Assembly: GCA_937883885.1 (NCBI GenBank)
Contig: CAKZXL010000815.1
Span: forward strand, 1-63,119
Direction: 5' to 3'
From: an uncultured Aquincola sp.
GTDB lineage: Bacteria > Pseudomonadota > Gammaproteobacteria > Burkholderiales > Burkholderiaceae
DNA: 63,119 bases
Below, piece after piece: positions 1 through 63,119 of the stretch. The translations under genes and the position numbers were made by a program. Under the pieces are notes generated by a model that was given only the letters and a program-made list of their open reading frames with translations, made no database searches and was not told the DNA's origin. Numbering within the stretch: the first letter of the stretch is position 1; each line of letters starts with the position of its first letter.

Positions 1-99
1 ACAGGAAAGTCAATGAAATCAACGGTCTACCCAGACCACCCCCGCGCCAGTGCTAGCTTTGCGTACCGTCACTTATTGCACTGAAAACGAGGAGACCCC
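1..99. mobile_element. IS1071: IS1071 inner terminal inverted repeat (left copy)
   Basis: Bases 11-99 match the reverse complement of 63031-63119 at 84 of 89 positions. The tip is GGAGACCCC at 91-99, and cargo starts at 100. From knowledge of the family, IS1071 is a Tn3-family element with unusually long inverted repeats of about 110 bp, whose outer end reads GGGGTCTCCTCGTTTTCAGT. That string is seen here in reverse complement. The body of the element, with its transposase, would lie to the left of the window. The five mismatches against the right-hand copy fit an IRL/IRR pair rather than two copies of the same end. Confidence 0.9.
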
Positions 100-619
100 G
101 ATCACCGGGTCGAGCGTGTTCTCCGGGGGGCTGGACCTGGGCAGCCGGCCCGTCCTGTACTTCGCCTCCCTGGGCGCCCTGGCGCTCGCCTCGCTCGGGT
201 TCGTGCGCATCAAGGGTTCGCGCTTCGGCTTGGTCCTGGCGGCCGCGAACCAGAGCGAGCAGCGCGTGGAGGCGTCGGGCTTCAGTGTCGATCGCTACCG
301 GCTGGCGGCTTTCGTGCTCGCCGCGGCGGTCTGCGGCTTGGCCGGGTTCCTGAACGCCAACCTCACCAGCTTCGTGACGCCCGACCTCACGAGCTGGAAG
401 CTGTCCGCGGCGCTCATGTTCATGGTCGTGCTCGGCGGCAGCGGGACGGCCTGCGGCCCGGTCCTGGGGGCGGCCGCGTTCGTGCTCATCGAGCAGCTGC
501 TGGGCAGCAAGACTGCCTACTGGGAGTTCTGGTTCGGAGCCTTCCTGATCGTCGCGGTGAGCGGCGGGCGCCGGGGGCTGGCCAGCCTGCTGCTGGGAAC
601 CAAGGGAGGTTCGGCATGA
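100..619 (+). pseudogene. livM: LivM-type ABC permease, 5' end deleted by IS1071
   Basis: About 173 codons remain of a branched-chain-amino-acid-type ABC permease, which is usually over 300 residues. Hydrophobic segments are clear, and the stretch VLGGSGTACGPVLGAA is the conserved permease loop that contacts the ATPase. The reading frame runs leftward without interruption into the IS1071 repeat, where a GTG at 50 could start a chimeric protein. The N-terminal half and the expected partner permease LivH are missing from the window. The stop overlaps the start of the ATPase gene (ATGA at 616), so this was the third-last gene of a liv-type operon. Confidence 0.85.
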
Positions 620-1374
620 GCGCCGCCGTCGCACCGGTGCTGGCCATGGACGGGCTGTTCAAGGCCTTCGGTGGCGTCGTCGCCACCCGGGACGTGTCGC
701 TGGACATCCGCAAGGGCGAGATCCATGCCCTGATCGGCCCCAACGGGGCGGGCAAGACGACGCTGATCAGCCAGCTGTTCGGGGCCCTGCGGCCGGACCG
801 CGGGCGCATCCTTCTTCACGATCAGGACATCACGGGCCTGTCTCCGGCGCAGCGGGCCCGCAGGGGCATCTCGCGGTCCTTCCAGATCACGGCGCTGGCC
901 CGGAGCATGTCCGTGCTGCAGAACGCCGTGCTGGCGATCCTGGCCCAGGACGGGCACGCCTTCAGCTTCTGGCGCTCGATCCAGCGCGACGCCCCGCTGC
1001 AAGCGCGCGCGCATGAACTGCTGCGCAGCGTGGGCATGCACGGCAGGGCAGGGGCGCTGGTCGAGAGCCTGAGTCATGGCGAGCAGCGCCTGCTCGAGTT
1101 CGCGCTGGCCATGGCCGGCGACCCCGCGATCGTGCTGCTCGACGAGCCCATGGCCGGGCTGGGGCACGAGGAAGGACTGGAGATGACCCAGCACTTGGCC
1201 CGCCTGAAAGGCAAGACCACCATCATCCTGGTGGAGCACGACATGGATGCGGTCTTCGGGCTGGCTGACCGGGTCACGGTCCTGGTGGGCGGCACGGTGC
1301 TGGCCACCGGCACGCCCGCGGAGATCCGCGCCAACCCGGATGTTCGCAACGCCTACCTGGGGGATGATCTATGA
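616..1374 (+). CDS. livG: ABC transporter ATPase, LivG type
   Basis: A 252-residue ATPase subunit that would power import of a branched-chain amino acid or aromatic acid through the inner membrane. Walker A is GPNGAGKTT near residue 42, the signature is LSHGEQR near 155 (His replaces the usual second Gly), and Walker B is IVLLDEP near 175. The C-terminal region (VEHDMDAVFGLADRVTVL) is typical of LivG. It overlaps livM and livF by four bases each. With the permeases truncated or absent, it is probably non-functional here unless it pairs with a permease encoded elsewhere. Confidence 0.9.
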   Translation: MSAAVAPVLAMDGLFKAFGGVVATRDVSLDIRKGEIHALIGPNGAGKTTLISQLFGALRPDRGRILLHDQDITGLSPAQRARRGISRSFQITALARSMSVLQNAVLAILAQDGHAFSFWRSIQRDAPLQARAHELLRSVGMHGRAGALVESLSHGEQRLLEFALAMAGDPAIVLLDEPMAGLGHEEGLEMTQHLARLKGKTTIILVEHDMDAVFGLADRVTVLVGGTVLATGTPAEIRANPDVRNAYLGDDL

Positions 1375-2075
1375 CGCTCAGCGTTCAACGTCTCTCGGGC
1401 GGCTACGGCGCCAACCGCGTGCTCTTCGACGTGGACCTGTCCATCGGAGAGGGCGAGGTGGTGTGCCTCATGGGCCGCAACGGCATGGGAAAGACGACCA
1501 CGGTGCACAGCATCCTGGGGCTGCTTCCGAAGAAGGGCGGGAACGTCACGTTCCAGGGCGTCGACATCACCGGCCTGGCGGCCGACCAGATCGCGCGGCT
1601 GGGCGTGGGCCTCGTGCCCGAGGGACGGCACATCTTTCCCAACCTGTCCCTGCACGAGAACCTCATGGCGACGGCGGCCAGCCGGACCGCGGGGGCCGCG
1701 CCATGGACTGTGGATCGCGTCTACGAGATCTTCCCGAAGCTGCACGAGCGCCGCCTTGCCGCCGGAAACTTGCTGTCGGGCGGTGAGCAGCAGATGCTGG
1801 CCATCGGACGCGCGCTGATGACGAATCCCCGCCTGCTCATCCTGGACGAAGCCACCGAAGGGCTGGCGCCCTTGATCCGGGAGCAGATCTGGCGGTGCCT
1901 GGCCGATCTGCGCCGCACGGGCCTGGCGATCCTCATCGTCGACAAGCACCTCAAGAAGCTCGTGCATCTGGCGGACCGCTTCTACGTCATGGAGCGCGGC
2001 CGCATCAAATGGACGGGGACCGCCAAGGACGTCGAGTCCGACCTGGAAAGGATCTCGGGGCTCATGGCCGTGTGA
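1371..2075 (+). CDS. livF: ABC transporter ATPase, LivF type
   Basis: A 234-residue second ATPase of the same importer. Walker A is GRNGMGKTT, the signature is LSGGEQQ and Walker B is LLILDEA. The stretch GLVPEGRHIFPNLSLHENL is characteristic of LivF. It is translationally coupled to livG through an ATGA overlap. Between its stop and the next gene lies a short CCCATC triple repeat (about 2094-2112). Confidence 0.9.
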   Translation: MTLSVQRLSGGYGANRVLFDVDLSIGEGEVVCLMGRNGMGKTTTVHSILGLLPKKGGNVTFQGVDITGLAADQIARLGVGLVPEGRHIFPNLSLHENLMATAASRTAGAAPWTVDRVYEIFPKLHERRLAAGNLLSGGEQQMLAIGRALMTNPRLLILDEATEGLAPLIREQIWRCLADLRRTGLAILIVDKHLKKLVHLADRFYVMERGRIKWTGTAKDVESDLERISGLMAV

Positions 2076-2144
2076 CCCGCGCCGTGGCGCCGGCCCATCC
2101 CCATCCCCATCCGCTTTGCTTGTTCCATCAAAGGAGACGATGAA

Positions 2145-3329
2145 ATGAAGATACTGGGCATTTTTCTGGCGCTGGCTGCCGCCATGGCCGCTCCGGCCGG
2201 CGCGCAGACGCCGCCGATCAAGATCGGGGTCGTGACGACGCTGACCGGCGGCGGCGCGGTCATCGGCCGGGACGTGGTCGATGCGGTCAACCTGGGGGTC
2301 GAGCACATCGGCGGCAGCATGGGTGGGCGCAAGGTCGAGATCGTCTACGAGGACGACGGGCTCAAGCCCGAGCTGGGGCGCCAGAAGACGCAGAAGCTGA
2401 TCCAGCAGGACGGCGTCGACGTGCTGGGCGGTTACATCTGGAGCAACGTGCTGCTGGCCTCGCGCAAGCCGATCGTCGATGCCGGCAAGGTCGTGGTCAG
2501 CGTCAATGCCGGCCCGTCGGACATCGCGGGCAAGCTGTGCTACGAGAACTTCATCGCGATGCACGCGCAGAACGACGTGCTGCCGATGGCGGTGGGCAAG
2601 CTCATGAACCTGCGCGGCGCCAAGAAGCTGTACTTCATGGCCCCGAACTACACCGCGGGCAAGGACTTCCTCCAGGCCGTGCGGCGCGTGTACACGGGCG
2701 AGGTGGTCGGTGCGGACATGACCCGGTGGGGCGACGATCCGCAGCTCGACTTTTCCGCGGAGCTGAGCAAGGTGAGGGCGTCCGGCGCCGATGCTTTGTT
2801 CGCCTTCTACCCGGGTGCCGCGGGCGCTGCCTTCGCGCGGCAGTTCGACCAGTCGGGCCTGGCCGGCAAGACCAAGCTCTTCACGGCCTTCACGCTGGAC
2901 CAGCTCAACCTGCCGAGCCTGCAGGCCGCGGGCGTGAAGGGCGTGCTTGGCTCGGAAACAGCCGACTTCTGGGCGGCGGACCTGGACAACGCCGAGAACA
3001 AGCGCTTCGTCAAGGAATTCAATGCCAAGTACGGCCGCCTGCCGTCGAACTACGCCGCGACGTCCTACGACATGGTCACGCAGCTGAAGGCCGCCGTGGA
3101 CGAACTGGGCGGCAACACCAAGGAAGCCGCGAAGCTGAGCGCGGCGCTGCGCAAGGCGGCCTACCGGTCCGTTCGCGGGGTCCAGTACCGGATCGGAAAG
3201 AACGGCTTCCCGGTCGACCGGTTCGTCGCGGTCGAAGTCGATGGAAGCGGACCCGTCTGGAGCCTCAAGTCCAAGGAGGTCGTGCTCGAGGGCACGGCCG
3301 ATCCGCACCTGGCGGCTTGTCCGCTGTAG
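2145..3329 (+). CDS. periplasmic substrate-binding protein, LivK/type-1 fold
   Basis: A 394-residue binding protein of the Peripla_BP_6 family. It begins with a Sec signal peptide (hydrophobic MKILGIFLALAAAMAAPAGA, cleavage near residue 21), then IKIGVVTTLTGG, the usual start of the mature LivK fold. It lies 69 bp after livF with a GGAGA ribosome site. Family members feed aromatic acids as well as amino acids to liv-type transporters. The dehydrogenases downstream suggest an aromatic or alcohol-related ligand, but the ligand cannot be read from the sequence. Confidence 0.87.
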   Translation: MKILGIFLALAAAMAAPAGAQTPPIKIGVVTTLTGGGAVIGRDVVDAVNLGVEHIGGSMGGRKVEIVYEDDGLKPELGRQKTQKLIQQDGVDVLGGYIWSNVLLASRKPIVDAGKVVVSVNAGPSDIAGKLCYENFIAMHAQNDVLPMAVGKLMNLRGAKKLYFMAPNYTAGKDFLQAVRRVYTGEVVGADMTRWGDDPQLDFSAELSKVRASGADALFAFYPGAAGAAFARQFDQSGLAGKTKLFTAFTLDQLNLPSLQAAGVKGVLGSETADFWAADLDNAENKRFVKEFNAKYGRLPSNYAATSYDMVTQLKAAVDELGGNTKEAAKLSAALRKAAYRSVRGVQYRIGKNGFPVDRFVAVEVDGSGPVWSLKSKEVVLEGTADPHLAACPL

Positions 3330-3433
3330 GCGAGAGGCGGCCGTGCCCGGTCGGGTGGCGCCGCCGCGCGGCGCGCCCCCGCAAGGGCCGCCCGTGTCCA
3401 CCCCGTTTGTTCAGAAAGAGGATCCGAGCCACC

Positions 3434-4948
3434 ATGTCGCAGTCAACTTCGCTGCCGAATCACGAGATGGGCGCCCGCAGCTACGGCCTGCACATTGCCG
3501 GCGAGGCCGTCGCGGCCGAGCCGGGACGTACCTTCGAGTCCTTCAACCCCACGACCGGGCGGCGCTGGGGCGACTTCGCCATCGCCGGCGCCGACCAGGT
3601 GGACCGGGCGGTGACGGCGGCCGCCAAGGCATTCCGCGGCCCCTGGTCCCGCATGTCCGCGACCGAGCGCGGCCGGCTGCTGATGCGCTGGGGCGACGCG
3701 ATCGCGGAGAACGCGATGCACATCGGCGCGCTCGAGGCGACGCAGAACGGCAAGCTGGCCTCGGAGATGCAGACCCAGGCGCGCATCGTGCGCGACTGGC
3801 TCTGCTACTTCGGCGGCATGGCCGACAAGATCGAGGGCGCGGTCATTCCGGTCGCGCAGACGTCGGTGCTCAACTACACGCTCAAGGAGCCCCTGGGCGT
3901 GGTGGCCGTCATCGTGCCCTGGAACTCTCCGACGCTGCTGATGATCGAGTCGGCCGCGCCCGCGCTCGCCGCGGGCAACACCATCGTCGTCAAGCCCAGC
4001 GAGGTGACGTCGGCCTCGGCGATCGAGATCGCCCGGCTGGCGGAAAGCGTCGGCATCCCCCCCGGCGTCCTCAACGTCGTGACGGGGCTGAGGGAAACCG
4101 GGGAGGCGCTCGTCGGACACCCGCAGGTCCGCAAGATCTCCTTCATCGGCAGCACGGACGTGGGACGGGCCATCGCCGCCGAGGCGGGCAGGAAGCTCGT
4201 CCCGTGCACGCTCGAGCTGGGCGGCAAGAGCCCGAACATCGTCTTCGAGGACGCCGACATCGACCGCGCGGAAATCGGGGTGCTGGCCGGGATCTTCGCG
4301 GCGGCGGGCCAGACCTGCGTGGCGGGCTCGCGCGCCTACATCCACCGCCGCATCTACGACGAACTGGTCTCCCGCCTGGTGCGGCGGGCGGGCCGGATCG
4401 CGGTCGGCGACCCGCTGGCGCAGGCCACCCAGATGGGGCCCGTCGCGAGCAAGGCCCAGCTGGACAAGGACCAGGCCATCGTGCGCGAGGCCGTGGCCGC
4501 AGGGGCCAGCGTGCTCTGCGGGGGCGAACGCCTGGCGGTGCCAGGCTTCGACGGCGGCTACTTCTTCGCGCCCACGATCCTGGGCGGGGCGGATGCGGCC
4601 AATCCGGTGATCTGCAAGGAGGTCTTCGGGCCGGTCCTCGCGGTCATGCCCTTCGAAGACGACGACGAGGTCCTCGCCCTGGCCAACGATTCGGAGTTCG
4701 GGCTGGCCGCGGGGGTGTGGACCAAGGACTTCCGGCGCGCGCACCTGATGGCGCGGCGGCTCGAGGCGGGAACGGTCTGGCTCAACACCTACCGCACGCT
4801 GGCCTTCAATTCGCCCTTCGGCGGCTACAAGTCCAGCGGAATCGGGCGCGTCAACGGCACCGAGGCCGTGAACCACTACCTGCAGACCAAGAGCGTCTGG
4901 TGCGAGCTCGGCGACGAGGTGCGCGACCCGTTCGCCTTCAAGGCCTAG
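3434..4948 (+). CDS. NAD(P)-dependent aldehyde dehydrogenase
   Basis: 504 residues, the normal length for the ALDH superfamily. The Rossmann region includes VIVPWNSPTLL and FIGSTDVGR. The general-base Glu is in LELGGKSPN and the catalytic Cys in GQTCVAGS. The C-terminal FGGYKSSGIGR is standard. ATG at 3434 was chosen because it gives the normal N-terminus and follows a GAGGAT-rich leader. It sits between the transporter and an alcohol dehydrogenase, so the pair probably takes an alcohol to its acid. The substrate is unknown. Confidence 0.88.
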   Translation: MSQSTSLPNHEMGARSYGLHIAGEAVAAEPGRTFESFNPTTGRRWGDFAIAGADQVDRAVTAAAKAFRGPWSRMSATERGRLLMRWGDAIAENAMHIGALEATQNGKLASEMQTQARIVRDWLCYFGGMADKIEGAVIPVAQTSVLNYTLKEPLGVVAVIVPWNSPTLLMIESAAPALAAGNTIVVKPSEVTSASAIEIARLAESVGIPPGVLNVVTGLRETGEALVGHPQVRKISFIGSTDVGRAIAAEAGRKLVPCTLELGGKSPNIVFEDADIDRAEIGVLAGIFAAAGQTCVAGSRAYIHRRIYDELVSRLVRRAGRIAVGDPLAQATQMGPVASKAQLDKDQAIVREAVAAGASVLCGGERLAVPGFDGGYFFAPTILGGADAANPVICKEVFGPVLAVMPFEDDDEVLALANDSEFGLAAGVWTKDFRRAHLMARRLEAGTVWLNTYRTLAFNSPFGGYKSSGIGRVNGTEAVNHYLQTKSVWCELGDEVRDPFAFKA

Positions 4949-4995
4949 GCACCCTCCCGGCCGCACAGCCACAGATCCATCGCATAGGAGCCACG

Positions 4996-6051
4996 ATGAG
5001 AGGTGTCGTATTTCCCGGGAACCGCAAGATCGAGTACCTCGAGGTGCCGGACCCGACGCCCGGGCCGCTGGACGTCGTCATCGAGATGAAGGCGTCCGGC
5101 ATGTGCGGCACCGACCTGCAGAACTACCGCAGGCCGCTGGACCAGCCTGCCTACATGCCATCGCTGATCGGCCGCCCGCCCATCGCCGGCCACGAGCCCG
5201 CGGGCATCGTCTGCGCGGTCGGTTCGGCCGTGCCGGCGCAGCTCGCGCGGGTCGGGCAGCGGGTCATGGTGCACCACTACCAGGGCTGCAACGCCTGCGC
5301 GCACTGCCGCACCGGCTGGCAGCAGCTGTGCCGCAACGTCCAGCCGATGGTGCGCGTGTACGGCAACAACGACGACGGCGGCCACGCGCCCTACCTGAAG
5401 GTGCCGGCGAACACCGTGGTCACGCTGCCGGATTCGCTGAGCTTCGAGGCCGGCGCGGCGATCGCCTGCGGAACCGGCACCGCCTACCAGGCGCTGCGGC
5501 GCATGCACCTGTCCGCGGCAGACACCATCGCCATCTTCGGGCAGGGGCCCGTCGGCCTGTCGGCCACGCAGTTCGCGCGGGCCATGAATGCGCGCGTCAT
5601 CGCCATCGACACGAACGAGCAGCGGCTCGAGCACGCACGCCGACTGGGCGCCGACGTGGCCTTCGCCCCGTCGGGCGACGGCGATGTCGCAGAAGCCATC
5701 CTGGAGCTGACCGGCGGGCAGGGCGTCGACAAGTCGCTGGAGACCTCGGGGGCGGCATCCGCGCGCAGCGCGGCCATCCGTGCGGCCAAGACCTGGGGGA
5801 CCTGCTGCTTCGTCGGCGAGGGCGGCGAGGTGCGCATCAACGTCAGTCCGGAGCTGCTGCGCCGCCAGATGACGGTCATGGGGTCGTGGACGTTCTCGAC
5901 GACCGGCCAGGCCGAGTGCGCCGCCTTCGTCGCCGCCAAGGGGCTCGACGTCGGCCAGCTGTACACCCACCGCTGGACGCTGGACCGGGCCGAGGAGGCC
6001 TACCGGCTGTTCGACCAGGGCGTGGGCGGCAAGGGCGTGTTCCTGCTCTGA
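4996..6051 (+). CDS. zinc-dependent alcohol dehydrogenase (MDR family)
   Basis: 351 residues. The catalytic zinc site is suggested by CGTD (near residue 36) and GHE. The structural zinc Cys cluster is GCNACAHCRTGWQQLC. The nucleotide-binding motif is GQGPVGLSA. This is the threonine-dehydrogenase/sorbitol-dehydrogenase-like branch of the MDR family. It starts 47 bp after the aldehyde dehydrogenase and shares its strand, so the two probably act in sequence (alcohol to aldehyde to acid). Confidence 0.87.
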   Translation: MRGVVFPGNRKIEYLEVPDPTPGPLDVVIEMKASGMCGTDLQNYRRPLDQPAYMPSLIGRPPIAGHEPAGIVCAVGSAVPAQLARVGQRVMVHHYQGCNACAHCRTGWQQLCRNVQPMVRVYGNNDDGGHAPYLKVPANTVVTLPDSLSFEAGAAIACGTGTAYQALRRMHLSAADTIAIFGQGPVGLSATQFARAMNARVIAIDTNEQRLEHARRLGADVAFAPSGDGDVAEAILELTGGQGVDKSLETSGAASARSAAIRAAKTWGTCCFVGEGGEVRINVSPELLRRQMTVMGSWTFSTTGQAECAAFVAAKGLDVGQLYTHRWTLDRAEEAYRLFDQGVGGKGVFLL

Positions 6052-6091
6052 TGGCGGCGGGGCGCCGGTACCGGGGGCGTATGCGGGCCAC

Positions 6092-6108
6092 GGCCCGGCG
6101 CACGGGCC
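6092..6108. terminator. GC hairpin between convergent genes
   Basis: The arms GGCCCG and CGGGCC are separated by five bases. It lies between the stop of the alcohol dehydrogenase and the stop of nadC, which run towards each other. There is no T tract, so intrinsic termination is uncertain. Confidence 0.3.
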
Positions 6109-6151
6109 CGTCCGGTCGCCGGCATGCGCGCCGACGCGACGCGGTCCCGGC

Positions 6152-7015
6152 TCAGGCCTCCAGCGGCCGCTCGCTGAAGCGCATCGAGAAGTCGACGGCC
6201 GTCACGTCCTTGATCAGCGCGCCCACGGAGATGCGGTCGACGCCGGTCTCCGCGTAGGCCCGCAGCGTCTCGAAGGTGACGCCGCCGGAGACCTCCAGGC
6301 TGCAGCGGCCCTGGGCCAGCCGCACCGCTTCACGGACGGTCTCCAGGGGCATGTTGTCCAGCAGCACCATGTCCACGCCCGCGTCGAGCGCTTCCTGCAA
6401 CTGCCGCAGCGTCTCGACCTCCACCTGGATGAAGGCCACGCGGCCCTTGAGCGCCTGCGCCGCGCGGAACGCGGCCGTCAGGCCGCCCGCTGCCGCGATG
6501 TGGTTCTCCTTGATCAGGACGGCGTCGTACAGGCCCATCCGGTGGTTCTGGCCGCCGCCGCAGCGCACGGCGTACTTTTGCGCGGCGCGCAGGCCGGGGA
6601 TGGTCTTGCGCGTATCTAGGACGGCCGCGCGCGTGCCTTCGACCACCTTGACATAGCGGGCGGTCTTGGTCGCCACGCCGCTGAGCGTCTGCAGGAAATT
6701 CAGGCAGGTGCGCTCCGCGGTGAGGAGCTCGCGCGCCACGCCTTCGATCACCACGACGGCCTGCCCGGGCACGCAGGTGCCGCCATCGGGTACGCGCCAG
6801 TCGGCCCGCGCCGTCGGCGCCAGGCGGTGCAGTATCTCCTCGACCCAGGGCCGGCCGCAGACGACCGCCGCCTGGCGGCACGTGATGGTGGCCGTGGCGC
6901 GGGCGGTCGCCGGGACCAGTTCCGCGGTCAGGTCTCCCGGGCCGACATCCTCGTCCAAGGCACGCTCGACGTCCTGGTGCACCTGCTTCAGAAACTCTCT
7001 CTCACTCACGTTCAA
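6152..7015 (-). CDS. nadC: nicotinate-nucleotide diphosphorylase (quinolinate phosphoribosyltransferase)
   Basis: 287 residues, the usual NadC length. It joins quinolinate and PRPP with decarboxylation to give nicotinate mononucleotide in NAD synthesis. Diagnostic motifs are VLDTRKTIPGLR, KYAVRCGGGQNHRMGL, LIKENHI and LEVSGGV. The start used is a TTG at 7015; the leader has AAGGA very close to it, so the exact start is uncertain. A housekeeping NAD gene is unusual in a catabolic transposon. It stands alone on its strand, with two palindrome-like sites upstream (7241-7332). Confidence 0.9.
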   Translation of the reverse strand: MNVSEREFLKQVHQDVERALDEDVGPGDLTAELVPATARATATITCRQAAVVCGRPWVEEILHRLAPTARADWRVPDGGTCVPGQAVVVIEGVARELLTAERTCLNFLQTLSGVATKTARYVKVVEGTRAAVLDTRKTIPGLRAAQKYAVRCGGGQNHRMGLYDAVLIKENHIAAAGGLTAAFRAAQALKGRVAFIQVEVETLRQLQEALDAGVDMVLLDNMPLETVREAVRLAQGRCSLEVSGGVTFETLRAYAETGVDRISVGALIKDVTAVDFSMRFSERPLEA

Positions 7016-7240
7016 TCCTTTTTGTTCATCCTGGGGAGGCCGCGTCCCGGCGCGGCCGTGCCGCCTGTGCTTGCGTGGGCCGGCGGAGCGCCAGCCACCG
7101 GGGCCACCGGCGCCGGAGCATGGCTTGCGGCCTCACCTCGCTCATGCGCGCGACTGGAGGAGACGTTTGCCCGTCGGCCGAACCGGTGCGCACGCACGCA
7201 CACGCACCGCCATGCGTACACATCGAGTCCGAGTTTACAA

Positions 7241-7332
7241 AATTATTAGAGACCGCATGATTCTAGGGAAACCCCGTAGGGAAAACCGTTGCCCGGATCA
7301 ACGTGTGCCCCTAAAATCATTAGGCGACTAAC
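7241..7332. promoter_or_regulatory. operator-like sites between nadC and hemerythrin
   Basis: The 356 bp between nadC and the hemerythrin gene contain no other gene. At 7319-7332 is ATTAGGCGACTAAC, a TTAG-NNNN-CTAA palindrome 40 bp before the hemerythrin start. At 7244-7257 a second sequence, ATTAGAGACCGCAT, shares its first ten bases with the palindrome at 18270. Similar sites precede other units on this element. By analogy with MarR-family operators I infer repressor binding; no binding data can be seen. Confidence 0.5.
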
Positions 7333-7371
7333 AAAACGGGGCACCGCCAGACGGTGCCCGCATTCCCCGCC

Positions 7372-7833
7372 ATGAACCCCACTGAAACCTCGGCGCCGAT
7401 CTGGTCAGACTCGCTACTGCTCGGGCATGCGGCGATCGATGGCGAGCACGAGCAACTGGCCGAGCTGATCGAGCGCATGCGGTGCGCCGCCGCGCCCGAG
7501 ATGGCGCAGGCGCTGGACGCGGTGCTCCAGCATGCGGCCTCGCACTTCGCGGCCGAGAACGAGTTGATGCGCACGACGGCGTTTCCGCCGCGCGACTGCC
7601 ACATCAGCGAGCACGAAGCGGTGCTGTCCACGCTGCGCGGCGTGCGTGCCCGCCTGGCGCGCGGGGAGGTCGAGGTGGCCCGCCGCGTGGCGGACGAGCT
7701 GGCGGCCTGGTTTCCGCCCCACGTCCAGCACCTCGACTCGGCACTCACCCATTGGCTCTGCAAGCTGCAGCACGGCGCCAAGCCCGTGGTGCTGCGCGTG
7801 GGCCGAAAGCCCGAGGCCGCCCTGGCCTGCTAG
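7372..7833 (+). CDS. bacteriohemerythrin (hemerythrin-like oxygen-binding protein)
   Basis: 153 residues. The diiron ligands are visible in order: H19-x3-D23-x2-H26, then HFAAE (H-x3-E), then CHISEH (H-x3-H), then HVQHLD near the C-terminus. This is the complete four-helix hemerythrin pattern. ATG at 7372 was preferred to 7354 because it starts directly at the conserved N-terminal segment. It ends 44 bp before the phthalate dioxygenase gene on the same strand, so an oxygen-supply or oxygen-sensing role for that enzyme is plausible but inferred. Confidence 0.85.
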   Translation: MNPTETSAPIWSDSLLLGHAAIDGEHEQLAELIERMRCAAAPEMAQALDAVLQHAASHFAAENELMRTTAFPPRDCHISEHEAVLSTLRGVRARLARGEVEVARRVADELAAWFPPHVQHLDSALTHWLCKLQHGAKPVVLRVGRKPEAALAC

Positions 7834-7877
7834 TTCAACCCCCCTGAAGCAACCACCACTAGAGATGAGATGACATC

Positions 7878-9197
7878 ATGATGACTCACGAAGAGAACGA
7901 ACTGCTTTGCCGCGTCGAAGGCGACGCCCCGATGGGACGCCTGATGCGCCGCCACTGGATGCCCATCTGCCTCGTGGAAGAGGTGAGCGAACCCGACGGC
8001 ACGCCGGTGAAGGCGCGGGCGTTCGGCGAGGACCTTGTGGTCTTCCGCGACAGCGACGGCCGGGTCGGCGTCATGGATGAGTACTGTCCCCACCGTCGCG
8101 CGTCGCTGGTCTACGGCCGCAACGAGGAGGGAGGGCTTCGCTGCCTCTACCACGGCTGGAAGATGGACGTCGACGGGAACGTGCTGGAGATGGCTTCCGA
8201 GCCGGCTTCGAGCGGCATGGTCGACAAGGTCAAGCACACCGCGTACCCCACCAAGGAATGGGCTGGCATGGTGTGGGCCTACATGGGGCCCAAGGAGACC
8301 ATGCCCGAATTCCAGCCGCCGCCGTGGGCGCCGACGGCGGACACGCGGGTGAGCATCGCGAAAGTGCTGCTGCCGTGCAACTGGGCGCAGATCCTCGAGG
8401 GTGCCATCGACTCCGCGCACAGCTCCAGCCTTCACTCCTCCGACATGGTTCCTGCGCGCGTGGACGGCGCGAAGGCCACGGACAAGACCTGGCTGCGCCC
8501 GTCCACCGACAAGGCGCCGCGCATGCAGGTGCAGCGCACCGGCTTCGGCTTCCGCTATGCCGCGCTGCGCCGCCCGATCACGAACGCCGCGGAGAACGAC
8601 TACGTGCGCTCGACGGTGTTCGTGGCACCGGCCACGGCCCTGATCCCGCCCAACAACCTCTACAACGTGGCCAACATCAACGTGCCGATGGACGACACGA
8701 GCACGGCGTTCTATTTCATCGCCTGGGGCCACCCGTCGCAGACGCCGGAGACCGACACCTGGCGCAAGTTCCTGCGCCAGACGGTGGGTGTCGACCTGGA
8801 CCAGAACTACCGCCCCCTGCGCAACGAGGCGAACAAGTTCTGGCAGGACCGCAACGCCATGAAGGCCGGCAACTTCACGGGCATCACCGGCTTCCCGAAC
8901 CAGGACGTGGCGATGTGGCTGACCATGGGCGCCATCGCCGACCGCACGCATGACCGTCTGGGCGCCAGCGACTTGGCGATCGTGGAATTCCGCAAGCAGA
9001 TGCTCGAGGCCGTGCAAGCCTTCGACCAGGGGGCGCCTGCCATCGGCACCGGCGCCGAGGCGGCCACGCCGGCCGTCTGCTCCTTCCAGGCCATCGTCCC
9101 CAAGACGACCGACTGGCGCACCTACGAGACCCGCTATGTCTGGCTGGACGGCGAAAACCGTCCCGAGTTCGAACCCTCCTATTCCGTGAAGTCCTGA
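7878..9197 (+). CDS. pht3: phthalate 4,5-dioxygenase, oxygenase component
   Basis: A 439-residue Rieske oxygenase of the phthalate dioxygenase type, with one kind of subunit. The Rieske cluster ligands are C70-x-H72 and C89-x2-H92. The mononuclear iron ligands fit D178-x2-H181-x4-H186 (AIDSAHSSSLH). It would add O2 across C4-C5 of phthalate to give the cis-dihydrodiol. The assignment rests on the family plus the neighbouring 4,5-dihydroxyphthalate decarboxylase, matching reductase and dihydrodiol dehydrogenase. Isophthalate dioxygenase is the main alternative, but that route needs no such decarboxylase. Equivalent names are ophA2 and pht3. Confidence 0.85.
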   Translation: MMTHEENELLCRVEGDAPMGRLMRRHWMPICLVEEVSEPDGTPVKARAFGEDLVVFRDSDGRVGVMDEYCPHRRASLVYGRNEEGGLRCLYHGWKMDVDGNVLEMASEPASSGMVDKVKHTAYPTKEWAGMVWAYMGPKETMPEFQPPPWAPTADTRVSIAKVLLPCNWAQILEGAIDSAHSSSLHSSDMVPARVDGAKATDKTWLRPSTDKAPRMQVQRTGFGFRYAALRRPITNAAENDYVRSTVFVAPATALIPPNNLYNVANINVPMDDTSTAFYFIAWGHPSQTPETDTWRKFLRQTVGVDLDQNYRPLRNEANKFWQDRNAMKAGNFTGITGFPNQDVAMWLTMGAIADRTHDRLGASDLAIVEFRKQMLEAVQAFDQGAPAIGTGAEAATPAVCSFQAIVPKTTDWRTYETRYVWLDGENRPEFEPSYSVKS

Positions 9198-9201
9198 TCC
9201 C

Positions 9202-10191
9202 GTGAGCAAACTCCAACTCTCCGTCGCCATGGGCGACTACGACCGCACCCGCGCGCTGTTCGACGGCCGCGTTCAGATCGACGGCGTCGATCCCGTGTAC
9301 ATGCTCCTCAATCCCGAGGAGATGTTCTTCCGGGCGATGCGTAGCGTCGATTTCGACATCACCGAGCTCTCGTTCTCCAGCTACCTGGTGAAGCACTCGC
9401 GGGGCGAGTGCCCTTACATCGCGCTACCGGTGTTTCTCTCGCGGGCGTTCCGGCACACGTCGATCTACGTGCGCAAGGACCGCATCCGCGAGCCGGCCGA
9501 CCTGAAGGGCAAGCGCATCGGCTTGCCCGAATACCAGCTCACCGCCAACGTGTGGGCGCGCGCGATCCTGCAGGACGACTTCGGCGTGCGCCCCTCCGAC
9601 GTGACCTGGGTGCGCGGGGGCATCGAGACGCCGGGGCGGCCCGAGAAGGTCAAGCTGCAGCTGCCGGACGACGTCCGGATCGAGCAGGCGCCCGAGGGGG
9701 CGACGATCTCGCAGATGCTCGACCGCGGGGAGATCGATGGCTTCATGGCGCCGCGCCCGCCGAGCCGGTCGGCGCTCGCCAACCCGAACATCGGCTGGCT
9801 GTTCGACGACCCGACCGCGGTGGCCAAGGACTACTACCGGCGCACGGGCGTGTTCCCGATCATGCACGTGGCGGCCGTCAGGAAGGAACTCGCCGCCAAG
9901 CACCCCTGGCTTCCCGCCGCGCTCGTCAAGGCCTTCACCCAGTCCAAGGCCGCCGCGCTGGAGCTGCTGTCGGACACCTCGGCCACCAAGGTCACGCTGC
10001 CCTTCGTCGAGGAGCAGCTGCAGGCTGCCCGCGAGGCGATGGGGGACGACTTCTGGTCGTACGGCGTGGCGGCCTCGGCCAGGACGCTGGAGACCTTCGT
10101 GCGGGCCCACTACGAGCAGGGCCTGTCATCGCGCCACGTGCCGGTCAGCGAGCTCTTCCACCCCGCGACCTACGAGACCTACAGCATCTGA
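9202..10191 (+). CDS. pht5: 4,5-dihydroxyphthalate decarboxylase
   Basis: 329 residues, matching the length of Pht5/OphC. It has a periplasmic-binding-protein-like fold but no signal peptide. This fits a cytosolic enzyme of the decarboxylase family rather than a transporter. Recognisable stretches are GDYDRTRALFDG, FDITELSFSSY, ADLKGKRIGLPEY and FPIMHV. It removes one carboxylate from 4,5-dihydroxyphthalate to give protocatechuate, the substrate of the pmd cluster 25 kb away. It starts with GTG four bases after the oxygenase stop, so the two are co-translated. Confidence 0.87.
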   Translation: MSKLQLSVAMGDYDRTRALFDGRVQIDGVDPVYMLLNPEEMFFRAMRSVDFDITELSFSSYLVKHSRGECPYIALPVFLSRAFRHTSIYVRKDRIREPADLKGKRIGLPEYQLTANVWARAILQDDFGVRPSDVTWVRGGIETPGRPEKVKLQLPDDVRIEQAPEGATISQMLDRGEIDGFMAPRPPSRSALANPNIGWLFDDPTAVAKDYYRRTGVFPIMHVAAVRKELAAKHPWLPAALVKAFTQSKAAALELLSDTSATKVTLPFVEEQLQAAREAMGDDFWSYGVAASARTLETFVRAHYEQGLSSRHVPVSELFHPATYETYSI

Positions 10192-10223
10192 TCCCGCACC
10201 ACCCACAACTGGAGACACCCACC

Positions 10224-11201
10224 ATGAAGCACAAGATCCCCGCCTGGCTGGTTGGCCTGGCCTGCATCGCCCAACTCGCATTCGGCTCCCTGGCCCATGC
10301 CCAGGCCTATCCGAGCCGCGCCATCAAGCTCGTCGTTCCCTATGCCGCCGGCGGCCTTCCCGACACGGTGGCGCGCATCATCGCCAAGTCGCTGGGCGAT
10401 ACGCTGGGGCAGGCGGTCTACGTCGACAACCGGCCCGGTGCGGGTGGCTCGGTCGCCGCCTCCGCGATCCTGCAGTCCCCGGCTGACGGCTACACGCTGC
10501 TGGTGACCGATGGGCCGATGCTGTCGATCACGCCGTTGATCAACAAGAAGATCACCTACGACGCGGCCAACGACTTCGTGCCGATCGCCCTCGTCGGCAA
10601 GGCCCCGCTGTTCCTCGCCGTCAACGCGAACGTCAAGGCGAACACGCTGGACGAACTCGTCGCGCTGGCCAAGGCGAAGCCAGGGGGCCTCAACTACGGC
10701 TCCGCCGGCAACGGCAGCATCCACCACCTGACGATGGAGGCGATGAATGCAAGCCTGGGCATCTCGATGACGCACATTCCGTTCAGGGGCAGCGCCGTCT
10801 CGGTCCCCGCGATGATCGGCGGACAGGTGGACATGGTGTTCGCTTCGCCGCCGTCGCTCATGGGCTTCGTCAAGTCGGGCCAGGCGCGCCTTCTGGCCAC
10901 CAATTCGACGACGCGTTCCCCGCTGGCACCGCAGATGCCTACCCTGGCGGAAAAGATCCCCGGCTTCGATTTCGCATTCACGGTCGCGGTGTTGGCGAAG
11001 ACCGGTACGCCGAGCGAGGTCATCTCCAAGGTCAATGCCGAGATCAACAGGATCGTGAAGGTCCCCGAGGTCATCGAGCAGCTGCGCACTGCGGGCGTCG
11101 ACCCGGCGGGCGGAACGCCCGAACAGCTCGCGCGGGCGCTGCGTGCAGAGAAGGCCCAGGTGACCGACGCCGCCGCGCGGGCGCAGCTGAAGGCCGAGTA
11201 G
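10224..11201 (+). CDS. Bug-family (TctC-like) periplasmic binding protein 1
   Basis: 325 residues with a Sec signal peptide ending in AHAQA. Bug-fold landmarks: YPSRAIKLVVPYAAGG at the mature start, VDNRPGAGG, PADGYTLL and HIPFRG. Bug proteins bind carboxylates in the periplasm and normally work with TctAB-type tripartite tricarboxylate transporters. No TctA or TctB is encoded in the window. Its place inside the phthalate operon, between decarboxylase and reductase, makes phthalate or a related diacid the likely ligand. Confidence 0.88.
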   Translation: MKHKIPAWLVGLACIAQLAFGSLAHAQAYPSRAIKLVVPYAAGGLPDTVARIIAKSLGDTLGQAVYVDNRPGAGGSVAASAILQSPADGYTLLVTDGPMLSITPLINKKITYDAANDFVPIALVGKAPLFLAVNANVKANTLDELVALAKAKPGGLNYGSAGNGSIHHLTMEAMNASLGISMTHIPFRGSAVSVPAMIGGQVDMVFASPPSLMGFVKSGQARLLATNSTTRSPLAPQMPTLAEKIPGFDFAFTVAVLAKTGTPSEVISKVNAEINRIVKVPEVIEQLRTAGVDPAGGTPEQLARALRAEKAQVTDAAARAQLKAE

Positions 11202-11210
11202 TCGCGCGTC

Positions 11211-12188
11211 ATGACGCTCACCACACCCCAAACCCATTCCGACACGCAGATGCCGTTGCGCGTGGCGCGGATCCTCGACGTGGCGCGCGACATCCGCAGC
11301 TTCGAGCTGGTACAGCCCGATGGCAGCGAGCTGCCGCCGTTCACGCCGGGATCGCACGTCAAGGTCCAGGCCCCCAATGGCATGCTGCGCAAGTATTCGC
11401 TGTGCAACGATCCCGCGGAGCGCCACCGCTACGTCATCGCCGTCAAGCGCGATCCGGAGGGGCAGGGCGGCTCGCTCTCCATGCACGAGGAACTGCATGA
11501 GGGCGATACGCTGCCCACGTCGCTGCCTTCGAATGCCTTCCCGCTGGTCGAGAACGCCAAGGGCTACCTCTTCGTCGCGGGCGGCATCGGCATCACCCCG
11601 ATCCTGTCCATGATCCGCTCGTTCGGCGAACTTCCGCCGGCACCGTGGAAGCTCATCTACCTGACGCGCTTTCCCGAGACTGCGGCCTTCCGCGAGGAGC
11701 TCGGCGCCCCCGAGCTCAAGAGCCGCGTGCGGATCCACCACAGCCACGGGGACCCCGCGCGCGCCTTCGACCTCTGGCCGGTGCTGGAGAAGCCCAACAC
11801 GGCCCACGTGTACTGCTGCGGCCCGCGCGCGCTGATGGAGGCGGTGCGCGACATGACGGGCCACTGGTCGCCGGCCAACGTGCACTTCGAGAGCTTCAAC
11901 GAGGGCGGGGGCGTGCGGCCCGACGACAAGCCCTTCTTGGTGAAGCTGGCCAGCTCAGGCGCGGCGTTCGAGGTGCCCGTCGGCAAGTCCATCCTGTCGG
12001 TCCTCCACGAGCACGGCTGCAACGCGGCGTCCTCGTGCGAGAGCGGCACCTGCGGCACCTGCCGCACGAAGCTGCTGAGCGGCGAGGCCGACCACCGAGA
12101 CATGGTGCTGCTGCCCGAGGAGATGGACAGCCAGATCATGATCTGCGTCTCCCGGGCCAAGTCCGACGAACTGGTGATCGACCTGTGA
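11211..12188 (+). CDS. pht2: phthalate dioxygenase reductase
   Basis: 325 residues with the order FMN domain, NAD domain, then a C-terminal plant-type [2Fe-2S] ferredoxin. That order is specific to the phthalate dioxygenase reductase class. The flavin motif is RKYSLCND, the nucleotide motif [11 protein letters not shown], and the iron-sulfur ligands are in CESGTCGTC plus a Cys near the C-terminus (MICVSRA). It passes electrons from NADH to the Rieske oxygenase encoded upstream. It ends in an overlap with the next gene. Confidence 0.9.
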
Positions 12189-13363
12189 ACGCCGGCCGCC
12201 CACTTCGACTCGGCGTCGCCGGACTCGGCCGCGCCTTCACGCTCATGCTGCCCACGCTCCAGCGCGACGCGCGCGTGCGGCTGGTGGCGGCCTGCGACCC
12301 GCGCGAGCCGGCGCGCGAGCGCTTCGCGAGCGACTTCGATGCGCCGGTGTACCCGGACATCGAGGGCCTGGCGTCCAACCCGGACGTCGAGGCGATCTAC
12401 ATCGCCAGCCCGCACCAGTTCCACGCGGAGCAGGCGCGCATCGCCGCCCGGCACGGCAAGCACGTGCTCGTGGAAAAGCCCATGGCGCTGTCCCTCGGCG
12501 ACTGCAACGCGATGATCCGGGACTGCCGGGACGCCGGCGTGCACCTCATCGTCGGCCACTGCCACAGCTTCGACACGCCGTACCTGCGCGCGCGCGAGAT
12601 CGCCCTGGGCGGTGAGTTCGGGCGGGTGCGCATGATCCACGCGCTCAACTACACCGACTTCCTCTACCGGCCGCGGCGTCCCGAGGAGCTGCGCACGGAG
12701 GAGGGCGGCGGCGTGGTGTTCAGCCAGGCCGCCCACCAGGTCGACATCGTGCGCCTGCTGGCCGGCACGCGGGTCAGCCGGGTGCGCGCGATCACAGGCG
12801 ACTGGGACCCCAGGCGCCCGACCCAGGGCGCCTATTCGGCCCTGCTGTGGTTCGAGGGCGGGGCGTTCGCCAGCGTCAGCTACAACGGCTACGGGCACTT
12901 CGACTCGGACGAATGGTGCGGCTGGATCGGCGAGATGGGCGCCGAGAAGTCGCCCGAGGCGTACGGCGCCGCGCGCCGCAAGCTGGCGACCGTGGGTTCG
13001 CCGGAGGAGGAGGCGCGCCTGAAGGCGGCCGGCACCTATGGCGGGCCCGGCTACGTGCCCGCGTCCGCGGGCGCGCCGCCGGCGTGGCACCAGCATTTCG
13101 GGCCGGTCGTGGTGTCCTGCGAGCGCGGCGATATCCGTCCGTTGCCCGACAGCGTCTGCGTGTACGGGGACCTCACGAAGGAGCGGCGGCCGCTGGGCCG
13201 GCCCGCGGTGCCCCGCTTCGAGGTCATCGACGAACTGTACGAGGCCGTGGTGAACGGGACCGCGCCGCTGCATGACGGCGAATGGGCGCGCTCCACGCTG
13301 GAGGTGTGCCTGGCGCTGCTCGAGTCGGCGGGCTCGGGCAAGGACGTGGAGCTGCTGCGCTGA
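12185..13363 (+). CDS. pht4: cis-4,5-dihydrodihydroxyphthalate dehydrogenase (Gfo/Idh/MocA family)
   Basis: 392 residues. N-terminal Rossmann motif GVAGLGRAF, then the family signature [11 protein letters not shown] and the C-terminal MocA fold. It would oxidise the phthalate cis-dihydrodiol to 4,5-dihydroxyphthalate with NAD(P). The GTG start at 12185 overlaps the reductase stop and gives the expected N-terminus, whereas the frame alone would extend far upstream. Membership of the Gfo/Idh/MocA family rather than the short-chain dehydrogenases is typical of Pht4/OphB. Confidence 0.83.
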
Positions 13364-13548
13364 GGCGGCGCCCTTGCGTGCGCCGTGGCGCTCCGCGTGC
13401 AGGCCGTGGCCGGAGAAGGCACCGGCGCGTGCGGGCCGCCGGGGGCGGTCCAGGCGCCACGGCCCGCACCTCGCGGCGGCCCGGGTTTCATGGCGCGCCG
13501 CGCCAGACCGGGGAGATTCCCATCGATCCAGCCAAAGGGTAGGCCAAG

Positions 13549-14469
13549 ATGCAACCGTCCCACGAGGACCTCAATTTGCTCGTCGTCTTCGAGGCGCTCA
13601 TGGAGACCCGCAGCGTCTCCAAGGCCGGCGAGCGGCTGCAGCTGAGCCAGCCCTCGATGAGCCACGCGCTGTCGAAGATGCGCAAGGCGTTCGACGACCC
13701 CATGTTCGTGCGCGTCAAGAACGAGATGCAGCCGACGGCAAAGGCGCTGGAAGTCGCGGAGCCCATCCGCCAGGCCCTCGAGCTGGCACGCCGCCAGATC
13801 TTCTCCAAGGTGGCGCTGGACCTGCGCACCTCGTCGCGCCTGTTCACGATCTGCATGACGGATGTCGGCGAGACCTGCTATCTGCCGATGGTGATCAATG
13901 CCGTGCGCAAGCAGGCGCCGTGCGTGCGGCTGCGGACGGTCTCGCCGATCGTGGAGAAGCTGGAGGAGGGGCTGGAATCGGGGGGCGTCGATCTCGCGAT
14001 CGGGTACTTCCCCGACATTAAGAACGGCGGCGTCTTCCAGCAGCGGCTCCTGCGCAACAGCGGGTTCATGTGCATCACGGGCAACAAGGAATTCGCCGCG
14101 CGCGGCGAGCTGGACCTCGCTTCCTTCCAGTCGGCGCTCCACATCGCAGTGCGAACGGAAGGCCGCAGCCAGGAGGTCATCGAGAAGGCCATGGCCGCGA
14201 TGGGTATCCACCGCAACGTGGTGGCCACGATTCCCCACTACCTCGGCCTGCTGACCATCATCCCGCAGACCGGCCTGACGGCCATCATTCCCATGGACCT
14301 CGCCGGCGCGTTCGAGGGCAAGGAAGGCATCGCGGCCCTGCCGCTGCCGTTCGCATCGCCCAGCGTGGAGGTGATCCAGATATGGCACAGGCGCCAGCAC
14401 GAGGATCCGGCGCACCGCTGGCTGCGGACACTGGTGCGGGACACGCTGCAGAGGCGGGTGCTTGACTAG
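13549..14469 (+). CDS. LysR-type transcriptional regulator (NodD/PnbR-like branch)
   Basis: 306 residues. The N-terminal winged helix-turn-helix (LNLLVVFEALMETRSVSKAGERLQLSQ) is followed by a periplasmic-binding-like effector domain. It lies 185 bp after the phthalate operon and 179 bp before a Bug/2-hydroxyacid dehydrogenase unit, all on one strand. It could therefore control either. It closely resembles in length and style the LysR gene at 53440 (shared SQPxMSxALxxxRKAxxDxxFVR pattern), which suggests related effectors. Confidence 0.88.
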   Translation: MQPSHEDLNLLVVFEALMETRSVSKAGERLQLSQPSMSHALSKMRKAFDDPMFVRVKNEMQPTAKALEVAEPIRQALELARRQIFSKVALDLRTSSRLFTICMTDVGETCYLPMVINAVRKQAPCVRLRTVSPIVEKLEEGLESGGVDLAIGYFPDIKNGGVFQQRLLRNSGFMCITGNKEFAARGELDLASFQSALHIAVRTEGRSQEVIEKAMAAMGIHRNVVATIPHYLGLLTIIPQTGLTAIIPMDLAGAFEGKEGIAALPLPFASPSVEVIQIWHRRQHEDPAHRWLRTLVRDTLQRRVLD

Positions 14470-14648
14470 GAGCGTGCCGTCATGCAGCCGGCCACCTTCC
14501 CCACGCGTGCCGCGGGCGGCGCTTCGCTTGTTCCCAGGTCGGCGGGCCAGTCCGCTGGACCGAGCATCCGGGATCGCCCCGGAGGCACCCGGCCGGGCGC
14601 AAGCGCCGGGATCCTTTCCGCTTCCAAGAACCATTCAGGAGATACCTC

Positions 14649-15623
14649 ATGAGATTTCGCATGCTGTCGCTCGTCGTCGCGAGCCTGGCCTTGCAGCTGC
14701 AGCCGAGCGCCCAGGCGCAGAGCGCCGCCTACCCCACGAAGCCGATCCGCCTGTTCGTGGGCGCGCCGGCCGGCGGCCCCACGGACGTGATCGCCAGGTC
14801 GCTCATCCAGCAGATGGGGGATTCGCTGGGGCAGCCCGTAATCGTCGAGAACCGGGGCGGGGCCGCCGGCACGCTCGCGGCCGGCATCGTCGCGAAGTCT
14901 CCGGCCGACGGCTACACGCTGATCGTGACGCCCTCGGCGCACGCCTATGCGGCGAGCATGTACGACAAGCTCCCGTTTGATCCCGTGAAGGATTTCCGGC
15001 CGGTGGGGCAGATCGGCATGATGCCCCTCGTGGCGATTGCGAACAAGGCCTTCCCGGCGGGGTCGCTGCGCGACCTGGTCGAGCGCGCCAAGGCCCAGCC
15101 CACCGCCGTGAACTACGGCTCGAGCGGCACGGGTTCCGCCCATCACCTGGCGGGCGAGCTATTCAAGCTGCGCACGGGCATCCAGATGACGCATGTGCCC
15201 TACAAGGGCAGCGCGGGATCCATCACGGACCTCATCGCCGGCCAGATCCAGGTGATCTTCGAGCCGCTCGTGTCGGCGTTGCCGCAGATCCAGGCCGGCC
15301 GCGTGAAGGCGCTGGCCGTCATGGGCGAGAAGCGCTCCCCGGCCCTGCCGGACGTGCCGACCCCCGGCGAGGCCGGGCTGCCCGGCGTGGAAGCCAGCGC
15401 CTGGTACGGGATCATGGCGCCGGCGGGCACGCCCGACACGGTCGTCGCCAAGCTGACCGCGGCGCTGAACAAGGCCCTGGCCGACCCTTCCACGCGCGCG
15501 AGCCTGCAATCGCAGGGCGTCGACGTCACGCCCGGGCCGCCGCAGATGTTCATGGACCTGATCACCAGCGAGATCGCGCGCTGGCGGCCGATCATCCAGG
15601 CGGCGGGAATCCGCGCGGAGTAG
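14649..15623 (+). CDS. Bug-family periplasmic binding protein 2
   Basis: 324 residues with a Sec signal peptide (cleavage near SAQAQS). Landmarks are YPTKPIRLFVGAPAGGPTD, NRGGAAGT, HVPYKGSAG and DVPTPGEAGLPG. It precedes the 2-hydroxyacid dehydrogenase by nine bases, so it probably binds the 2-hydroxy or aromatic acid that enzyme uses. There is no cognate membrane component nearby. Confidence 0.88.
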   Translation: MRFRMLSLVVASLALQLQPSAQAQSAAYPTKPIRLFVGAPAGGPTDVIARSLIQQMGDSLGQPVIVENRGGAAGTLAAGIVAKSPADGYTLIVTPSAHAYAASMYDKLPFDPVKDFRPVGQIGMMPLVAIANKAFPAGSLRDLVERAKAQPTAVNYGSSGTGSAHHLAGELFKLRTGIQMTHVPYKGSAGSITDLIAGQIQVIFEPLVSALPQIQAGRVKALAVMGEKRSPALPDVPTPGEAGLPGVEASAWYGIMAPAGTPDTVVAKLTAALNKALADPSTRASLQSQGVDVTPGPPQMFMDLITSEIARWRPIIQAAGIRAE

Positions 15624-15632
15624 GCGAGGCGC

Positions 15633-16802
15633 ATGCATTCACACCGCAAACTGCAGCCTCCGTCGGTCGTCAACATCGAGGATCTCCGCCGGCTGGCCAA
15701 GAGGCGGCTGCCGCAGGTGATCTGGGACTACCTGGAAGGCGGCGCGGAGGACGAAGTGACGCTGCGGCGCAACCGCGCCGCCTTCGACCGCTATCACCTC
15801 CTGCCGCGGATGGTCACGGGCAAGGGCTCGCGCGACCTGTCCATCACGCTGTTCGGGCAGCGGCTCGCGGCGCCCTTCATGATCGGGCCGACGGGCCTCA
15901 ACGGCATCTACGTGCCGGACGCGGACCTCATGCTGGCGCGCGCGGCCGCAGCGGCGGGCGTGGCGTTCTCGCTGTCCGCCGGCTCGAACAACGACATCGA
16001 GGCCGTGGCCAGGGCATCGGCTGGACCCAAGTTCTTCCAGCTCTATCCGTGGGGCGGACGCGAGGTCGCGACCAGGCTGCTGGCGCGCGCACACACGGCC
16101 GGCTACTGCGCGCTCATGGTCACGGTCGATTCGCTGATCCCGGGCAACCGTGAGCGGGATGTGCGGAACCGATTCGCCCATGCACTGCATTTCTCTCCGC
16201 GCATCGTCTGGGACGCGGCGACCCATCCGCGATGGGTCGTTTCCACATGGTTCGCCCGCGGCATGCCGCGCTTCGAGAACCTGGCTGAGTTCCTGCCACC
16301 GGGCTCCGACGCGTACGCGCTGGCCGCCTATACCCGCGCGCAGCGCAATCCGTTCTACAGCTGGGAGGATGTCGCCTGGCTTCGCTCGCAGTGGGCGGGC
16401 CCCTTGGTGGTCAAGGGCATCCTCACCGCGGACGACACGCGCCTGGCCGCCTCCCATGGGGCGGACGCCGTCGTGGTGTCCAACCATGGCGGGCGCAGCC
16501 TTGACGGCTTGCCCGCCACGCTGGACATGCTGCCCTCGGTCGCCGCCGCTGCCGGGGGCATGCCCGTCCTGGTCGACAGCGGCTTTCGGCGGGGCTCCGA
16601 CATCGTCAAGGCCCTCGCCCTTGGCGCGCGCGGCGTGCTGCTGGGCCGGGCGCCCCTGTACGGCGTGGCTGCGGCGGGGGAGGCCGGCGCAAGTCGCGCG
16701 CTCGAGATCCTCCTGCAGGAGACGGACCGCGTCATGGGCTTGTTGGGGGTGGACTCGGTGGACGCGCTGGGGCACCAGCACGTTGGCCTGCAGCCGGCAT
16801 GA
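15633..16802 (+). CDS. FMN-dependent 2-hydroxyacid dehydrogenase, mandelate-dehydrogenase-like
   Basis: 389 residues, the size of MdlB and lactate dehydrogenase LldD. FMN-dependent TIM-barrel signatures: VIWDYLEGGAEDE, the RERDVRNRF loop typical of mandelate dehydrogenase, SNHGGRSLDG with the catalytic His, and DSGFRRGSDIVKALALGA. It would oxidise an aromatic 2-hydroxyacid to the 2-oxoacid at the membrane. A ThDP decarboxylase and an aldehyde dehydrogenase on this element (23109 and 21610) would complete a mandelate-type route. Mandelate itself is not proven as substrate. Confidence 0.82.
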   Translation: MHSHRKLQPPSVVNIEDLRRLAKRRLPQVIWDYLEGGAEDEVTLRRNRAAFDRYHLLPRMVTGKGSRDLSITLFGQRLAAPFMIGPTGLNGIYVPDADLMLARAAAAAGVAFSLSAGSNNDIEAVARASAGPKFFQLYPWGGREVATRLLARAHTAGYCALMVTVDSLIPGNRERDVRNRFAHALHFSPRIVWDAATHPRWVVSTWFARGMPRFENLAEFLPPGSDAYALAAYTRAQRNPFYSWEDVAWLRSQWAGPLVVKGILTADDTRLAASHGADAVVVSNHGGRSLDGLPATLDMLPSVAAAAGGMPVLVDSGFRRGSDIVKALALGARGVLLGRAPLYGVAAAGEAGASRALEILLQETDRVMGLLGVDSVDALGHQHVGLQPA

Positions 16803-17432
16803 CGCGGCGGGAAAAACTGCAGTTTCCCGGCCGGCGCCGGAGAAGGACCGAAGCAGCATCGGCGGCACAGGCCCCTTGGCAGGGGCGGCATAGACCTCCT
16901 CGGCGGGGGCGGTGATGCCGCCGGGACCGGCAGTTCGCGATACCCGCAGGCGCAAGCTGCGGGCCGCGTGTCGCAGGCACCGTGGTCTGGTCAAGAGGTG
17001 CGCAACTCCCGCACGCGCATCCCGGGCGGCGCAGCCGCGGAGCGGGGCGCTGAAGCCAATCGGCCGCCGCTGTCTCGAGCGGACGGGAAGCCGCTCGCTG
17101 AAGGTTGACGCGCCGAAGTGCGCGCGTAGCCTGGTGCCAAGCGTGCGACGCGGGGCGAAAAGTCTATGGCCTGCCAGAACGAAGGCGTTGGGCATCGTCC
17201 CGGCATTGCCCGTGCAACCGCATGGTTTTGTGATCTGGATCAGCATGCCGCCTACTGAGAACAGCAGAATGTACGGTGCTATATTTGTGCGGTCCGCTTG
17301 GCCTGGGCAGCACCTTTTCAACCTCCTCCCGCTTCTTCGTGTCCGTCGGCTCGTTCATGTACGCCGATCGCCGCTGTCTTGCAGGGCGTCGGCCGGGCAG
17401 AGCGTCCGTTGGGATGCATTGAGGAATGAAAA
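16803..17432. other. 630-bp non-coding stretch before the marR-type gene
   Basis: No gene is recognisable. Just after the dehydrogenase stop, 16808-16828 holds an imperfect inverted repeat (GGGAAA...TTTCCC) without a T tract. The last 200 bases are less GC-rich and include TATATT at about 17279, a possible -10 element for the MarR gene. Confidence 0.4.
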
Positions 17433-17981
17433 TTGGCAAAAAAGGCAGGGAAAGAGTCGGCGGAGGTAGCGAGCCGTATGCTGCAGCACTGGCATGAGGG
17501 CGTTCCCGACGACCGTTTAGCGCATCTGGTGAAGGACGCGACGCGCTCCTTTCTTCGATCGCTGCAGACCCGTCTTGCGCGCCACGACGTCCAACTCGGC
17601 CATTGGACCTTCCTGCGGATTCTCTGGGAGAAGGATGGGCTCACCCAGGCAGAACTGAGCGCGGAGGCCGGTGTGATGGCGCCCACCACGGCGATCGCCC
17701 TGAAGGCCATGGAGGAGCTCGGGTACGTCCTGCGAAAGCAGCGTCCCGACAACCGCAAGAGCATCTACGTTTTCCTGACGCCGGCGGGCAAGCGCCTCAA
17801 GGCGAAGCTCGTGCCCTTGGCCGAGGAGGTCAACGCGCTCGCCATCAGATCCCTGACGGATGCCCACATCAGCATCGTGCGGCGCTCGCTGCTGAAGATC
17901 ATCGACAACCTGGCGAGCGACGAGTGCATTCAGGATGATCCGAAGCGGACAGGCGCCGCTCAGTCATCCGCAAGACCGTAG
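17433..17981 (+). CDS. MarR-family transcriptional regulator
   Basis: 182 residues with a MarR winged helix-turn-helix. Helices around LGHWTFLRILWEKDGLTQAE and AGVMAPTTAIALKAMEELG are followed by the wing RKQRPDNRKSIYVFLTPAGK. The start is a TTG eight bases after GAGG; a nearby ATG is out of frame. It is the only MarR gene in the window. It is therefore the leading candidate to bind the TTAG-NNNN-CTAA-like palindromes that recur upstream of several units, although no site lies immediately in front of it. Confidence 0.87.
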   Translation: MAKKAGKESAEVASRMLQHWHEGVPDDRLAHLVKDATRSFLRSLQTRLARHDVQLGHWTFLRILWEKDGLTQAELSAEAGVMAPTTAIALKAMEELGYVLRKQRPDNRKSIYVFLTPAGKRLKAKLVPLAEEVNALAIRSLTDAHISIVRRSLLKIIDNLASDECIQDDPKRTGAAQSSARP

Positions 17982-18269
17982 CCCGCGCTGCCGATGGCCG
18001 CGCCCTGGGTGCGGCGCGCCATGGAAGCGCACCGCGCCTCGCGGCAGTGCCACGCTCTCCCCAATCCCTCAAATGCATCGGTCCCGCCGCGGCGCAGTGC
18101 GCCCGAGCGGCCAGCCGCGCCGCATCGGTCTCGATGTGGGTCGACGAGTCGACGATGCCACCCAGTGGACCCCGCGCGCCACAGGCGAGTGGCATGGATG
18201 CCCCATGGAACGCACGCCGGAACCCGCCGGGCCAGTGCCGCCGTCTTCTGCCTGGCAGCCTGTGAGATA

Positions 18270-18283
18270 ATTAGAGACCTAAT
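18270..18283. promoter_or_regulatory. palindromic operator ATTAG-AGAC-CTAAT
   Basis: Perfect 5-bp arms around a four-base centre, 75 bp before the citrate-synthase-like gene, with a further TTAGACC half-site just downstream. The surrounding 376 bp between the MarR gene and this gene hold no other feature. It matches the TTAG-NNNN-CTAA pattern seen elsewhere on the element. Confidence 0.55.
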
Positions 18284-18357
18284 GATTAGACCTACGGAGA
18301 CATAGCGCGGTTTCGGGATTTACGTGCCGTCGAACGCTGGAATCGCGCGGAGCCCAC

Positions 18358-19641
18358 ATGAGCACATGCCCCGATCCCACGTCGTGCCGGCAGCCGGATT
18401 TCCTGGATGCGAAAGCCAGTCTTGCCCTTCTGGGCGTCCGCCCGCAGACGCTCTACGCCTATGTGAGCAGGGGGGCCATCCGCAGCGTGCCCCAGCCCGG
18501 AACGAAGGCGCACCTGTACAGCCGCTCGGACATCGAACGGGTCATGGCGCGCGCGGCCGCCCGTGCAGGCCATGCCGCGGCGGCAGCCGGTGCGATGGAC
18601 CATGGGCCGCCCATCGTCAGCAGCGGTATCACGGAAATCACCGAGGCGGGTCCAGCCTACCGGGGCTACTTGGCCTGCGACCTCGCGCGGCAAGGCGTTC
18701 CGTTCGAGCGGGTCTGCGAATTGCTCTGGGGCGCTCCTCTCGATGTCGCGAGGGCCGGCGCCTGGAGAATCCCTCCGCGCGACCAGGCACTGGCCCGCGA
18801 GGCCGGTTTGCGGATACTGCACGGTACCGATCCTCACCGCGTGTACGGATCGCTCGCGATGCTGGCTCTCCAGTTGGAGCGCAGCCGCAGGATGTCGGGC
18901 GGTGGGGGTCTGGACGCGGGCGTCGTGCAAGAGGCGCGCTTGCTGATCTGTGCCGTGGCGCAAGCGCTGGGATGCGTCGGCCCGGCCCGCGCGCTGACGC
19001 TGCCGGAGCGCTCCGAATCGATCGCTTCGACGCTGATCCGGTCCTTCGGATGCGAAACCACGCCAGCGCGGATCCGCGCGGTGAACGCGCTGCTCGTGCT
19101 CCTCGCGGACCACGAACTGCCGCCGGGCACCCTGGCCGTCCGGGCGGCTGCCTCGGGAGGCGCGAACCTTTTCGACTGCATTGCCGTGGGCATCTGCGCA
19201 AGCGCCGGGACCGAGATCGCCGGGCACTATGCGGTCGTGGACCGGTTCCTCACCGCAAGGCCGTCCGCGACGGCGCTGCGCGACAAGGCCCTGCGCCTGC
19301 ACCAGCGGGCGCAGCGGATCCCCGGCTTCACGCATCCGCTCTACCTGGGCGGCGACCCGCGCGCGAAGCACCTGCTCGCCATCGCCACCGAACTGGCTGA
19401 CGACTCCTTCAACATGCGACAGGTCGCCGACTTCGTCGGTTGGGCGAAGGAGAATCTCGCGGACCATCCAAGGCATGAGTTCGCCGTCGTCTGCCTGGTG
19501 CGGGCGCTCCGGCTTCCCGTCTGGTCGGCAGCGGTCTTCTTCCTGGTGGCGCGCATGGCCGGCTGGGCTGCGCATGTGCAGGAGCAGCGCGGCGTGACCG
19601 GCCTCTGGCGGCCGCGCGCCCGTTACGTCCCCCGCCCATGA
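18358..19641 (+). CDS. HTH domain fused to citrate-synthase-like domain (copy 1)
   Basis: 427 residues. Residues about 15-65 form a MerR/excisionase-like DNA-binding domain (SLALLGVRPQTLYAYVSRG, then a KAHLYSRSDIERV wing). The rest aligns with citrate synthase. Of the three catalytic residues, the second His is kept (GFTHPLYLGGDPRA). The first His region reads GTEIAGH instead of GPxHGG, and the Asp region reads RHEF instead of NVDF, so Asp becomes Glu. Catalysis is doubtful. I infer a transcription factor using the citrate-synthase fold as an acyl-CoA or carboxylate sensor. ATG at 18358 follows a GGAG site. A paralogue is at 55332. Confidence 0.78.
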   Translation: MSTCPDPTSCRQPDFLDAKASLALLGVRPQTLYAYVSRGAIRSVPQPGTKAHLYSRSDIERVMARAAARAGHAAAAAGAMDHGPPIVSSGITEITEAGPAYRGYLACDLARQGVPFERVCELLWGAPLDVARAGAWRIPPRDQALAREAGLRILHGTDPHRVYGSLAMLALQLERSRRMSGGGGLDAGVVQEARLLICAVAQALGCVGPARALTLPERSESIASTLIRSFGCETTPARIRAVNALLVLLADHELPPGTLAVRAAASGGANLFDCIAVGICASAGTEIAGHYAVVDRFLTARPSATALRDKALRLHQRAQRIPGFTHPLYLGGDPRAKHLLAIATELADDSFNMRQVADFVGWAKENLADHPRHEFAVVCLVRALRLPVWSAAVFFLVARMAGWAAHVQEQRGVTGLWRPRARYVPRP

Positions 19642-19803
19642 GCGTGGCAGGGCCCGTGCGCGTCGCTAGCGCCGCCCTGTGTCGCTCGGAGCCGAGAGGC
19701 GATCCTCTGGAGGAGCGGACTGGACGCCGGGCATTGCGGGCCCGCGGCAACCGGCCTGCCGCTGCGAACTCGTGCGTCTCCCTCTTTGCGAGGGGCAGCC
19801 CCG

Positions 19804-19968
19804 ATGACGGCGATGGCCACTCCGCATTTGCGCTGCCGCCTGCTAAGCGGTGCGTCCGCGCGGTGGTGGTTGGAAGAGGGCATGGTGCGGGTGGAAGACC
19901 TGCCGCGCGTCACCGACCTGGCCTACTCCAACAGCCTGCGCCGCTGGATCACGGCGGAGTTGGCCTGA
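19804..19968 (+). CDS. short hypothetical ORF
   Basis: A possible 54-residue product in an otherwise gene-free 343-bp stretch (19642-19984). Codon third positions look as GC-rich as neighbouring genes, and the segment WWLEEGMVRVEDLPRVTDLA is protein-like. No family was recognised. It could equally be the surviving end of a deleted gene. Confidence 0.25.
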   Translation: MTAMATPHLRCRLLSGASARWWLEEGMVRVEDLPRVTDLAYSNSLRRWITAELA

Positions 19969-19984
19969 GCACTGCCCGGAGGTA

Positions 19985-21034
19985 CTAGGACGCCGAGGCG
20001 CTGAATTTGCCGGTCTGCAGCCAGGCGGCAATACCGGCTGCCAACTGGTCGCTGTTGCTCTCCATCATCATCATGTGGCCGTTGCCCTGGATGCCCCGGT
20101 CGCCCAGCGGAATGAATTCCGCGCGCGCCCCGATGTCGTTCAGCCAGTCGACGATGGGCTTGTCGATGGCGGCCGTGTGGTCCGCGTCGTTGGTGCCCAT
20201 GATCAGGGCCACGCGCTTGCCCTTGTAGCCCGAGGGGTCGGTCACACGGGGCGCGCTGTTCTCATAGTTCACCCGCTCTAGCAGCAGGCGGGGCGGAATG
20301 ACGGTCAGGCTGGCCAGGTAGCTGTCCAGGTGCTCGCGCGGGAAGCGCGTGCTGCTGCCGACCAGCTTCTTCGTGGCCCAGCCCGGTTCGGCAACGAAGG
20401 GCAGCTTGCGGCTGAGCTTGAGCACCGGAGCGCCGGGTGCCAAGCGGACTTCCACGTCGTCCGACGTGCTGGACAGGAACTCGGTCGGCGCGCTGACGTT
20501 GGCCGGCCCGCCAGGTGCGATTGCCACCAGGGAGACGATGCGGTCGCCGAAGAGTTCGAGCAGCTTCCAGCCGAAGGGGCCCGACATCGAATGCGTCATG
20601 ACGATCGCCGGGCGGTCCAGCGTGGCCAGCACCTTGCCAAGGCCCTTCACGACCGTCTCGCCCGACAGGTCGTCGTAGGGGATGTAGCCGCTGCGACCGG
20701 TGCCTGCCCAGTCAGGGACCACCACCTGGTAGCCCTGGGCTGCGAAGAAGGGCGCCCAGCCCGGGCGGCCATCGGCGGTCGCCATGTAGCAGGAGCCGGT
20801 GTGCGCCCCGCCGTGGATCAGCACCATGGGCGGCTTGCGGGTCTTCGCGACCGGCTCCAGAACCTCGTAGTAGGTCGAAGGACCGGCCACAAAGCCGCTG
20901 CGCACCCGCACGGCGGCGTGGGGGGGCGTGCTGGCGCCGGAGGCGCCGGTGCTGGTGGCCGCGGCTAGGACGGCACCCATGCCAGCACTGGTGCGGAAGA
21001 ACCTCCGGCGGGAGGCGGGGGGCGTGTTGTGCAT
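19985..21034 (-). CDS. exported alpha/beta hydrolase with Tat signal
   Basis: 349 residues. It starts with a twin-arginine signal (SRRRFFRTSAGMGAV) ending near residue 36, so a folded periplasmic enzyme is likely. The oxyanion region is LIHGGAHTGSCY. The probable nucleophile elbow is THSMSGPFG, which departs from the usual G-x-S-x-G. A late His is in GNGHMM. Length and style recall esterase 713-like hydrolases. Its place on a phthalate element suggests ester cleavage outside the cytoplasm, but this is inference. ATG at 21034 follows AGGAG. Confidence 0.75.
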   Translation of the reverse strand: MHNTPPASRRRFFRTSAGMGAVLAAATSTGASGASTPPHAAVRVRSGFVAGPSTYYEVLEPVAKTRKPPMVLIHGGAHTGSCYMATADGRPGWAPFFAAQGYQVVVPDWAGTGRSGYIPYDDLSGETVVKGLGKVLATLDRPAIVMTHSMSGPFGWKLLELFGDRIVSLVAIAPGGPANVSAPTEFLSSTSDDVEVRLAPGAPVLKLSRKLPFVAEPGWATKKLVGSSTRFPREHLDSYLASLTVIPPRLLLERVNYENSAPRVTDPSGYKGKRVALIMGTNDADHTAAIDKPIVDWLNDIGARAEFIPLGDRGIQGNGHMMMMESNSDQLAAGIAAWLQTGKFSASAS

Positions 21035-21141
21035 CTTGTCTCCTGGTTCTCTGTGGCATTGGCATCGACTCTGGCAGTGCAGGACGGTCGCCGGAGCGTC
21101 TGGCGAGGACGGCCCAGCGCGGCCAGGCCATGCCGACCATT

Positions 21142-21161
21142 ATTGTTAATCGACTAACAAT
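21142..21161. promoter_or_regulatory. 20-bp palindrome upstream of the exported hydrolase
   Basis: Perfect seven-base arms ATTGTTA and TAACAAT flank six bases. It contains GTTAATCGACTAAC (21145-21158), a variant of the recurring operator-like motif. It lies about 110 bp before the hydrolase start on the minus strand. Confidence 0.55.
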
Positions 21162-21609
21162 ATGAAAGCTGGGGCGAACCCTGTTGTGCGCTGTCCAGCC
21201 GCCGCGACAGCACCTGCACCTCCTCACTGAACGTGGGCGGAGCGACGCCCTGGCCCCAGACCTCGAGGAGCTGTGTTGCGTCGTCATGCCGCAGATGTCG
21301 ATGGGCTCGAGGAGCGACCTGGCCGGCTACTCGCAGGAGAGATTTCCCGAGGCGATATGCGAGTTGCGCTTGGGGGCAGGCCGTACGGTGGATGGGCGCG
21401 GCGGAACCAGCGTTCCGCATGGCGCGGGCCCCTTTAGCATTCCGGCGGGCCGGGCGCTGGACAGGGTGGTCGCTCGACAGGCGAAGGAAGACCTGTGTTC
21501 ATACGGATCGTGGCTGGAGAGCGCGTCGCATCTTGCCCGGTACACGAAAGCGCGCAATCCACGATGCCGACGACGAGCCTCTTGGCAACCTATCGAGCAA
21601 CCATGGTCT
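21162..21609. other. non-coding stretch between hydrolase promoter and aldehyde dehydrogenase
   Basis: About 450 bp with no convincing gene on either strand. Open frames crossing it are shadows of the GC-rich dehydrogenase operon. No repeat or RNA gene was noticed. Confidence 0.4.
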
Positions 21610-23112
21610 CTAGCCGATCTTCACGTTGACGTTCTTGAGCTGCGTGAACTCCAGCAGTTCCTCCTTGGACTCCTCCCTGCCGACGCCGGACTGCTTGTAG
21701 CCGCCGAACGGCGCGCCAGGGATGTGCACCGAACACTCGTTGACCCACACGTAGCCCGACTGGATCCGCTTGGCGGCGCGCAGGCCGGTGTTCAGGCTCG
21801 TGGTCCACACCGAGGCCGTCAGTCCGAGCTCCGTGCCATTGACCTCGACCAGCATCCGGTCCTCGTCGTCCCAGGAAAACACCGAGAGCACGGGGCCGAA
21901 GATCTCCTCGCGCGCGATCCGCATGTCGGGCCGCACGCCCGTGAAGATGGTCGGCTCGATGAACAGGCCGTCCTTCAGCTGCGCATCGCGCGCCGCGTGG
22001 CCGCCGGTCAGGAGCACGGCGCCCTCGTCGATGCCGGCCTGGATGTAGTGCAGCGCGCGGTCGTACTGGGCGCGGCTCGCCAGTGCGCCCATCGTCGTGT
22101 CCAGGTGGGTCGCGATGCCGGGCCGGTGTTTGCGCGCCAGTTCCTCGGCCATGCGCTGCATGAATTCATCGTGCAGGGAGCGGTGCACGTACAGGCGGCT
22201 CGTGGAGCCGCACGACTGCCCGCACCACGTGAAGTTCATGCCGCGCACGGCCCCCTCCACCGCGCTGCGCAGGTCCGCGTCGGGATAGATGACCATCGCG
22301 TTCTTGCCGCCCAGCTCCAGCAAGGTGCGCTTCATCGTGTCCGCGGCGGACCGCAGCACGGCCTTGCCGGCGCCGACGCTTCCGATAAGCGCGACGGCGG
22401 CCACATCCGGGTGCGCGGACAGCGCGGCACCCGTCTCGCGTCCGCCAGCGATGCAGTTCAGCACCCCCGGGGGGAACAGGCCGTCCAGGATCTCCATCAG
22501 CCGGATGGTCGACAGCGGCGCCTGTTCCGGCGGCTTGAGGATGACCGTGTTGCCCGCCGCGAGCGGCGCGGCGATCTTGCCTGCCGCGAACATGAACGGG
22601 TGGTTGAACGGGAAGATCCGTGCGACGGGGCCGAGCGGCTCCCTGAGCGTGTAGTTCAGCGCGCCGTTCGCGGTCGGGATGGTCTCGCCCTTGATCTCGA
22701 GCACCAGCCCCGCGAAATAGTCCAGCTGGGTGGCCGCGATCTCCGCGTCCATCTGCATGGCGCGCACGGGATTGCCGCAGTTGGCGGCGTCCAGCAGCGC
22801 CAGTTCCCGCGAATGCAGCCGCACGCGGCGCGCGGCCTCCCGCAGCAGCGCCGCGCGCTGCAGGGGCGGGGTCTCGGCCCAGGCCGGGAAGGCGGCCTTC
22901 GCCGAGGCGACCGCGGCGTCGACCTCCGCCGAACCCGCCGAGGTCACGTCGGCCAGACGCTCGCCCGTGGACGGGTTGAAGGTCGCGATCGCCTGGTCCG
23001 CTCCTTCATGCCAGCGGCCGTCCCAGAACAGCCCGCTCGACCGGGGCAGGACTCGCTGGACGTAGGGGCTCAGGTCGCCGCTGTCCGGCAGGACGATGGG
23101 GGCCGCTGTCAT
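21610..23112 (-). CDS. aldehyde dehydrogenase of the mandelate-like branch
   Basis: 500 residues. ALDH landmarks are FPFNHPF (cofactor region), LIGSVGAGKAV, the base Glu in LELGGKNAM, the catalytic Cys in CGQSCGSTS and FGGYKQSGVGRE near the C-terminus. The CGQSCGSTS context is of the betaine-aldehyde/benzaldehyde type. Its start overlaps the stop of the ThDP decarboxylase by four bases, so it probably oxidises the aldehyde that enzyme releases (benzaldehyde-like to benzoate-like). Confidence 0.87.
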   Translation of the reverse strand: MTAAPIVLPDSGDLSPYVQRVLPRSSGLFWDGRWHEGADQAIATFNPSTGERLADVTSAGSAEVDAAVASAKAAFPAWAETPPLQRAALLREAARRVRLHSRELALLDAANCGNPVRAMQMDAEIAATQLDYFAGLVLEIKGETIPTANGALNYTLREPLGPVARIFPFNHPFMFAAGKIAAPLAAGNTVILKPPEQAPLSTIRLMEILDGLFPPGVLNCIAGGRETGAALSAHPDVAAVALIGSVGAGKAVLRSAADTMKRTLLELGGKNAMVIYPDADLRSAVEGAVRGMNFTWCGQSCGSTSRLYVHRSLHDEFMQRMAEELARKHRPGIATHLDTTMGALASRAQYDRALHYIQAGIDEGAVLLTGGHAARDAQLKDGLFIEPTIFTGVRPDMRIAREEIFGPVLSVFSWDDEDRMLVEVNGTELGLTASVWTTSLNTGLRAAKRIQSGYVWVNECSVHIPGAPFGGYKQSGVGREESKEELLEFTQLKNVNVKIG

Positions 23113-24917
23113 GGCTGGCCTCCTTCCTGGTCCTCATGGGAGCGGGTCATGCCGGAGGCCATCGCGGCGCTGTAGCCCGGCGTGACGTGCACGTCGACGA
23201 CGACGGTCGCTCCATCGCGCACCGCAGCGACGGCGCGGGCCAGGACCTCGTCGAGCTCCGACGGGCTGTCCGTCGGTCCGAGGCCCTGCAGCCCGAGCCC
23301 GCGCGCGAGCGCGGCCAGATCGGGGTCCGGATCTCCGATGCGCTGCCCGATCCACCGGTTCTGCACCGGGCGGTCGCGATCGCGGGCCACCCGCTCCTGG
23401 TGCAGCTCGTCGTTGAAGAACGACCGGTTGTTGCAGACGATGGTAAGCAGGGGAACGCCAGCATTGGCGGCGGTCCACAGTGCTGTCATGCCCATCAGGT
23501 AGTCGCCGTCGCCGGTCATCAGCACGGGCAGTCGGTCGGTTCCACGCAGCGCCAGCGCGGCGCCGACGGCCATGCCCGGCCCGGAGCCGATGCCGGCGCC
23601 GCCGTCCATGCCCAGGTAGTCCAGCGGATCGCGGAAGTGGCCCATCTCGCCGCTCCAGCCCAGTGGCACACGGATCAGGGTGATGGGCTGCGTGCCCGCG
23701 GCCCGGCGCAGGGCGTCGGCGACCATCGCGATGCTGATCGTCCCGTCTTGCGGAACCGGGGGCATGGCCATCGGGCTCTTCGGGGCCTGGAGGGCCGAAG
23801 GGCGCTCGGTGCAGGCAGCGCAGAGAAGGGGCACGGCGACGTCCGGCTCCACCGGCATGAACACGTCCACCGGCGGCAGGCCCTGGTGGTCCATGCTCCA
23901 GCCCCGGTGGCTGTAGTGGTCGAGCGAGACCTGGATCACCTTGGCGCCGACGCTCTCGTTGCGCCACGCCTGCTGCAGCGTGCCGTTCAGGTCGTACCAG
24001 TCCAGGCTCAGCACGACGTCGGCGGCGCGCAGCGTGGCGGCCGCGTCCGGGGTCAGGAAGACGCCCGGCACGGCCGCGTGCAGCGGATGGTCGGTGGGGA
24101 ACGATGCGCCGGCGCGCAGGTCCGTAAGGACCTGCGCATTCAGCTTCTCGGCCAGCTCGATGCGCTGGCGCCAGCCCTCGCTAGACCTGGAGACCCGCCC
24201 CATCAGAATGACCGGGCGGGCCGCGGAGGACAGCAGCGCTGCGGCTCTGGCCAGCTCATCGCTGCCCGGCACGGCGGGGGAGGGAACCTGGTAGCGGCTG
24301 ACGTCCGGCAGCGCCGGGATCGCATCGATGCGCGTCTCCTGCAGCGAGACATCGAAGCACACGTAGGTGGGGCCGGCGGGTGCGGTCAGCGCGATCTGCT
24401 TGGCCCGCAGCAGCGCCTCGTACGACGCGGCGACGGAAGCCGGCTGCGCGTCCCACTTGCTGAAGTCGCGCACCAGCGCGCCCTGGTCCTGCGCGGTGTG
24501 CATCCAGTCGATCCAGGGGCGCCGCTTGGCCGCATCGACCGGGCCCGTCGCGCCCAGGACCAACACGGGCACGCGGTCCACCCAGGCGTTGAAGATCGCC
24601 ATGGACGCGTGCATCAGGCCCACGTTGCTGTGAACGATCGCCGCCAGCGGCTTTCCGGCGACCTTCGCGTAGCCATGGGCGATCGCGACGGCATGCTCCT
24701 CATGGAGCACGACCAGCATCTGCGGGTCGATGTTGCCGAGGTGGTTCACCAGGCTGTCGTGCAGACCGCGGAAGCTCGACCCGGGGTTCAGGAGGACATA
24801 GGGGATGTCGAGCGCGCGGATCATCTCCGCGATGGCGTCGCTGGCCCACAGGCTGCCGGCGCCGGCGCCCGCTGCGGGAATGTCGCGGCGCAAAGGAATG
24901 GCTTGCTTCGAATTCAA
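23109..24917 (-). CDS. ThDP-dependent decarboxylase, benzoylformate-decarboxylase-like
   Basis: 602 residues, longer than benzoylformate decarboxylase (about 530) and nearer to acetolactate-synthase-like enzymes. The cofactor-activating Glu is in LHEEHAVAIAHGYA, and AIVHSNVG keeps the His that benzoylformate decarboxylase uses. The ThDP/Mg motif GDGDYLMG...NN spans about residues 475-505. It would decarboxylate an aromatic 2-oxoacid to an aldehyde. It sits between a Bug gene (12-bp gap) and the aldehyde dehydrogenase (overlap), giving a three-gene operon. Another 2-oxoacid substrate is possible. Confidence 0.78.
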   Translation of the reverse strand: MNSKQAIPLRRDIPAAGAGAGSLWASDAIAEMIRALDIPYVLLNPGSSFRGLHDSLVNHLGNIDPQMLVVLHEEHAVAIAHGYAKVAGKPLAAIVHSNVGLMHASMAIFNAWVDRVPVLVLGATGPVDAAKRRPWIDWMHTAQDQGALVRDFSKWDAQPASVAASYEALLRAKQIALTAPAGPTYVCFDVSLQETRIDAIPALPDVSRYQVPSPAVPGSDELARAAALLSSAARPVILMGRVSRSSEGWRQRIELAEKLNAQVLTDLRAGASFPTDHPLHAAVPGVFLTPDAAATLRAADVVLSLDWYDLNGTLQQAWRNESVGAKVIQVSLDHYSHRGWSMDHQGLPPVDVFMPVEPDVAVPLLCAACTERPSALQAPKSPMAMPPVPQDGTISIAMVADALRRAAGTQPITLIRVPLGWSGEMGHFRDPLDYLGMDGGAGIGSGPGMAVGAALALRGTDRLPVLMTGDGDYLMGMTALWTAANAGVPLLTIVCNNRSFFNDELHQERVARDRDRPVQNRWIGQRIGDPDPDLAALARGLGLQGLGPTDSPSELDEVLARAVAAVRDGATVVVDVHVTPGYSAAMASGMTRSHEDQEGGQP

Positions 24918-24929
24918 TGGGTGCTCCGC

Positions 24930-25922
24930 TCAATCGGCCTTGATGCCCGCGCTCTTGATGACGCTCGCCCACCGCGCGGTGTCCTTCTCGACGAGCTTGG
25001 TCATCTCCTGCGGCGTGCTCGGCCGCGTCTCGATACCCTGCTCGGCGAGCTTCTCCTTCACCTCGGGCTCGTTCAGGATCTTGGTGACATCGGCGTTGAT
25101 CCGCTTGATGACCGCCGCAGGGGTCCCCGCGGGGGCCGCCAGGCCGAGCCAGATCTCGCTGTCGTACTGGGGCAGGCCGGCCTCGGCCATGGTCGGGACA
25201 TCGGCCAGCAGGCTGGCGCGCCGGGTGCCACCCACGGCGAGCGCGCGCAGCTTCCCGGTGCGGATGTGCGGCAGCAGCGAGTTGATGGCACCGAACTGCA
25301 GATCGACCTGCCCGGCCAGCATGTCGGTGATGGCCGGCGCCGCGCCCTTGTAGGGGACGTGGGTGATGTCGGTGCCCGTCATCGCCTTGAAGAGCTCCGC
25401 GGACAGATGCTGCGGGCTGCCGGAGCCCGACGAGGCATAAGTGAGCTTGCCCGGAGTGGCCTTCGCGAGCGCCACGAGTTCCTTCACGGTCGTGGCCTTC
25501 ACGTTCGAGTTCGCTACCAGCACGACCGGCACCGCGCCGAGTTGCGTGACCTGGGCGAAATCGCGCGCGACGGCGTACGGCGTCTTCGGCAACAGCACCG
25601 GATTGATGGACATGGTGTTGTTGTTGGTGATCAGCAGCTTGTAGCCGTCCGCAGGGGCCTTGGCCACGTGGTCGGTCCCGATGCTTCCGGCCGCGCCTGC
25701 CTTGTTGTCCACGATGACCGGCTGGTTCCAGATCTGGCTGAGCCGCTGGCCGATCACGCGGGCGATGACGTCGTTGCTCCCGCCGGGAGTGAAGGGCACG
25801 ATGAGGGTGACCGGCTTGGTGGGATAGTTCTCTTGTGCGATGGCCGAGTGGCCGAAGCCTGCGGCGATCATGGCGGCGGCCGCGAGCAGCGAGCGCCGAG
25901 TGGGGCTTGATGGATTCTTCAT
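24930..25922 (-). CDS. Bug-family periplasmic binding protein 3
   Basis: 330 residues. The signal peptide begins MKNPSSPTRRSLLAAAAM, with a twin-arginine-like RRSLL, and is cleaved near AIAQE. Landmarks are YPTKPVTLIVPFTPGGSND, VDNKAGAAGS, HVPYKGAAP and DVPTMAEAGLP. ATG at 25922 was preferred to one seven codons upstream because the signal peptide then has normal length. It is the first gene of the ThDP decarboxylase/aldehyde dehydrogenase operon. Confidence 0.88.
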   Translation of the reverse strand: MKNPSSPTRRSLLAAAAMIAAGFGHSAIAQENYPTKPVTLIVPFTPGGSNDVIARVIGQRLSQIWNQPVIVDNKAGAAGSIGTDHVAKAPADGYKLLITNNNTMSINPVLLPKTPYAVARDFAQVTQLGAVPVVLVANSNVKATTVKELVALAKATPGKLTYASSGSGSPQHLSAELFKAMTGTDITHVPYKGAAPAITDMLAGQVDLQFGAINSLLPHIRTGKLRALAVGGTRRASLLADVPTMAEAGLPQYDSEIWLGLAAPAGTPAAVIKRINADVTKILNEPEVKEKLAEQGIETRPSTPQEMTKLVEKDTARWASVIKSAGIKAD

Positions 25923-25978
25923 GGTGTCTCCGGTTGCAGGCAACTACACGTGCCCTAAGAAGATCCCGATCCTAGGAA

Positions 25979-26002
25979 CAAGGTTGATGTGCATCAAGCT
26001 TG
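25979..26002. promoter_or_regulatory. 24-bp near-perfect palindrome
   Basis: The core TTGATG-TG-CATCAA extends outward to CAAG and CTTG, with one mismatched pair. It lies 57-80 bp before the start of the Bug/decarboxylase/dehydrogenase operon (minus strand). The arms differ from the TTAG...CTAA motif, so a different regulator is implied. Confidence 0.5.
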
Positions 26003-26658
26003 AATGCGCGGTCAACCTATGAAGAAGCAACGCGGCGTGGCAGCCCGCGTGGCGAGCTAGGGTTCATCCCGAGGTTGATCGATGGTTCAACCGGCGCCGC
26101 CCGGTGGCCATCCTGTCCTCCAGGGTGCGCAGGGCTCTCGCGCCCGGAGGTGCGCTGTGCGCCCGCATGGCCAATGCGCTCGGCTTCCATCGTGCCTCGC
26201 GGGCATTGGTGAAGACGCCGCACTGTCCTGACAACCGGTCCGCATGTCCGTGTGCCGCTGCACGGTGACCACGGTCTCGCGCACCGGTGCAGCGGGCCGG
26301 CGATGGCCCGATAAGCAGCGCGTGGAACTTGGAAGAACGCCGCTGGCGGACGTGCCCGCGTGCCCGTGAACGGCGGGCAGAGGCCGGCGCGCGACTGGCT
26401 CGCTGGCCAGGCACCCCATCGGTTGTGAATCGACGTTGCACCGTCTTCGTTCGTCCATTGCTCCTTGCGGCGACAACGGGATTCGAACCCGACGGGATGC
26501 TGCGGAGTCCGGCGCGAGGCATTGATCATCCAATCAATCCGGGTTGGTTCCGATGCCGTGCGGGATGGTCTCTGCCAGTGTTTCGCGGCCACCAACGGGT
26601 CAGGCGTGAAAGCGTCGCACGCCCGCCACAGCCGGGCGTTCTGAATCCGGAAAATTTG
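26003..26658. other. non-coding stretch between two divergent operons
   Basis: About 650 bp with no recognisable gene. One segment (26476-26490) contains GGGATTCGAACCC, which looks like a tRNA T-arm on the minus strand. No complete tRNA could be folded around it. Confidence 0.4.
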
Positions 26659-26692
26659 ATTAGGCGACTATCAAAAAGATTAGGCGTCTATC
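26659..26692. promoter_or_regulatory. tandem operator-like sites before the porin gene
   Basis: ATTAGGCGACTATC (26659) and ATTAGGCGTCTATC (26679) are direct repeats about two helical turns apart. A possible -10 element TATACT lies at 26693-26698. The porin start is about 150 bp downstream. Two aligned sites suggest cooperative binding of a repressor. Confidence 0.5.
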
Positions 26693-26848
26693 TATACTGA
26701 ACGAGCCGGAGGAACCACGATGAACCCGCGAGTCATCGAACGATGTGGTCTTTGGCGGGCTGCGCGTGGAGCTTTCCCATGAGACGCCAGGCGCAATGTG
26801 AAGAAGAGGAATCGGGGCCAAGCCCCAAGTTCAACGAAGGAGACAACT

Positions 26849-27970
26849 ATGAACGGAATGGCCAAGCATGCGGTTGCATGCGCCGCGCTGCTGTGCGTTT
26901 GCGGCGCAGCCAATGCCCAGAGCAGCGTGACCATGTATGGGCGGGTGGATGCCGGGATGGACTCGCCGAGATCGGGGGGCTCGAGTGTCAATCGGCTGGT
27001 ATCGGGCGGAAGTGCGGGGAGCAACCTGGGTTTTCGCGGCGTGGAGGACTTGGGAGGAGGGCTTGCCGCCGTCTTCCGCCTCGAGATGGGCATCAACCTC
27101 GACGACGGCACGCTCGGCCAAGGCGGTCGCGCGTTCGGGCGCGAGGCGTCGGTCGGCCTGAGCGATGCGCGGTTCGGCACGCTGCAGATGGGCCGTATTC
27201 CCACTCCGTACTACATGGTCCAGAGCAGTGTGGACGCCTTCGTCTGGGAAGGCGCCGGCGGGCTGCTCGCGCTCACCAGAAACGTCAGCCCCACCACGCA
27301 GCGCCAGGTGCTGCCGATGGGGGTGTCGGCGCGGCAGGACAACGCGGTCAACTACGTGTCCCCGCGCTGGGGCGGCATCGAGTTCCGCGGCCAGTACTCC
27401 TTCGGCGAGAACTCGACGACGATCGGACGCGGGTACGGCGCATCCGCGCGCTACCAGGCCGGGGGCTTCGACCTCAATGCGGGCTTCCAGCGGCAGGAGG
27501 GGCCGGACGATGCTGCGGGCAAGGTCTCGGCGATGGTGGTTGGCGGCTCCTACGACGCCCGCTTCGCCAAGTTCTTCCTGGGCATGACGGTGGAGAAGAA
27601 CTCCTGCGCGACCTGCACCGGGGCAATCGCCCGCATGCCCGGTGCTTCGACGAGCGAATTCCGGCTGACCAACCTCGGCGTGCGCGTGCCGTTCGGACAG
27701 TTCACGGCCGTTGCCCAGTTCACCCGCGTCAACGACCGGTCCGACTACACGGCGTTGACGGGCAACCGGGACGCGAACTGGATCTCGCTTGGCGGCGACT
27801 ACGACCTGTCCAAGAGGACGCGCCTGTACTTCGGCGTGGGACAGATCAGCAACAAGAACGGGTCGCAGTACGTGCTGGGCACCGGCACTGCCCAGGCCCC
27901 GGCCATGCTGGTCGGCTCGTCCAGCGGCAGCTCCCGCAACATCTACATGGGGGTCCGTCACAACTTTTGA
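26849..27970 (+). CDS. outer-membrane porin (Burkholderiales Omp type)
   Basis: 373 residues. A Sec signal peptide (MNGMAKHAVACAALLCVCGA, cleaved near NAQSS) is followed by SSVTMYGRVDAG, the usual first strand of these trimeric 16-stranded porins. The protein ends in VRHNF, with the terminal Phe used by the BAM complex. Two Cys in NSCATCTGA may close a loop. ATG at 26849 follows GAAGGAG. It is closely related to the porin at 46960 and would admit anionic aromatic acids. Confidence 0.9.
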   Translation: MNGMAKHAVACAALLCVCGAANAQSSVTMYGRVDAGMDSPRSGGSSVNRLVSGGSAGSNLGFRGVEDLGGGLAAVFRLEMGINLDDGTLGQGGRAFGREASVGLSDARFGTLQMGRIPTPYYMVQSSVDAFVWEGAGGLLALTRNVSPTTQRQVLPMGVSARQDNAVNYVSPRWGGIEFRGQYSFGENSTTIGRGYGASARYQAGGFDLNAGFQRQEGPDDAAGKVSAMVVGGSYDARFAKFFLGMTVEKNSCATCTGAIARMPGASTSEFRLTNLGVRVPFGQFTAVAQFTRVNDRSDYTALTGNRDANWISLGGDYDLSKRTRLYFGVGQISNKNGSQYVLGTGTAQAPAMLVGSSSGSSRNIYMGVRHNF

Positions 27971-28056
27971 TGGCGACCGGCGGCACGCCGCTGCGGCCCC
28001 GCGATGGGCCGCGGTGGCTGGGCGCCGGGATCCCCGCATTGTTATCTCCAAGGTTT

Positions 28057-28085
28057 GGTGCCGGGGCAACCCGGCGCCTTTTTTT
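28057..28085 (+). terminator. rho-independent terminator after the porin gene
   Basis: GGTGCCGGG, loop GCAA, CCCGGCGCC (one G-T pair), followed by seven T residues. This is the clearest intrinsic terminator in the window. Confidence 0.85.
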
Positions 28086-28878
28086 GTGCACGGGCGCCTG
28101 CCCGGGGAAAGCGCCGAGAAGGTGGGCAAGGGCATCGTCTCCCGCGCGAGGTCGGGCCGACCGTCCCGCGCCCGAGGCGGTGGCCAAGGTGGCGCGCATT
28201 GGGGGCGGCACAAGGAGCCTGCTTGGAGCTGCGCCCCGGAGCGGCGGCGCCGCCTTGATCGGCTCGCGCGGTGGCCTGGTGAGCGCGCGCCGCGGCCGAG
28301 GGCCCGTCGCGTCGTCCGTGCAGTCACTGAACATGGACTCTCCCGGACCGCCGATCCCCGGGACCGTCGGATGCGCTGGCGCGTGCCGTTCGGCCGCGCC
28401 GCCCGGGCTTTGAGCGACGGCGGGCGCCTTCTCGCGCAGGACTGCACGTTGCGCTTCGGCCTAGTGCTCAGCGATGCGGATGCGCTCGCCCGCTGCCAGG
28501 CAAGCGCGGCGGGCAAGGGCAGGACCAGGATCTCCGGAGCGCCGAACCGGTCCGCGTTGATGTCGAGCACGAACTGCGCTTCGTGCAACCGTGCCTGCAC
28601 CCAGCGGTGACCATGCTGGCGGTCGTCGCCCGCGCGCCGCGTGGCGTGAACGCCTGGCCCATGCCCCTGGAGGGCGACGCGTCCCTTTGTGGCCGGCCAC
28701 CGCCGACGACGGCGGAGACCTCCGAAAGGCGCGGAGCATGGCGAATTCATTTCTTCGATACAGCGAATAGGCCAGCCTGCGTTGCCGGGCACGCACCGGC
28801 CCCCCAGAATTGACAGCGGTCAACAAATCGTCCGCGACAACGAATCGCGGATATCGACAACCGCCCAGGAGACACCCC
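28086..28878. other. gene-poor stretch after the porin terminator
   Basis: About 790 bp without a convincing gene. Minus-strand frames around 28460-28800 contain protein-like fragments (EAQFVLDINADRFGAPEI) that could be the remains of a decayed gene, but no family was recognised. Confidence 0.35.
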
Positions 28879-29856
28879 ATGAAAACCTTCCAGGTCGCCG
28901 CGGCCCTCGCCGTGTCGCTCATTTGCGCCGCCATTCCGGTGCACGCACAAGCACCAGCTTCCCGTGACTATCCCAGCCGGCCGATCCGGATGATCGTACC
29001 GTTCCCCGCCGGCGGTCCCACCGACCTGCTGGCCCGCGTCGTCGGGCAGCGTATGGGCGAGTTGATGCGCCAGCCGATCGTGGTGGACAACAAGCCGGGC
29101 GCCAACACCATCATTGGCGCCGATGCCGTCGCGAAGGCGGCGCCGGACGGCTACACGCTGCTGATGGCCATCGACAACACGCTGGTGATGAACCAGTACC
29201 TCTACGCCAAGCTGCCCTACGATCCCGTCCAGGATTTCGAGCCGATCGGCAAGGTGGCCACCACGCCCCTGGTGGTCATGACCCACCAGGCCGGACCCCA
29301 GTCCATGCAGGCGCTGCTCGCGCAGTCCAAGGCCGGCGCCGCCGCAATGAGCTATGGCTTCGGCACCTTCACGTCCCAGCTCTCCGGCGAGCTGCTCAAG
29401 CGCACGCTGGGCAAGGAGGTGGTCTCGGTGCCCTACAAGGGCAGCGCGGGCACGACCCAGAGCCTGCTGACCAAGGACGTCACGTTCACCATCGACGGCA
29501 TCACGACCGCCATGCCCCATTTCGAGAAGGGCACGCTGCGGCCGCTCGCGCGCCTGAGCGCCAAGCCCATCCCCACGCTGCCCAACGTGCCATCGATGGC
29601 CGATGTGGGGATCAAGCTGCCCGACATCGACGTGTGGATGGCGTTGCTGGCGCCCAAGGGCACGCCCGCTGCGGTGGTGGACGAGCTCAACCGCGCGCTG
29701 ACGCAAGCCCTCGCGTCCAAGGACGTGCAGGAGAAGCTCCTGGGCGCCGGGCTGCTGGCCGACGCCAGCTCGCCGCAGGCGCTGCGCAGCTTCATCGCCT
29801 CGGAGGCCGCGAGGTGGCGTCCCGTCATCGCGGAAGCCGGCATCAGGATCGATTGA
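28879..29856 (+). CDS. Bug-family periplasmic binding protein 4
   Basis: 325 residues with a Sec signal peptide (cleaved near VHAQA). Landmarks are YPSRPIRMIVPFPAGGPTD, VDNKPGANT, SVPYKGSAG and NVPSMADVG. ATG at 28879 follows CAGGAGA. It heads a five-gene unit. It resembles the other Bug protein of that unit at 31369 (both have NKxGANT and PAGGPxD), so the pair may recognise related ligands. Confidence 0.88.
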   Translation: MKTFQVAAALAVSLICAAIPVHAQAPASRDYPSRPIRMIVPFPAGGPTDLLARVVGQRMGELMRQPIVVDNKPGANTIIGADAVAKAAPDGYTLLMAIDNTLVMNQYLYAKLPYDPVQDFEPIGKVATTPLVVMTHQAGPQSMQALLAQSKAGAAAMSYGFGTFTSQLSGELLKRTLGKEVVSVPYKGSAGTTQSLLTKDVTFTIDGITTAMPHFEKGTLRPLARLSAKPIPTLPNVPSMADVGIKLPDIDVWMALLAPKGTPAAVVDELNRALTQALASKDVQEKLLGAGLLADASSPQALRSFIASEAARWRPVIAEAGIRID

Positions 29857-29877
29857 CATTCACGAAGGAGATTCACC

Positions 29878-30402
29878 ATGACCACGAACAGCCCCAGCCA
29901 CAGCTTCGCCCCGATCGTCAACAGCGCCGCGGAGTGGCGCGCGGAGATGGCGCGCCTGAACAAGCCGGGCCAGCCCAGCTTCTTCCACATCCGGACCCAG
30001 TTGCCGAAGCAGGGCCGCACCAACCAGGTCCTCGGCGCGTCGCGCTACATGAACGTGGTGCTCAAGACCTACGCGAGCGGTGGCGAGAACGAGATCCACG
30101 CGCATTCCAACGAGGACCACGTGTTCGTCATCCTGCAGGGCGGCGCGGTGTTCCACGGGCCGAATGGCGAGACGCGCGAGGCAGGCAGGAACGATTGCGT
30201 GCTGCTGCCGGCCGGCACCTTCTACTGGTTCCACGCCAAGGAAGACCGCGAGGAACTCGTCATGCTGCGCATCGGCGCGCACATCGACCCCGACAGCGAC
30301 GTGCTCGCGCGCATCGACCTGGAGGGCAAGCCCTTCGATGGCTATTCCGAGAAGAACAAGGAAGTGCCCGTGGTGCTGCACGAGGATCGGATCTTCGAAT
30401 GA
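29878..30402 (+). CDS. cupin-domain protein
   Basis: 174 residues forming one cupin barrel. Metal-binding motif 1 is seen as EIHAHSNEDHVFVILQGG, and motif 2 region as PAGTFYWFHAK. The catalytic role cannot be told: small cupins include dioxygenases, isomerases and decarboxylases. It follows a Bug gene by 21 bp and overlaps the next gene by four bases, so it belongs to the same pathway as the amidohydrolase. Confidence 0.75.
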   Translation: MTTNSPSHSFAPIVNSAAEWRAEMARLNKPGQPSFFHIRTQLPKQGRTNQVLGASRYMNVVLKTYASGGENEIHAHSNEDHVFVILQGGAVFHGPNGETREAGRNDCVLLPAGTFYWFHAKEDREELVMLRIGAHIDPDSDVLARIDLEGKPFDGYSEKNKEVPVVLHEDRIFE

Positions 30403-31313
30403 GCGGCCCGTCGCCTGCAACGAGCGCGCGAGCTTCCGCGGAGATTCCGCTGTGCCAGCCTCCCGATCCCGCTCCCCGCAAGCCCAGGCTGATCTGCCCG
30501 CCGGGGACCGCGGATTGCCATGTGCATGTCTATGGCCCCGCCGACCGCTATCCCGTGGCCGCGACGCGCGCCTTCGATGTGCCCGACGCCTTGCCGGCGC
30601 GGCTGCGCGCGCTGCACGACACCCTGGGCGTCGAGCGCCTGGTGCTCGTGCAGCCCAGCGGCTATGGCACCGACAACCGGCGGCACCTGGAGGCGGTGGC
30701 CGAGCTGGGCCGGCCGGCGCGCGTCATCGTCGCGCTGCGGGCCGAGGTGCAGGATGCCGAACTGGACCGCCTGCACGAAGCCGGCGTGCGGGGAGTGCGC
30801 TACAACATCGGCCATGCAGGTGCCGTCCCGCTGGCCGAGATGCCCGCGCTGGCGGCGCGCATCGCCCGCCTGGGTTGGCATGTGCAGCTCCACGTCATGG
30901 ATGACCAGGGCCGAGCTCCGCTGGCCGAGATGGAGCCCACCCTGCGCGAACTGCCCACCGACGTCGTGATCGACCACATGGGCTCGCTCAGGCCGGGAGA
31001 CGGCGTGGGGCAGCCTGGCTTCCAGGCGCTGCTGAGGCTGGTGAACACGGGGCGGTGCTGGGTCAAGCTGTCCTGCGGCTACCGGATGTCGGCGCTGCCT
31101 CCGCCCTACGAGGACATGGTGCCCTACGTCCAGGCGCTGCTGGCCGCCCGGCCGGACCGCCTGGTATGGGCCAGCGACTGGCCGCACGTCTCGTTCAAGG
31201 GCGAGATGCCCAACACCACGGACCTGCTGGACCAGATGCTGACCTGGGTGCCCGACGGAGCACAGCGCCACCAGATCCTGGTGCGCAACCCCGAGCAGTT
31301 GTACGGGTTCTGA
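30399..31313 (+). CDS. amidohydrolase-2 family lactonase, PDC-hydrolase-like
   Basis: 304 residues of the LigI/PmdD type. The N-terminal metal-site motif is ADCHVHVYGP and the C-terminal one VWASDWPHVS. It parallels PmdD at 36693 (DAHCHVFGPG, LWGTDWPHPN) but is clearly distinct. It probably opens a lactone or hydrolyses a C-C or amide bond in an aromatic-derived diacid. ATG overlaps the cupin stop. Confidence 0.78.
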   Translation: MSGPSPATSARASAEIPLCQPPDPAPRKPRLICPPGTADCHVHVYGPADRYPVAATRAFDVPDALPARLRALHDTLGVERLVLVQPSGYGTDNRRHLEAVAELGRPARVIVALRAEVQDAELDRLHEAGVRGVRYNIGHAGAVPLAEMPALAARIARLGWHVQLHVMDDQGRAPLAEMEPTLRELPTDVVIDHMGSLRPGDGVGQPGFQALLRLVNTGRCWVKLSCGYRMSALPPPYEDMVPYVQALLAARPDRLVWASDWPHVSFKGEMPNTTDLLDQMLTWVPDGAQRHQILVRNPEQLYGF

Positions 31314-31368
31314 GCGGCCCGCCCCGGCGCCGCCGACCCCCTGCGATCAAAAGAAAGAGGAGACACCC

Positions 31369-32370
31369 ATGCCCATGTTCCATCTGCTGCGCCGCGCGGC
31401 GCAGCGCGCCACGCTGCTCGTCCCGATGCTGCTGCTACCGGTCCTCCCCGCCGCTGCGCAGGCGCAGGCCGCGGCCAGCTTCCCCGCCAGGCCGGTGCGT
31501 CTGATCGTGCCCTTCCCGGCCGGTGGGCCCGCCGACGTGCTGGGCCGAGCGATCGCGCAACGCCTGTCCGAAAAGTGGCGCCAGCCCGTCGTCGTCGACA
31601 ACAAGGGCGGGGCCAACACGCTGATCGCGGCGCAGGAGGCCGCCCGGGCCGCGCCCGACGGCTACACCTTGTTCATGCCCCTGGATTCGACCTACACGCT
31701 GAACCCGGCGCTGTATTCGCGGCTGCCCTACGATCCGATCAAGGACTTCGCGTCCATCTCGATCGTCGCCCGCCAGTCCCTGGTGCTCACCGCAACCGAC
31801 CGGACACCCTTCAGGGCGGTGGCCGACCTGGTGGCTGCCGCCCGGGCCCAGCCCGGCAGCATCAACTACGGCTCCAGCACCACGTCCACACAGCTCGCAG
31901 GCGAGATGTTCACGCGGCAGAGCGGGATCAAGCTGGTCCAGGTGCCGTACCGCGGCGCCTCGGAGGTCGTCAAAGGAATGCTCTCGGGGGACGTCGAGGT
32001 CAGCTTCGACGGCATCGCCGCCAATGTCCCGCACATCCAGTCCGGGAAGATCCGTGCACTGGCCACGACGGGTCCGGTCCGCTCCGCGGCCTTGCCCGAC
32101 GTGCCGACGCTGGCGGAGGCCGGGCTCAAGGGCTACGAACTGTTGATGTGGAATGCACTGTCCGCGCCCGCCGGCACGCCGCGGGCGATCATCGACAAGA
32201 TCCACAAGGACGTTGTGGAGGTCGTGCAGCGCAAGGAAGTCAGGGACCAGCTCATGGTGTTCGGTCTGGAGACGGCGGGCACCACGCCCGAGGAGATGGA
32301 CGAGACCATCCGGCGGGAGACCGCCAAGTACGCGCCCCTGATCAAGGAGCTCGGGCTCAAGCTGAACTGA
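31369..32370 (+). CDS. Bug-family periplasmic binding protein 5
   Basis: 333 residues with a long Sec signal peptide (cleaved near AAAQAQA). Landmarks are FPARPVRLIVPFPAGGPAD, VDNKGGANT, QVPYRGASE and DVPTLAEAGLKG. It starts 55 bp after the amidohydrolase gene and ends 13 bp before the racemase-like gene. Confidence 0.88.
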   Translation: MPMFHLLRRAAQRATLLVPMLLLPVLPAAAQAQAAASFPARPVRLIVPFPAGGPADVLGRAIAQRLSEKWRQPVVVDNKGGANTLIAAQEAARAAPDGYTLFMPLDSTYTLNPALYSRLPYDPIKDFASISIVARQSLVLTATDRTPFRAVADLVAAARAQPGSINYGSSTTSTQLAGEMFTRQSGIKLVQVPYRGASEVVKGMLSGDVEVSFDGIAANVPHIQSGKIRALATTGPVRSAALPDVPTLAEAGLKGYELLMWNALSAPAGTPRAIIDKIHKDVVEVVQRKEVRDQLMVFGLETAGTTPEEMDETIRRETAKYAPLIKELGLKLN

Positions 32371-32383
32371 AGGGCGCATCGGC

Positions 32384-33121
32384 ATGACCGCCCCAGCACT
32401 CGACTACGGATCGGGCGGGCGCATCGGCGTGCTGCTGCCCTCCGTGAACCAGGCCGCCGAGCCGCAACTGCGCGCGATGCTTCCCGCCGACATCGCCATC
32501 GCGGTCACGCGGCTGAAGCTCGTGGACAGTTCGGAGGCGAGCCTGCTGGGCATGGCCCGGGATGTCGAGCCGGCGGCCGAGCTGCTCGCGGACGCGGGCG
32601 TCGACATCGTGGTGTTCCATTGCACCGCCGTGTCGACCTACAGCACCGAGCTGGAGGCGTCGATTCTCGCGCGCATCCAGTCCGCGACTGGGCTGCCCTG
32701 CGTGGCCACGTCGCAGGCCCTGGTGGCGGCGCTGCAGGCCCTGCCCGCGCGGCGCGTGGTGCTGCTCTCCCCGTACACGGCGGCCGTCAATGACCGGGAG
32801 GCGGCTTACTTCGCCGAGCATGGATTCGAGATCCTCGGCAACGCCGGCCTGGATTGCCGCACCGGCCGCGAGATGATGGCCATCGCGCCGCAGGCGTGGC
32901 ATGCGTTCGCCACGCGCCATGCCCATGCGCGGGCGGACGCATACGTCCTCAGTTGCACCACCGTGCGGACGGCCGAGACCATCGAGGCCCTGGAGCGTTC
33001 CCTGGGACGGCCCGTCGTCACGAGCAACACGGCGGTGGCCTGGTACTGCATGCGCAAGCTTGGCGCGCTGCCGGGGGTTCCAGGCTACGGCCGCCTGCTG
33101 GCCCGCGCCGGAGCACCCTGA
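32384..33121 (+). CDS. Asp/Glu-racemase-superfamily enzyme, maleate-isomerase-like
   Basis: 245 residues. Both catalytic Cys of the two-cysteine racemase/isomerase fold are present: C80 in FHCTAVS and C191 in LSCTTVRTAETI, with an early Asn in PSVN. Arylmalonate decarboxylases keep only the second Cys, so a maleate cis-trans isomerase or racemase activity fits better. Last gene of the Bug-cupin-amidohydrolase-Bug unit. An isomerase after a lactonase mirrors the order of steps in the pmd pathway. Confidence 0.75.
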   Translation: MTAPALDYGSGGRIGVLLPSVNQAAEPQLRAMLPADIAIAVTRLKLVDSSEASLLGMARDVEPAAELLADAGVDIVVFHCTAVSTYSTELEASILARIQSATGLPCVATSQALVAALQALPARRVVLLSPYTAAVNDREAAYFAEHGFEILGNAGLDCRTGREMMAIAPQAWHAFATRHAHARADAYVLSCTTVRTAETIEALERSLGRPVVTSNTAVAWYCMRKLGALPGVPGYGRLLARAGAP

Positions 33122-33235
33122 CGCGGTCCGGGGCGCGGCCCGACCGCCGGAGGAGGGCGGGGTGAACCTCACAACCTCGCGCCTGGGCATTCCTGCCCTC
33201 GCACCGTGTGGAACCGGCAGCAGGGCGCCCGCAAC

Positions 33236-33276
33236 ACCGCGAAGGCGGGCTCGCGGACGCCAGGGGCCTTCGCGGT
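33236..33276. terminator. long hairpin between convergent genes
   Basis: Perfect 11-bp arms (ACCGCGAAGGC and GCCTTCGCGGT) with a 19-base loop. The right arm abuts the stop codon of the aldo/keto reductase. It could stop transcription from both sides. There is no T tract. Confidence 0.5.
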
Positions 33277-34278
33277 TCAGAAGGCTTCGGTGTCGACCTC
33301 GTTCGCGCTCTGCGCGCTGTAGCGCTGGCCGACCACGGTAAGTTCGTTGATCAGAACGTTCAGCCGCTCGATCACCGCGGCGTGCAGCCGCATGTTGGCG
33401 GCGCCCAGGTCGTCCAGCAGGTGTTCCACGCTCGTGGTGCCGGGAATGGGGACGATGTGGCCGCCCTGGTGCAGCAGCCAGGCCAGGGCCAGCTGTGCCG
33501 GGGTGCAGCCCGCGTCCCGCGCGATCCTGCGGTAGCCGTCCAGCAGCTTCAGGTTGGCCGCGTAGGCCTCGGGCGCGAAGCGCGGCATGGCGCGGCGGAT
33601 GTCCTTCTCGTGGAGCGCACCCACGTCCACGAGTTCGCCGCAGAGGAAGCCGCGCGCCAGGGGACTGAAGGCAACGAAGGCCGCGCCCAGCTCGCGGCAC
33701 GCGTCGAGCACCGCGATCTCCGGGTTGCGCGTCCACAGCGAGTACTCGGTCTGCACGGCGGCGACGGGGTGCACGGCGTGCGCGCGGTGCAATGTGGCGG
33801 CGGAGACCTCCGACAGGCCGATGGCCCGCACCTTGCCTGCCGCGACCAGCCGCGACAGCTCGCCCACCGAGTCCTCGATGGGCACCTGCTTGTCCCAGCG
33901 GTGCAGGTAGTACAGGTCGATCACGTCGGTGCCCAGGCGGCGCAGGCTGTCCTCGCAGTTGCTGCGCAGCGTGGCGGGGCGGCCGTCGATCACGCGGCGC
34001 GTCACGCCGTCCTCGCCCTTCACGCCGGCCATGCCGCCCTTGCTGCACAGGGTGATGCGCTGGCGATGGGGCCGGAGGACGCGGCCCACCAACTCCTCGT
34101 TGGCACCGAAGCCGTACAGCGCCGCCGTGTCGAACAGCGTCACGCCGGCATCCAGCGCCGCCAGCAGCACGCGCTCACCCGTGTCGGCGGAGACGGGCGC
34201 GCCGTAGGCGTGCGAGAGGTTCATGCAGCCCAGACCGATGGCGCTGACTTCGAATGGGCCGAGGGTGCGTGTCTGCAT
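33277..34278 (-). CDS. aldo/keto reductase
   Basis: 333 residues. The AKR barrel tetrad is visible: Asp and Tyr in FDTAALYGFGANEEL, Lys in LCSKGG and His in YYLHRWD. The cofactor region is PIPGTTSVEHL. It is the last gene in the pmd direction, 78 bp after pmdC. It has no assigned step in protocatechuate 4,5-cleavage, so it may reduce a related aldehyde or be a passenger. Confidence 0.85.
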   Translation of the reverse strand: MQTRTLGPFEVSAIGLGCMNLSHAYGAPVSADTGERVLLAALDAGVTLFDTAALYGFGANEELVGRVLRPHRQRITLCSKGGMAGVKGEDGVTRRVIDGRPATLRSNCEDSLRRLGTDVIDLYYLHRWDKQVPIEDSVGELSRLVAAGKVRAIGLSEVSAATLHRAHAVHPVAAVQTEYSLWTRNPEIAVLDACRELGAAFVAFSPLARGFLCGELVDVGALHEKDIRRAMPRFAPEAYAANLKLLDGYRRIARDAGCTPAQLALAWLLHQGGHIVPIPGTTSVEHLLDDLGAANMRLHAAVIERLNVLINELTVVGQRYSAQSANEVDTEAF

Positions 34279-34356
34279 TGCGCTTCTCCCAGGAAGAACG
34301 CCCGCGGCGCTTGCCGTGCAGGCAGTGGAAACGATACAGTGCCAAATGGCGCGGAC

Positions 34357-35316
34357 TCAGTTGAGTTGCCGTTCCAGGCCGTTCAGCACCTGGTAGCACG
34401 GCAGGACCTGTGCCACGCTGGCATTGGGCTCCCGGCCTTCCTTGATCGCGGCGAAGAACTCGCGGTCCTGCAGCTCGATGCCGTTCATGCTCACGTCGAC
34501 CTGGCTCACGTCCACCGGCGTCTCGGGGCCCTTGCTGTGCGACTGCACCAGGTCGTCGTAGCGCGCGATGTAGGTGGCGGTGTCGCCGATGTAGCGGAAG
34601 AAGGTGCCCAGCGGGCCGTCGTTGTTGAACGAGAGGCTGAGCGTGCAGATGGCGCCGTTGGCTGCCTGCAGCTGGATGCTCATGTCCATCGCGATGCCCA
34701 GCTCCTTGTGAATCGGGCCCTGGATCGCGTTGGCCTTCACGATCGGGCTGCCGGCCTGGTAGGCGAACAGGTCCACGGTGTGGGCGGCGTGGTGCCACAG
34801 CAGGTGGTCGGTCCAGCTGCGCGGCTGGCCCAGCGCGTTCATGTTGGTGCGGCGGAAGAAGAACGTCTGCACATCCATCTGCTGGATATTGAACTCGCCC
34901 GCCTTGATCTTCTTGTGCACGTACTGGTGGCTGGGGTTGAAGCGGCGGGTGTGGCCGCACATGGCGACGAGGCCGGTCTGCTTCTGCAGGGCGGCGACCT
35001 TCTCGCCGTCGGCCAGCACGTCGCACAGCGGGATCTCGACCTGCACGTGCTTGCCGGCTTCCAGGCAGGCGATGGACTGGCTGGCATGCATCTGCGTGGG
35101 GGTGCAGAGGATCACCGCGTCCACTTCCTTGATGGCCAGGCTGTCTTCGAGCTTGGTGGTCACGTGCTGGATGCCATACTTGTCGGCCACTTCCCGGGTC
35201 TTGGCCAGGTCGCGGCTGACGAGGGAGACGACTTCGACACCGTCGATGTTCTTGATGCCGTCCAGGTGCTTGATGCCGAAGGCGCCGGCGCCGGCCAGGG
35301 CTACTTTGATGGTCAT
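34357..35316 (-). CDS. pmdC: 4-carboxy-2-hydroxymuconate-6-semialdehyde dehydrogenase
   Basis: 319 residues, Gfo/Idh/MocA family, as expected for LigC/PmdC. The NAD(P) motif is ALAGAGAFGIKHL, and the distinctive central part is CGHTRRFNPSHQYVHKK. It oxidises the ring-fission product of protocatechuate (as its hemiacetal) to 2-pyrone-4,6-dicarboxylate. It is 40 bp downstream of pmdB, in the order A-B-C known from Comamonas. Confidence 0.93.
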   Translation of the reverse strand: MTIKVALAGAGAFGIKHLDGIKNIDGVEVVSLVSRDLAKTREVADKYGIQHVTTKLEDSLAIKEVDAVILCTPTQMHASQSIACLEAGKHVQVEIPLCDVLADGEKVAALQKQTGLVAMCGHTRRFNPSHQYVHKKIKAGEFNIQQMDVQTFFFRRTNMNALGQPRSWTDHLLWHHAAHTVDLFAYQAGSPIVKANAIQGPIHKELGIAMDMSIQLQAANGAICTLSLSFNNDGPLGTFFRYIGDTATYIARYDDLVQSHSKGPETPVDVSQVDVSMNGIELQDREFFAAIKEGREPNASVAQVLPCYQVLNGLERQLN

Positions 35317-35356
35317 GGTGGGGGTCCTTTACGGGTTGATTCGAAATCAGCCAGCC

Positions 35357-36680
<1,324 letters not shown>

Positions 36681-36692
36681 GGCGCGCTCTCC

Positions 36693-37613
36693 TTACTTCG
36701 CCTCTTCGGGCCAATACAGGCGCATGGGGTTGTCCACGAGCAGCTTCTTTTGCAGCTCGGCCGTGGGCGCGATGTGGGGGATGAAGTCCACCAGCAGGCC
36801 GTCGTCGGGCATGTGGTCCTTGAGGTTGGGGTGCGGCCAGTCGGTGCCCCAGAGCACGCGGTCGGGGAACTCCTCCACCACCTTTCGCGCGAACGGCACC
36901 ACGTCCTGGTAGGCCGCCTGCTCGCCGTTGAGCGCCTTCGGCCCGGTGACCGACAGGCGCTCGGGGCAACTGACCTTGCTCCACACGTTGGGGTGCTGGC
37001 GCATGAACTTCAGGAACAGCTCGAACTCGGGCCCATCGATGGGCTTGGTCACGTCGGGCCGGCCCATGTGGTCCACCACCACGGTGGTAGGCAAGGCCGT
37101 GAAGAAATCCCACAGCTCGGGCAGGTCCACCGCCTCGAAGTAGATCACCACATGCCAGCCGAGCTTGGCGATGCGGCCGGCGATCTCCAGCAGCTCGTCC
37201 TTGGGCGTGAAGTCCACCAGGCGCTTGACGAAGTTGAAGCGCACGCCGCGCACACCGGCGGCGTGCAGGGCCTGCAATTCTTCATCGGTCACCGAGCGCT
37301 TGACCGTGGCCACGCCGCGCGCCTTGCCACCGCTGGACAGGCAGGCATCGACCATGGCGCGGTTGTCGGCGCCGTGGCAGGTGGCCTGCACCACCACGTT
37401 GCGGGCAAAGCCCAGGTGGTCGCGCAGCGCGTACAGCTCGTGCTTCGAGGCATCGCAGGGCGTGTACTTGCGCTCGGGCGCGTAGGGGAACTCCGCGCCC
37501 GGGCCGAACACGTGGCAGTGCGCGTCCACGCTGCCGGGCGGCACCTGGAAGCGGGGCTTGCTGGGTCCGGCGTACCAGTCGAGCCAGCCTGGGGTTTTCG
37601 TGAAAGTGCTCAT
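36693..37613 (-). CDS. pmdD: 2-pyrone-4,6-dicarboxylate hydrolase
   Basis: 306 residues, LigI family of the amidohydrolase superfamily. The active-site motifs are DAHCHVFGPG and LWGTDWPHPN. It opens 2-pyrone-4,6-dicarboxylate to 4-oxalomesaconate without needing a metal. ATG at 37613 overlaps the stop of the gene before it (ATGA) and gives the normal N-terminus; the frame is open far upstream. Confidence 0.93.
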   Translation of the reverse strand: MSTFTKTPGWLDWYAGPSKPRFQVPPGSVDAHCHVFGPGAEFPYAPERKYTPCDASKHELYALRDHLGFARNVVVQATCHGADNRAMVDACLSSGGKARGVATVKRSVTDEELQALHAAGVRGVRFNFVKRLVDFTPKDELLEIAGRIAKLGWHVVIYFEAVDLPELWDFFTALPTTVVVDHMGRPDVTKPIDGPEFELFLKFMRQHPNVWSKVSCPERLSVTGPKALNGEQAAYQDVVPFARKVVEEFPDRVLWGTDWPHPNLKDHMPDDGLLVDFIPHIAPTAELQKKLLVDNPMRLYWPEEAK

Positions 37614-38542
37614 GCGGTGGGTTCCTTGAGAGATTGCAACAGGCGGTCGGCCTCGGCGCGCCAGTCGGCGGCGCGCGCGAATCCCGGAGCGCCGCGTTCG
37701 CCGAACGACCCGGCGTCCGCGCGGTCCGCCATCCAGGCCTGGCGCTCGGCTGTGCCCTGCGCGGAGAAGGCGGGCATGCCCGCTTCGCGCACCGTGTTCG
37801 CGGACTCGTGCATCTCCTCGCTGCGGCGGCGGCCATGCTCGATCACGCGCTGGAAGAAATAGGCGCCCTGCTTCTCCCAGTCGATGCCGGGAAAGGTCTC
37901 CTGGAGCGAGGCGATGACCGCGTCCTCCACGCCGTAGTGCCGCGCGGCCGTGAAGCTCTCGATCACCATCGCCTCCAGGCCCTTGACCATCACGCTGCGG
38001 CACATCTTGGTGGCCGAGGCCACGCCCAGCCGGTCGCTGACGACCTTGGCGACGAAGCCCAGCGGCGCGATGGCCTCGGCCAGCGCCCTGGCCGAGGCGC
38101 CGCCCAGCAGCAGCGGGACCTTGATGCGGTAAGGTGGAATGCTGGTCATCACCGCGCCTTCGACGTACCGGGCACCGGCCGCATCAATCAGCGCGCCGGC
38201 CGCCTGCTTGGCACCCGGGGAGGCCGAGTTGAAGTCCAGATAGAAGGCTTCCTTGCGCACCTGCGGAGCGCACGCCCGGGCCACGTCCAGCGTCTGGCTG
38301 GCGGTGACGGCGCTGATCACGAAGTCGGCAGTGGCCGCGAGCCGGGCGTGGCTGTCGAGCAACTCGACGCCATGGGCCCGCGCGTGCTCCAACAAGGGCC
38401 GTTGTAGCGCACCGCCGAGCTTGCGGTCGTAGGCCGAGACGCGCAGCCCCTGGGCGCGCAGGTCCTCGCAGAGAATGCGGCCGACCTCGCCGTAGCCGAC
38501 GAGGCCGATGTGCCAGTCCTGCGCCGATGCGGGGATGGGCAT
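37610..38542 (-). CDS. NAD-binding 6-phosphogluconate-dehydrogenase-like protein (DUF1932)
   Basis: 310 residues. An N-terminal Rossmann domain (GLVGYGEVGRILCEDL) of the 3-hydroxyisobutyrate dehydrogenase type is followed by a DUF1932-type helical domain (TKMCRSVMVKGLEAMVIES). It is sandwiched between pmdF (11-bp gap) and pmdD (four-base overlap), so it is co-translated with the lower pathway. Yet it has no step in the textbook scheme. It may reduce a keto intermediate or salvage a side product. Confidence 0.8.
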   Translation of the reverse strand: MPIPASAQDWHIGLVGYGEVGRILCEDLRAQGLRVSAYDRKLGGALQRPLLEHARAHGVELLDSHARLAATADFVISAVTASQTLDVARACAPQVRKEAFYLDFNSASPGAKQAAGALIDAAGARYVEGAVMTSIPPYRIKVPLLLGGASARALAEAIAPLGFVAKVVSDRLGVASATKMCRSVMVKGLEAMVIESFTAARHYGVEDAVIASLQETFPGIDWEKQGAYFFQRVIEHGRRRSEEMHESANTVREAGMPAFSAQGTAERQAWMADRADAGSFGERGAPGFARAADWRAEADRLLQSLKEPTA

Positions 38543-38553
38543 GGCGTAGGTCC

Positions 38554-39237
38554 TCAGTCGATGTAGCGCAGCCCGGCCTTTTCGAGCCCGGGGCGCATGT
38601 TGTACATATCCAGGCCGAGCACGCCCGAGGCGAGCTTGGCGCGTTTCTCGCCCTCGAAGCTCTCGCGCTTGCGCGCGGCCTCGAGCGTCTCGGCGGCGCG
38701 CGCGGCGGGCACGCAGACCACGCCATCGTCGTCGGCCACGATCACGTCGCCCGGCGTGACCCACATGCCGGCGCACACCACCGGGATGTTGACCGAGCCC
38801 AGCGTGGCCTTGATCGTGCCCTTGCTGGAAATGGCGCGGCTCCACACGGGGAAATTCATCTCCTGCAGGGTCTTCACGTCGCGCACGCCGGCGTCGATGA
38901 TGAGCGCCCGCGCACCGCGCGCCTGGAACGAGGTGGCCAGCAGGTCGCCGAAATAGCCATCGGTGCATTCGGAGGTGACGGCCGCCACCACCACGTCGCC
39001 GGGCTGGATCTGCTCGGCCGCCACGTGCATCATCCAGTTGTCGCCGGGCTGCAGCAGCACGGTGACGGCTGTGCCGCTGACCTGCTGGCCGCCGTAGATG
39101 GGGCGCATGTAGGGCTTGAGCAGGCCCACGCGGCCCATGGCCTCGTGCACGGTAGCCGAGCCGAGGGCAGCCAGGCCGTCAGCGGCTGCGCGATCGGCGC
39201 GGGTGATGTTGCGGTAGACAACGCCTAATTCGTACAT
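38554..39237 (-). CDS. pmdF: 4-carboxy-4-hydroxy-2-oxoadipate aldolase
   Basis: 227 residues of the RraA-like class II aldolase family (LigK/PmdF). Motifs: [42 protein letters not shown] and IDAGVRD, which hold the divalent-metal and pyruvate sites. It splits the last C7 intermediate into pyruvate and oxaloacetate and may also decarboxylate oxaloacetate. Its start nearly touches the hydratase stop. Confidence 0.93.
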
Positions 39238-39238
39238 G

Positions 39239-40273
39239 TCAGAGCCCCTTTGCCTTCAGTCGTGAATCGAGTCGGGAGAACACGCGGCGCACATTGCCTT
39301 CGTAGATCTGGTGCTTGTCGTCGCCGCTCAGGATCTTCGACGCTTCGATGTAGCGCTTGGTGTCGTCGTAGTAGTGGCCGGTGGTGGGGTCGATGCCGCG
39401 CACCGCGCCGATCATTTCGGAGGCGAACAGCACGTTCTTCACCGGGATCACGGTGTTCAGCAGGTCGATGCCCGGCTGGTGGTACACGCAGGTGTCGAAG
39501 AAGATGTTGTTCAGCAGGTGGTCTTCGAGCAGGGGCTTCTTCATCTCCTGCGCCAGGCCGCGGAAACGGCCCCAGTGGTAGGGCACGGCACCGCCGCCGT
39601 GCGGGATCAGGAACTTGAGCGTGGGGAAGTCCTTGAACAGGTCGCCCTGGATGCACTGCATGAAGGCCGTGGTGTCGGCGTTCAGGTAGTGCGCGCCCGT
39701 GGTGTGGAAGCACGCGTTGCAGCTGGTGCTCACGTGGATCATGGCGGGCAGGTCGTACTCCACCATCTTCTCGTAGATGGGGTACCAGTGGCGGTCGGTC
39801 AGCGGCGGGCTGGTCCAGTGGCCGCCCGAGGGGTCGGGGTTGAGGTTGATGCCCACCGCGCCGTATTCCTTGACGCACTTCTCCAGCTCGGGGATGCAGG
39901 TCGCGGGGTCCACCCCGGGGCTTTGCGGCAGCATGGCCACGGGCACGAAGTTGTCGGGGAACAGGGTGGAGACGCGGTGGCACAGCTCGTTGCAGATGGC
40001 CGCCCAGGTGCTGGAGACATTGAAGTCGCCGATGTGGTGGGCCATGAAACTGGCGCGCGGCGAGAACAGCGTGATGTCGCTGCCGCGCTCCTTCATCAGG
40101 CGCAGCTGGTTGGTCTCGATGGACTCGCGCAGCTCGTCGTCGCTGATCTGCAAATCGGCGACCTTGGGCATGGCGGCCGGGTCCTTGATGCCGGCGATCT
40201 GCTGGTTGCGCCAGTTCTCCAGCGCCTTGGGTGCCGTGGTGTAGTGGCCATGGCAGTCGATGATGAGGCTCAT
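39239..40273 (-). CDS. pmdE: 4-oxalomesaconate hydratase
   Basis: 344 residues, LigJ/PmdE type amidohydrolase-2 protein. The zinc-site residues are in [12 protein letters not shown], the central [25 protein letters not shown] and [15 protein letters not shown]. It hydrates the isomerised 4-oxalomesaconate to 4-carboxy-4-hydroxy-2-oxoadipate. It lies 33 bp after the ModA-like gene. The isomerase that normally precedes this step (PmdU/LigU, PrpF family) is not in the window. Confidence 0.93.
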
Positions 40274-40306
40274 TGCGTTGTGCTCCTTGGATCTTGGTGT
40301 TCGGGT

Positions 40307-40996
40307 TCAGGCAGGGTCCATGCCCTGGCGTTGCTTGGCTTCGGCCGCCGCTGGCGATGCGAAGAAGTCGAGCAGCGCCTTGGCGGCCTCGGGCTGCTGG
40401 CTGGAGGCAGCGACGCCCGATGAAAAAATGGTGGTGATCTGGATCGCAGGCGGCAGCGGGCCCACGATGGTGATGCCCTCCACGTGCAGCAGCTCGCTCA
40501 GTTGCTGGAAGCCGAGCTCCACATCGCCACGTGCCACCAGGGAGCCCACGGGCACGCCGGGCGGGGCCTGCACCATGCGGCCGGCCACCTGGTCGGCAAT
40601 GCCCCAGCGCTCGAACAGTTTCGCCAGCGCCACGCCGCTCGGGCCGGTGGAATAGCTGATGCTGCGCGCGGCCAGCACGGCACTGCGCACTGCGTCTTCC
40701 GAGCCGATGTCGGGCAGCGGCGCGCCCGCGCGCACCGCCACGGCCACGCCGGAGCGCACCCAGTCGGTCCTGCTGCCGGCCACGACGGCGCCGGCCGCGA
40801 TGAGCTTGTCGATGGCGTCAGAGGCAAGCACCACCACGTCGAAAGCCTCGCCGGCCTGCACCCGCTTGGCCGCGTCCACGCCGCCCACGGCCTCGATGGC
40901 TGCGCGCTGGCCGGTCTGCTGCTCGTAGGCGGCCAGCAGCTCGGCCAACACCTGGCGGGTGGCCATGGAGGAGATTCCACGAAGCGGAGCATTCAT
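40307..40996 (-). CDS. ModA-like protein without signal peptide, candidate tricarboxylate isomerase
   Basis: 229 residues with the two-lobed fold of the molybdate-binding protein family (VLAELLAAYEQQTGQRAAIE, AGEAFDVVVLASDAIDKL, DVELGFQQLSELL). The N-terminus MNAPLRGISSMATRQVL is not a signal peptide, so it is cytosolic and not a normal transporter component. It is the first gene of the pmd operon and divergent from LysR. Bacterial aconitate isomerase is a known ModA-fold enzyme doing a 1,3-allylic shift. LigU does the same chemistry on 4-oxalomesaconate, and its gene is absent here. The role is therefore inferred. Confidence 0.72.
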   Translation of the reverse strand: MNAPLRGISSMATRQVLAELLAAYEQQTGQRAAIEAVGGVDAAKRVQAGEAFDVVVLASDAIDKLIAAGAVVAGSRTDWVRSGVAVAVRAGAPLPDIGSEDAVRSAVLAARSISYSTGPSGVALAKLFERWGIADQVAGRMVQAPPGVPVGSLVARGDVELGFQQLSELLHVEGITIVGPLPPAIQITTIFSSGVAASSQQPEAAKALLDFFASPAAAEAKQRQGMDPA

Positions 40997-41091
40997 AGGA
41001 TTGTTTGGTGGCTAAGTATTTTGGGGTATTCTGCTGCAATTCCAGCTATACAAGAAGTGGCGGATTGGTCTACCAGATATCTCATTTGTCG

Positions 41092-42003
41092 ATGGATCTG
41101 AAGCAGCTCGAGTACTTTGTGCGGGTCGCCGAAATGGGCAGCTTCACCCATGCCGCGGCGGCCCTCGGCATGGCCCAGTCGGCCCTGAGCCGGCAGGTGC
41201 GCCTGCTGGAGGTGGAGCTGCGCCAGAACCTGCTGGTGCGCAATGGCCGCGGCGTCACGCCCACGGAGGCGGGCCGGTTGCTGGTCGACCATGGGCGGGG
41301 CATCCTGCACCAGATGGCCCGGGCGCGGGAGGACATGGAGCGCCTGCGCGGCGGCGTCTCGGGCGCCGTCGCCATCGGGCTGCCCAGCAGCGTGGCGCGC
41401 GCGATGGCGGTGCCGCTCATGCGCGCCTTCCGCAAGGAATTGCCGGAGGCTCGGCTCTCGATCAGCGAAGGGCTTTCGAGCGAACTCCTGAGAGGACTGG
41501 TCAGCGGTCGCCTGGACATCGTCGTGCTCTACAACGGCCAGCCGGTGCGCGATGTGGATGTGTCGCACCTCATGGACGAGGATCTGCTGCTCGTGCGCGC
41601 CCGCCCGCGCGGGCTGGCCGAGGACCCGCCGCCCGGCCCCATCGCGCTCGCCGAGCTCGCGCGGCTGCCGCTGGTCATTCCCTCGCGCCCCAACGCGATC
41701 CGCATGCACGTGGAAGCCGAGATGGCGCTCATCGGCTGCCGGCCCGAGATCGCGCTGGAGATCGACGGGGTCGCCGCCATCCTGGACATGGTGGCCGACG
41801 GGGCCGGGTACGCGGTGCTGCCGCGCAACGCGCTGCTCAATTCGCCTGTTCCTTCTGCCTACAGCGCCCAGGTCATCGGTGCGCCGCCGCTGCGCATAGC
41901 GCTGTCCCTGGCGACCAGCCTGCAACGCCCCGCCACGCAGGTCCAGAAGACCACGCTGGACCTGGTGCGGCTGACGGTCTCCGAAGTCCTCCGGCCGGCG
42001 TGA
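41092..42003 (+). CDS. LysR-type regulator of the protocatechuate operon
   Basis: 303 residues. Winged helix-turn-helix MDLKQLEYFVRVAEMGSFTHAAAALGMAQ, then an effector domain. ATG at 41092 gives the canonical LysR start; the longer frame is an artefact. It is divergent from the pmd operon across 95 bp, the usual layout for autoregulation and activation of the neighbouring operon. The intergenic bases include TATAC and AT-rich half-sites, but no single LysR box stands out. Confidence 0.88.
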   Translation: MDLKQLEYFVRVAEMGSFTHAAAALGMAQSALSRQVRLLEVELRQNLLVRNGRGVTPTEAGRLLVDHGRGILHQMARAREDMERLRGGVSGAVAIGLPSSVARAMAVPLMRAFRKELPEARLSISEGLSSELLRGLVSGRLDIVVLYNGQPVRDVDVSHLMDEDLLLVRARPRGLAEDPPPGPIALAELARLPLVIPSRPNAIRMHVEAEMALIGCRPEIALEIDGVAAILDMVADGAGYAVLPRNALLNSPVPSAYSAQVIGAPPLRIALSLATSLQRPATQVQKTTLDLVRLTVSEVLRPA

Positions 42004-42205
42004 AGGCCCGGTCGGCCCGGCTCGGCGTGTCCGATGCCCGCCGGGCCGTCCGTGGTGACAGCCTTGCAGGCCACGGCCTTTCGGCGCATATGGCCCGGTG
42101 CGGCGCAGCCGCCCTCGGCGAGATGCAGGACGCATGCGGGCAGTACCCCGCCCGGCGATGCAGGCCTCTGTCCGTGCGGAAGTCGCACCCGCGCGGCGGA
42201 CTCAC

Positions 42206-42222
42206 ATTGACTGAGACTCAAT
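42206..42222. promoter_or_regulatory. 17-bp inverted repeat before the orphan binding-protein gene
   Basis: ATTGACTGAGACTCAAT, with arms ATTGA and TCAAT and inner partial symmetry. It lies 113-129 bp before the ABC binding-protein start, in a 331-bp stretch (42004-42334) that otherwise holds no gene. Confidence 0.4.
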
Positions 42223-42334
42223 CTATCAAGCGCGCGACAAAGTGTTTAGAGTCGCCTCGCAAAAAGTCAGCGCGACCGGCCGGCGTGGGGCTGCGGCACC
42301 GATCGCGCGCACCAATGATGGAGAGAGGCAGACA

Positions 42335-43501
42335 ATGAACACTGAACCTACGGGTACCGACCGAGCGCGGCGCCGCACCTTTTCGTGCATCGGAGGGGTG
42401 CTCGCAGCGGCGGCCGTCGGATTGCCGTTCCGAGCGCGGGCGGCGGCGCGCGAGATCCAGATCGCGATGCTGCTTCCTTTGCAGGGAGGACAGGCGCGCC
42501 AGGCCGAGATGATCAGGCAGGGCGTGGACGGAGCGCTCGAACAGGCGAACCGCGCTGGAGGGATCCGGGGGCAGCCCGTCAAGCTCCTGGCCATCGACAA
42601 CGGGTACCAGGCCGAGAAGACCGTCGAGGCCATCGGGTCGCTGGCGGCAAGGGAATCCGTCGTCGCGGTGACCTCTTTGTTCGGCGGCCCGATCATCGGC
42701 GCCGCCATTCCGGCGGCGACCCGCGCGGGCGTGCCGATCGTCGGCGTGCTGCACGGAAACGATGCATTCCGCCGCCCGGGGACCGAGATCGTCACCCATG
42801 TGCGAGCGACGTTCGACGCGGAGACCCGCGCGATCGCCGCGTTGTTTCCCACCATTGGCCGGAGCCGCTTCGCCGTGCTGCACGCGACCGACAACTCGGG
42901 CACGGCGTTCCGCGCGCAGTTCGAGTCGGTGCTGAAGGCGCAGGGACTGCCGCTCGTCGCCGCCGTGCCCTATGCGCGGGACGCCACCGACTACACCGAG
43001 CAGGCGCGGAGCATCGAGCGCAGCGGCGCCGACGTAGTAGTGGTCGGTGGCGTGACCGCGACCGGGATCGCCGCCATCCGCGCCAAGGTGGCGACGAAAC
43101 TGTGGGCGCAGATGGTCTGCCTTTCCACGGTCGATGAGCGCTCGGTGTGGGAGCAAGTGGGCGCCGATGCGGTTGGCACGGCCTTCTCCAGCGTCGTGCC
43201 GAACCCCTATGCGACGCTGCTTCCCCTGGCGCGCGAATACCAGGCAGCGATGAAGGCCCGGAACTACGACCGGCTGTCCCTCAGTTCGTTCGAAGGCTAC
43301 ATCAACGCGCAGGTGCTGCTGGAAGGCCTGCGGCGCGCACCCGGGCTGACGCGCCCCGCGCTCCAGGCCACCCTGCGCGCGATGCAGGGGGTGTCCCTCG
43401 GCGGCGTCTCCTTCTCCGCGCCGACCGAGGGAAAGATCGCCAGCGGCATCGACGTGGCCGACATCCTGGTGATGACGCACAACGGACGCATGCTGCGCTG
43501 A
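42335..43501 (+). CDS. orphan ABC substrate-binding protein (type-1 fold)
   Basis: 388 residues. The signal peptide has a twin-arginine-like start (ARRRTFSCIGGVLAAAAVG), cleaved near RARAAA. The mature start IQIAMLLPLQGGQARQAEMIRQG is typical of Peripla_BP_6. No ATPase or permease gene accompanies it. The nearest ABC parts are at the far left end of the element. ATG at 42335 follows GAGAGAGG. Ligand unknown. Confidence 0.83.
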   Translation: MNTEPTGTDRARRRTFSCIGGVLAAAAVGLPFRARAAAREIQIAMLLPLQGGQARQAEMIRQGVDGALEQANRAGGIRGQPVKLLAIDNGYQAEKTVEAIGSLAARESVVAVTSLFGGPIIGAAIPAATRAGVPIVGVLHGNDAFRRPGTEIVTHVRATFDAETRAIAALFPTIGRSRFAVLHATDNSGTAFRAQFESVLKAQGLPLVAAVPYARDATDYTEQARSIERSGADVVVVGGVTATGIAAIRAKVATKLWAQMVCLSTVDERSVWEQVGADAVGTAFSSVVPNPYATLLPLAREYQAAMKARNYDRLSLSSFEGYINAQVLLEGLRRAPGLTRPALQATLRAMQGVSLGGVSFSAPTEGKIASGIDVADILVMTHNGRMLR

Positions 43502-43906
43502 GTACGCGGCCGGGACGGCTCGGATCCCAGCGCCGCTGCGCATTGGCGGCCGCGCCGCCGCGCGTGGAGCGACCGGCCATGTGCCCCGGCCGTACCTGCA
43601 TGTGCCTCGGGGCGCGGATGGGTCTGCGGCGCACGACATCCGCCGGCGGGAGAGGAGGGCCGCAGCGGTGGATCGCTTCCGGCCGTACCCGCGGATCCCC
43701 CGCGTCGGAGGGCGGCGCGGGTGCGTCCGGGTTTGCGCGAGATCAACATTCGTCCAGGACGCCGCCCGCGGCGGTTGACGGCCGGCCGCGGCAGGCCTAG
43801 ATTAATAGTTAGGCGACTAACAAAAAATCGCCTGCGCCTGCGGAGACGGCAGAACCTGCAGGGCCGCCCAGCCTGCATCCGCCGACGATGGCAGAAAGGA
43901 ACGATC
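43502..43906. promoter_or_regulatory. intergenic stretch with perfect operator GTTAG-GCGA-CTAAC
   Basis: 405 bp without a gene except its regulatory end. At 43808-43821 the palindrome GTTAGGCGACTAAC has perfect five-base arms, and it is followed by an A-rich run. The small membrane-protein gene starts 85 bp later. This is the most symmetrical member of the recurring motif. Confidence 0.55.
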
Positions 43907-44203
43907 ATGGACAAGCTTCTGGGGATTCTCGTGATTTTGACGCTTCTTGGCGGTGCGGCCACGCTGCTGTGGCTGAACCTGCAACCCGAGTGGTGGAGGC
44001 TCCGGCATCCCGGCGCGCTGGAACTGCGGAAGTTCACCGCCCGGCGTCAGGTGCAGGCGGCAAGGACCCAGGACGACCTGCCGGCGACCCGGGCGGCGGA
44101 AGTCCGGTGCACGTTCTGCGACCACGCGCCGGCATGCGCGCAGCGCCTGGCGGCCGGGCACACGACGCCGGTCAGCGAGTGTCCCAACCTGCCTCGCCGC
44201 TGA
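43907..44203 (+). CDS. small single-TM protein with Cys-rich tail (DUF6455-like)
   Basis: 98 residues. One N-terminal membrane helix (LLGILVILTLLGGAATLLWL) is followed by a basic linker and a C-terminal four-Cys module (RCTFCDHAPAC...ECPN), resembling the DUF6455 family. The spacing would suit a metal or disulfide site on the cytoplasmic side. ATG at 43907 follows AAAGGA. The operator-like palindrome upstream suggests it belongs to the same regulon as the porin and hydrolase. Function unknown. Confidence 0.65.
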   Translation: MDKLLGILVILTLLGGAATLLWLNLQPEWWRLRHPGALELRKFTARRQVQAARTQDDLPATRAAEVRCTFCDHAPACAQRLAAGHTTPVSECPNLPRR

Positions 44204-44258
44204 ATTGCAGGACGCGCCCGGGTGCCAGCTTGGCAGTGCAGGGCAGCGCGCGGCGAGG

Positions 44259-45581
44259 CTAGGGTGCGCGCTTCGGCGCGTGGATGGTGCTGGCGCATGC
44301 GCCGAAGCCGATGCGTCGCGCTCCGCTGCGTTCGCACCAGGCGCGCAGGATGACGGTGTCGCCGTCCTCCAGGAAGGTTCTGTGCTCGCCCGAGGGCAGG
44401 GCGATGGCCTGCCGTCCACCGGCAGTCCGCTCGAGGAGCGAGCCGGCCTGTTCTGGATGTGGCCCGGACAGCGTGCCCGATCCGAGCAGGTCGCCAGGCG
44501 CGAGGTTGCAGCCGCCGACCGTGTGGTGGGCCACGAGCTGGGCGGGGGTCCAGTAGGCGGCCTCCACGAAGCTCGAGCGCGACAGGCGCGCTGGCAGCAG
44601 GCCCGACCGGGCCATCGCCTCGGTCTGGAGCAGCACCTCGAGCTGCACATCGACCGAGCCGCTGGCCCGGTTCCGTTCGGAATTCAGATAGGGCAATGGC
44701 TCGGGGTCGCCGGGCGCACGCGGACAAGCGGCCCGGAACGGCGCCAGCGCCTCAAATGTCACGACCCACGGGGCGAGCGTGCTGCCGAAGTTCTTGGACA
44801 GGAAGGGCCCCAGCGGCTGGTACTCCCAGGGCTGGATGTCGCGCGCCGACCAATCGTTGAACAGCGCGACCCCGAACAGGTGGCTCTCGGCGCTGCCGAT
44901 GGCAATGGGCTCGCCGCGCCGGTTGCCCGGGCCCACCAGGAAACCGAGCTCCAGTTCGTAGTCCAGGCGCCTGCTCGGACCGAATTCCGGGTCGCCGGCC
45001 TCGGCCCTGCTCTGGCCGAGCGGGCGGTAGATCGGTTCGCCGCTGACGACCACGGAGGAACTGCGGCCGTGGTACCCGATGGGAACCCATTTGTAGTTCG
45101 GAAGCAGCGGTGCGTCCGGCCGGAACAACCGGCCGACGGCGGTGGCATGGTGGATGCCGATGTAGAAGTCGGTGTAGTCGCCGATGGCCGCGGGCAGGGC
45201 GTATTCGGCCGAGCGCTGGGCAAGAAGGCATCCCTCCAACCTGCCGCGCTCCGTGGCTCCCGTGCGCAGCGCGCGCGAGAGCGCCAGGCGCAGCGCCGAC
45301 CACGCGGCGGGCCCCATGGCCATGAAGTCGTTGAGGCGCTTGCGCGAGGCGGCCACCGCGGCATCCCGCGCATCGCCGGCGAGTGCGCCGCTGGCGGCCG
45401 CGGCGGCCAGGTCGAGGATCTGGTCCCCGATGGCCACGCCGCCCCCAAACGGCCCGGAGGAGCCGCGCCGGCGGAAGACGCCGAAGGGCAAATTCTGGAT
45501 CGGGAAATCCGTCGTGTCCTCGTTCGCGGACCCGACCCAGCTGCGCAGGTCCGGCGCGTGGGTTTCGTTCACCCGCGTCAT
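44259..45581 (-). CDS. fahA: fumarylacetoacetase
   Basis: 440 residues, full-length FAH. The N-terminal SH3-like domain is followed by the catalytic domain. Key sites: [13 protein letters not shown] (metal Asp and catalytic His), [10 protein letters not shown] (metal Glu pair) and [10 protein letters not shown] (Asp). It hydrolyses fumarylacetoacetate to fumarate and acetoacetate. ATG at 45581 overlaps the hmgA stop by four bases. The isomerase between the two steps (MaiA) is not encoded in the window. Confidence 0.94.
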
Positions 45582-46864
45582 GGCCGCGCCGGATCGAAGT
45601 GCTTCCCGAGGTTCTGCCAGCAGCGGAAATAGTCCTCCTGCAGCTGGGCGGTCTCCAGGGCGAACGTCGTCGGCCTGAAGACGTCGCACGACTCGAACAT
45701 GAAGGCCATCGTCTCGGTGAGGTAGTCCGGCCGGGAGGTGTCAGCGGCACTGGCCTTGGCGAAGGTGTCGGCATCCGGTCCGTGCGCGCTCATGCAGTTG
45801 TGCAGGGACGCGCCGCCGGGCACGAAGCCCTCGGCCTTGGCGTCGTAGGCCCCGTGGATCAGCCCCATGAACTCGCTCGCGACGTTACGGTGGTACCAGG
45901 GCGGCCGGAACGTGTTCTGGGCCACGAGGATGCGCGGCGGGAACACCACGAAGTCGATGGTGTCGACGCCCGGGGTGTCGCTGACGGACTGCAGCACCAG
46001 GAAGATGGACGGATCGGGATGGTCGTAGCTGATCGAGCCGATGGTGTTGAACCGCCGCAGGTCGTACTTGTAGGGCGCGTGGTTGCCATGCCAGGCGACC
46101 ACGTCGAGCGGGCTGTGGCCGATGCGCGCGCTCCACAGGTTTCCCTGGAAGCGCGCGACCAGCTCGAAGTCGCCTTCGCGGTCTTCGTAGGCCGCGACCG
46201 GCGTGCAGAAGTCCCGGGGATTCGCCAGCCCGTTGGAGCCGATGACACCGAGGTCCGGCAGCTTGAGGGCGGCGCCGAAGTTCTCGCACACGTAGCCCCG
46301 CGCCTGGGCGTCCAGCAGCCGCACCTGGAAGCGCACGCCCCGGGGGATCACGGCGATCTCCTGGGGCTCGAGCTGCAGACGGCCCATTTCCGTTGCCAGC
46401 TCGAGGCGACCAGCCTGGGGCACGAGGAGCAGCTCCGCGTCGGCGTCGTACAGGAACCGCGTCTCCATCGACCGGTTGGCGGCATAGAGGTGGACCGCGC
46501 AGGACGCGTTGCACGCCATCGTCGTCATGCCCTCGATGAAGTCCGTCGGCCGCTCGGGCATAGGAAGCGGGTCCCAGCGCAGCTGGTTGGGCGTCACGGG
46601 GCCGTCGCCGGCCCGGCTCGTCCACCGTCCCGCATCCACGAGGGCGAAAGGATGGTGCAGCGTCGAAGGCCGGATGCGGTAGAGCCAGGCGCGGCGGTTG
46701 GCGTGGCGCGGCGCGGTGAACGCCGTGCCGGAGAGCTGCTCGGCGTACAGGCCGTACGGCGCGCGCTGCGGGGAGTTGCGCCCATGGGGGAGCGCCCCGG
46801 GGAGGGCTTCGGTGGCGAACTCGTTGCACATGCCGGTCTGGTAGGCGGGTTGTGGTTCAGTCAT
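45578..46864 (-). CDS. hmgA: homogentisate 1,2-dioxygenase
   Basis: 428 residues, normal length. Cupin-type ring-cleaving dioxygenase. Iron-site stretches: [41 protein letters not shown]; also [10 protein letters not shown]. It opens homogentisate to maleylacetoacetate. It is co-translated with fahA and preceded on the same strand by a porin, an IS91-like insertion, a Bug gene and a flavin monooxygenase, which I read as one original operon. Confidence 0.95.
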
Positions 46865-46959
46865 GGCGATGGCCTGTCCTTGGTTTGATTCAACATGCGG
46901 CGGCGCTCCTGCGCCACGCAGGCGCCTGAGCGCACGACCTGGGCGTCTGCCGTGTCTGT

Positions 46960-48096
46960 TCAGAACGCGTGGCGCATGCCCAGTGTGAGCGTGGTGGAAC
47001 GGTGGTCGCCCGCTCCCCCGAGCCCTGCGGGCTGCTGGGCCGATCCGGAACCCAGCGCGTAGCGCGAGCCGTTCTGGTTGCCGACCGCGCCCAGCGAGGC
47101 ATAGGCCATCGTGCGCTTGGAGAGCGTGTATTCGCCGCCGATGGCCAGCCATGTGGCGTCCCGTTGGCCGGTGGCCGCCGCGTAGGCCGAGCGGTCGGAA
47201 ATCCGCACGGCCTGCACGATGGCGGTGAAGGCACCGAAGGGCACGCGGGCCCCGAGGTTGATCAGGCGGAACTCGCTGGCCGCGGCGCCCGTGACGCCCT
47301 GGGCGCGGGCGAGCGCGCCGGTGCAGGTGCCGCAGCTGTTCTTTTCCGCGGTGTAGCCCGCGAAGATCTTGGCGGCGCCGAAGTCGTAGCTGCCCCCGGC
47401 GACGACGGCGTCGATCCGGCCGTTCGCGTTGTCCGCGCCCTGCTGTCGTGCCCAGGCCAGCACCGCGTCGACCGGACCGTTGCGGTAGGTCGCCGAGGCG
47501 CTGTAGGCGCGTCCAATGGTGGGCTGATTCTCCCCGGCCGCGGCCATGGCGCGAAACGTCAGCGGTCCCAGCCTGGGCGTCACGTAGCCCACCGCGATGT
47601 CGAAGCGGGCGCTGACGGCCAGGGGCAGCAGCTGGCGGGTCGCGTCGGTGCTGCGCGTGATGGCCAGATGCCCGCCGCTGCCCATCCACGAGAAGGCGTC
47701 GACGCCGGACTGGGCCACGTAGTAGGGCGTCGGCAGGCGCCCGGCCGTCACGGTGCCCCAGGCGGTGCTTGCCAGGCCGACGGAGGCTTCCCGGCCGAAT
47801 GCGCGGCCGCCCTGGCCCAGGGTGCCATCGTCCAGATTGATGCCTTGCTCCAGGCGAAAAACCGCGGACAGGCCGCCGCCGAGGTCCTCGACGCCGCGGA
47901 AGCCGAGCCGGCTGCCCAGCGCGCCGCCCGACACCAGCCGGCGGGACGAGCCGGCGCCGTTGTTAGACCATTCGACCCCGGCGTCGGCCACGCCGTAGAT
48001 CGTGACGCCGGACGCCGGCGCGCCTCCTTGCGCATGCGCGGGTGCGAGCCCGAGCGCGAGCAGGCCTGCGGCCGCCGCGGAAAGGGAATGCTTCAT
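46960..48096 (-). CDS. outer-membrane porin 2
   Basis: 378 residues. The signal peptide [20 protein letters not shown] is cleaved near AHAQG, and the protein ends in MRHAF. It is a close relative of the porin at 26849: both have [30 protein letters not shown] and a two-Cys loop after EKNSC. ATG at 48096 follows GAGGAG. The upstream promoter region is now occupied by the IS91-like element, so expression may have changed. Confidence 0.9.
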
Positions 48097-48315
48097 GGTT
48101 GTCTCCTCGTTGTGATGGGATGGGGCCTGACGGGCCACGCTGCGGGCGATGCGCTGCCCGGCGGGCGGGTGCTCCGCGCCGTCAGCCAGCTGCAATCGGG
48201 TGTTGGACGAAGCCGCTACGCGGAGCCCTTCGCCGCCCATGGTGGGCGTAAGGTGAAGCCTCACGCCGTCGATGCTGACGGGTGAGCCCGAACCACCTTG
48301 CGAGGAGTTTCCACC

Positions 48316-49229
48316 ATGGTCGACGTGTCGCATTTTCCGCAGCCCTTCCTTGGCCAGTACCAGCTGCTCCTGAAGCATTTGAAGCTCAAGGGCCTGCAGC
48401 CCAAGACGATCGAGGCCTACGCGCGCGGCATGCGCCGCATCGGCGAGTACTTCTCGTACCGGGTCGATGGCCTGAGCGCCGAGCAGATGGCCGAGTACTT
48501 CACCGACCTGATGGAATCGCACTCCTGGAGCGGCGTCAAGCTCGATCTGTATGGCTGGAAGTTCTTCAACGCGCACGTGCTGGGCAAGCCCTGGGAGGCG
48601 CCGAACTTCATCCGCCCGCCCAAGGTCAGCCGGCTGCCCGACATCGTCAGCGTGGCCCAGGCGCAGGCGCTGTTCAACGCCACCCGGGTGCAGAGCTACC
48701 GGGTGCTGTTCTTCACGCTCTACAGCCTGGGCCTGCGCCTGGGCGAGGGCCTGGCGCTGACAGTGGCCGACATCGACGCCCAGCGCATGCGGGTGCACGT
48801 GCGCGACGCCAAGGGCAACCGCGACCGCCTGGTGCCGCTGCCCGACGCCACGCTGCGCCTGCTGCGCGGCCACTGGCGCGTGCACCAGCACCCGCGCCTG
48901 CTGTTTCCCAACCGCGCTGGCGGCGTGGCCGGCGCACGCACGGCTGCCAGCGCGCTGGACCGCGGCGGCGTGCAGCGCGCGCTGCACCAGGTGGCGCTGG
49001 GCTGCGGCCTCAAAAAAACATCACCCCCCACAGCCTGCGCCACAGCTATGCCACCCACCTGATCGAAGCCGGTGTGGACCTGCTGCAGGTGCAGAAGATC
49101 CTGGGCCACCACAGCATCCTCACCACCAGCCGCTACACCCATCTGACCAGCCACACCGCCGAGCACTGCAGCCAGGCCATCAATGCGCTGATGGACCGCT
49201 TCGAGCTGACCTGGGGAGCGGTGCGGTGA
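48316..49229 (+). CDS. tyrosine recombinase of the IS91-like element, interrupted at an A7 run
   Basis: The first frame runs 48316-49062 and carries the SAM-like N-terminal domain and first half of the catalytic domain ([14 protein letters not shown] with the first Arg). The second frame, from about 49014 to 49229, carries the rest: [11 protein letters not shown] with the H-x-x-R box, [14 protein letters not shown] with the final His and Tyr nucleophile. The frames meet at AAAAAAAC (49012-49019). A -1 slip there gives an uninterrupted K-K-N-I-T-P-H-S join. Either a one-base deletion or programmed frameshifting fits. The stop overlaps the transposase GTG start. Confidence 0.8.
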
Positions 49230-50365
49230 TCACGCTGGCCAGCCTGATCGAGCAGTTCGGCCCTGCGCTGCGCGAACGACACCACCTGCTGCCGAGCCAG
49301 GCGCAGGCGCTGGCGGCCATGGCGCGCTGCCGCACGCGGTTTGCGCCGCGCATGCTGGCGCAGTGCACCGGCTGTGGTGAGCAACGCAGCGTGCCGCACT
49401 CCTGCGGCCACCGTGCCTGCCCGCACTGCCAGCACCACGACAGCCAGGTCTGGCTGCAGCGCCAGCTCAACGCGCTGGTGCCGGCACGCTACTTCCTCAT
49501 CACCTTCACCCTGCCGCGCGAGCTGCGCGGCCTGGCCTTGGGCCACCAGCGGGTGGTGTATGCGCTGCTGATGCAGTGCGCCTGGCAGACGCTGGCGACC
49601 TTCAGCCGCAATGACCGGCACCTGCAGGCCACGCCCGGCGCTGTGGGCGTGCTGCACACCCACAGCCGGCGGCTGGACTTCCACCCCCACGTGCACATGG
49701 TGATGCCTGCCGCCGCGCTGGACACCGCACGCGGCCTGTGGCGCACCAAGTGCCGCACCACGCGCGGCAAGGGCGGCGGCTACCTGTTCAACCACAAGGC
49801 GCTGGCCAAGGTGTTCCGCGGCAAGCTCATCGCTGCCATCCGGGCCGCCGGGCTGGCGCTGCCCGACAAGCTGCCCACCGCCTGGGTGGTCGACTGCAAG
49901 AGCGTGGGCGACGGCAGCCAGGCGCTGCTGTACCTGGGCCGCTACCTGTACCGCGGCGTGGTGCAGGAGGCCGACATCCTGGGTGTCAAGGACGGGCAGG
50001 TCAGCTTCCGATACCGCGACGCCAGGACCGGCAAGCAGGCGCTGCGCACCCTGCCGGGCGAGGACTTCCTGTGGCTGGTGCTGCAGCATGTGCTGCCCAA
50101 GGGCTTGCGGCGGGCGCGCAGCTTCGGCTTCCTGCACCCCAACAGCGCCGCAGCGCTCAGGCTGCTGCAGGTGCTGCATCTGCGGCCCGCCCGGCCGCTG
50201 GCTGAGGCTGCGTCCATGCCGACCCGGCCGGCCTGGCGCTGTGCCTGCGGCCAGCCGATGGCGGTGCTGCGCCGACGCATGCCGGCCGAGGTGGTCAGCG
50301 ACCAGCCTGTGGTGCACGACAAACCGGACAAGGCCAGCCCGATGCAAGCCACGACGATGCACTGA
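49226..50365 (+). CDS. IS91-family transposase (HUH, Y1 type)
   Basis: 379 residues. The N-terminal zinc finger is [22 protein letters not shown]. The HUH metal site is [10 protein letters not shown], and the nucleophile region is [12 protein letters not shown]. It nicks and joins DNA for rolling-circle transposition. It starts with GTG inside the recombinase stop (GTGA), so translation is coupled. The product looks complete. Confidence 0.9.
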
Positions 50366-50695
50366 CGACACGTCCACCATCGCCGGCAACAGGCCCACGA
50401 CCGGCCTGTGCATCAGCTCGTCTGAAGGGTGGCGATTGCGGCATCGAATGTCCGCATGGCACGCCTGAAGACGCTGCGCCAAGCGGCTTCAGTCGCCGTC
50501 GCCAGCCCCCGGCGCCGTTCTGGCCGCTTGTTCACTCGCATGTATTTGCAGTGGCCTGCCCCGTGCAGCGCCAATGGCCCGGGCTCGTCCAACAAACGGA
50601 TCAGACCGCGGCTTCGCGCGGTCTATCCTTAATCGTTAGAGGGCGGCGCGGCGGCGCCGGCGGCGGCGATCAGCCGCCGGCCTCGCCGCTGCGCC
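50366..50695. other. end region of the IS91-like element
   Basis: 330 bp without a gene. At 50603-50624, AGACCGCG and CGCGGTCT form a perfect 8-bp hairpin with a six-base loop. Just after it lies TTAATCGTTAG (50629-50639), reminiscent of the operator-like motif and possibly the first host sequence beyond the insertion. The hairpin could be the origin end of the element or a terminator. Confidence 0.4.
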
Positions 50696-51691
50696 TCACT
50701 CGGCGCGTGCGCCGGTGTCCTTGATGACCTTGGACCAGCGCGCCATGTCTTCCTGCATGAGTGCCTGGAGCGCGGCCGGCGTCGATGGGGCGGGCTCCAG
50801 GCCCTGGGCTTCCAGCGCCGCCTTGACCGCCGGATCCCGCAGTGCCCGGCCCGCCGCCTCCTCGATCTTGGCCACCACGTCGGGCGGCGTGCCCGCCGGC
50901 GCGACCAGGCCGATCCAGACCTCGCTGCGGAAGGCCTTGAAGGGGCCGCCCGCGCTGGCGACGGTCGGGACGTTTGGCAGGTAGGGCAGGGGCTGCTCGC
51001 CGGCCACCGCGAGCGGGCGCAGGGCGCCGGTCTTGATGTGCGGGAGCACCGAGTTCGCGACGCCGAAGAGCACCTGGATCTGTCCGCCGATCAGGTCCGT
51101 GACCACGGGCTGCGCGCCGCGGTAGGGCACGTGCACCATGTCGATGCCGGCCAGGCTCTTGAAGAGCTCTCCGGTCAGGTGGTGCGGCGTGCCGACGCCG
51201 GCGGACCCATAGGACAGCTTGCCGGGCTGGGCCTTGGCCAGGGCGATCAGCTCCTGGGTCGACTTGGCGGCGAGGCCGGGGTGGACGACCAGGACGAAGG
51301 GCACGCGGCCCAGCTGCGTGACGGGAACGAATTCCTTCACGGGATCGTAGCCCGCGCGGCCGTCCGGATAGAGGAAGGGGTTGGTGACGAAATTGTTGGC
51401 CACGACGAGCAGGGTGTGGCCGTCGGGAGCCGCCTTGGCCGCCTGCTTGGTGCCAACGTTGCCGCCCGCGCCCGGGCGGTTGTCGACGATGACGGGCTGC
51501 TTCCAGTACTCGCCGAGCTTCTGGCCCACCGTGCGCGCCAGGGCGTCGTTGCTGCCGCCGGGCGTGAAGGGCACGACCAGCGTGACCGGCCTGCTGGGAT
51601 AGCCGTTGGCATGTGCGCACAGTGCGATGCACGAGCCGAGAAGGGCGGCGGCCATCGCCTTGATCGCGCGGCCGGGCAGTTCAGTCTTCAT
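50696..51691 (-). CDS. Bug-family periplasmic binding protein 6
   Basis: 331 residues with a Sec signal peptide (cleaved near AHANG). Landmarks are YPSRPVTLVVPFTPGGSND, VDNRPGAGGN, HVPYRGAQP and NVPTVASAGGP. It is most like Bug 3 at 24930 (both share VxLxVPFTPGGSNDxxAR). It lies 39 bp after the flavin monooxygenase gene in the same operon. It probably binds the hydroxylated aromatic acid fed to that enzyme. Confidence 0.88.
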   Translation of the reverse strand: MKTELPGRAIKAMAAALLGSCIALCAHANGYPSRPVTLVVPFTPGGSNDALARTVGQKLGEYWKQPVIVDNRPGAGGNVGTKQAAKAAPDGHTLLVVANNFVTNPFLYPDGRAGYDPVKEFVPVTQLGRVPFVLVVHPGLAAKSTQELIALAKAQPGKLSYGSAGVGTPHHLTGELFKSLAGIDMVHVPYRGAQPVVTDLIGGQIQVLFGVANSVLPHIKTGALRPLAVAGEQPLPYLPNVPTVASAGGPFKAFRSEVWIGLVAPAGTPPDVVAKIEEAAGRALRDPAVKAALEAQGLEPAPSTPAALQALMQEDMARWSKVIKDTGARAE

Positions 51692-51730
51692 GGGGTTGTC
51701 TCCTTTTTGTTTCGTGGAAGGGGCTTGCGG

Positions 51731-53347
51731 CTAAGCGGCGCCGCGGACCGTGTCGACCACCTGGCCGGCGTGCTCCACGTGCGAGCCGCGCCATGCGACA
51801 TGCCCGTCGGGACGCACCAGGACCAGCGGGCGTTCGTAGGCTCTCGCCACGTCGGCCTGCTCGATGGATTCGAGGCGGAACGGAACTCCCCTGGCGGCAA
51901 AGGCCTGCGCGAGCGTGTCCGCCTCGCCCCGCAGGCCGCCGTCGAAGCACAGGAGCACGAAGGTGCGGCCGAACAGGTCGAGCGTCGAGCGGCCGTCGCT
52001 GAGCCAGACGTGGGGCGCGCGCGCGCCGGGCCGCGTCGTGGGGATGTACGTCGAGTACTCGTCCGGGGTCGGGGGCGTGCCGTCGGAAACGCAGATCGGC
52101 GAGCCCTCGTAGCGGTGGCCGATCTGCAGGCCCAGCGACTCCCACTCCACGCGCGTCGACTCGCGCAGGCGCCGGCCGAGGTCCCGGCGCACCTGCTCGC
52201 CTTCGGCGCTCAGGTCGCACACCGCCGCCGGGCTGGGCGTGTCCTGCCAGGCCCTGAAGTTCTGCGTGGAGAAGCCGATGTTGCGCTGCGCGACGGGCCG
52301 GCGCTCGGTCTCGTAGCTGCGCAGCAGGGCCGGGCCGCCCCAGCCGTTGAGGAGGCCCTCGAGCTTCCAGCCGATGTCCAGCACCTCCTGCGCCCCGGTG
52401 TTCATGCCCATGCCACCGGTCGGAGACATGGTGTGGGCGGAATCGCCCACGAGCGCGACGCGGCCCTCGAAGTAGCGATCGGCGAGCATCTCGCTGCGCC
52501 GCCAGGGGATGGCCGAATCGACCACGAACTCCACGTCGTCGCGACCGAGCGCGCGCCGGACCCAGGCGGCGGGGTCGAAGTTCGCGAGGTCCATCTTCTC
52601 TTCCGATCCGAGCACCGTCAGGCGCCAGATCTCGTTCCCGTCGACGACGGTCAGATTGCCCCACGTTCCCTCCGGGCCGACGAAGAGGTAGCGCTCGGCC
52701 GGCCCCATCTTGTGCTCGTGCACCAGTCCCGGCGCGTGGATCAGGACGTTCACCGAGTAGCTGAGCAGCCGGCCCTCCATCCTGATGCCGACCTGCTCGC
52801 GGACCTGGCTGGTAGCGCCATCGCAGCCGAGCAGGTAGTCCGCGCGGATGGTGACAGGCTCGCCCGTGTTCAGGTCGGTGACGGTCGCCGTGACGCCCTC
52901 GCCGTCCTGCTGAAGCGAGACGAAGCGGTGCTTGAACAGCAGCCTGGCCCTGGGTTCGGCGCGGGCGGCGTCGGTCAGGATGGGCTGCAGCCACAGCTGC
53001 GGGCAGCGCTGCTTCTTCTCGGGCGTCTCGGGCGGCGTGGGCGCGTCGCGCATGCTCGGGTAGCTCTCCCGATCGAGCAGCAGCCCGTTGAGCGACGTGC
53101 AGAAGACCATCGAGAGGTCGTAGTCGTCCGGGAATCCGCAGTCGCGCACGCGCTGCGCCAGCCCCCAGCGTCGGAACAGCTCCATCGTGCGCACCGCGAT
53201 CAGGCCGGTGCGCGGGTGCTCGATCGTGCCGTCGCCCTCATCCACGAGGATCGACTCGATCCCCCTCCATCCCAGCTCGATGGCCATCGACAGGCCGATG
53301 GGCCCTCCGCCCACGATCAGCACGGGCGTCTTGATCTCTGTCCCCAT
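51731..53347 (-). CDS. class A flavoprotein aromatic monooxygenase
   Basis: 538 residues of the phenol-hydroxylase/MhpA/TfdB type. FAD motifs: GGGPIGLSMAIELG near the N-terminus, the DG-like LLGCDGATS, and GDSAHTMSPTGGMGMNTG. A C-terminal thioredoxin-like domain is suggested by the length. It would hydroxylate an aromatic acid or phenol with NAD(P)H and O2. As hmgA and fahA lie downstream in the same direction, a route such as hydroxyphenylacetate to homogentisate is plausible but not shown. It is divergent from the LysR gene. Confidence 0.85.
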   Translation of the reverse strand: MGTEIKTPVLIVGGGPIGLSMAIELGWRGIESILVDEGDGTIEHPRTGLIAVRTMELFRRWGLAQRVRDCGFPDDYDLSMVFCTSLNGLLLDRESYPSMRDAPTPPETPEKKQRCPQLWLQPILTDAARAEPRARLLFKHRFVSLQQDGEGVTATVTDLNTGEPVTIRADYLLGCDGATSQVREQVGIRMEGRLLSYSVNVLIHAPGLVHEHKMGPAERYLFVGPEGTWGNLTVVDGNEIWRLTVLGSEEKMDLANFDPAAWVRRALGRDDVEFVVDSAIPWRRSEMLADRYFEGRVALVGDSAHTMSPTGGMGMNTGAQEVLDIGWKLEGLLNGWGGPALLRSYETERRPVAQRNIGFSTQNFRAWQDTPSPAAVCDLSAEGEQVRRDLGRRLRESTRVEWESLGLQIGHRYEGSPICVSDGTPPTPDEYSTYIPTTRPGARAPHVWLSDGRSTLDLFGRTFVLLCFDGGLRGEADTLAQAFAARGVPFRLESIEQADVARAYERPLVLVRPDGHVAWRGSHVEHAGQVVDTVRGAA

Positions 53348-53439
53348 GGGGTCTCATCCTTTCTCGTTTGGTTGGGGAAATGATCACCGGCACGCTCATC
53401 ATTGTCTAATCGATATTGGAGAGAAATAGAATTCAGGAT
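53348..53439. promoter_or_regulatory. divergent promoter region, monooxygenase operon and LysR gene
   Basis: 92 bp, noticeably AT-richer than its surroundings. The segment TCTAATCGATATTGGAGA (53404-53421) has partial dyad symmetry and resembles the recurring TAATCGA-containing sites. This is the expected place for LysR binding and for both promoters. Confidence 0.45.
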
Positions 53440-54330
53440 ATGAATATCAAAACGTTCGACCTGAACCTGCTGCGGGTCTTCGACGCCATCTATGCCGAGC
53501 GCAATGTGTCGCGGGCGGCGAGCGTCGCGGGCCTGTCGCAGCCCGCAATGAGCAACGCGCTGCTGCGGCTGCGCAAGGCCTGCTCCGATGCGCTGTTCGT
53601 GCGGACCACCGGCGGGATGGAGCCGACGGCCCTGGCCGACGAACTCATCGGCCCGGTCCGCCAGGCGTTGGCGATCCTTCAGCAGTCGTTGGAAAGACCG
53701 AACGGCTTCGAGCCGAAGGCGTCGGAGCGCACGTTCAAGATCCTCCTGTCCGACGCGGGGGAGGGCATCGTTCTGCCGCGGCTGATCTCGGCGGTGCTGC
53801 GGGAGGCGCCGCACGTGCGCATCGAGGCGCTGCGGCGGCCCAACGACCAGTACCAGCAACTGCTGCAGAGCGGCGAGGCGGATCTCGCGATCGGCAACCT
53901 CGCCTTTCTGAAGTCGGGCTTCTACCAGCAGCGCCTGTTCGGCGATCCCTACTGCTGCCTGGCGCGCAAGCGGCATCCGTTCATCGGCCCCGGCTTCCCG
54001 CTGCAGGCGTTCCTGACGGCCCAGCACGTCGCCGTGGCCACGGGCAATGCGGACGACCTGGTGGAGCGCGCGCTCTCGAAGATGCGCGCCAAGCGCGACG
54101 TCATCCTGCGCGTGACCCACTACCACGTCGCGGCGGATGTCGTCGAGCGCTCCAACCTGGTCGTCACCGTGCCCCGCAACGCGGCGCGTAACGCCCGTGG
54201 CGTGCAGATCCTGCCGGTGCCGCTGAGCATTCCCGCGGCGGACGTGCGCCAGTTCTGGCACCGGAGGGCGCACAAGGATCCGGCCAACCAATGGCTGCGT
54301 GGCACGCTCGCCAAGCTCGCGTTCGACTAG
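53440..54330 (+). CDS. LysR-type regulator of the homogentisate operon
   Basis: 296 residues. Helix-turn-helix MNIKTFDLNLLRVFDAIYAERNVSRAASVAGLSQ, then effector domain. ATG at 53440 gives the canonical start; the extra eight upstream codons are unlikely. It is divergent from the flavin monooxygenase gene, so it probably activates that operon. It is related to the LysR protein at 13549 in the NodD/PnbR-like group. Confidence 0.88.
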   Translation: MNIKTFDLNLLRVFDAIYAERNVSRAASVAGLSQPAMSNALLRLRKACSDALFVRTTGGMEPTALADELIGPVRQALAILQQSLERPNGFEPKASERTFKILLSDAGEGIVLPRLISAVLREAPHVRIEALRRPNDQYQQLLQSGEADLAIGNLAFLKSGFYQQRLFGDPYCCLARKRHPFIGPGFPLQAFLTAQHVAVATGNADDLVERALSKMRAKRDVILRVTHYHVAADVVERSNLVVTVPRNAARNARGVQILPVPLSIPAADVRQFWHRRAHKDPANQWLRGTLAKLAFD

Positions 54331-54683
54331 GCCCGACGGGCAGGCTTCGGGTGCGGCGGAGCCAGTGCCCGGATGCGGCCGACCCCGCTCGAACGATGCC
54401 GGCGGCGAACCGGGGCTCTCCCCGTGGCTTGAGGCTGGCTCGACGGCGAGCCGTCGTATTGCGGATGCCCACCCATCGCGAACCGCGATCGCTGGGCAGG
54501 CGTCCCTCCGGCACCGCGCTTTGACCTTCATCAGAGGACCCGCGTATTCTTTCTTCGGCCTCCGCGACAGCTCGCTTTGCGTGTTGACACCTCCACCCTC
54601 GCCGGGTAACTTTGGTTTGGCAACTAACAATAGCGCTGCCATTGCTGGGCAGCGCAACGAAACAACCCGATGAAGGAGGATCC
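54331..54683. promoter_or_regulatory. intergenic stretch with operator-like GTTTGGCAACTAAC
   Basis: 353 bp with no gene. At 54615-54628 is GTTTGGCAACTAAC, two changes from GTTAGGCGACTAAC. It is followed 56 bp later by the 106-codon ORF. A strong AAGGAGGA ribosome site lies at 54673-54680. Confidence 0.45.
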
Positions 54684-55004
54684 ATGCAGACGAAGGACCA
54701 ACCCGATGCCCAGGGTCAGATGCGGCGCAGTACAGACAAGTCCTTCGCGCAGGACCGGCAAGCAGCAGGAGCGGTGCATTTCCTGAGCGCGCGGCGGCTT
54801 CCCTCCCGCGCGGACACCTCCGCCATCGGCAGCCGCGACCGGCGCGCGGCATGCGGCGCTTCGCCGCTGCGCCGCAACCACGCCAGGATGACGGGCGGGC
54901 GTTCCATGGCCGTGTGCTGGAACGTCCGGCGCTACGGCAGTCCGGACTGCGCCATCCGCAGTCCCGAGGGCAGTGCAGGCCACACACCACGGGCCTACCC
55001 ATGA
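54684..55004 (+). CDS. 106-residue hypothetical ORF coupled to the DUF2798 gene
   Basis: It starts MQTKDQPDAQGQMRRSTDK after an almost ideal ribosome site. Its stop overlaps the next ATG (ATGA), as in coupled genes. However, the product is Arg-, Ser- and Gly-rich with no recognisable domain or helix pattern. It may be a leader ORF, a frame-disturbed remnant or a true small protein. Confidence 0.35.
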   Translation: MQTKDQPDAQGQMRRSTDKSFAQDRQAAGAVHFLSARRLPSRADTSAIGSRDRRAACGASPLRRNHARMTGGRSMAVCWNVRRYGSPDCAIRSPEGSAGHTPRAYP

Positions 55005-55285
55005 AAAACGAGTGTCCTCCTTCGGCGGCGCAGGCCCGCACGGTGTTCGGCTTCGCCAAGCTGCCAGCCGCCTACGCGACGCTGGTGATGCCGCTGCTGC
55101 TCTCGATCCTGATGACCTTCGTGGTGTCGGCCGTGTCGACCCTGCGCAGCATCGGCCTGGCGCCCGGCTTTCTCTACATCTGGCTCAGCGCGTGGGCACT
55201 GTCATGGATCATCGCCTTCCCGACGCTGCTCTTCGCGCTGCCTCTGGTGCGCAGGGCCACCGCAGCGCTCGTGATGCGGGACTGA
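55001..55285 (+). CDS. small two-TM membrane protein (DUF2798-like)
   Basis: 94 residues with two membrane helices (LVMPLLLSILMTFVVSAVST and YIWLSAWALSWIIAFPTLLF), ending in PLVRRATAAL. This is the DUF2798 pattern. No function is known for the family. It lies between an operator-like site and the convergent citrate-synthase-like gene. Confidence 0.7.
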   Translation: MKNECPPSAAQARTVFGFAKLPAAYATLVMPLLLSILMTFVVSAVSTLRSIGLAPGFLYIWLSAWALSWIIAFPTLLFALPLVRRATAALVMRD

Positions 55286-55331
55286 CCGGAGGGAACCTCC
55301 TCGCCCACGCCCGCCGCGGCCGAGGGCTGCC

Positions 55332-56633
55332 TTACCGCGGAAGGTGCTGGCCCATGTACTTCGCGCGCGGCCGCAGCATGGCGCCCGTCAGGCGCTGCTC
55401 CATCGCGTGGGCGATCCACCCGCTGGTGCGCGCCAGGGTATGCAGCATCGCGCCGCTGCCATTGGGCAGACCCATCGCCTTGCACAGGATCACGAGGGCG
55501 GCGAAGACGTTCGGGTGCTGTCCCGCCTGCCGCGCGCCGGTCACCAGCGCCTGCACCTTCGGCAGATCCGGTCCGTGCGCGCTGAGGTCGTCTACGAGCT
55601 CGAGCAGCACGGCCGAGCGCGGGTCCTCCCCATCGTAGAGGGGATGGCCGAAGCACGGCAGCTCATTGCCCTTGAAACCCGAGGCCGCCGCCAGCGGCAG
55701 GGCGTCTTCGGGCGCCAGGCCGCAGGGCAGGGCGTCGATGAGCGCCTCGACCTCCACGGCGCCCCCGACCTGCATCGGCCCGGACTGGGTCAGCATCGCC
55801 GTGGCGACGCAGGCGTGCAGGTCCGCGCCCGTCGAGGCGCAGATCCGCGCCGCGAAGGTCGGTGCCGACAGCTCGTGTTCGGCGGACATCACGAGCGCGG
55901 CGTCGATGGCCCGCACGGCATCGGGCCGATCGCCCAGGCCCAGCCCGCGGGCGACGCACTGCGCCACGAACTCGCCGTCGCGGGGCGGGGAGAAGCGCGG
56001 CTCGGGGCCGAAGACGCCAGCCGGGCCCGCCAGCCACTGCAGCAGGCGGCGGCAGGCCGCGAAACCGGCCGCCTCCACGTCGTCCTCGGCCCGCTCGAAC
56101 GCGGACAGCGAGGTCGTCAGCATCGCCAGGAGCTTGAGCGGCGTGACGTGCTCGGCCGATTGCAGCGCCATGCGGACCAGCGACTCAGGCTGCCGGGTGT
56201 CCTGCGGGGCCGGCCACGGGACATCGCGGGTGCGCGGCAGCCCCGTCCAGATGAGCTCGCTCGCGAACTCGAACGACCGTCCGTCACGCACCAGGTCGCG
56301 CGCGAGCACCCCCCGGTAGCGTGGGCCCTGGGCGGTGAGCTCGCTGATCCACGTCTGCGCGATCGGCTCGCCGTAGCGCAGCGACTGGGAGACCTGCGGC
56401 CCGCCCGCGCGGGCGACGGCCCGGCTCCTGAGCTTCTCGACGTCGGCCTTGCGGTAAAGCTTGGCCTTCACGCCCGGGCGCTGCTTGGTCTTGATGAGGC
56501 CGCGGCTCACGTAGGTGTACAGCGTCTCGCGGCGCACGCCGAGGATCGACATCGCTTCCGCGCTCCCGACGTATTCGACGTCATTGATCTGGCGGCGCTG
56601 GCGTGCGTTCTCGGAGCTGTTCTTGGCTGGCAT
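55332..56633 (-). CDS. HTH domain fused to citrate-synthase-like domain (copy 2)
   Basis: 433 residues. Residues about 22-66 form the DNA-binding domain (AMSILGVRRETLYTYVSRG, then a KAKLYRKADVEKL wing). The rest follows the citrate-synthase fold. The second catalytic His is kept (CFGHPLYDGEDPRS). The first is Gln (GPMQVGGA), and the Asp region reads NVFAAL instead of NVDF. So two of three catalytic residues are lost. ATG at 56633 follows AGGA and was preferred to one 11 codons upstream. It is divergent from a Rieske oxygenase operon, the classic layout of a local regulator. A sensor role is inferred. Confidence 0.78.
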   Translation of the reverse strand: MPAKNSSENARQRRQINDVEYVGSAEAMSILGVRRETLYTYVSRGLIKTKQRPGVKAKLYRKADVEKLRSRAVARAGGPQVSQSLRYGEPIAQTWISELTAQGPRYRGVLARDLVRDGRSFEFASELIWTGLPRTRDVPWPAPQDTRQPESLVRMALQSAEHVTPLKLLAMLTTSLSAFERAEDDVEAAGFAACRRLLQWLAGPAGVFGPEPRFSPPRDGEFVAQCVARGLGLGDRPDAVRAIDAALVMSAEHELSAPTFAARICASTGADLHACVATAMLTQSGPMQVGGAVEVEALIDALPCGLAPEDALPLAAASGFKGNELPCFGHPLYDGEDPRSAVLLELVDDLSAHGPDLPKVQALVTGARQAGQHPNVFAALVILCKAMGLPNGSGAMLHTLARTSGWIAHAMEQRLTGAMLRPRAKYMGQHLPR

Positions 56634-56744
56634 AGGGTTCCTACGGCTATTTATATCGATTCTCACATCGATCTATACATAGATCAATGTATTGCCTAGT
56701 ATTCGTTACGTTTACTCAACGAATCTTTTGAAAGGACGACCACG
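56634..56744. promoter_or_regulatory. repeat-rich divergent promoter region
   Basis: 111 bp, strongly AT-rich in a GC-rich element. From 56655 to 56690 three 12-base units follow each other (ATCGATTCTCAC, ATCGATCTATAC, ATAGATCAATGT). Within them GATCTAT-AC-ATAGATC (56670-56685) is a perfect 16-bp palindrome. This is a strong candidate binding site for the adjacent HTH/citrate-synthase-like protein. Confidence 0.6.
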
Positions 56745-57887
56745 ATGCAAGTAGCCGAACACCAACTCCTGGACCTGCGCCCCAAGTTCAAGGAGACCCG
56801 CAAGAAACTGCTCAGCGCCCGGCACCTGCCGGGCGAGGTGTACAGCTCGCCCGAGATCTACGCCATGGAGAAGGAGCAGATCTTCATGAAGTACTGGCTC
56901 TCCGTGGGACGCGTCGAGGAGATTCCCGATGTCGGCGACTACTACACCTTCCAGGTGATGAAGGAGTCGATCGTGGTGTCCCGTCCCGCGCCCGACCAGG
57001 TCGTCGCCTACATGAACCAGTGCCTGCACCGCGGCGTGGAGATCGCCGTCGGCCGCGGCAACGCCAAGGAATTCAGCTGCCCGTACCACGCTTGGCTCTA
57101 CGACGTGAGCGGCAAGCTCGTCGTCGCGCCGGGCATGAAGGCCTCGGAGGTCGAGCTGAAGAACTGCAGCCTGCGCCAGCTTCACGTCAAGGTCTGGCGC
57201 GGCTGGATCTTCGTGAACTTCAGCGACGAGCCGATGTCTTTCGACGACTACATCGCTCCCTTCGAGCAGCCGCTGTGGTGGTTCCAGACCGACCATTGCA
57301 AGCTCGCCCAGAAGGTCGAGATCGACGTCAAGTGCAACTGGAAGTTCCTGGTCGAGAACCTGATCGACATCTACCACGTCGGCGTCATCCACAAGGGGAC
57401 CTTCGGCGGCTTCGTGAAGGGCGAGCAGGTCCGCTTCAACCTGGTCGAGAACGGCGGCTGGCACACCCAGTACGAAGCCAGGCCGCACTCGAAGTCCGGC
57501 GAGCAGGTCTTCCCGACGCTGCCCTGGGCGCAGGACAAGCCCAGCGGGATCGCCTGCAAGGCGGGCATCTATCCGAACCTGAACCTGTCGATGCGTGCCG
57601 ACAGCGTGCGCATGTGGCACATCTGGCCCATCTCTCCCACGGAGACCAAGGTCATCTGCTATCTGCTGTTCCCTGAAGGCGCCTTCTCGATCCCGAACTA
57701 TGACGAGGAGATGGAGAAGTACGTGGGTTTCGTGCGCCAGATCATCGCCGAGGACGCCGTGATGGTGGAGGGCATGCAGAACACCGCGGGGTCGAAGTTC
57801 TTCCAGCCCGGCCCGATGTCGCCGCTCGAGGAGGCGCTGTATCACATGGAGAACCACTACATCGACGTGATGACGTCGCAGGCGTAG
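56745..57887 (+). CDS. Rieske non-haem iron oxygenase, alpha subunit
   Basis: 380 residues. Rieske ligands C93-x-H95 and C112-x2-H115; mononuclear iron ligands D208-x2-H211-x4-H216 (LIDIYHVGVIH). No beta-subunit gene follows, so an alpha-only oligomer is likely. It is followed by its own ferredoxin and ferredoxin reductase. Substrate unknown: monooxygenation, demethylation or dihydroxylation of an aromatic acid are all possible. Confidence 0.87.
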   Translation: MQVAEHQLLDLRPKFKETRKKLLSARHLPGEVYSSPEIYAMEKEQIFMKYWLSVGRVEEIPDVGDYYTFQVMKESIVVSRPAPDQVVAYMNQCLHRGVEIAVGRGNAKEFSCPYHAWLYDVSGKLVVAPGMKASEVELKNCSLRQLHVKVWRGWIFVNFSDEPMSFDDYIAPFEQPLWWFQTDHCKLAQKVEIDVKCNWKFLVENLIDIYHVGVIHKGTFGGFVKGEQVRFNLVENGGWHTQYEARPHSKSGEQVFPTLPWAQDKPSGIACKAGIYPNLNLSMRADSVRMWHIWPISPTETKVICYLLFPEGAFSIPNYDEEMEKYVGFVRQIIAEDAVMVEGMQNTAGSKFFQPGPMSPLEEALYHMENHYIDVMTSQA

Positions 57888-57925
57888 GGCAGCGGGTGCG
57901 GCAAGACAACAATCCGGGAGACACC

Positions 57926-58246
57926 ATGGACGGTGAATGGATCAGGGTCGGCAACGTGGCCGACATCGACGAAGACGACACGCACCCGGTCGAGATCGAC
58001 GGCAGGCGGGTGTGCCTCTACAACCTCGGCGGCGAGATCTTCGCCACGGACGGCACCTGCACCCACGGCGACGCGGACCTTTCGCTGGGCATGGTGGTCG
58101 ATTCCTGCCTCATCGAGTGCCCCCTGCACGAGGGCACCTTCGACATCCGAAGCGGCCGGGCGGTGGGCGCGCCGTGCACGGATCCGCTGCGCTGCCATCC
58201 GGTCAAGGTCGAGCAGGGAGTCATCTTCCTGCGGCCCGCGCACTGA
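57926..58246 (+). CDS. Rieske-type ferredoxin
   Basis: 106 residues. Cluster ligands C45-x-H47 and C65-x2-H68 (GTCTHG, CPLHEG). It carries electrons from the reductase to the oxygenase. ATG at 57926 with a GGGAG site was preferred to an in-frame GTG ten codons upstream. It is 38 bp after the oxygenase gene. Confidence 0.92.
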   Translation: MDGEWIRVGNVADIDEDDTHPVEIDGRRVCLYNLGGEIFATDGTCTHGDADLSLGMVVDSCLIECPLHEGTFDIRSGRAVGAPCTDPLRCHPVKVEQGVIFLRPAH

Positions 58247-58265
58247 ACGACGGCAGGGAGCACCC

Positions 58266-59468
58266 ATGGATGTCGTCATCATTGGAGCCGGCCAGGCCGG
58301 CGCCTGGGTCGCCCGGTCGCTGCGCGAAGCGGGACATGAAGGGGGCATCACGCTCCTGGGGCGCGAGCCGCACGCGCCCTACGAGCGGCCCCCCTTGTCG
58401 AAGGCGGTGCTCAGCGGGGCGGAAGAGCACCCGCCGGTGCTGCTCGGCCCGCAGCAGTGCGACGCGCTGCGCGTGGACTTCCGGCCCGGCGTCGAGGCCG
58501 TCGGCATCGATCGCACCGGCCACCAGGTCAGCTGCGCGGATGGCTCTGCGGTCCGCTACGACAAGCTCGTGCTGGCCACCGGAGGGCGACCTCGGGCGCT
58601 GTCGTGTCCCGGCGCCGACCTGCCCGGCGTCCATGCGCTGCGCACGATCGAGGATTGCCAGGCCATCGCCAGGAAGCTGGTGCCGGGCAACCGGCTGCTG
58701 ATCGTGGGCGGCGGGTGGATCGGGCTGGAGATCGCCGCGACGGCGAGGAAGAAACAGGTCGAGGTCATGGTGCTGGAGGCGGGGCCGCGCCTGTGCGCGC
58801 GGTCGCTGCCGCCCCGGTTCTCGGCGTTCCTGCTCGACAGGCACCGCCGGGAAGGCGTCGACGTCCGGCTGGCGACGACGGTCGCGTCGATCGAAGCGGG
58901 CCGCCAGCGCGCGCTGGCCGTGGAACTGCCTGGCGGGCCGCAGGAGTTCGACGCGGTGGTGGTCGGGATCGGGCTTGCGCTCGACACCGGGCTGGCCGAG
59001 GCCTGCGGGCTCGAGGTCCGGGACGGCATCGTCGTGGACCAGGCCGGCCGCACCTCCGACCCAGACATCTATGCCGCGGGCGACGTGGCCAACCAGCCGA
59101 ACACCTGGGCGGGCGGCCGTCTGCGATGCGAGTCGTGGGCCAATGCCCAGAATCAGGCCATCGCCGTGGGCAAGGCCATTGCCGGCGGCGAGGTGGCGTA
59201 CGACGAGATTCCGTGGTTCTGGTCGGATCAGTACGACCTGAACCTGCAGGTGCTCGGCGTGCCGTCGAACGAGCTCGAGGGCACCCTGCGCGGCTCCGCC
59301 GAGGAGGGGGCGTTCTCCGTGTTCCAGATCTCTGAGGGCAGGCTGCGCAGCGTGCTGTCGGTGAACGTGCCGCGCGACATCAAGGTGGCCAAGCGCTGGC
59401 TCAAGCAGGGGACCTGCCCGCCGCCGGAGGTCCTCGCCGACCGCACGGTCCGCCTGGACAAGCTCTGA
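58266..59468 (+). CDS. FAD-dependent ferredoxin reductase
   Basis: 400 residues of the BphA4/putidaredoxin-reductase family. FAD motif VVIIGAGQAGAWVARSL, NAD motif LLIVGGGWIGLEIA, and the late FAD motif DIYAAGDVA, then WFWSDQYDLNLQVLG, which is typical of the family. It reduces the ferredoxin with NAD(P)H. It is 19 bp after the ferredoxin gene and ends the operon. Confidence 0.92.
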   Translation: MDVVIIGAGQAGAWVARSLREAGHEGGITLLGREPHAPYERPPLSKAVLSGAEEHPPVLLGPQQCDALRVDFRPGVEAVGIDRTGHQVSCADGSAVRYDKLVLATGGRPRALSCPGADLPGVHALRTIEDCQAIARKLVPGNRLLIVGGGWIGLEIAATARKKQVEVMVLEAGPRLCARSLPPRFSAFLLDRHRREGVDVRLATTVASIEAGRQRALAVELPGGPQEFDAVVVGIGLALDTGLAEACGLEVRDGIVVDQAGRTSDPDIYAAGDVANQPNTWAGGRLRCESWANAQNQAIAVGKAIAGGEVAYDEIPWFWSDQYDLNLQVLGVPSNELEGTLRGSAEEGAFSVFQISEGRLRSVLSVNVPRDIKVAKRWLKQGTCPPPEVLADRTVRLDKL

Positions 59469-59561
59469 GCGGGCTGCTCGCGGGGCGGCCCGGTGCCGCT
59501 GCCGCCTGCAGCCCGGCCACTGGGCGCGTGCGCAGGAGGGATCGGCGCGGGAGCGCCGACG

Positions 59562-60266
59562 CTATTCGACCCGCAGCTGCGCGGCGACCATCGCGCTCAG
59601 GCTGTTCGCGAACTCATCCACGCTGATCTTCTCGGCCCGGTACTTCCAGCGCTTGACGTACCAGTCCTGGATGACGCTCTGCAGGTGCGCCGCCAGCAGG
59701 AAGGCTTCCCGGTCGCCCATCTCGCGCACCTGCCGGATCTGCCGCGCCATGGCGGCCTGGAAATCCACCTCGGCGGCCCTGGCCACCTTGCGCTGATCAG
59801 CCTCGAGCACGCGCGACTCCATGTACACGAAATAGAACCACGGCTGCAGCAGCTCGGACATGAAGACGTGCGCCCGCAGGCTGCTGTCCAGACGCACCAG
59901 CGGCGCCAGAGACGCCTCGTCGAACCAGCGAGGGATCTCGCCGCCGATGTGCCGGATCAGGTCCTCGACCATGGCGGCCAGGGCGTCCTTGCTCTGCAGG
60001 TAGCCGTAGAGCCCGCCCATGGACAGGCCGGTGGCCTTGGACAGGTCCCGCAGCGTCATCGCGCCGAAGCCCACCTGGTTGGCCAGCTGGAAGGAGGCCT
60101 CGAAGATGGCCCGCAGATTGGCCAGCGCCACCGGCACGCGCTTGACCGTGATGGCGTGCGCGTTGCGCGCGTACACCAGCTCCCACAGCGTGTCGGGCGG
60201 GATGGGGTTGATCCGCTTGAACTGTGCGAAGGTGAATCGGGGCTCGAGACCGAGGGACAGGGGCAT
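59562..60266 (-). CDS. TetR-family transcriptional regulator
   Basis: 234 residues. Unlike most TetR proteins, the helix-turn-helix (TLRDLSKATGLSMGGLYGYLQSKDAL) is preceded by about 45 extra residues; a downstream start is possible. The C-terminal domain is of the acyl-CoA-responsive size. It is divergent from the acyl-CoA dehydrogenase gene across an exact palindrome and probably represses that operon. Confidence 0.87.
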   Translation of the reverse strand: MPLSLGLEPRFTFAQFKRINPIPPDTLWELVYARNAHAITVKRVPVALANLRAIFEASFQLANQVGFGAMTLRDLSKATGLSMGGLYGYLQSKDALAAMVEDLIRHIGGEIPRWFDEASLAPLVRLDSSLRAHVFMSELLQPWFYFVYMESRVLEADQRKVARAAEVDFQAAMARQIRQVREMGDREAFLLAAHLQSVIQDWYVKRWKYRAEKISVDEFANSLSAMVAAQLRVE

Positions 60267-60356
60267 GGCGGGAAGGCGTGGACGCGGTCGGGTGGGGGGC
60301 GGGGCAGGTTGCCCGAATTGACCGCCGGTCGGGAATGATTGTAAACTCCCTCAAAA

Positions 60357-60374
60357 ACCGAGCGAGCGCTCGGT
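60357..60374. promoter_or_regulatory. 18-bp TetR-type operator
   Basis: ACCGAGCG-AG-CGCTCGGT, with perfect eight-base arms. It lies 26 bp before the acyl-CoA dehydrogenase start and 90 bp from the TetR start. Sites of this sequence class are common for TetR regulators of fatty-acid-type operons. Confidence 0.75.
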
Positions 60375-60400
60375 GTTTATTTCGAGCGAGACAACCCCAC

Positions 60401-62200
60401 ATGGCCACTGCCACCATCAGCGAGCGCGAGCTCGCCTTCCTGCTTTACGAAGTCCTGGACACCGCGGGCCTGCTGCGGCGCGAGCGCTATGCCGAGCACT
60501 CGCGCGAGGTCTTCGACGCCACGCTGGAGACGGCGCGCCAGCTGGCCGAGGATTTGCTGGCGCCGCATCTGCGCGAGGGCGACGAGAACGAGCCACAGTT
60601 CGAGAATGGCCGGGCCCGCCTCGTCGCGCCGACCCGCGCGGCGTGGCAGGCCATCGCGGATGCCGGGTTCCTCAGTGCGCACTGGGAGCAGGCCGAGGGC
60701 GGGCTGCAGCTGCCGGAGGTCGTGCTGCGCGCGGCGATGAGCGCCTTCTACGCGGCCAACGTCGGCACGGCGGCCTATGCGATGCTGACGATCGGCGCGG
60801 CCAATCTGCTGCGCACCTTCGGCAGCCCACAGCTCCGGGCCCGCTACCTCGCGCCGCTGGGCGACGGCCGCTTCGCCGGCACGATGGCATTGACCGAGCC
60901 GTCGCAGGGTTCCGCCCTGGGCGACATCAAGACCTACGCCGTGCCCCAGGCCGATGGGAGCTACCGCGTTTTCGGCCAGAAGATGTTCATCTCCGGCGGC
61001 GAGCAGGACCTCACCGAGAACATCGTGCACATGGTGCTCGCGCGCATCCAGGGCGCGCCGCCCGGCGTCAAGGGCATCTCGCTGTTCCTGGTGCCCAAGA
61101 TCCTGCCCGGCGAGCACGGGGCGGCGGACACGCCGAACGACGTGGCGCTGGCCGGGCTGCTGCACAAGATGGGCTGGCGCAACACCACCTCCACCGTGCT
61201 GTCCTTCGGGGAGAAGGGCGGCGCGGTGGGCTGGCTGGTCGGCCGCGAGCACCAGGGCCTGGCCCACATGTTCCAGCTGATGAACGAGGCGCGCATCGGC
61301 GTCGGCGTCATGTCCGCCAGCATCGCCTGGCGCGGCTTCAGCGAGTCGCTGGCCTACGCGCGCGAGCGGCCGCAGGGCCGCCTGCCGTCGAACAAGGATC
61401 CGCTGTCGCCGCAGGTCAAGCTGGTCGAGCACTCCGACGTGCGCCGGATGCTGCTGGTGCAGAAGGCCTACGCCGAGGGCAGCCTGGCCCTGTGCCTGTA
61501 CGCCTGCAGCCTGTTCGAGGACCAGCACACCCATCCGGAGCCGCCGGCGCGCGCAGCGGCCGGCCGGCTGCTCGACGTCCTCACGCCGGTCGTGAAGTCC
61601 TGGCCTGCGCGCTACGGCGCGGCGGCCAACGACCTGGCCATTCAGGTGCTCGGCGGCGCGGGCTACACGCGCGACTACCCGCTGGAGCAGCTGTACCGCG
61701 ACCAGCGCCTGAACATGATCCACGAGGGGACCGAGGCCATCCACGGCATCGATCTGCTCGGCCGCAAGGTGCTGGCGGAGCAGGGCGCGGGGCTGCGCCT
61801 GTTCGTCGACACCGTGCGCCAGGACGCCGGGCGCGCCTCCGAGGCGGGCCTGGGCGACGAGGCGGCGGCCCTGTGCGCGGCGCTGGACCGCCTGGTGGAG
61901 GTCAGCGCGGGGCTCGCCGCGCTGCAGCGCAGCGAGCCCGACCTCGGCCTGGCCAACGCCACGCTGTACCTCGACGCGTTCGGGCGCGTGACGCTGGCCT
62001 GGATCTGGCTGCTGCAGGGGCGGGCGGCGGCGCGCGCGCTGCCGGCCGCCAGCGGGGAGGCCGCCGACCACTACCGCGGCAAGCTGCAGGCCATGCGCTA
62101 CTTCTTCCAGTGGGAGCTGCCGCAGACGCACGCCCAGTGGGCGTTGCTCGCGCGTGCCGACCGCTGCGCCTACGACATGCGCGACGCGTGGTTCATCTGA
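60401..62200 (+). CDS. acyl-CoA dehydrogenase (large, DmdC-like group)
   Basis: 599 residues, about 200 longer than medium-chain enzymes, with an extra C-terminal domain. FAD/acyl-CoA motifs: TEPSQGSALGD, KMFISGGEQDLTENIVHMVL (typical of the DmdC-like group), and the catalytic-Glu segment NMIHEGTEAIHGIDLLGRK. It inserts the 2,3-double bond in an acyl-CoA, passing electrons to ETF. ATG at 60401 follows the TetR site. It forms an operon with the truncated thiolase. Confidence 0.9.
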   Translation: MATATISERELAFLLYEVLDTAGLLRRERYAEHSREVFDATLETARQLAEDLLAPHLREGDENEPQFENGRARLVAPTRAAWQAIADAGFLSAHWEQAEGGLQLPEVVLRAAMSAFYAANVGTAAYAMLTIGAANLLRTFGSPQLRARYLAPLGDGRFAGTMALTEPSQGSALGDIKTYAVPQADGSYRVFGQKMFISGGEQDLTENIVHMVLARIQGAPPGVKGISLFLVPKILPGEHGAADTPNDVALAGLLHKMGWRNTTSTVLSFGEKGGAVGWLVGREHQGLAHMFQLMNEARIGVGVMSASIAWRGFSESLAYARERPQGRLPSNKDPLSPQVKLVEHSDVRRMLLVQKAYAEGSLALCLYACSLFEDQHTHPEPPARAAAGRLLDVLTPVVKSWPARYGAAANDLAIQVLGGAGYTRDYPLEQLYRDQRLNMIHEGTEAIHGIDLLGRKVLAEQGAGLRLFVDTVRQDAGRASEAGLGDEAAALCAALDRLVEVSAGLAALQRSEPDLGLANATLYLDAFGRVTLAWIWLLQGRAAARALPAASGEAADHYRGKLQAMRYFFQWELPQTHAQWALLARADRCAYDMRDAWFI

Positions 62201-62241
62201 AGCCGCGACGCATTCCCTTTCCATCTCCACCGCAGGACCTT

Positions 62242-63030
62242 ATGAGCCAGGCCGTCATCGTTTCCGTCGCGCGCACCCCCATCGGGCGCGCCTACAAAGG
62301 GGCATTCAATGCCATCAAGTCGCCCACGCTGCTGGGCCATGCCATCGGGCACGCCGTCGCGCGCGCCGGCGCCGGCCCGGACGAGGTCGACGACGTCGTC
62401 GTGGGCACGGTGCTGGGCGCCGGCACGGCCGGCATGAACCTGGCGCGCAACGCCGCGCTCGCGGCCGGGCTGGGCGTGGCGGTGAGCGGCCAGACCCTGG
62501 ACCGCCAGTGCGCTTCCGGGCTCATGGCGGTGGCGACGGCCGCCAAGCAGATCATCGTGGACGGCATGCGGGTCGTGGTCGCGGGCGGCCAGGAAAACAT
62601 CTCCGCGGTGCAGAAGGGCTACTTCGACTGGGCCTCGGCGGAGGCGGACCCCGCCGTCCAGGCCAAGGTGCCGCACGCCTACATGCCCATGCTGCAGACG
62701 GCGGAGTTCGTCGCCAGGAAGTACGGGATCGGCCGCGAGGCGCAGGACCTGTACGCGCTGCAATCGCAGCAGCGCACGGCGGCGGCCCAGCAGGCTGGAC
62801 GCTTCGACGCCGAGATCGTGCCCCTGCCGTCGCGCATGGCCGTGGTCGACAAGGAGACCCAGGCCGTCAGCCACCGCGACGTGACCCTGGCCCAGGACGA
62901 GGGCAACCGCCCGGAGACCACGCTCGAGAGCCTGGCCGCGCTCAAGCCCGTGATCGAGGGCGGCAGCGTCACGGCGGGCAATGCCAGCCAGCTCTCCGAT
63001 GGCGCCGCCGCCTGCGTGCTGATGGACGAT
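62242..63030 (+). pseudogene. acetyl-CoA acyltransferase (thiolase), 3' end deleted by IS1071
   Basis: 263 codons of a thiolase that normally has about 390. The nucleophile C90 (LDRQCASGL) is present, but the C-terminal third with the GHP His and second Cys is lost. The frame continues into the IS1071 repeat for eight codons (GVSSFSVQ) and stops at 63057. The product cannot be active. It is 41 bp after the acyl-CoA dehydrogenase gene. Confidence 0.9.
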
Positions 63031-63119
63031 GGGGTCTCCTCGTTTTCAGTGCAATAAGTGACGGTACGAAAAGCTAGCACTGGCGCGGAGGTGGTGTTGG
63101 TAGATCGTTGATTTCATTG
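63031..63119. mobile_element. IS1071: IS1071 inner terminal inverted repeat (right copy)
   Basis: It begins GGGGTCTCCTCGTTTTCAGT at 63031 and continues to the window end. It is the inverted partner of 11-99 with five mismatches. The element body would lie to the right. It supplies the stop codon of the truncated thiolase. Confidence 0.9.

Follow-up and report, generated by a model that had tools for sequence, protein, structure and literature searches.

IS1071 is often found with genes that degrade man-made chemicals, and a cargo flanked by two copies is commonly read as a composite transposon. The window, meaning the whole stretch of 63,119 bp analysed here, is most likely an entire draft contig; it carries genes of aromatic catabolism and ends on both sides in IS1071. 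It raises the question of what moves: a transposon unit, or a replicon on which the edges of the cargo are re-cut. Three hosts carry this cargo in near-identical form, and from one to the next its frame shifts although the cargo hardly changes, which makes the question testable. The comparison makes it probable that the window holds an older mobile island for aromatic catabolism, whose edges have been re-cut in each host by IS1071 and other Tn3-type elements, and not one defined 63-kb transposon.

IS1071 tips and their orientation

The terminal inverted repeat of canonical IS1071 (Tn3 family) was matched at both edges, and the window stops inside the repeats. The tips, the cargo and the genes next to the tips are:

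1..99, minus strand: IS1071 tip of the tnpA-start-proximal type, outermost IS base at 99
100..63030, no strand: cargo between the tips, without an internal IS1071 tip
100..619 (ORF 116-619), plus strand: livM/urtC-type ABC permease that lacks its 5' part at the IS1071 tip (NCBIfam TIGR03408, 165-312 of 313, 82 bits)
62242..63030, plus strand: acetyl-CoA acyltransferase (thiolase) that lacks its 3' part at the IS1071 tip (NF005494, 1-264 of 392, 295 bits)
63031..63119, plus strand: IS1071 tip of the tnpA-stop-proximal type, outermost IS base at 63031

Read from position 99 to 1, the left edge is identical at 99 of 99 positions to the start-proximal end of an intact IS1071 copy of Variovorax WDL1 (L065), and the right edge (63031-63119) is identical at 89 of 89 to the stop-proximal end of that copy. 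Each edge has five mismatches against the opposite end. These identities bear out an earlier note on this DNA, which had recognised the same IS1071 inverted repeat at both edges and had counted five differences between the two repeats; the differences fall at repeat positions 39, 59, 66, 68 and 75, and each of them separates the start from the stop end. The note compared the repeats over 89 positions; the left tip measures 99 bp and the right one 89 bp. Its description of the neighbouring genes as cut at the tips agrees with the model coverage of the permease and the thiolase listed above. The permease score lies below the cut-off of the UrtC model (TIGR03408), and the protein is named by kind only. 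A scan that allowed up to five substitutions found no further IS1071 tip inside the window.

With a start-type tip on the left and a stop-type tip on the right, both flanking copies would read leftwards, provided that they are canonical, and the earlier argument for their direct orientation thus holds. The rule behind this assignment was tested on 14 intact IS1071 copies from five plasmid records, four of which were fetched in part. Copies of 3150-3260 bp were taken as intact, a size filter that left out a 3.4-kb copy of pBPS33-2, a shorter copy of the Piscinibacter plasmid, a p1-T1 copy with a broken end and a partial WDL1 copy. The five positions tell the two ends apart in 13 of the 14 accepted copies; the exception is a p1-T1 isoform (109136-112339) with the same five-position pattern at both ends.

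Direct orientation is also the prevailing arrangement elsewhere. Among draft contigs with IS1071 at both ends, seven of ten are direct and three inverted. Neighbouring pairs in the plasmid records are direct in seven of nine cases, two of the nine being pairs that skip a copy (one in pBPS33-2, and one of 60.7 kb in p1-T1 that includes the ambiguous isoform). When only non-skipping pairs are counted, 6/7 are direct and 1/7 inverted, at spacings of 1.5 to 57.5 kb. The 57.5-kb direct span belongs to the Piscinibacter plasmid and contains replication and partition genes. Because seven of ten contigs and most plasmid pairs are direct and spacings reach 57.5 kb, neither direct orientation nor a span of about 60 kb is unusual. 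None of the 14 accepted intact copies is surrounded by a 5-bp duplication of its own, and the search for an outer 5-bp duplication is therefore a weak test.

The exactness of the IS1071 frame is an effect of short-read assembly, in which contigs halt at a repeated insertion sequence whatever lies beyond it. In a related draft genome (G000; 7.11 Mb, 94 contigs), 12 contig ends break off after 49-51 bp of IS1071, and the genome yielded no body of the element. The contigs of Acidovorax sp. NB1, an Illumina MiSeq genome assembled with Platanus (PMC6696639), likewise stop at IS1071, mostly 176-177 bp in, alongside some body fragments, and those of a Curvibacter MAG (G003) stop about 83-98 bp in. 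The window most likely ends in IS1071 tips because assemblers stop at the repeated element. Of the exact framing by two IS1071 ends claimed earlier, the tips at both edges therefore stand, but their exactness as a transposon boundary does not, since contigs of all three genomes also stop there.

Cargo genes and an IS91-family insertion

A codon-based script called 57 cargo genes. Forty were compared with NCBIfam, part of them at E-values up to 1e-30, and the rest were named, where at all, through plasmid pACP3.2 of Acidovorax carolinensis. The main features are:

7878..13363, plus strand: Rieske oxygenase, two solute-binding proteins, PDR/VanB-type reductase and Gfo/Idh/MocA dehydrogenase (matching gene names in plasmid records; NCBIfam hits only weak)
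34357..40273, minus strand: protocatechuate 4,5-cleavage, with dehydrogenase, ligB, ligA, amidohydrolase, DUF1932 protein, ligK and amidohydrolase (TIGR02792, PRK13366 and TIGR02798 over cut-off; pACP3.2 annotation)
44259..46831, minus strand: fahA and hmgA of the homogentisate pathway (TIGR01266 and TIGR01015, both over cut-off)
48203..50635, plus strand: IS91-family insertion, absent from NB1 and pACP3.2
48316-49062, plus strand: tyrosine-recombinase ORF within the insertion (PF00589/PF13495)
49226-50365, plus strand: IS91-type transposase that has a zinc-binding domain (353.7 bits for NF033538, whose cut-off is 125, E 1e-105; PF04986, PF14319)
56745..59468, plus strand: ring-hydroxylating dioxygenase alpha subunit, ferredoxin and ferredoxin reductase (hits below cut-off; pACP3.2 annotation)

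Over-cut-off NCBIfam matches in the cargo include hmgA, fahA, ligA, a ligB-type subunit, ligK, nadC and the IS91 transposase. The several complete pathways that had been attributed to this DNA are thus reduced in part. Protocatechuate 4,5-cleavage is plausible as a pathway, but the homogentisate route is represented only by hmgA and fahA, and synteny suggests a putative phthalate-type upper pathway at 7878..13363.

NB1 preserves the empty site of the IS91-family insertion, which entered between G and TT without a target duplication. The 3' ends of the insertion and its relatives are followed by GTT in six of seven cases, the window included, and by GAT in one. Elements of the IS91 family insert next to a fixed short motif and create no target duplication. 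A gene cassette was considered for the 2.4-kb insert and rejected: its end joined to its start folds into an attC-like hairpin, but the right end in the window folds no better than shuffled sequences (z -1.07). The relatives share the same conserved ends around an integrase and an IS91-type transposase, which makes an IS91-type element the better reading.

The block in other hosts

Large parts of the cargo recur in three other replicons or contigs, here given in window coordinates:

2949..46790, no strand: part present in G000 contig C37 (43,836/43,842 identical; right edge ambiguous by a few G)
2879..56488, no strand: part present in contig C4 of Acidovorax sp. NB1, minus the IS91-like insert (Tn3-type ends with similar terminal repeats on both sides)
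4944..60636, no strand: part present in A. carolinensis pACP3.2 (about 91-94%, with short gaps, without the insert, edges without IS1071)

Contig C37, 43,941 bp long, matches window 2949-46790 in reverse complement, with six differences over 43,842 bp, and the IS1071 tips that bound it agree with those of the window in type and sense. This agreement in tip orientation has a chance of 1 in 4 and fits either reading of the frame. With 40 candidate stretches scored for each, G000 gave no near-identical match to either outer part of the window (101-2948 and 46791-63030). The window runs past both ends of C37, and G000 as it stands is therefore a near relative and not the assembly from which the window comes.

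The NB1 block differs from the window at 13 positions in 45,326 bp (one of them a 1-bp gap) and at three in 5,854 bp, a total of 16 in about 51.2 kb, while the outer parts 101-2878 and 56489-63030 have only matches of about 67-70% in NB1. At its left edge, the block is followed by 1,261 bp identical to DNA at the other end of the island in pACP3.2, with integrase, HTH and RelE-type genes, and then by an IS1071 tip. The right edge adjoins a terminal repeat resembling the one on the left, together with the beginning of a Tn3-type transposase gene that encodes a DUF4158 domain. The NB1 block itself thus touches other Tn3-type ends, not IS1071. The two ends were considered as parts of one element, but are better described as two ends with similar repeats: the left 1,261 bp are identical to pACP3.2 DNA, and the right end carries DUF4158 and has no DNA match to the compared parts of pACP3.2 and p1-T1.

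The hosts of G000 and NB1 probably belong to different genera. Their rpoB loci (gene plus flanks) are 86.2% identical and the block about 99.97%, which indicates a recent horizontal move of the block between hosts. Its end points differ in each of them: 100-63030 in the window, 2949-46790 in G000 and 2879-56488 in NB1. These three are the only near-identical carriers known here, and an absence from a draft genome may reflect unassembled DNA. Five listed genomes of the genus of G000 gave no match to window 101-9000 (E up to 1e-150), and among 399 genomes of the family this stretch was matched in 31, including G000; the other 30 share only stretches of about 0.8-1.1 kb, at 71-85% identity. Both searches scored one or two candidate stretches in each genome and may have missed weaker or additional matches. 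Besides IS1071 tips, no near-identical sequence was found among plasmids (searched with window 1-25000 and 40000-63119) or viral contigs (right junction only).

More distant relatives bear on the order of events. In pACP3.2, the IS1071 seen lies about 19 kb from the island (coordinates 100-130 kb of the plasmid lie outside the stretch read). Xenophilus azovorans is colinear with window 6140-44716, with gaps, at 90-93%, and carries 50696-59468 inverted at 79-88%; no IS1071 tip was found in its genome, the only match being 74 bp at 80%. As both blocks have edges without IS1071, the island is older than its IS1071 frame. With these two as outgroups, five of the six differences between G000 and the window are changes seen only in the window, and the sixth is a change seen only in G000. 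At site 38117 the window agrees with G000 against NB1 and pACP3.2 (Xenophilus data are absent there), and this base weakly suggests a grouping of the window with G000. The shorter frame of G000 is not the parent of the longer one, because the window keeps the outer DNA without a scar.

Re-cut edges or a moving unit

Movement as one unit would give common end points across hosts for 100-63030, and the ends in G000 and NB1 differ on both sides. A conserved frame around this block would have been seen, as a positive control indicates: NB1 contig C15 and Curvibacter contig C524 share both IS1071 junctions around a cargo of 16,706 bp at 99.99% (full alignment of 16,897 bp, two mismatches), and in five plasmid records at least 80% of it lies together at a single place, as joined pieces.

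Tn3-family elements can delete or invert neighbouring DNA by intramolecular replicative transposition. In the reading we favour, the island would spread mainly together with its carrier replicon, and a neighbouring IS1071 would repeatedly shift its edges by such transposition, deleting or inverting the adjacent DNA. Where two direct copies are present, homologous recombination between them could release or reinsert the cargo. The IS1071 frame would then be a transient product of each host lineage. According to a paper on PromA plasmids (PMC7039861), IS1071 transposition has been reported to begin with cointegration. The open-access literature searched yielded no relevant paper on IS1071 with adjacent or intramolecular deletion.

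Traces of such events were sought by matching the 5-mers that flank stop ends with those that flank start ends, in eight sets with 162 pairs, for which about 0.16 chance matches are expected. Two matches were found. The one in G000, which pairs contigs C65 and C56, looks like a plain insertion. In p1-T1, GAGGC outward of the stop end of one copy has its partner at the start end of the neighbouring copy, which is inverted; this is the signature of IS1071 replicative inversion, and it demonstrates the capability, not that it acted on this block. Neither the tips of C37, compared among the 12 tips of G000, nor the two tips of the window have a 5-mer partner. The scarcity of partners, together with the absence of duplications, is consistent with replicative transposition inside the molecule and deletion or inversion of neighbouring DNA. 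More tentatively, the three near-identical copies could be a natural deletion series, in which one IS1071-linked island that recently spread across genera is trimmed and re-framed by such transposition of IS1071 and other Tn3-type elements; it is conceivable, if somewhat doubtful, that most IS1071 "composite transposons" with large catabolic cargo arise as by-products when adjacent DNA is deleted and are not the units that move.

A classical composite transposon, in which two direct intact IS1071 copies move 100-63030 as a unit, is unlikely in our view and ranks below a mobile catabolic island re-cut by IS1071. The end types of the tips agree with it, no replication or transfer gene is evident among the cargo gene names seen, and IS1071-flanked catabolic clusters are termed putative composite transposons in the literature (PMC7039861). 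Against it, the unit is absent from both close carriers, and IS1071 pairs are often direct in any case. Of the 63-kb composite transposon in the earlier note, direct orientation has thus survived, for canonical copies, and movement as one unit appears unlikely.

Independent IS1071 insertions could also yield differing end points, in place of deletions. A reading built on this, in which IS1071 entered one long island separately in separate lineages and the rest was lost without IS1071-made adjacent deletion, appears improbable, somewhat more so than the composite transposon. The five base changes seen only in the window are absent from G000, whose frame may therefore have an origin other than the frame of the window. 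But the outer parts have no near-identical match in G000 or NB1, for which simple insertion alone is insufficient, and the tips of C37 lack a duplication partner among the 12 tips of G000.

A single IS1071 copy in a circular molecule, with the contig ends as its two ends and the whole circle between them, is disfavoured and the least probable of all: it predicts the inward-facing start-type and stop-type ends seen, but no replication gene is evident among the cargo names, the permease and the thiolase encode unrelated kinds of protein and so cannot be the two parts of a single split gene, and the inner 5-mers GATCA (left, outward) and ATCGT (right, outward) are not the duplication pair expected from a simple insertion into a circle, although 0/14 copies elsewhere have one.

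The block can be set beside several known systems. Clusters on PromA-type plasmids such as pBPS33-2 are likewise catabolic genes bounded by IS1071, and the five accepted intact copies of pBPS33-2 all point in one direction, like the direct tips of the window. An IS91-type element lies inside one IS1071-flanked segment of a PromA plasmid (PMC7039861), as in the present block, and one segment of this kind measures 19 kb, compared with 63 kb for the window. The island of A. carolinensis pACP3.2 and pACP4.2 is largely colinear with the window (identity measured on pACP3.2) but has edges without IS1071, and its acyl-CoA dehydrogenase end adjoins the end of a Tn3-type element. The 16.7-kb unit of NB1 C15 and Curvibacter C524 resembles the window in its direct orientation and in draft contigs that end in IS1071 tips; unlike the block studied here, it has both junctions in common between its two hosts.

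The IS91-type element, its insertion site and its relatives

One mobile element of the IS91 type was delimited in the window:

48203-50635, IS91-type element that includes an ORF for a tyrosine recombinase

The element begins with TTGGACGAAGCCGCT and finishes with GTCCAAC ... ATCG, and its insertion site is G|TT, where no target duplication was found. Across the order, 399 genomes were compared and 7 of them contain related DNA, a count for which one or two candidates were scored per genome. A G precedes every one of the six 5' ends read among the relatives, and GTT follows six of the seven 3' ends read. When the end is joined to the start, 55 bases form an attC-like hairpin (z about -5); the folding of the right end as placed in the window is unremarkable (z -1.07).

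Tn3-type ends adjoining the catabolic island

Tn3-type element ends were located in three of the compared stretches:

L069 178-1438, Tn3-type element end
L188 1-1163, Tn3-type element end
L063 near 9435, Tn3-type element end

All three carry similar terminal repeats, beginning GGGGTGATC, and adjoin three different points of the same aromatic-catabolism island in Acidovorax sp. NB1 and the A. carolinensis plasmid pACP3.2. Integrase, HTH and RelE-type genes lie on one side of the island, and the start of a DUF4158 transposase on another.

IS1071 copies on plasmid p1-T1 and a shared IS1071-framed unit

IS1071 was also examined in two stretches of p1-T1:

L204 40499-48437, pair of IS1071 copies inverted relative to each other, with 1.5 kb between them
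L206 9136-12339 (p1-T1 109136-112339), IS1071-like isoform

The inverted pair displays matching inverted 5-mers, which is the signature of replicative inversion. Both ends of the isoform carry one and the same mixed pattern at the five typing positions, and end typing therefore fails for this copy.

A 16.7-kb unit framed by IS1071, with glnS and mercuric reductase among its genes, was observed in NB1 contig C15 (L273) and contig C524 (L274) of the Curvibacter MAG G003. Both junctions are identical between the Acidovorax isolate and the MAG, and at least 80% of the unit is also present on five plasmid records from Achromobacter, Comamonas and Comamonadaceae.
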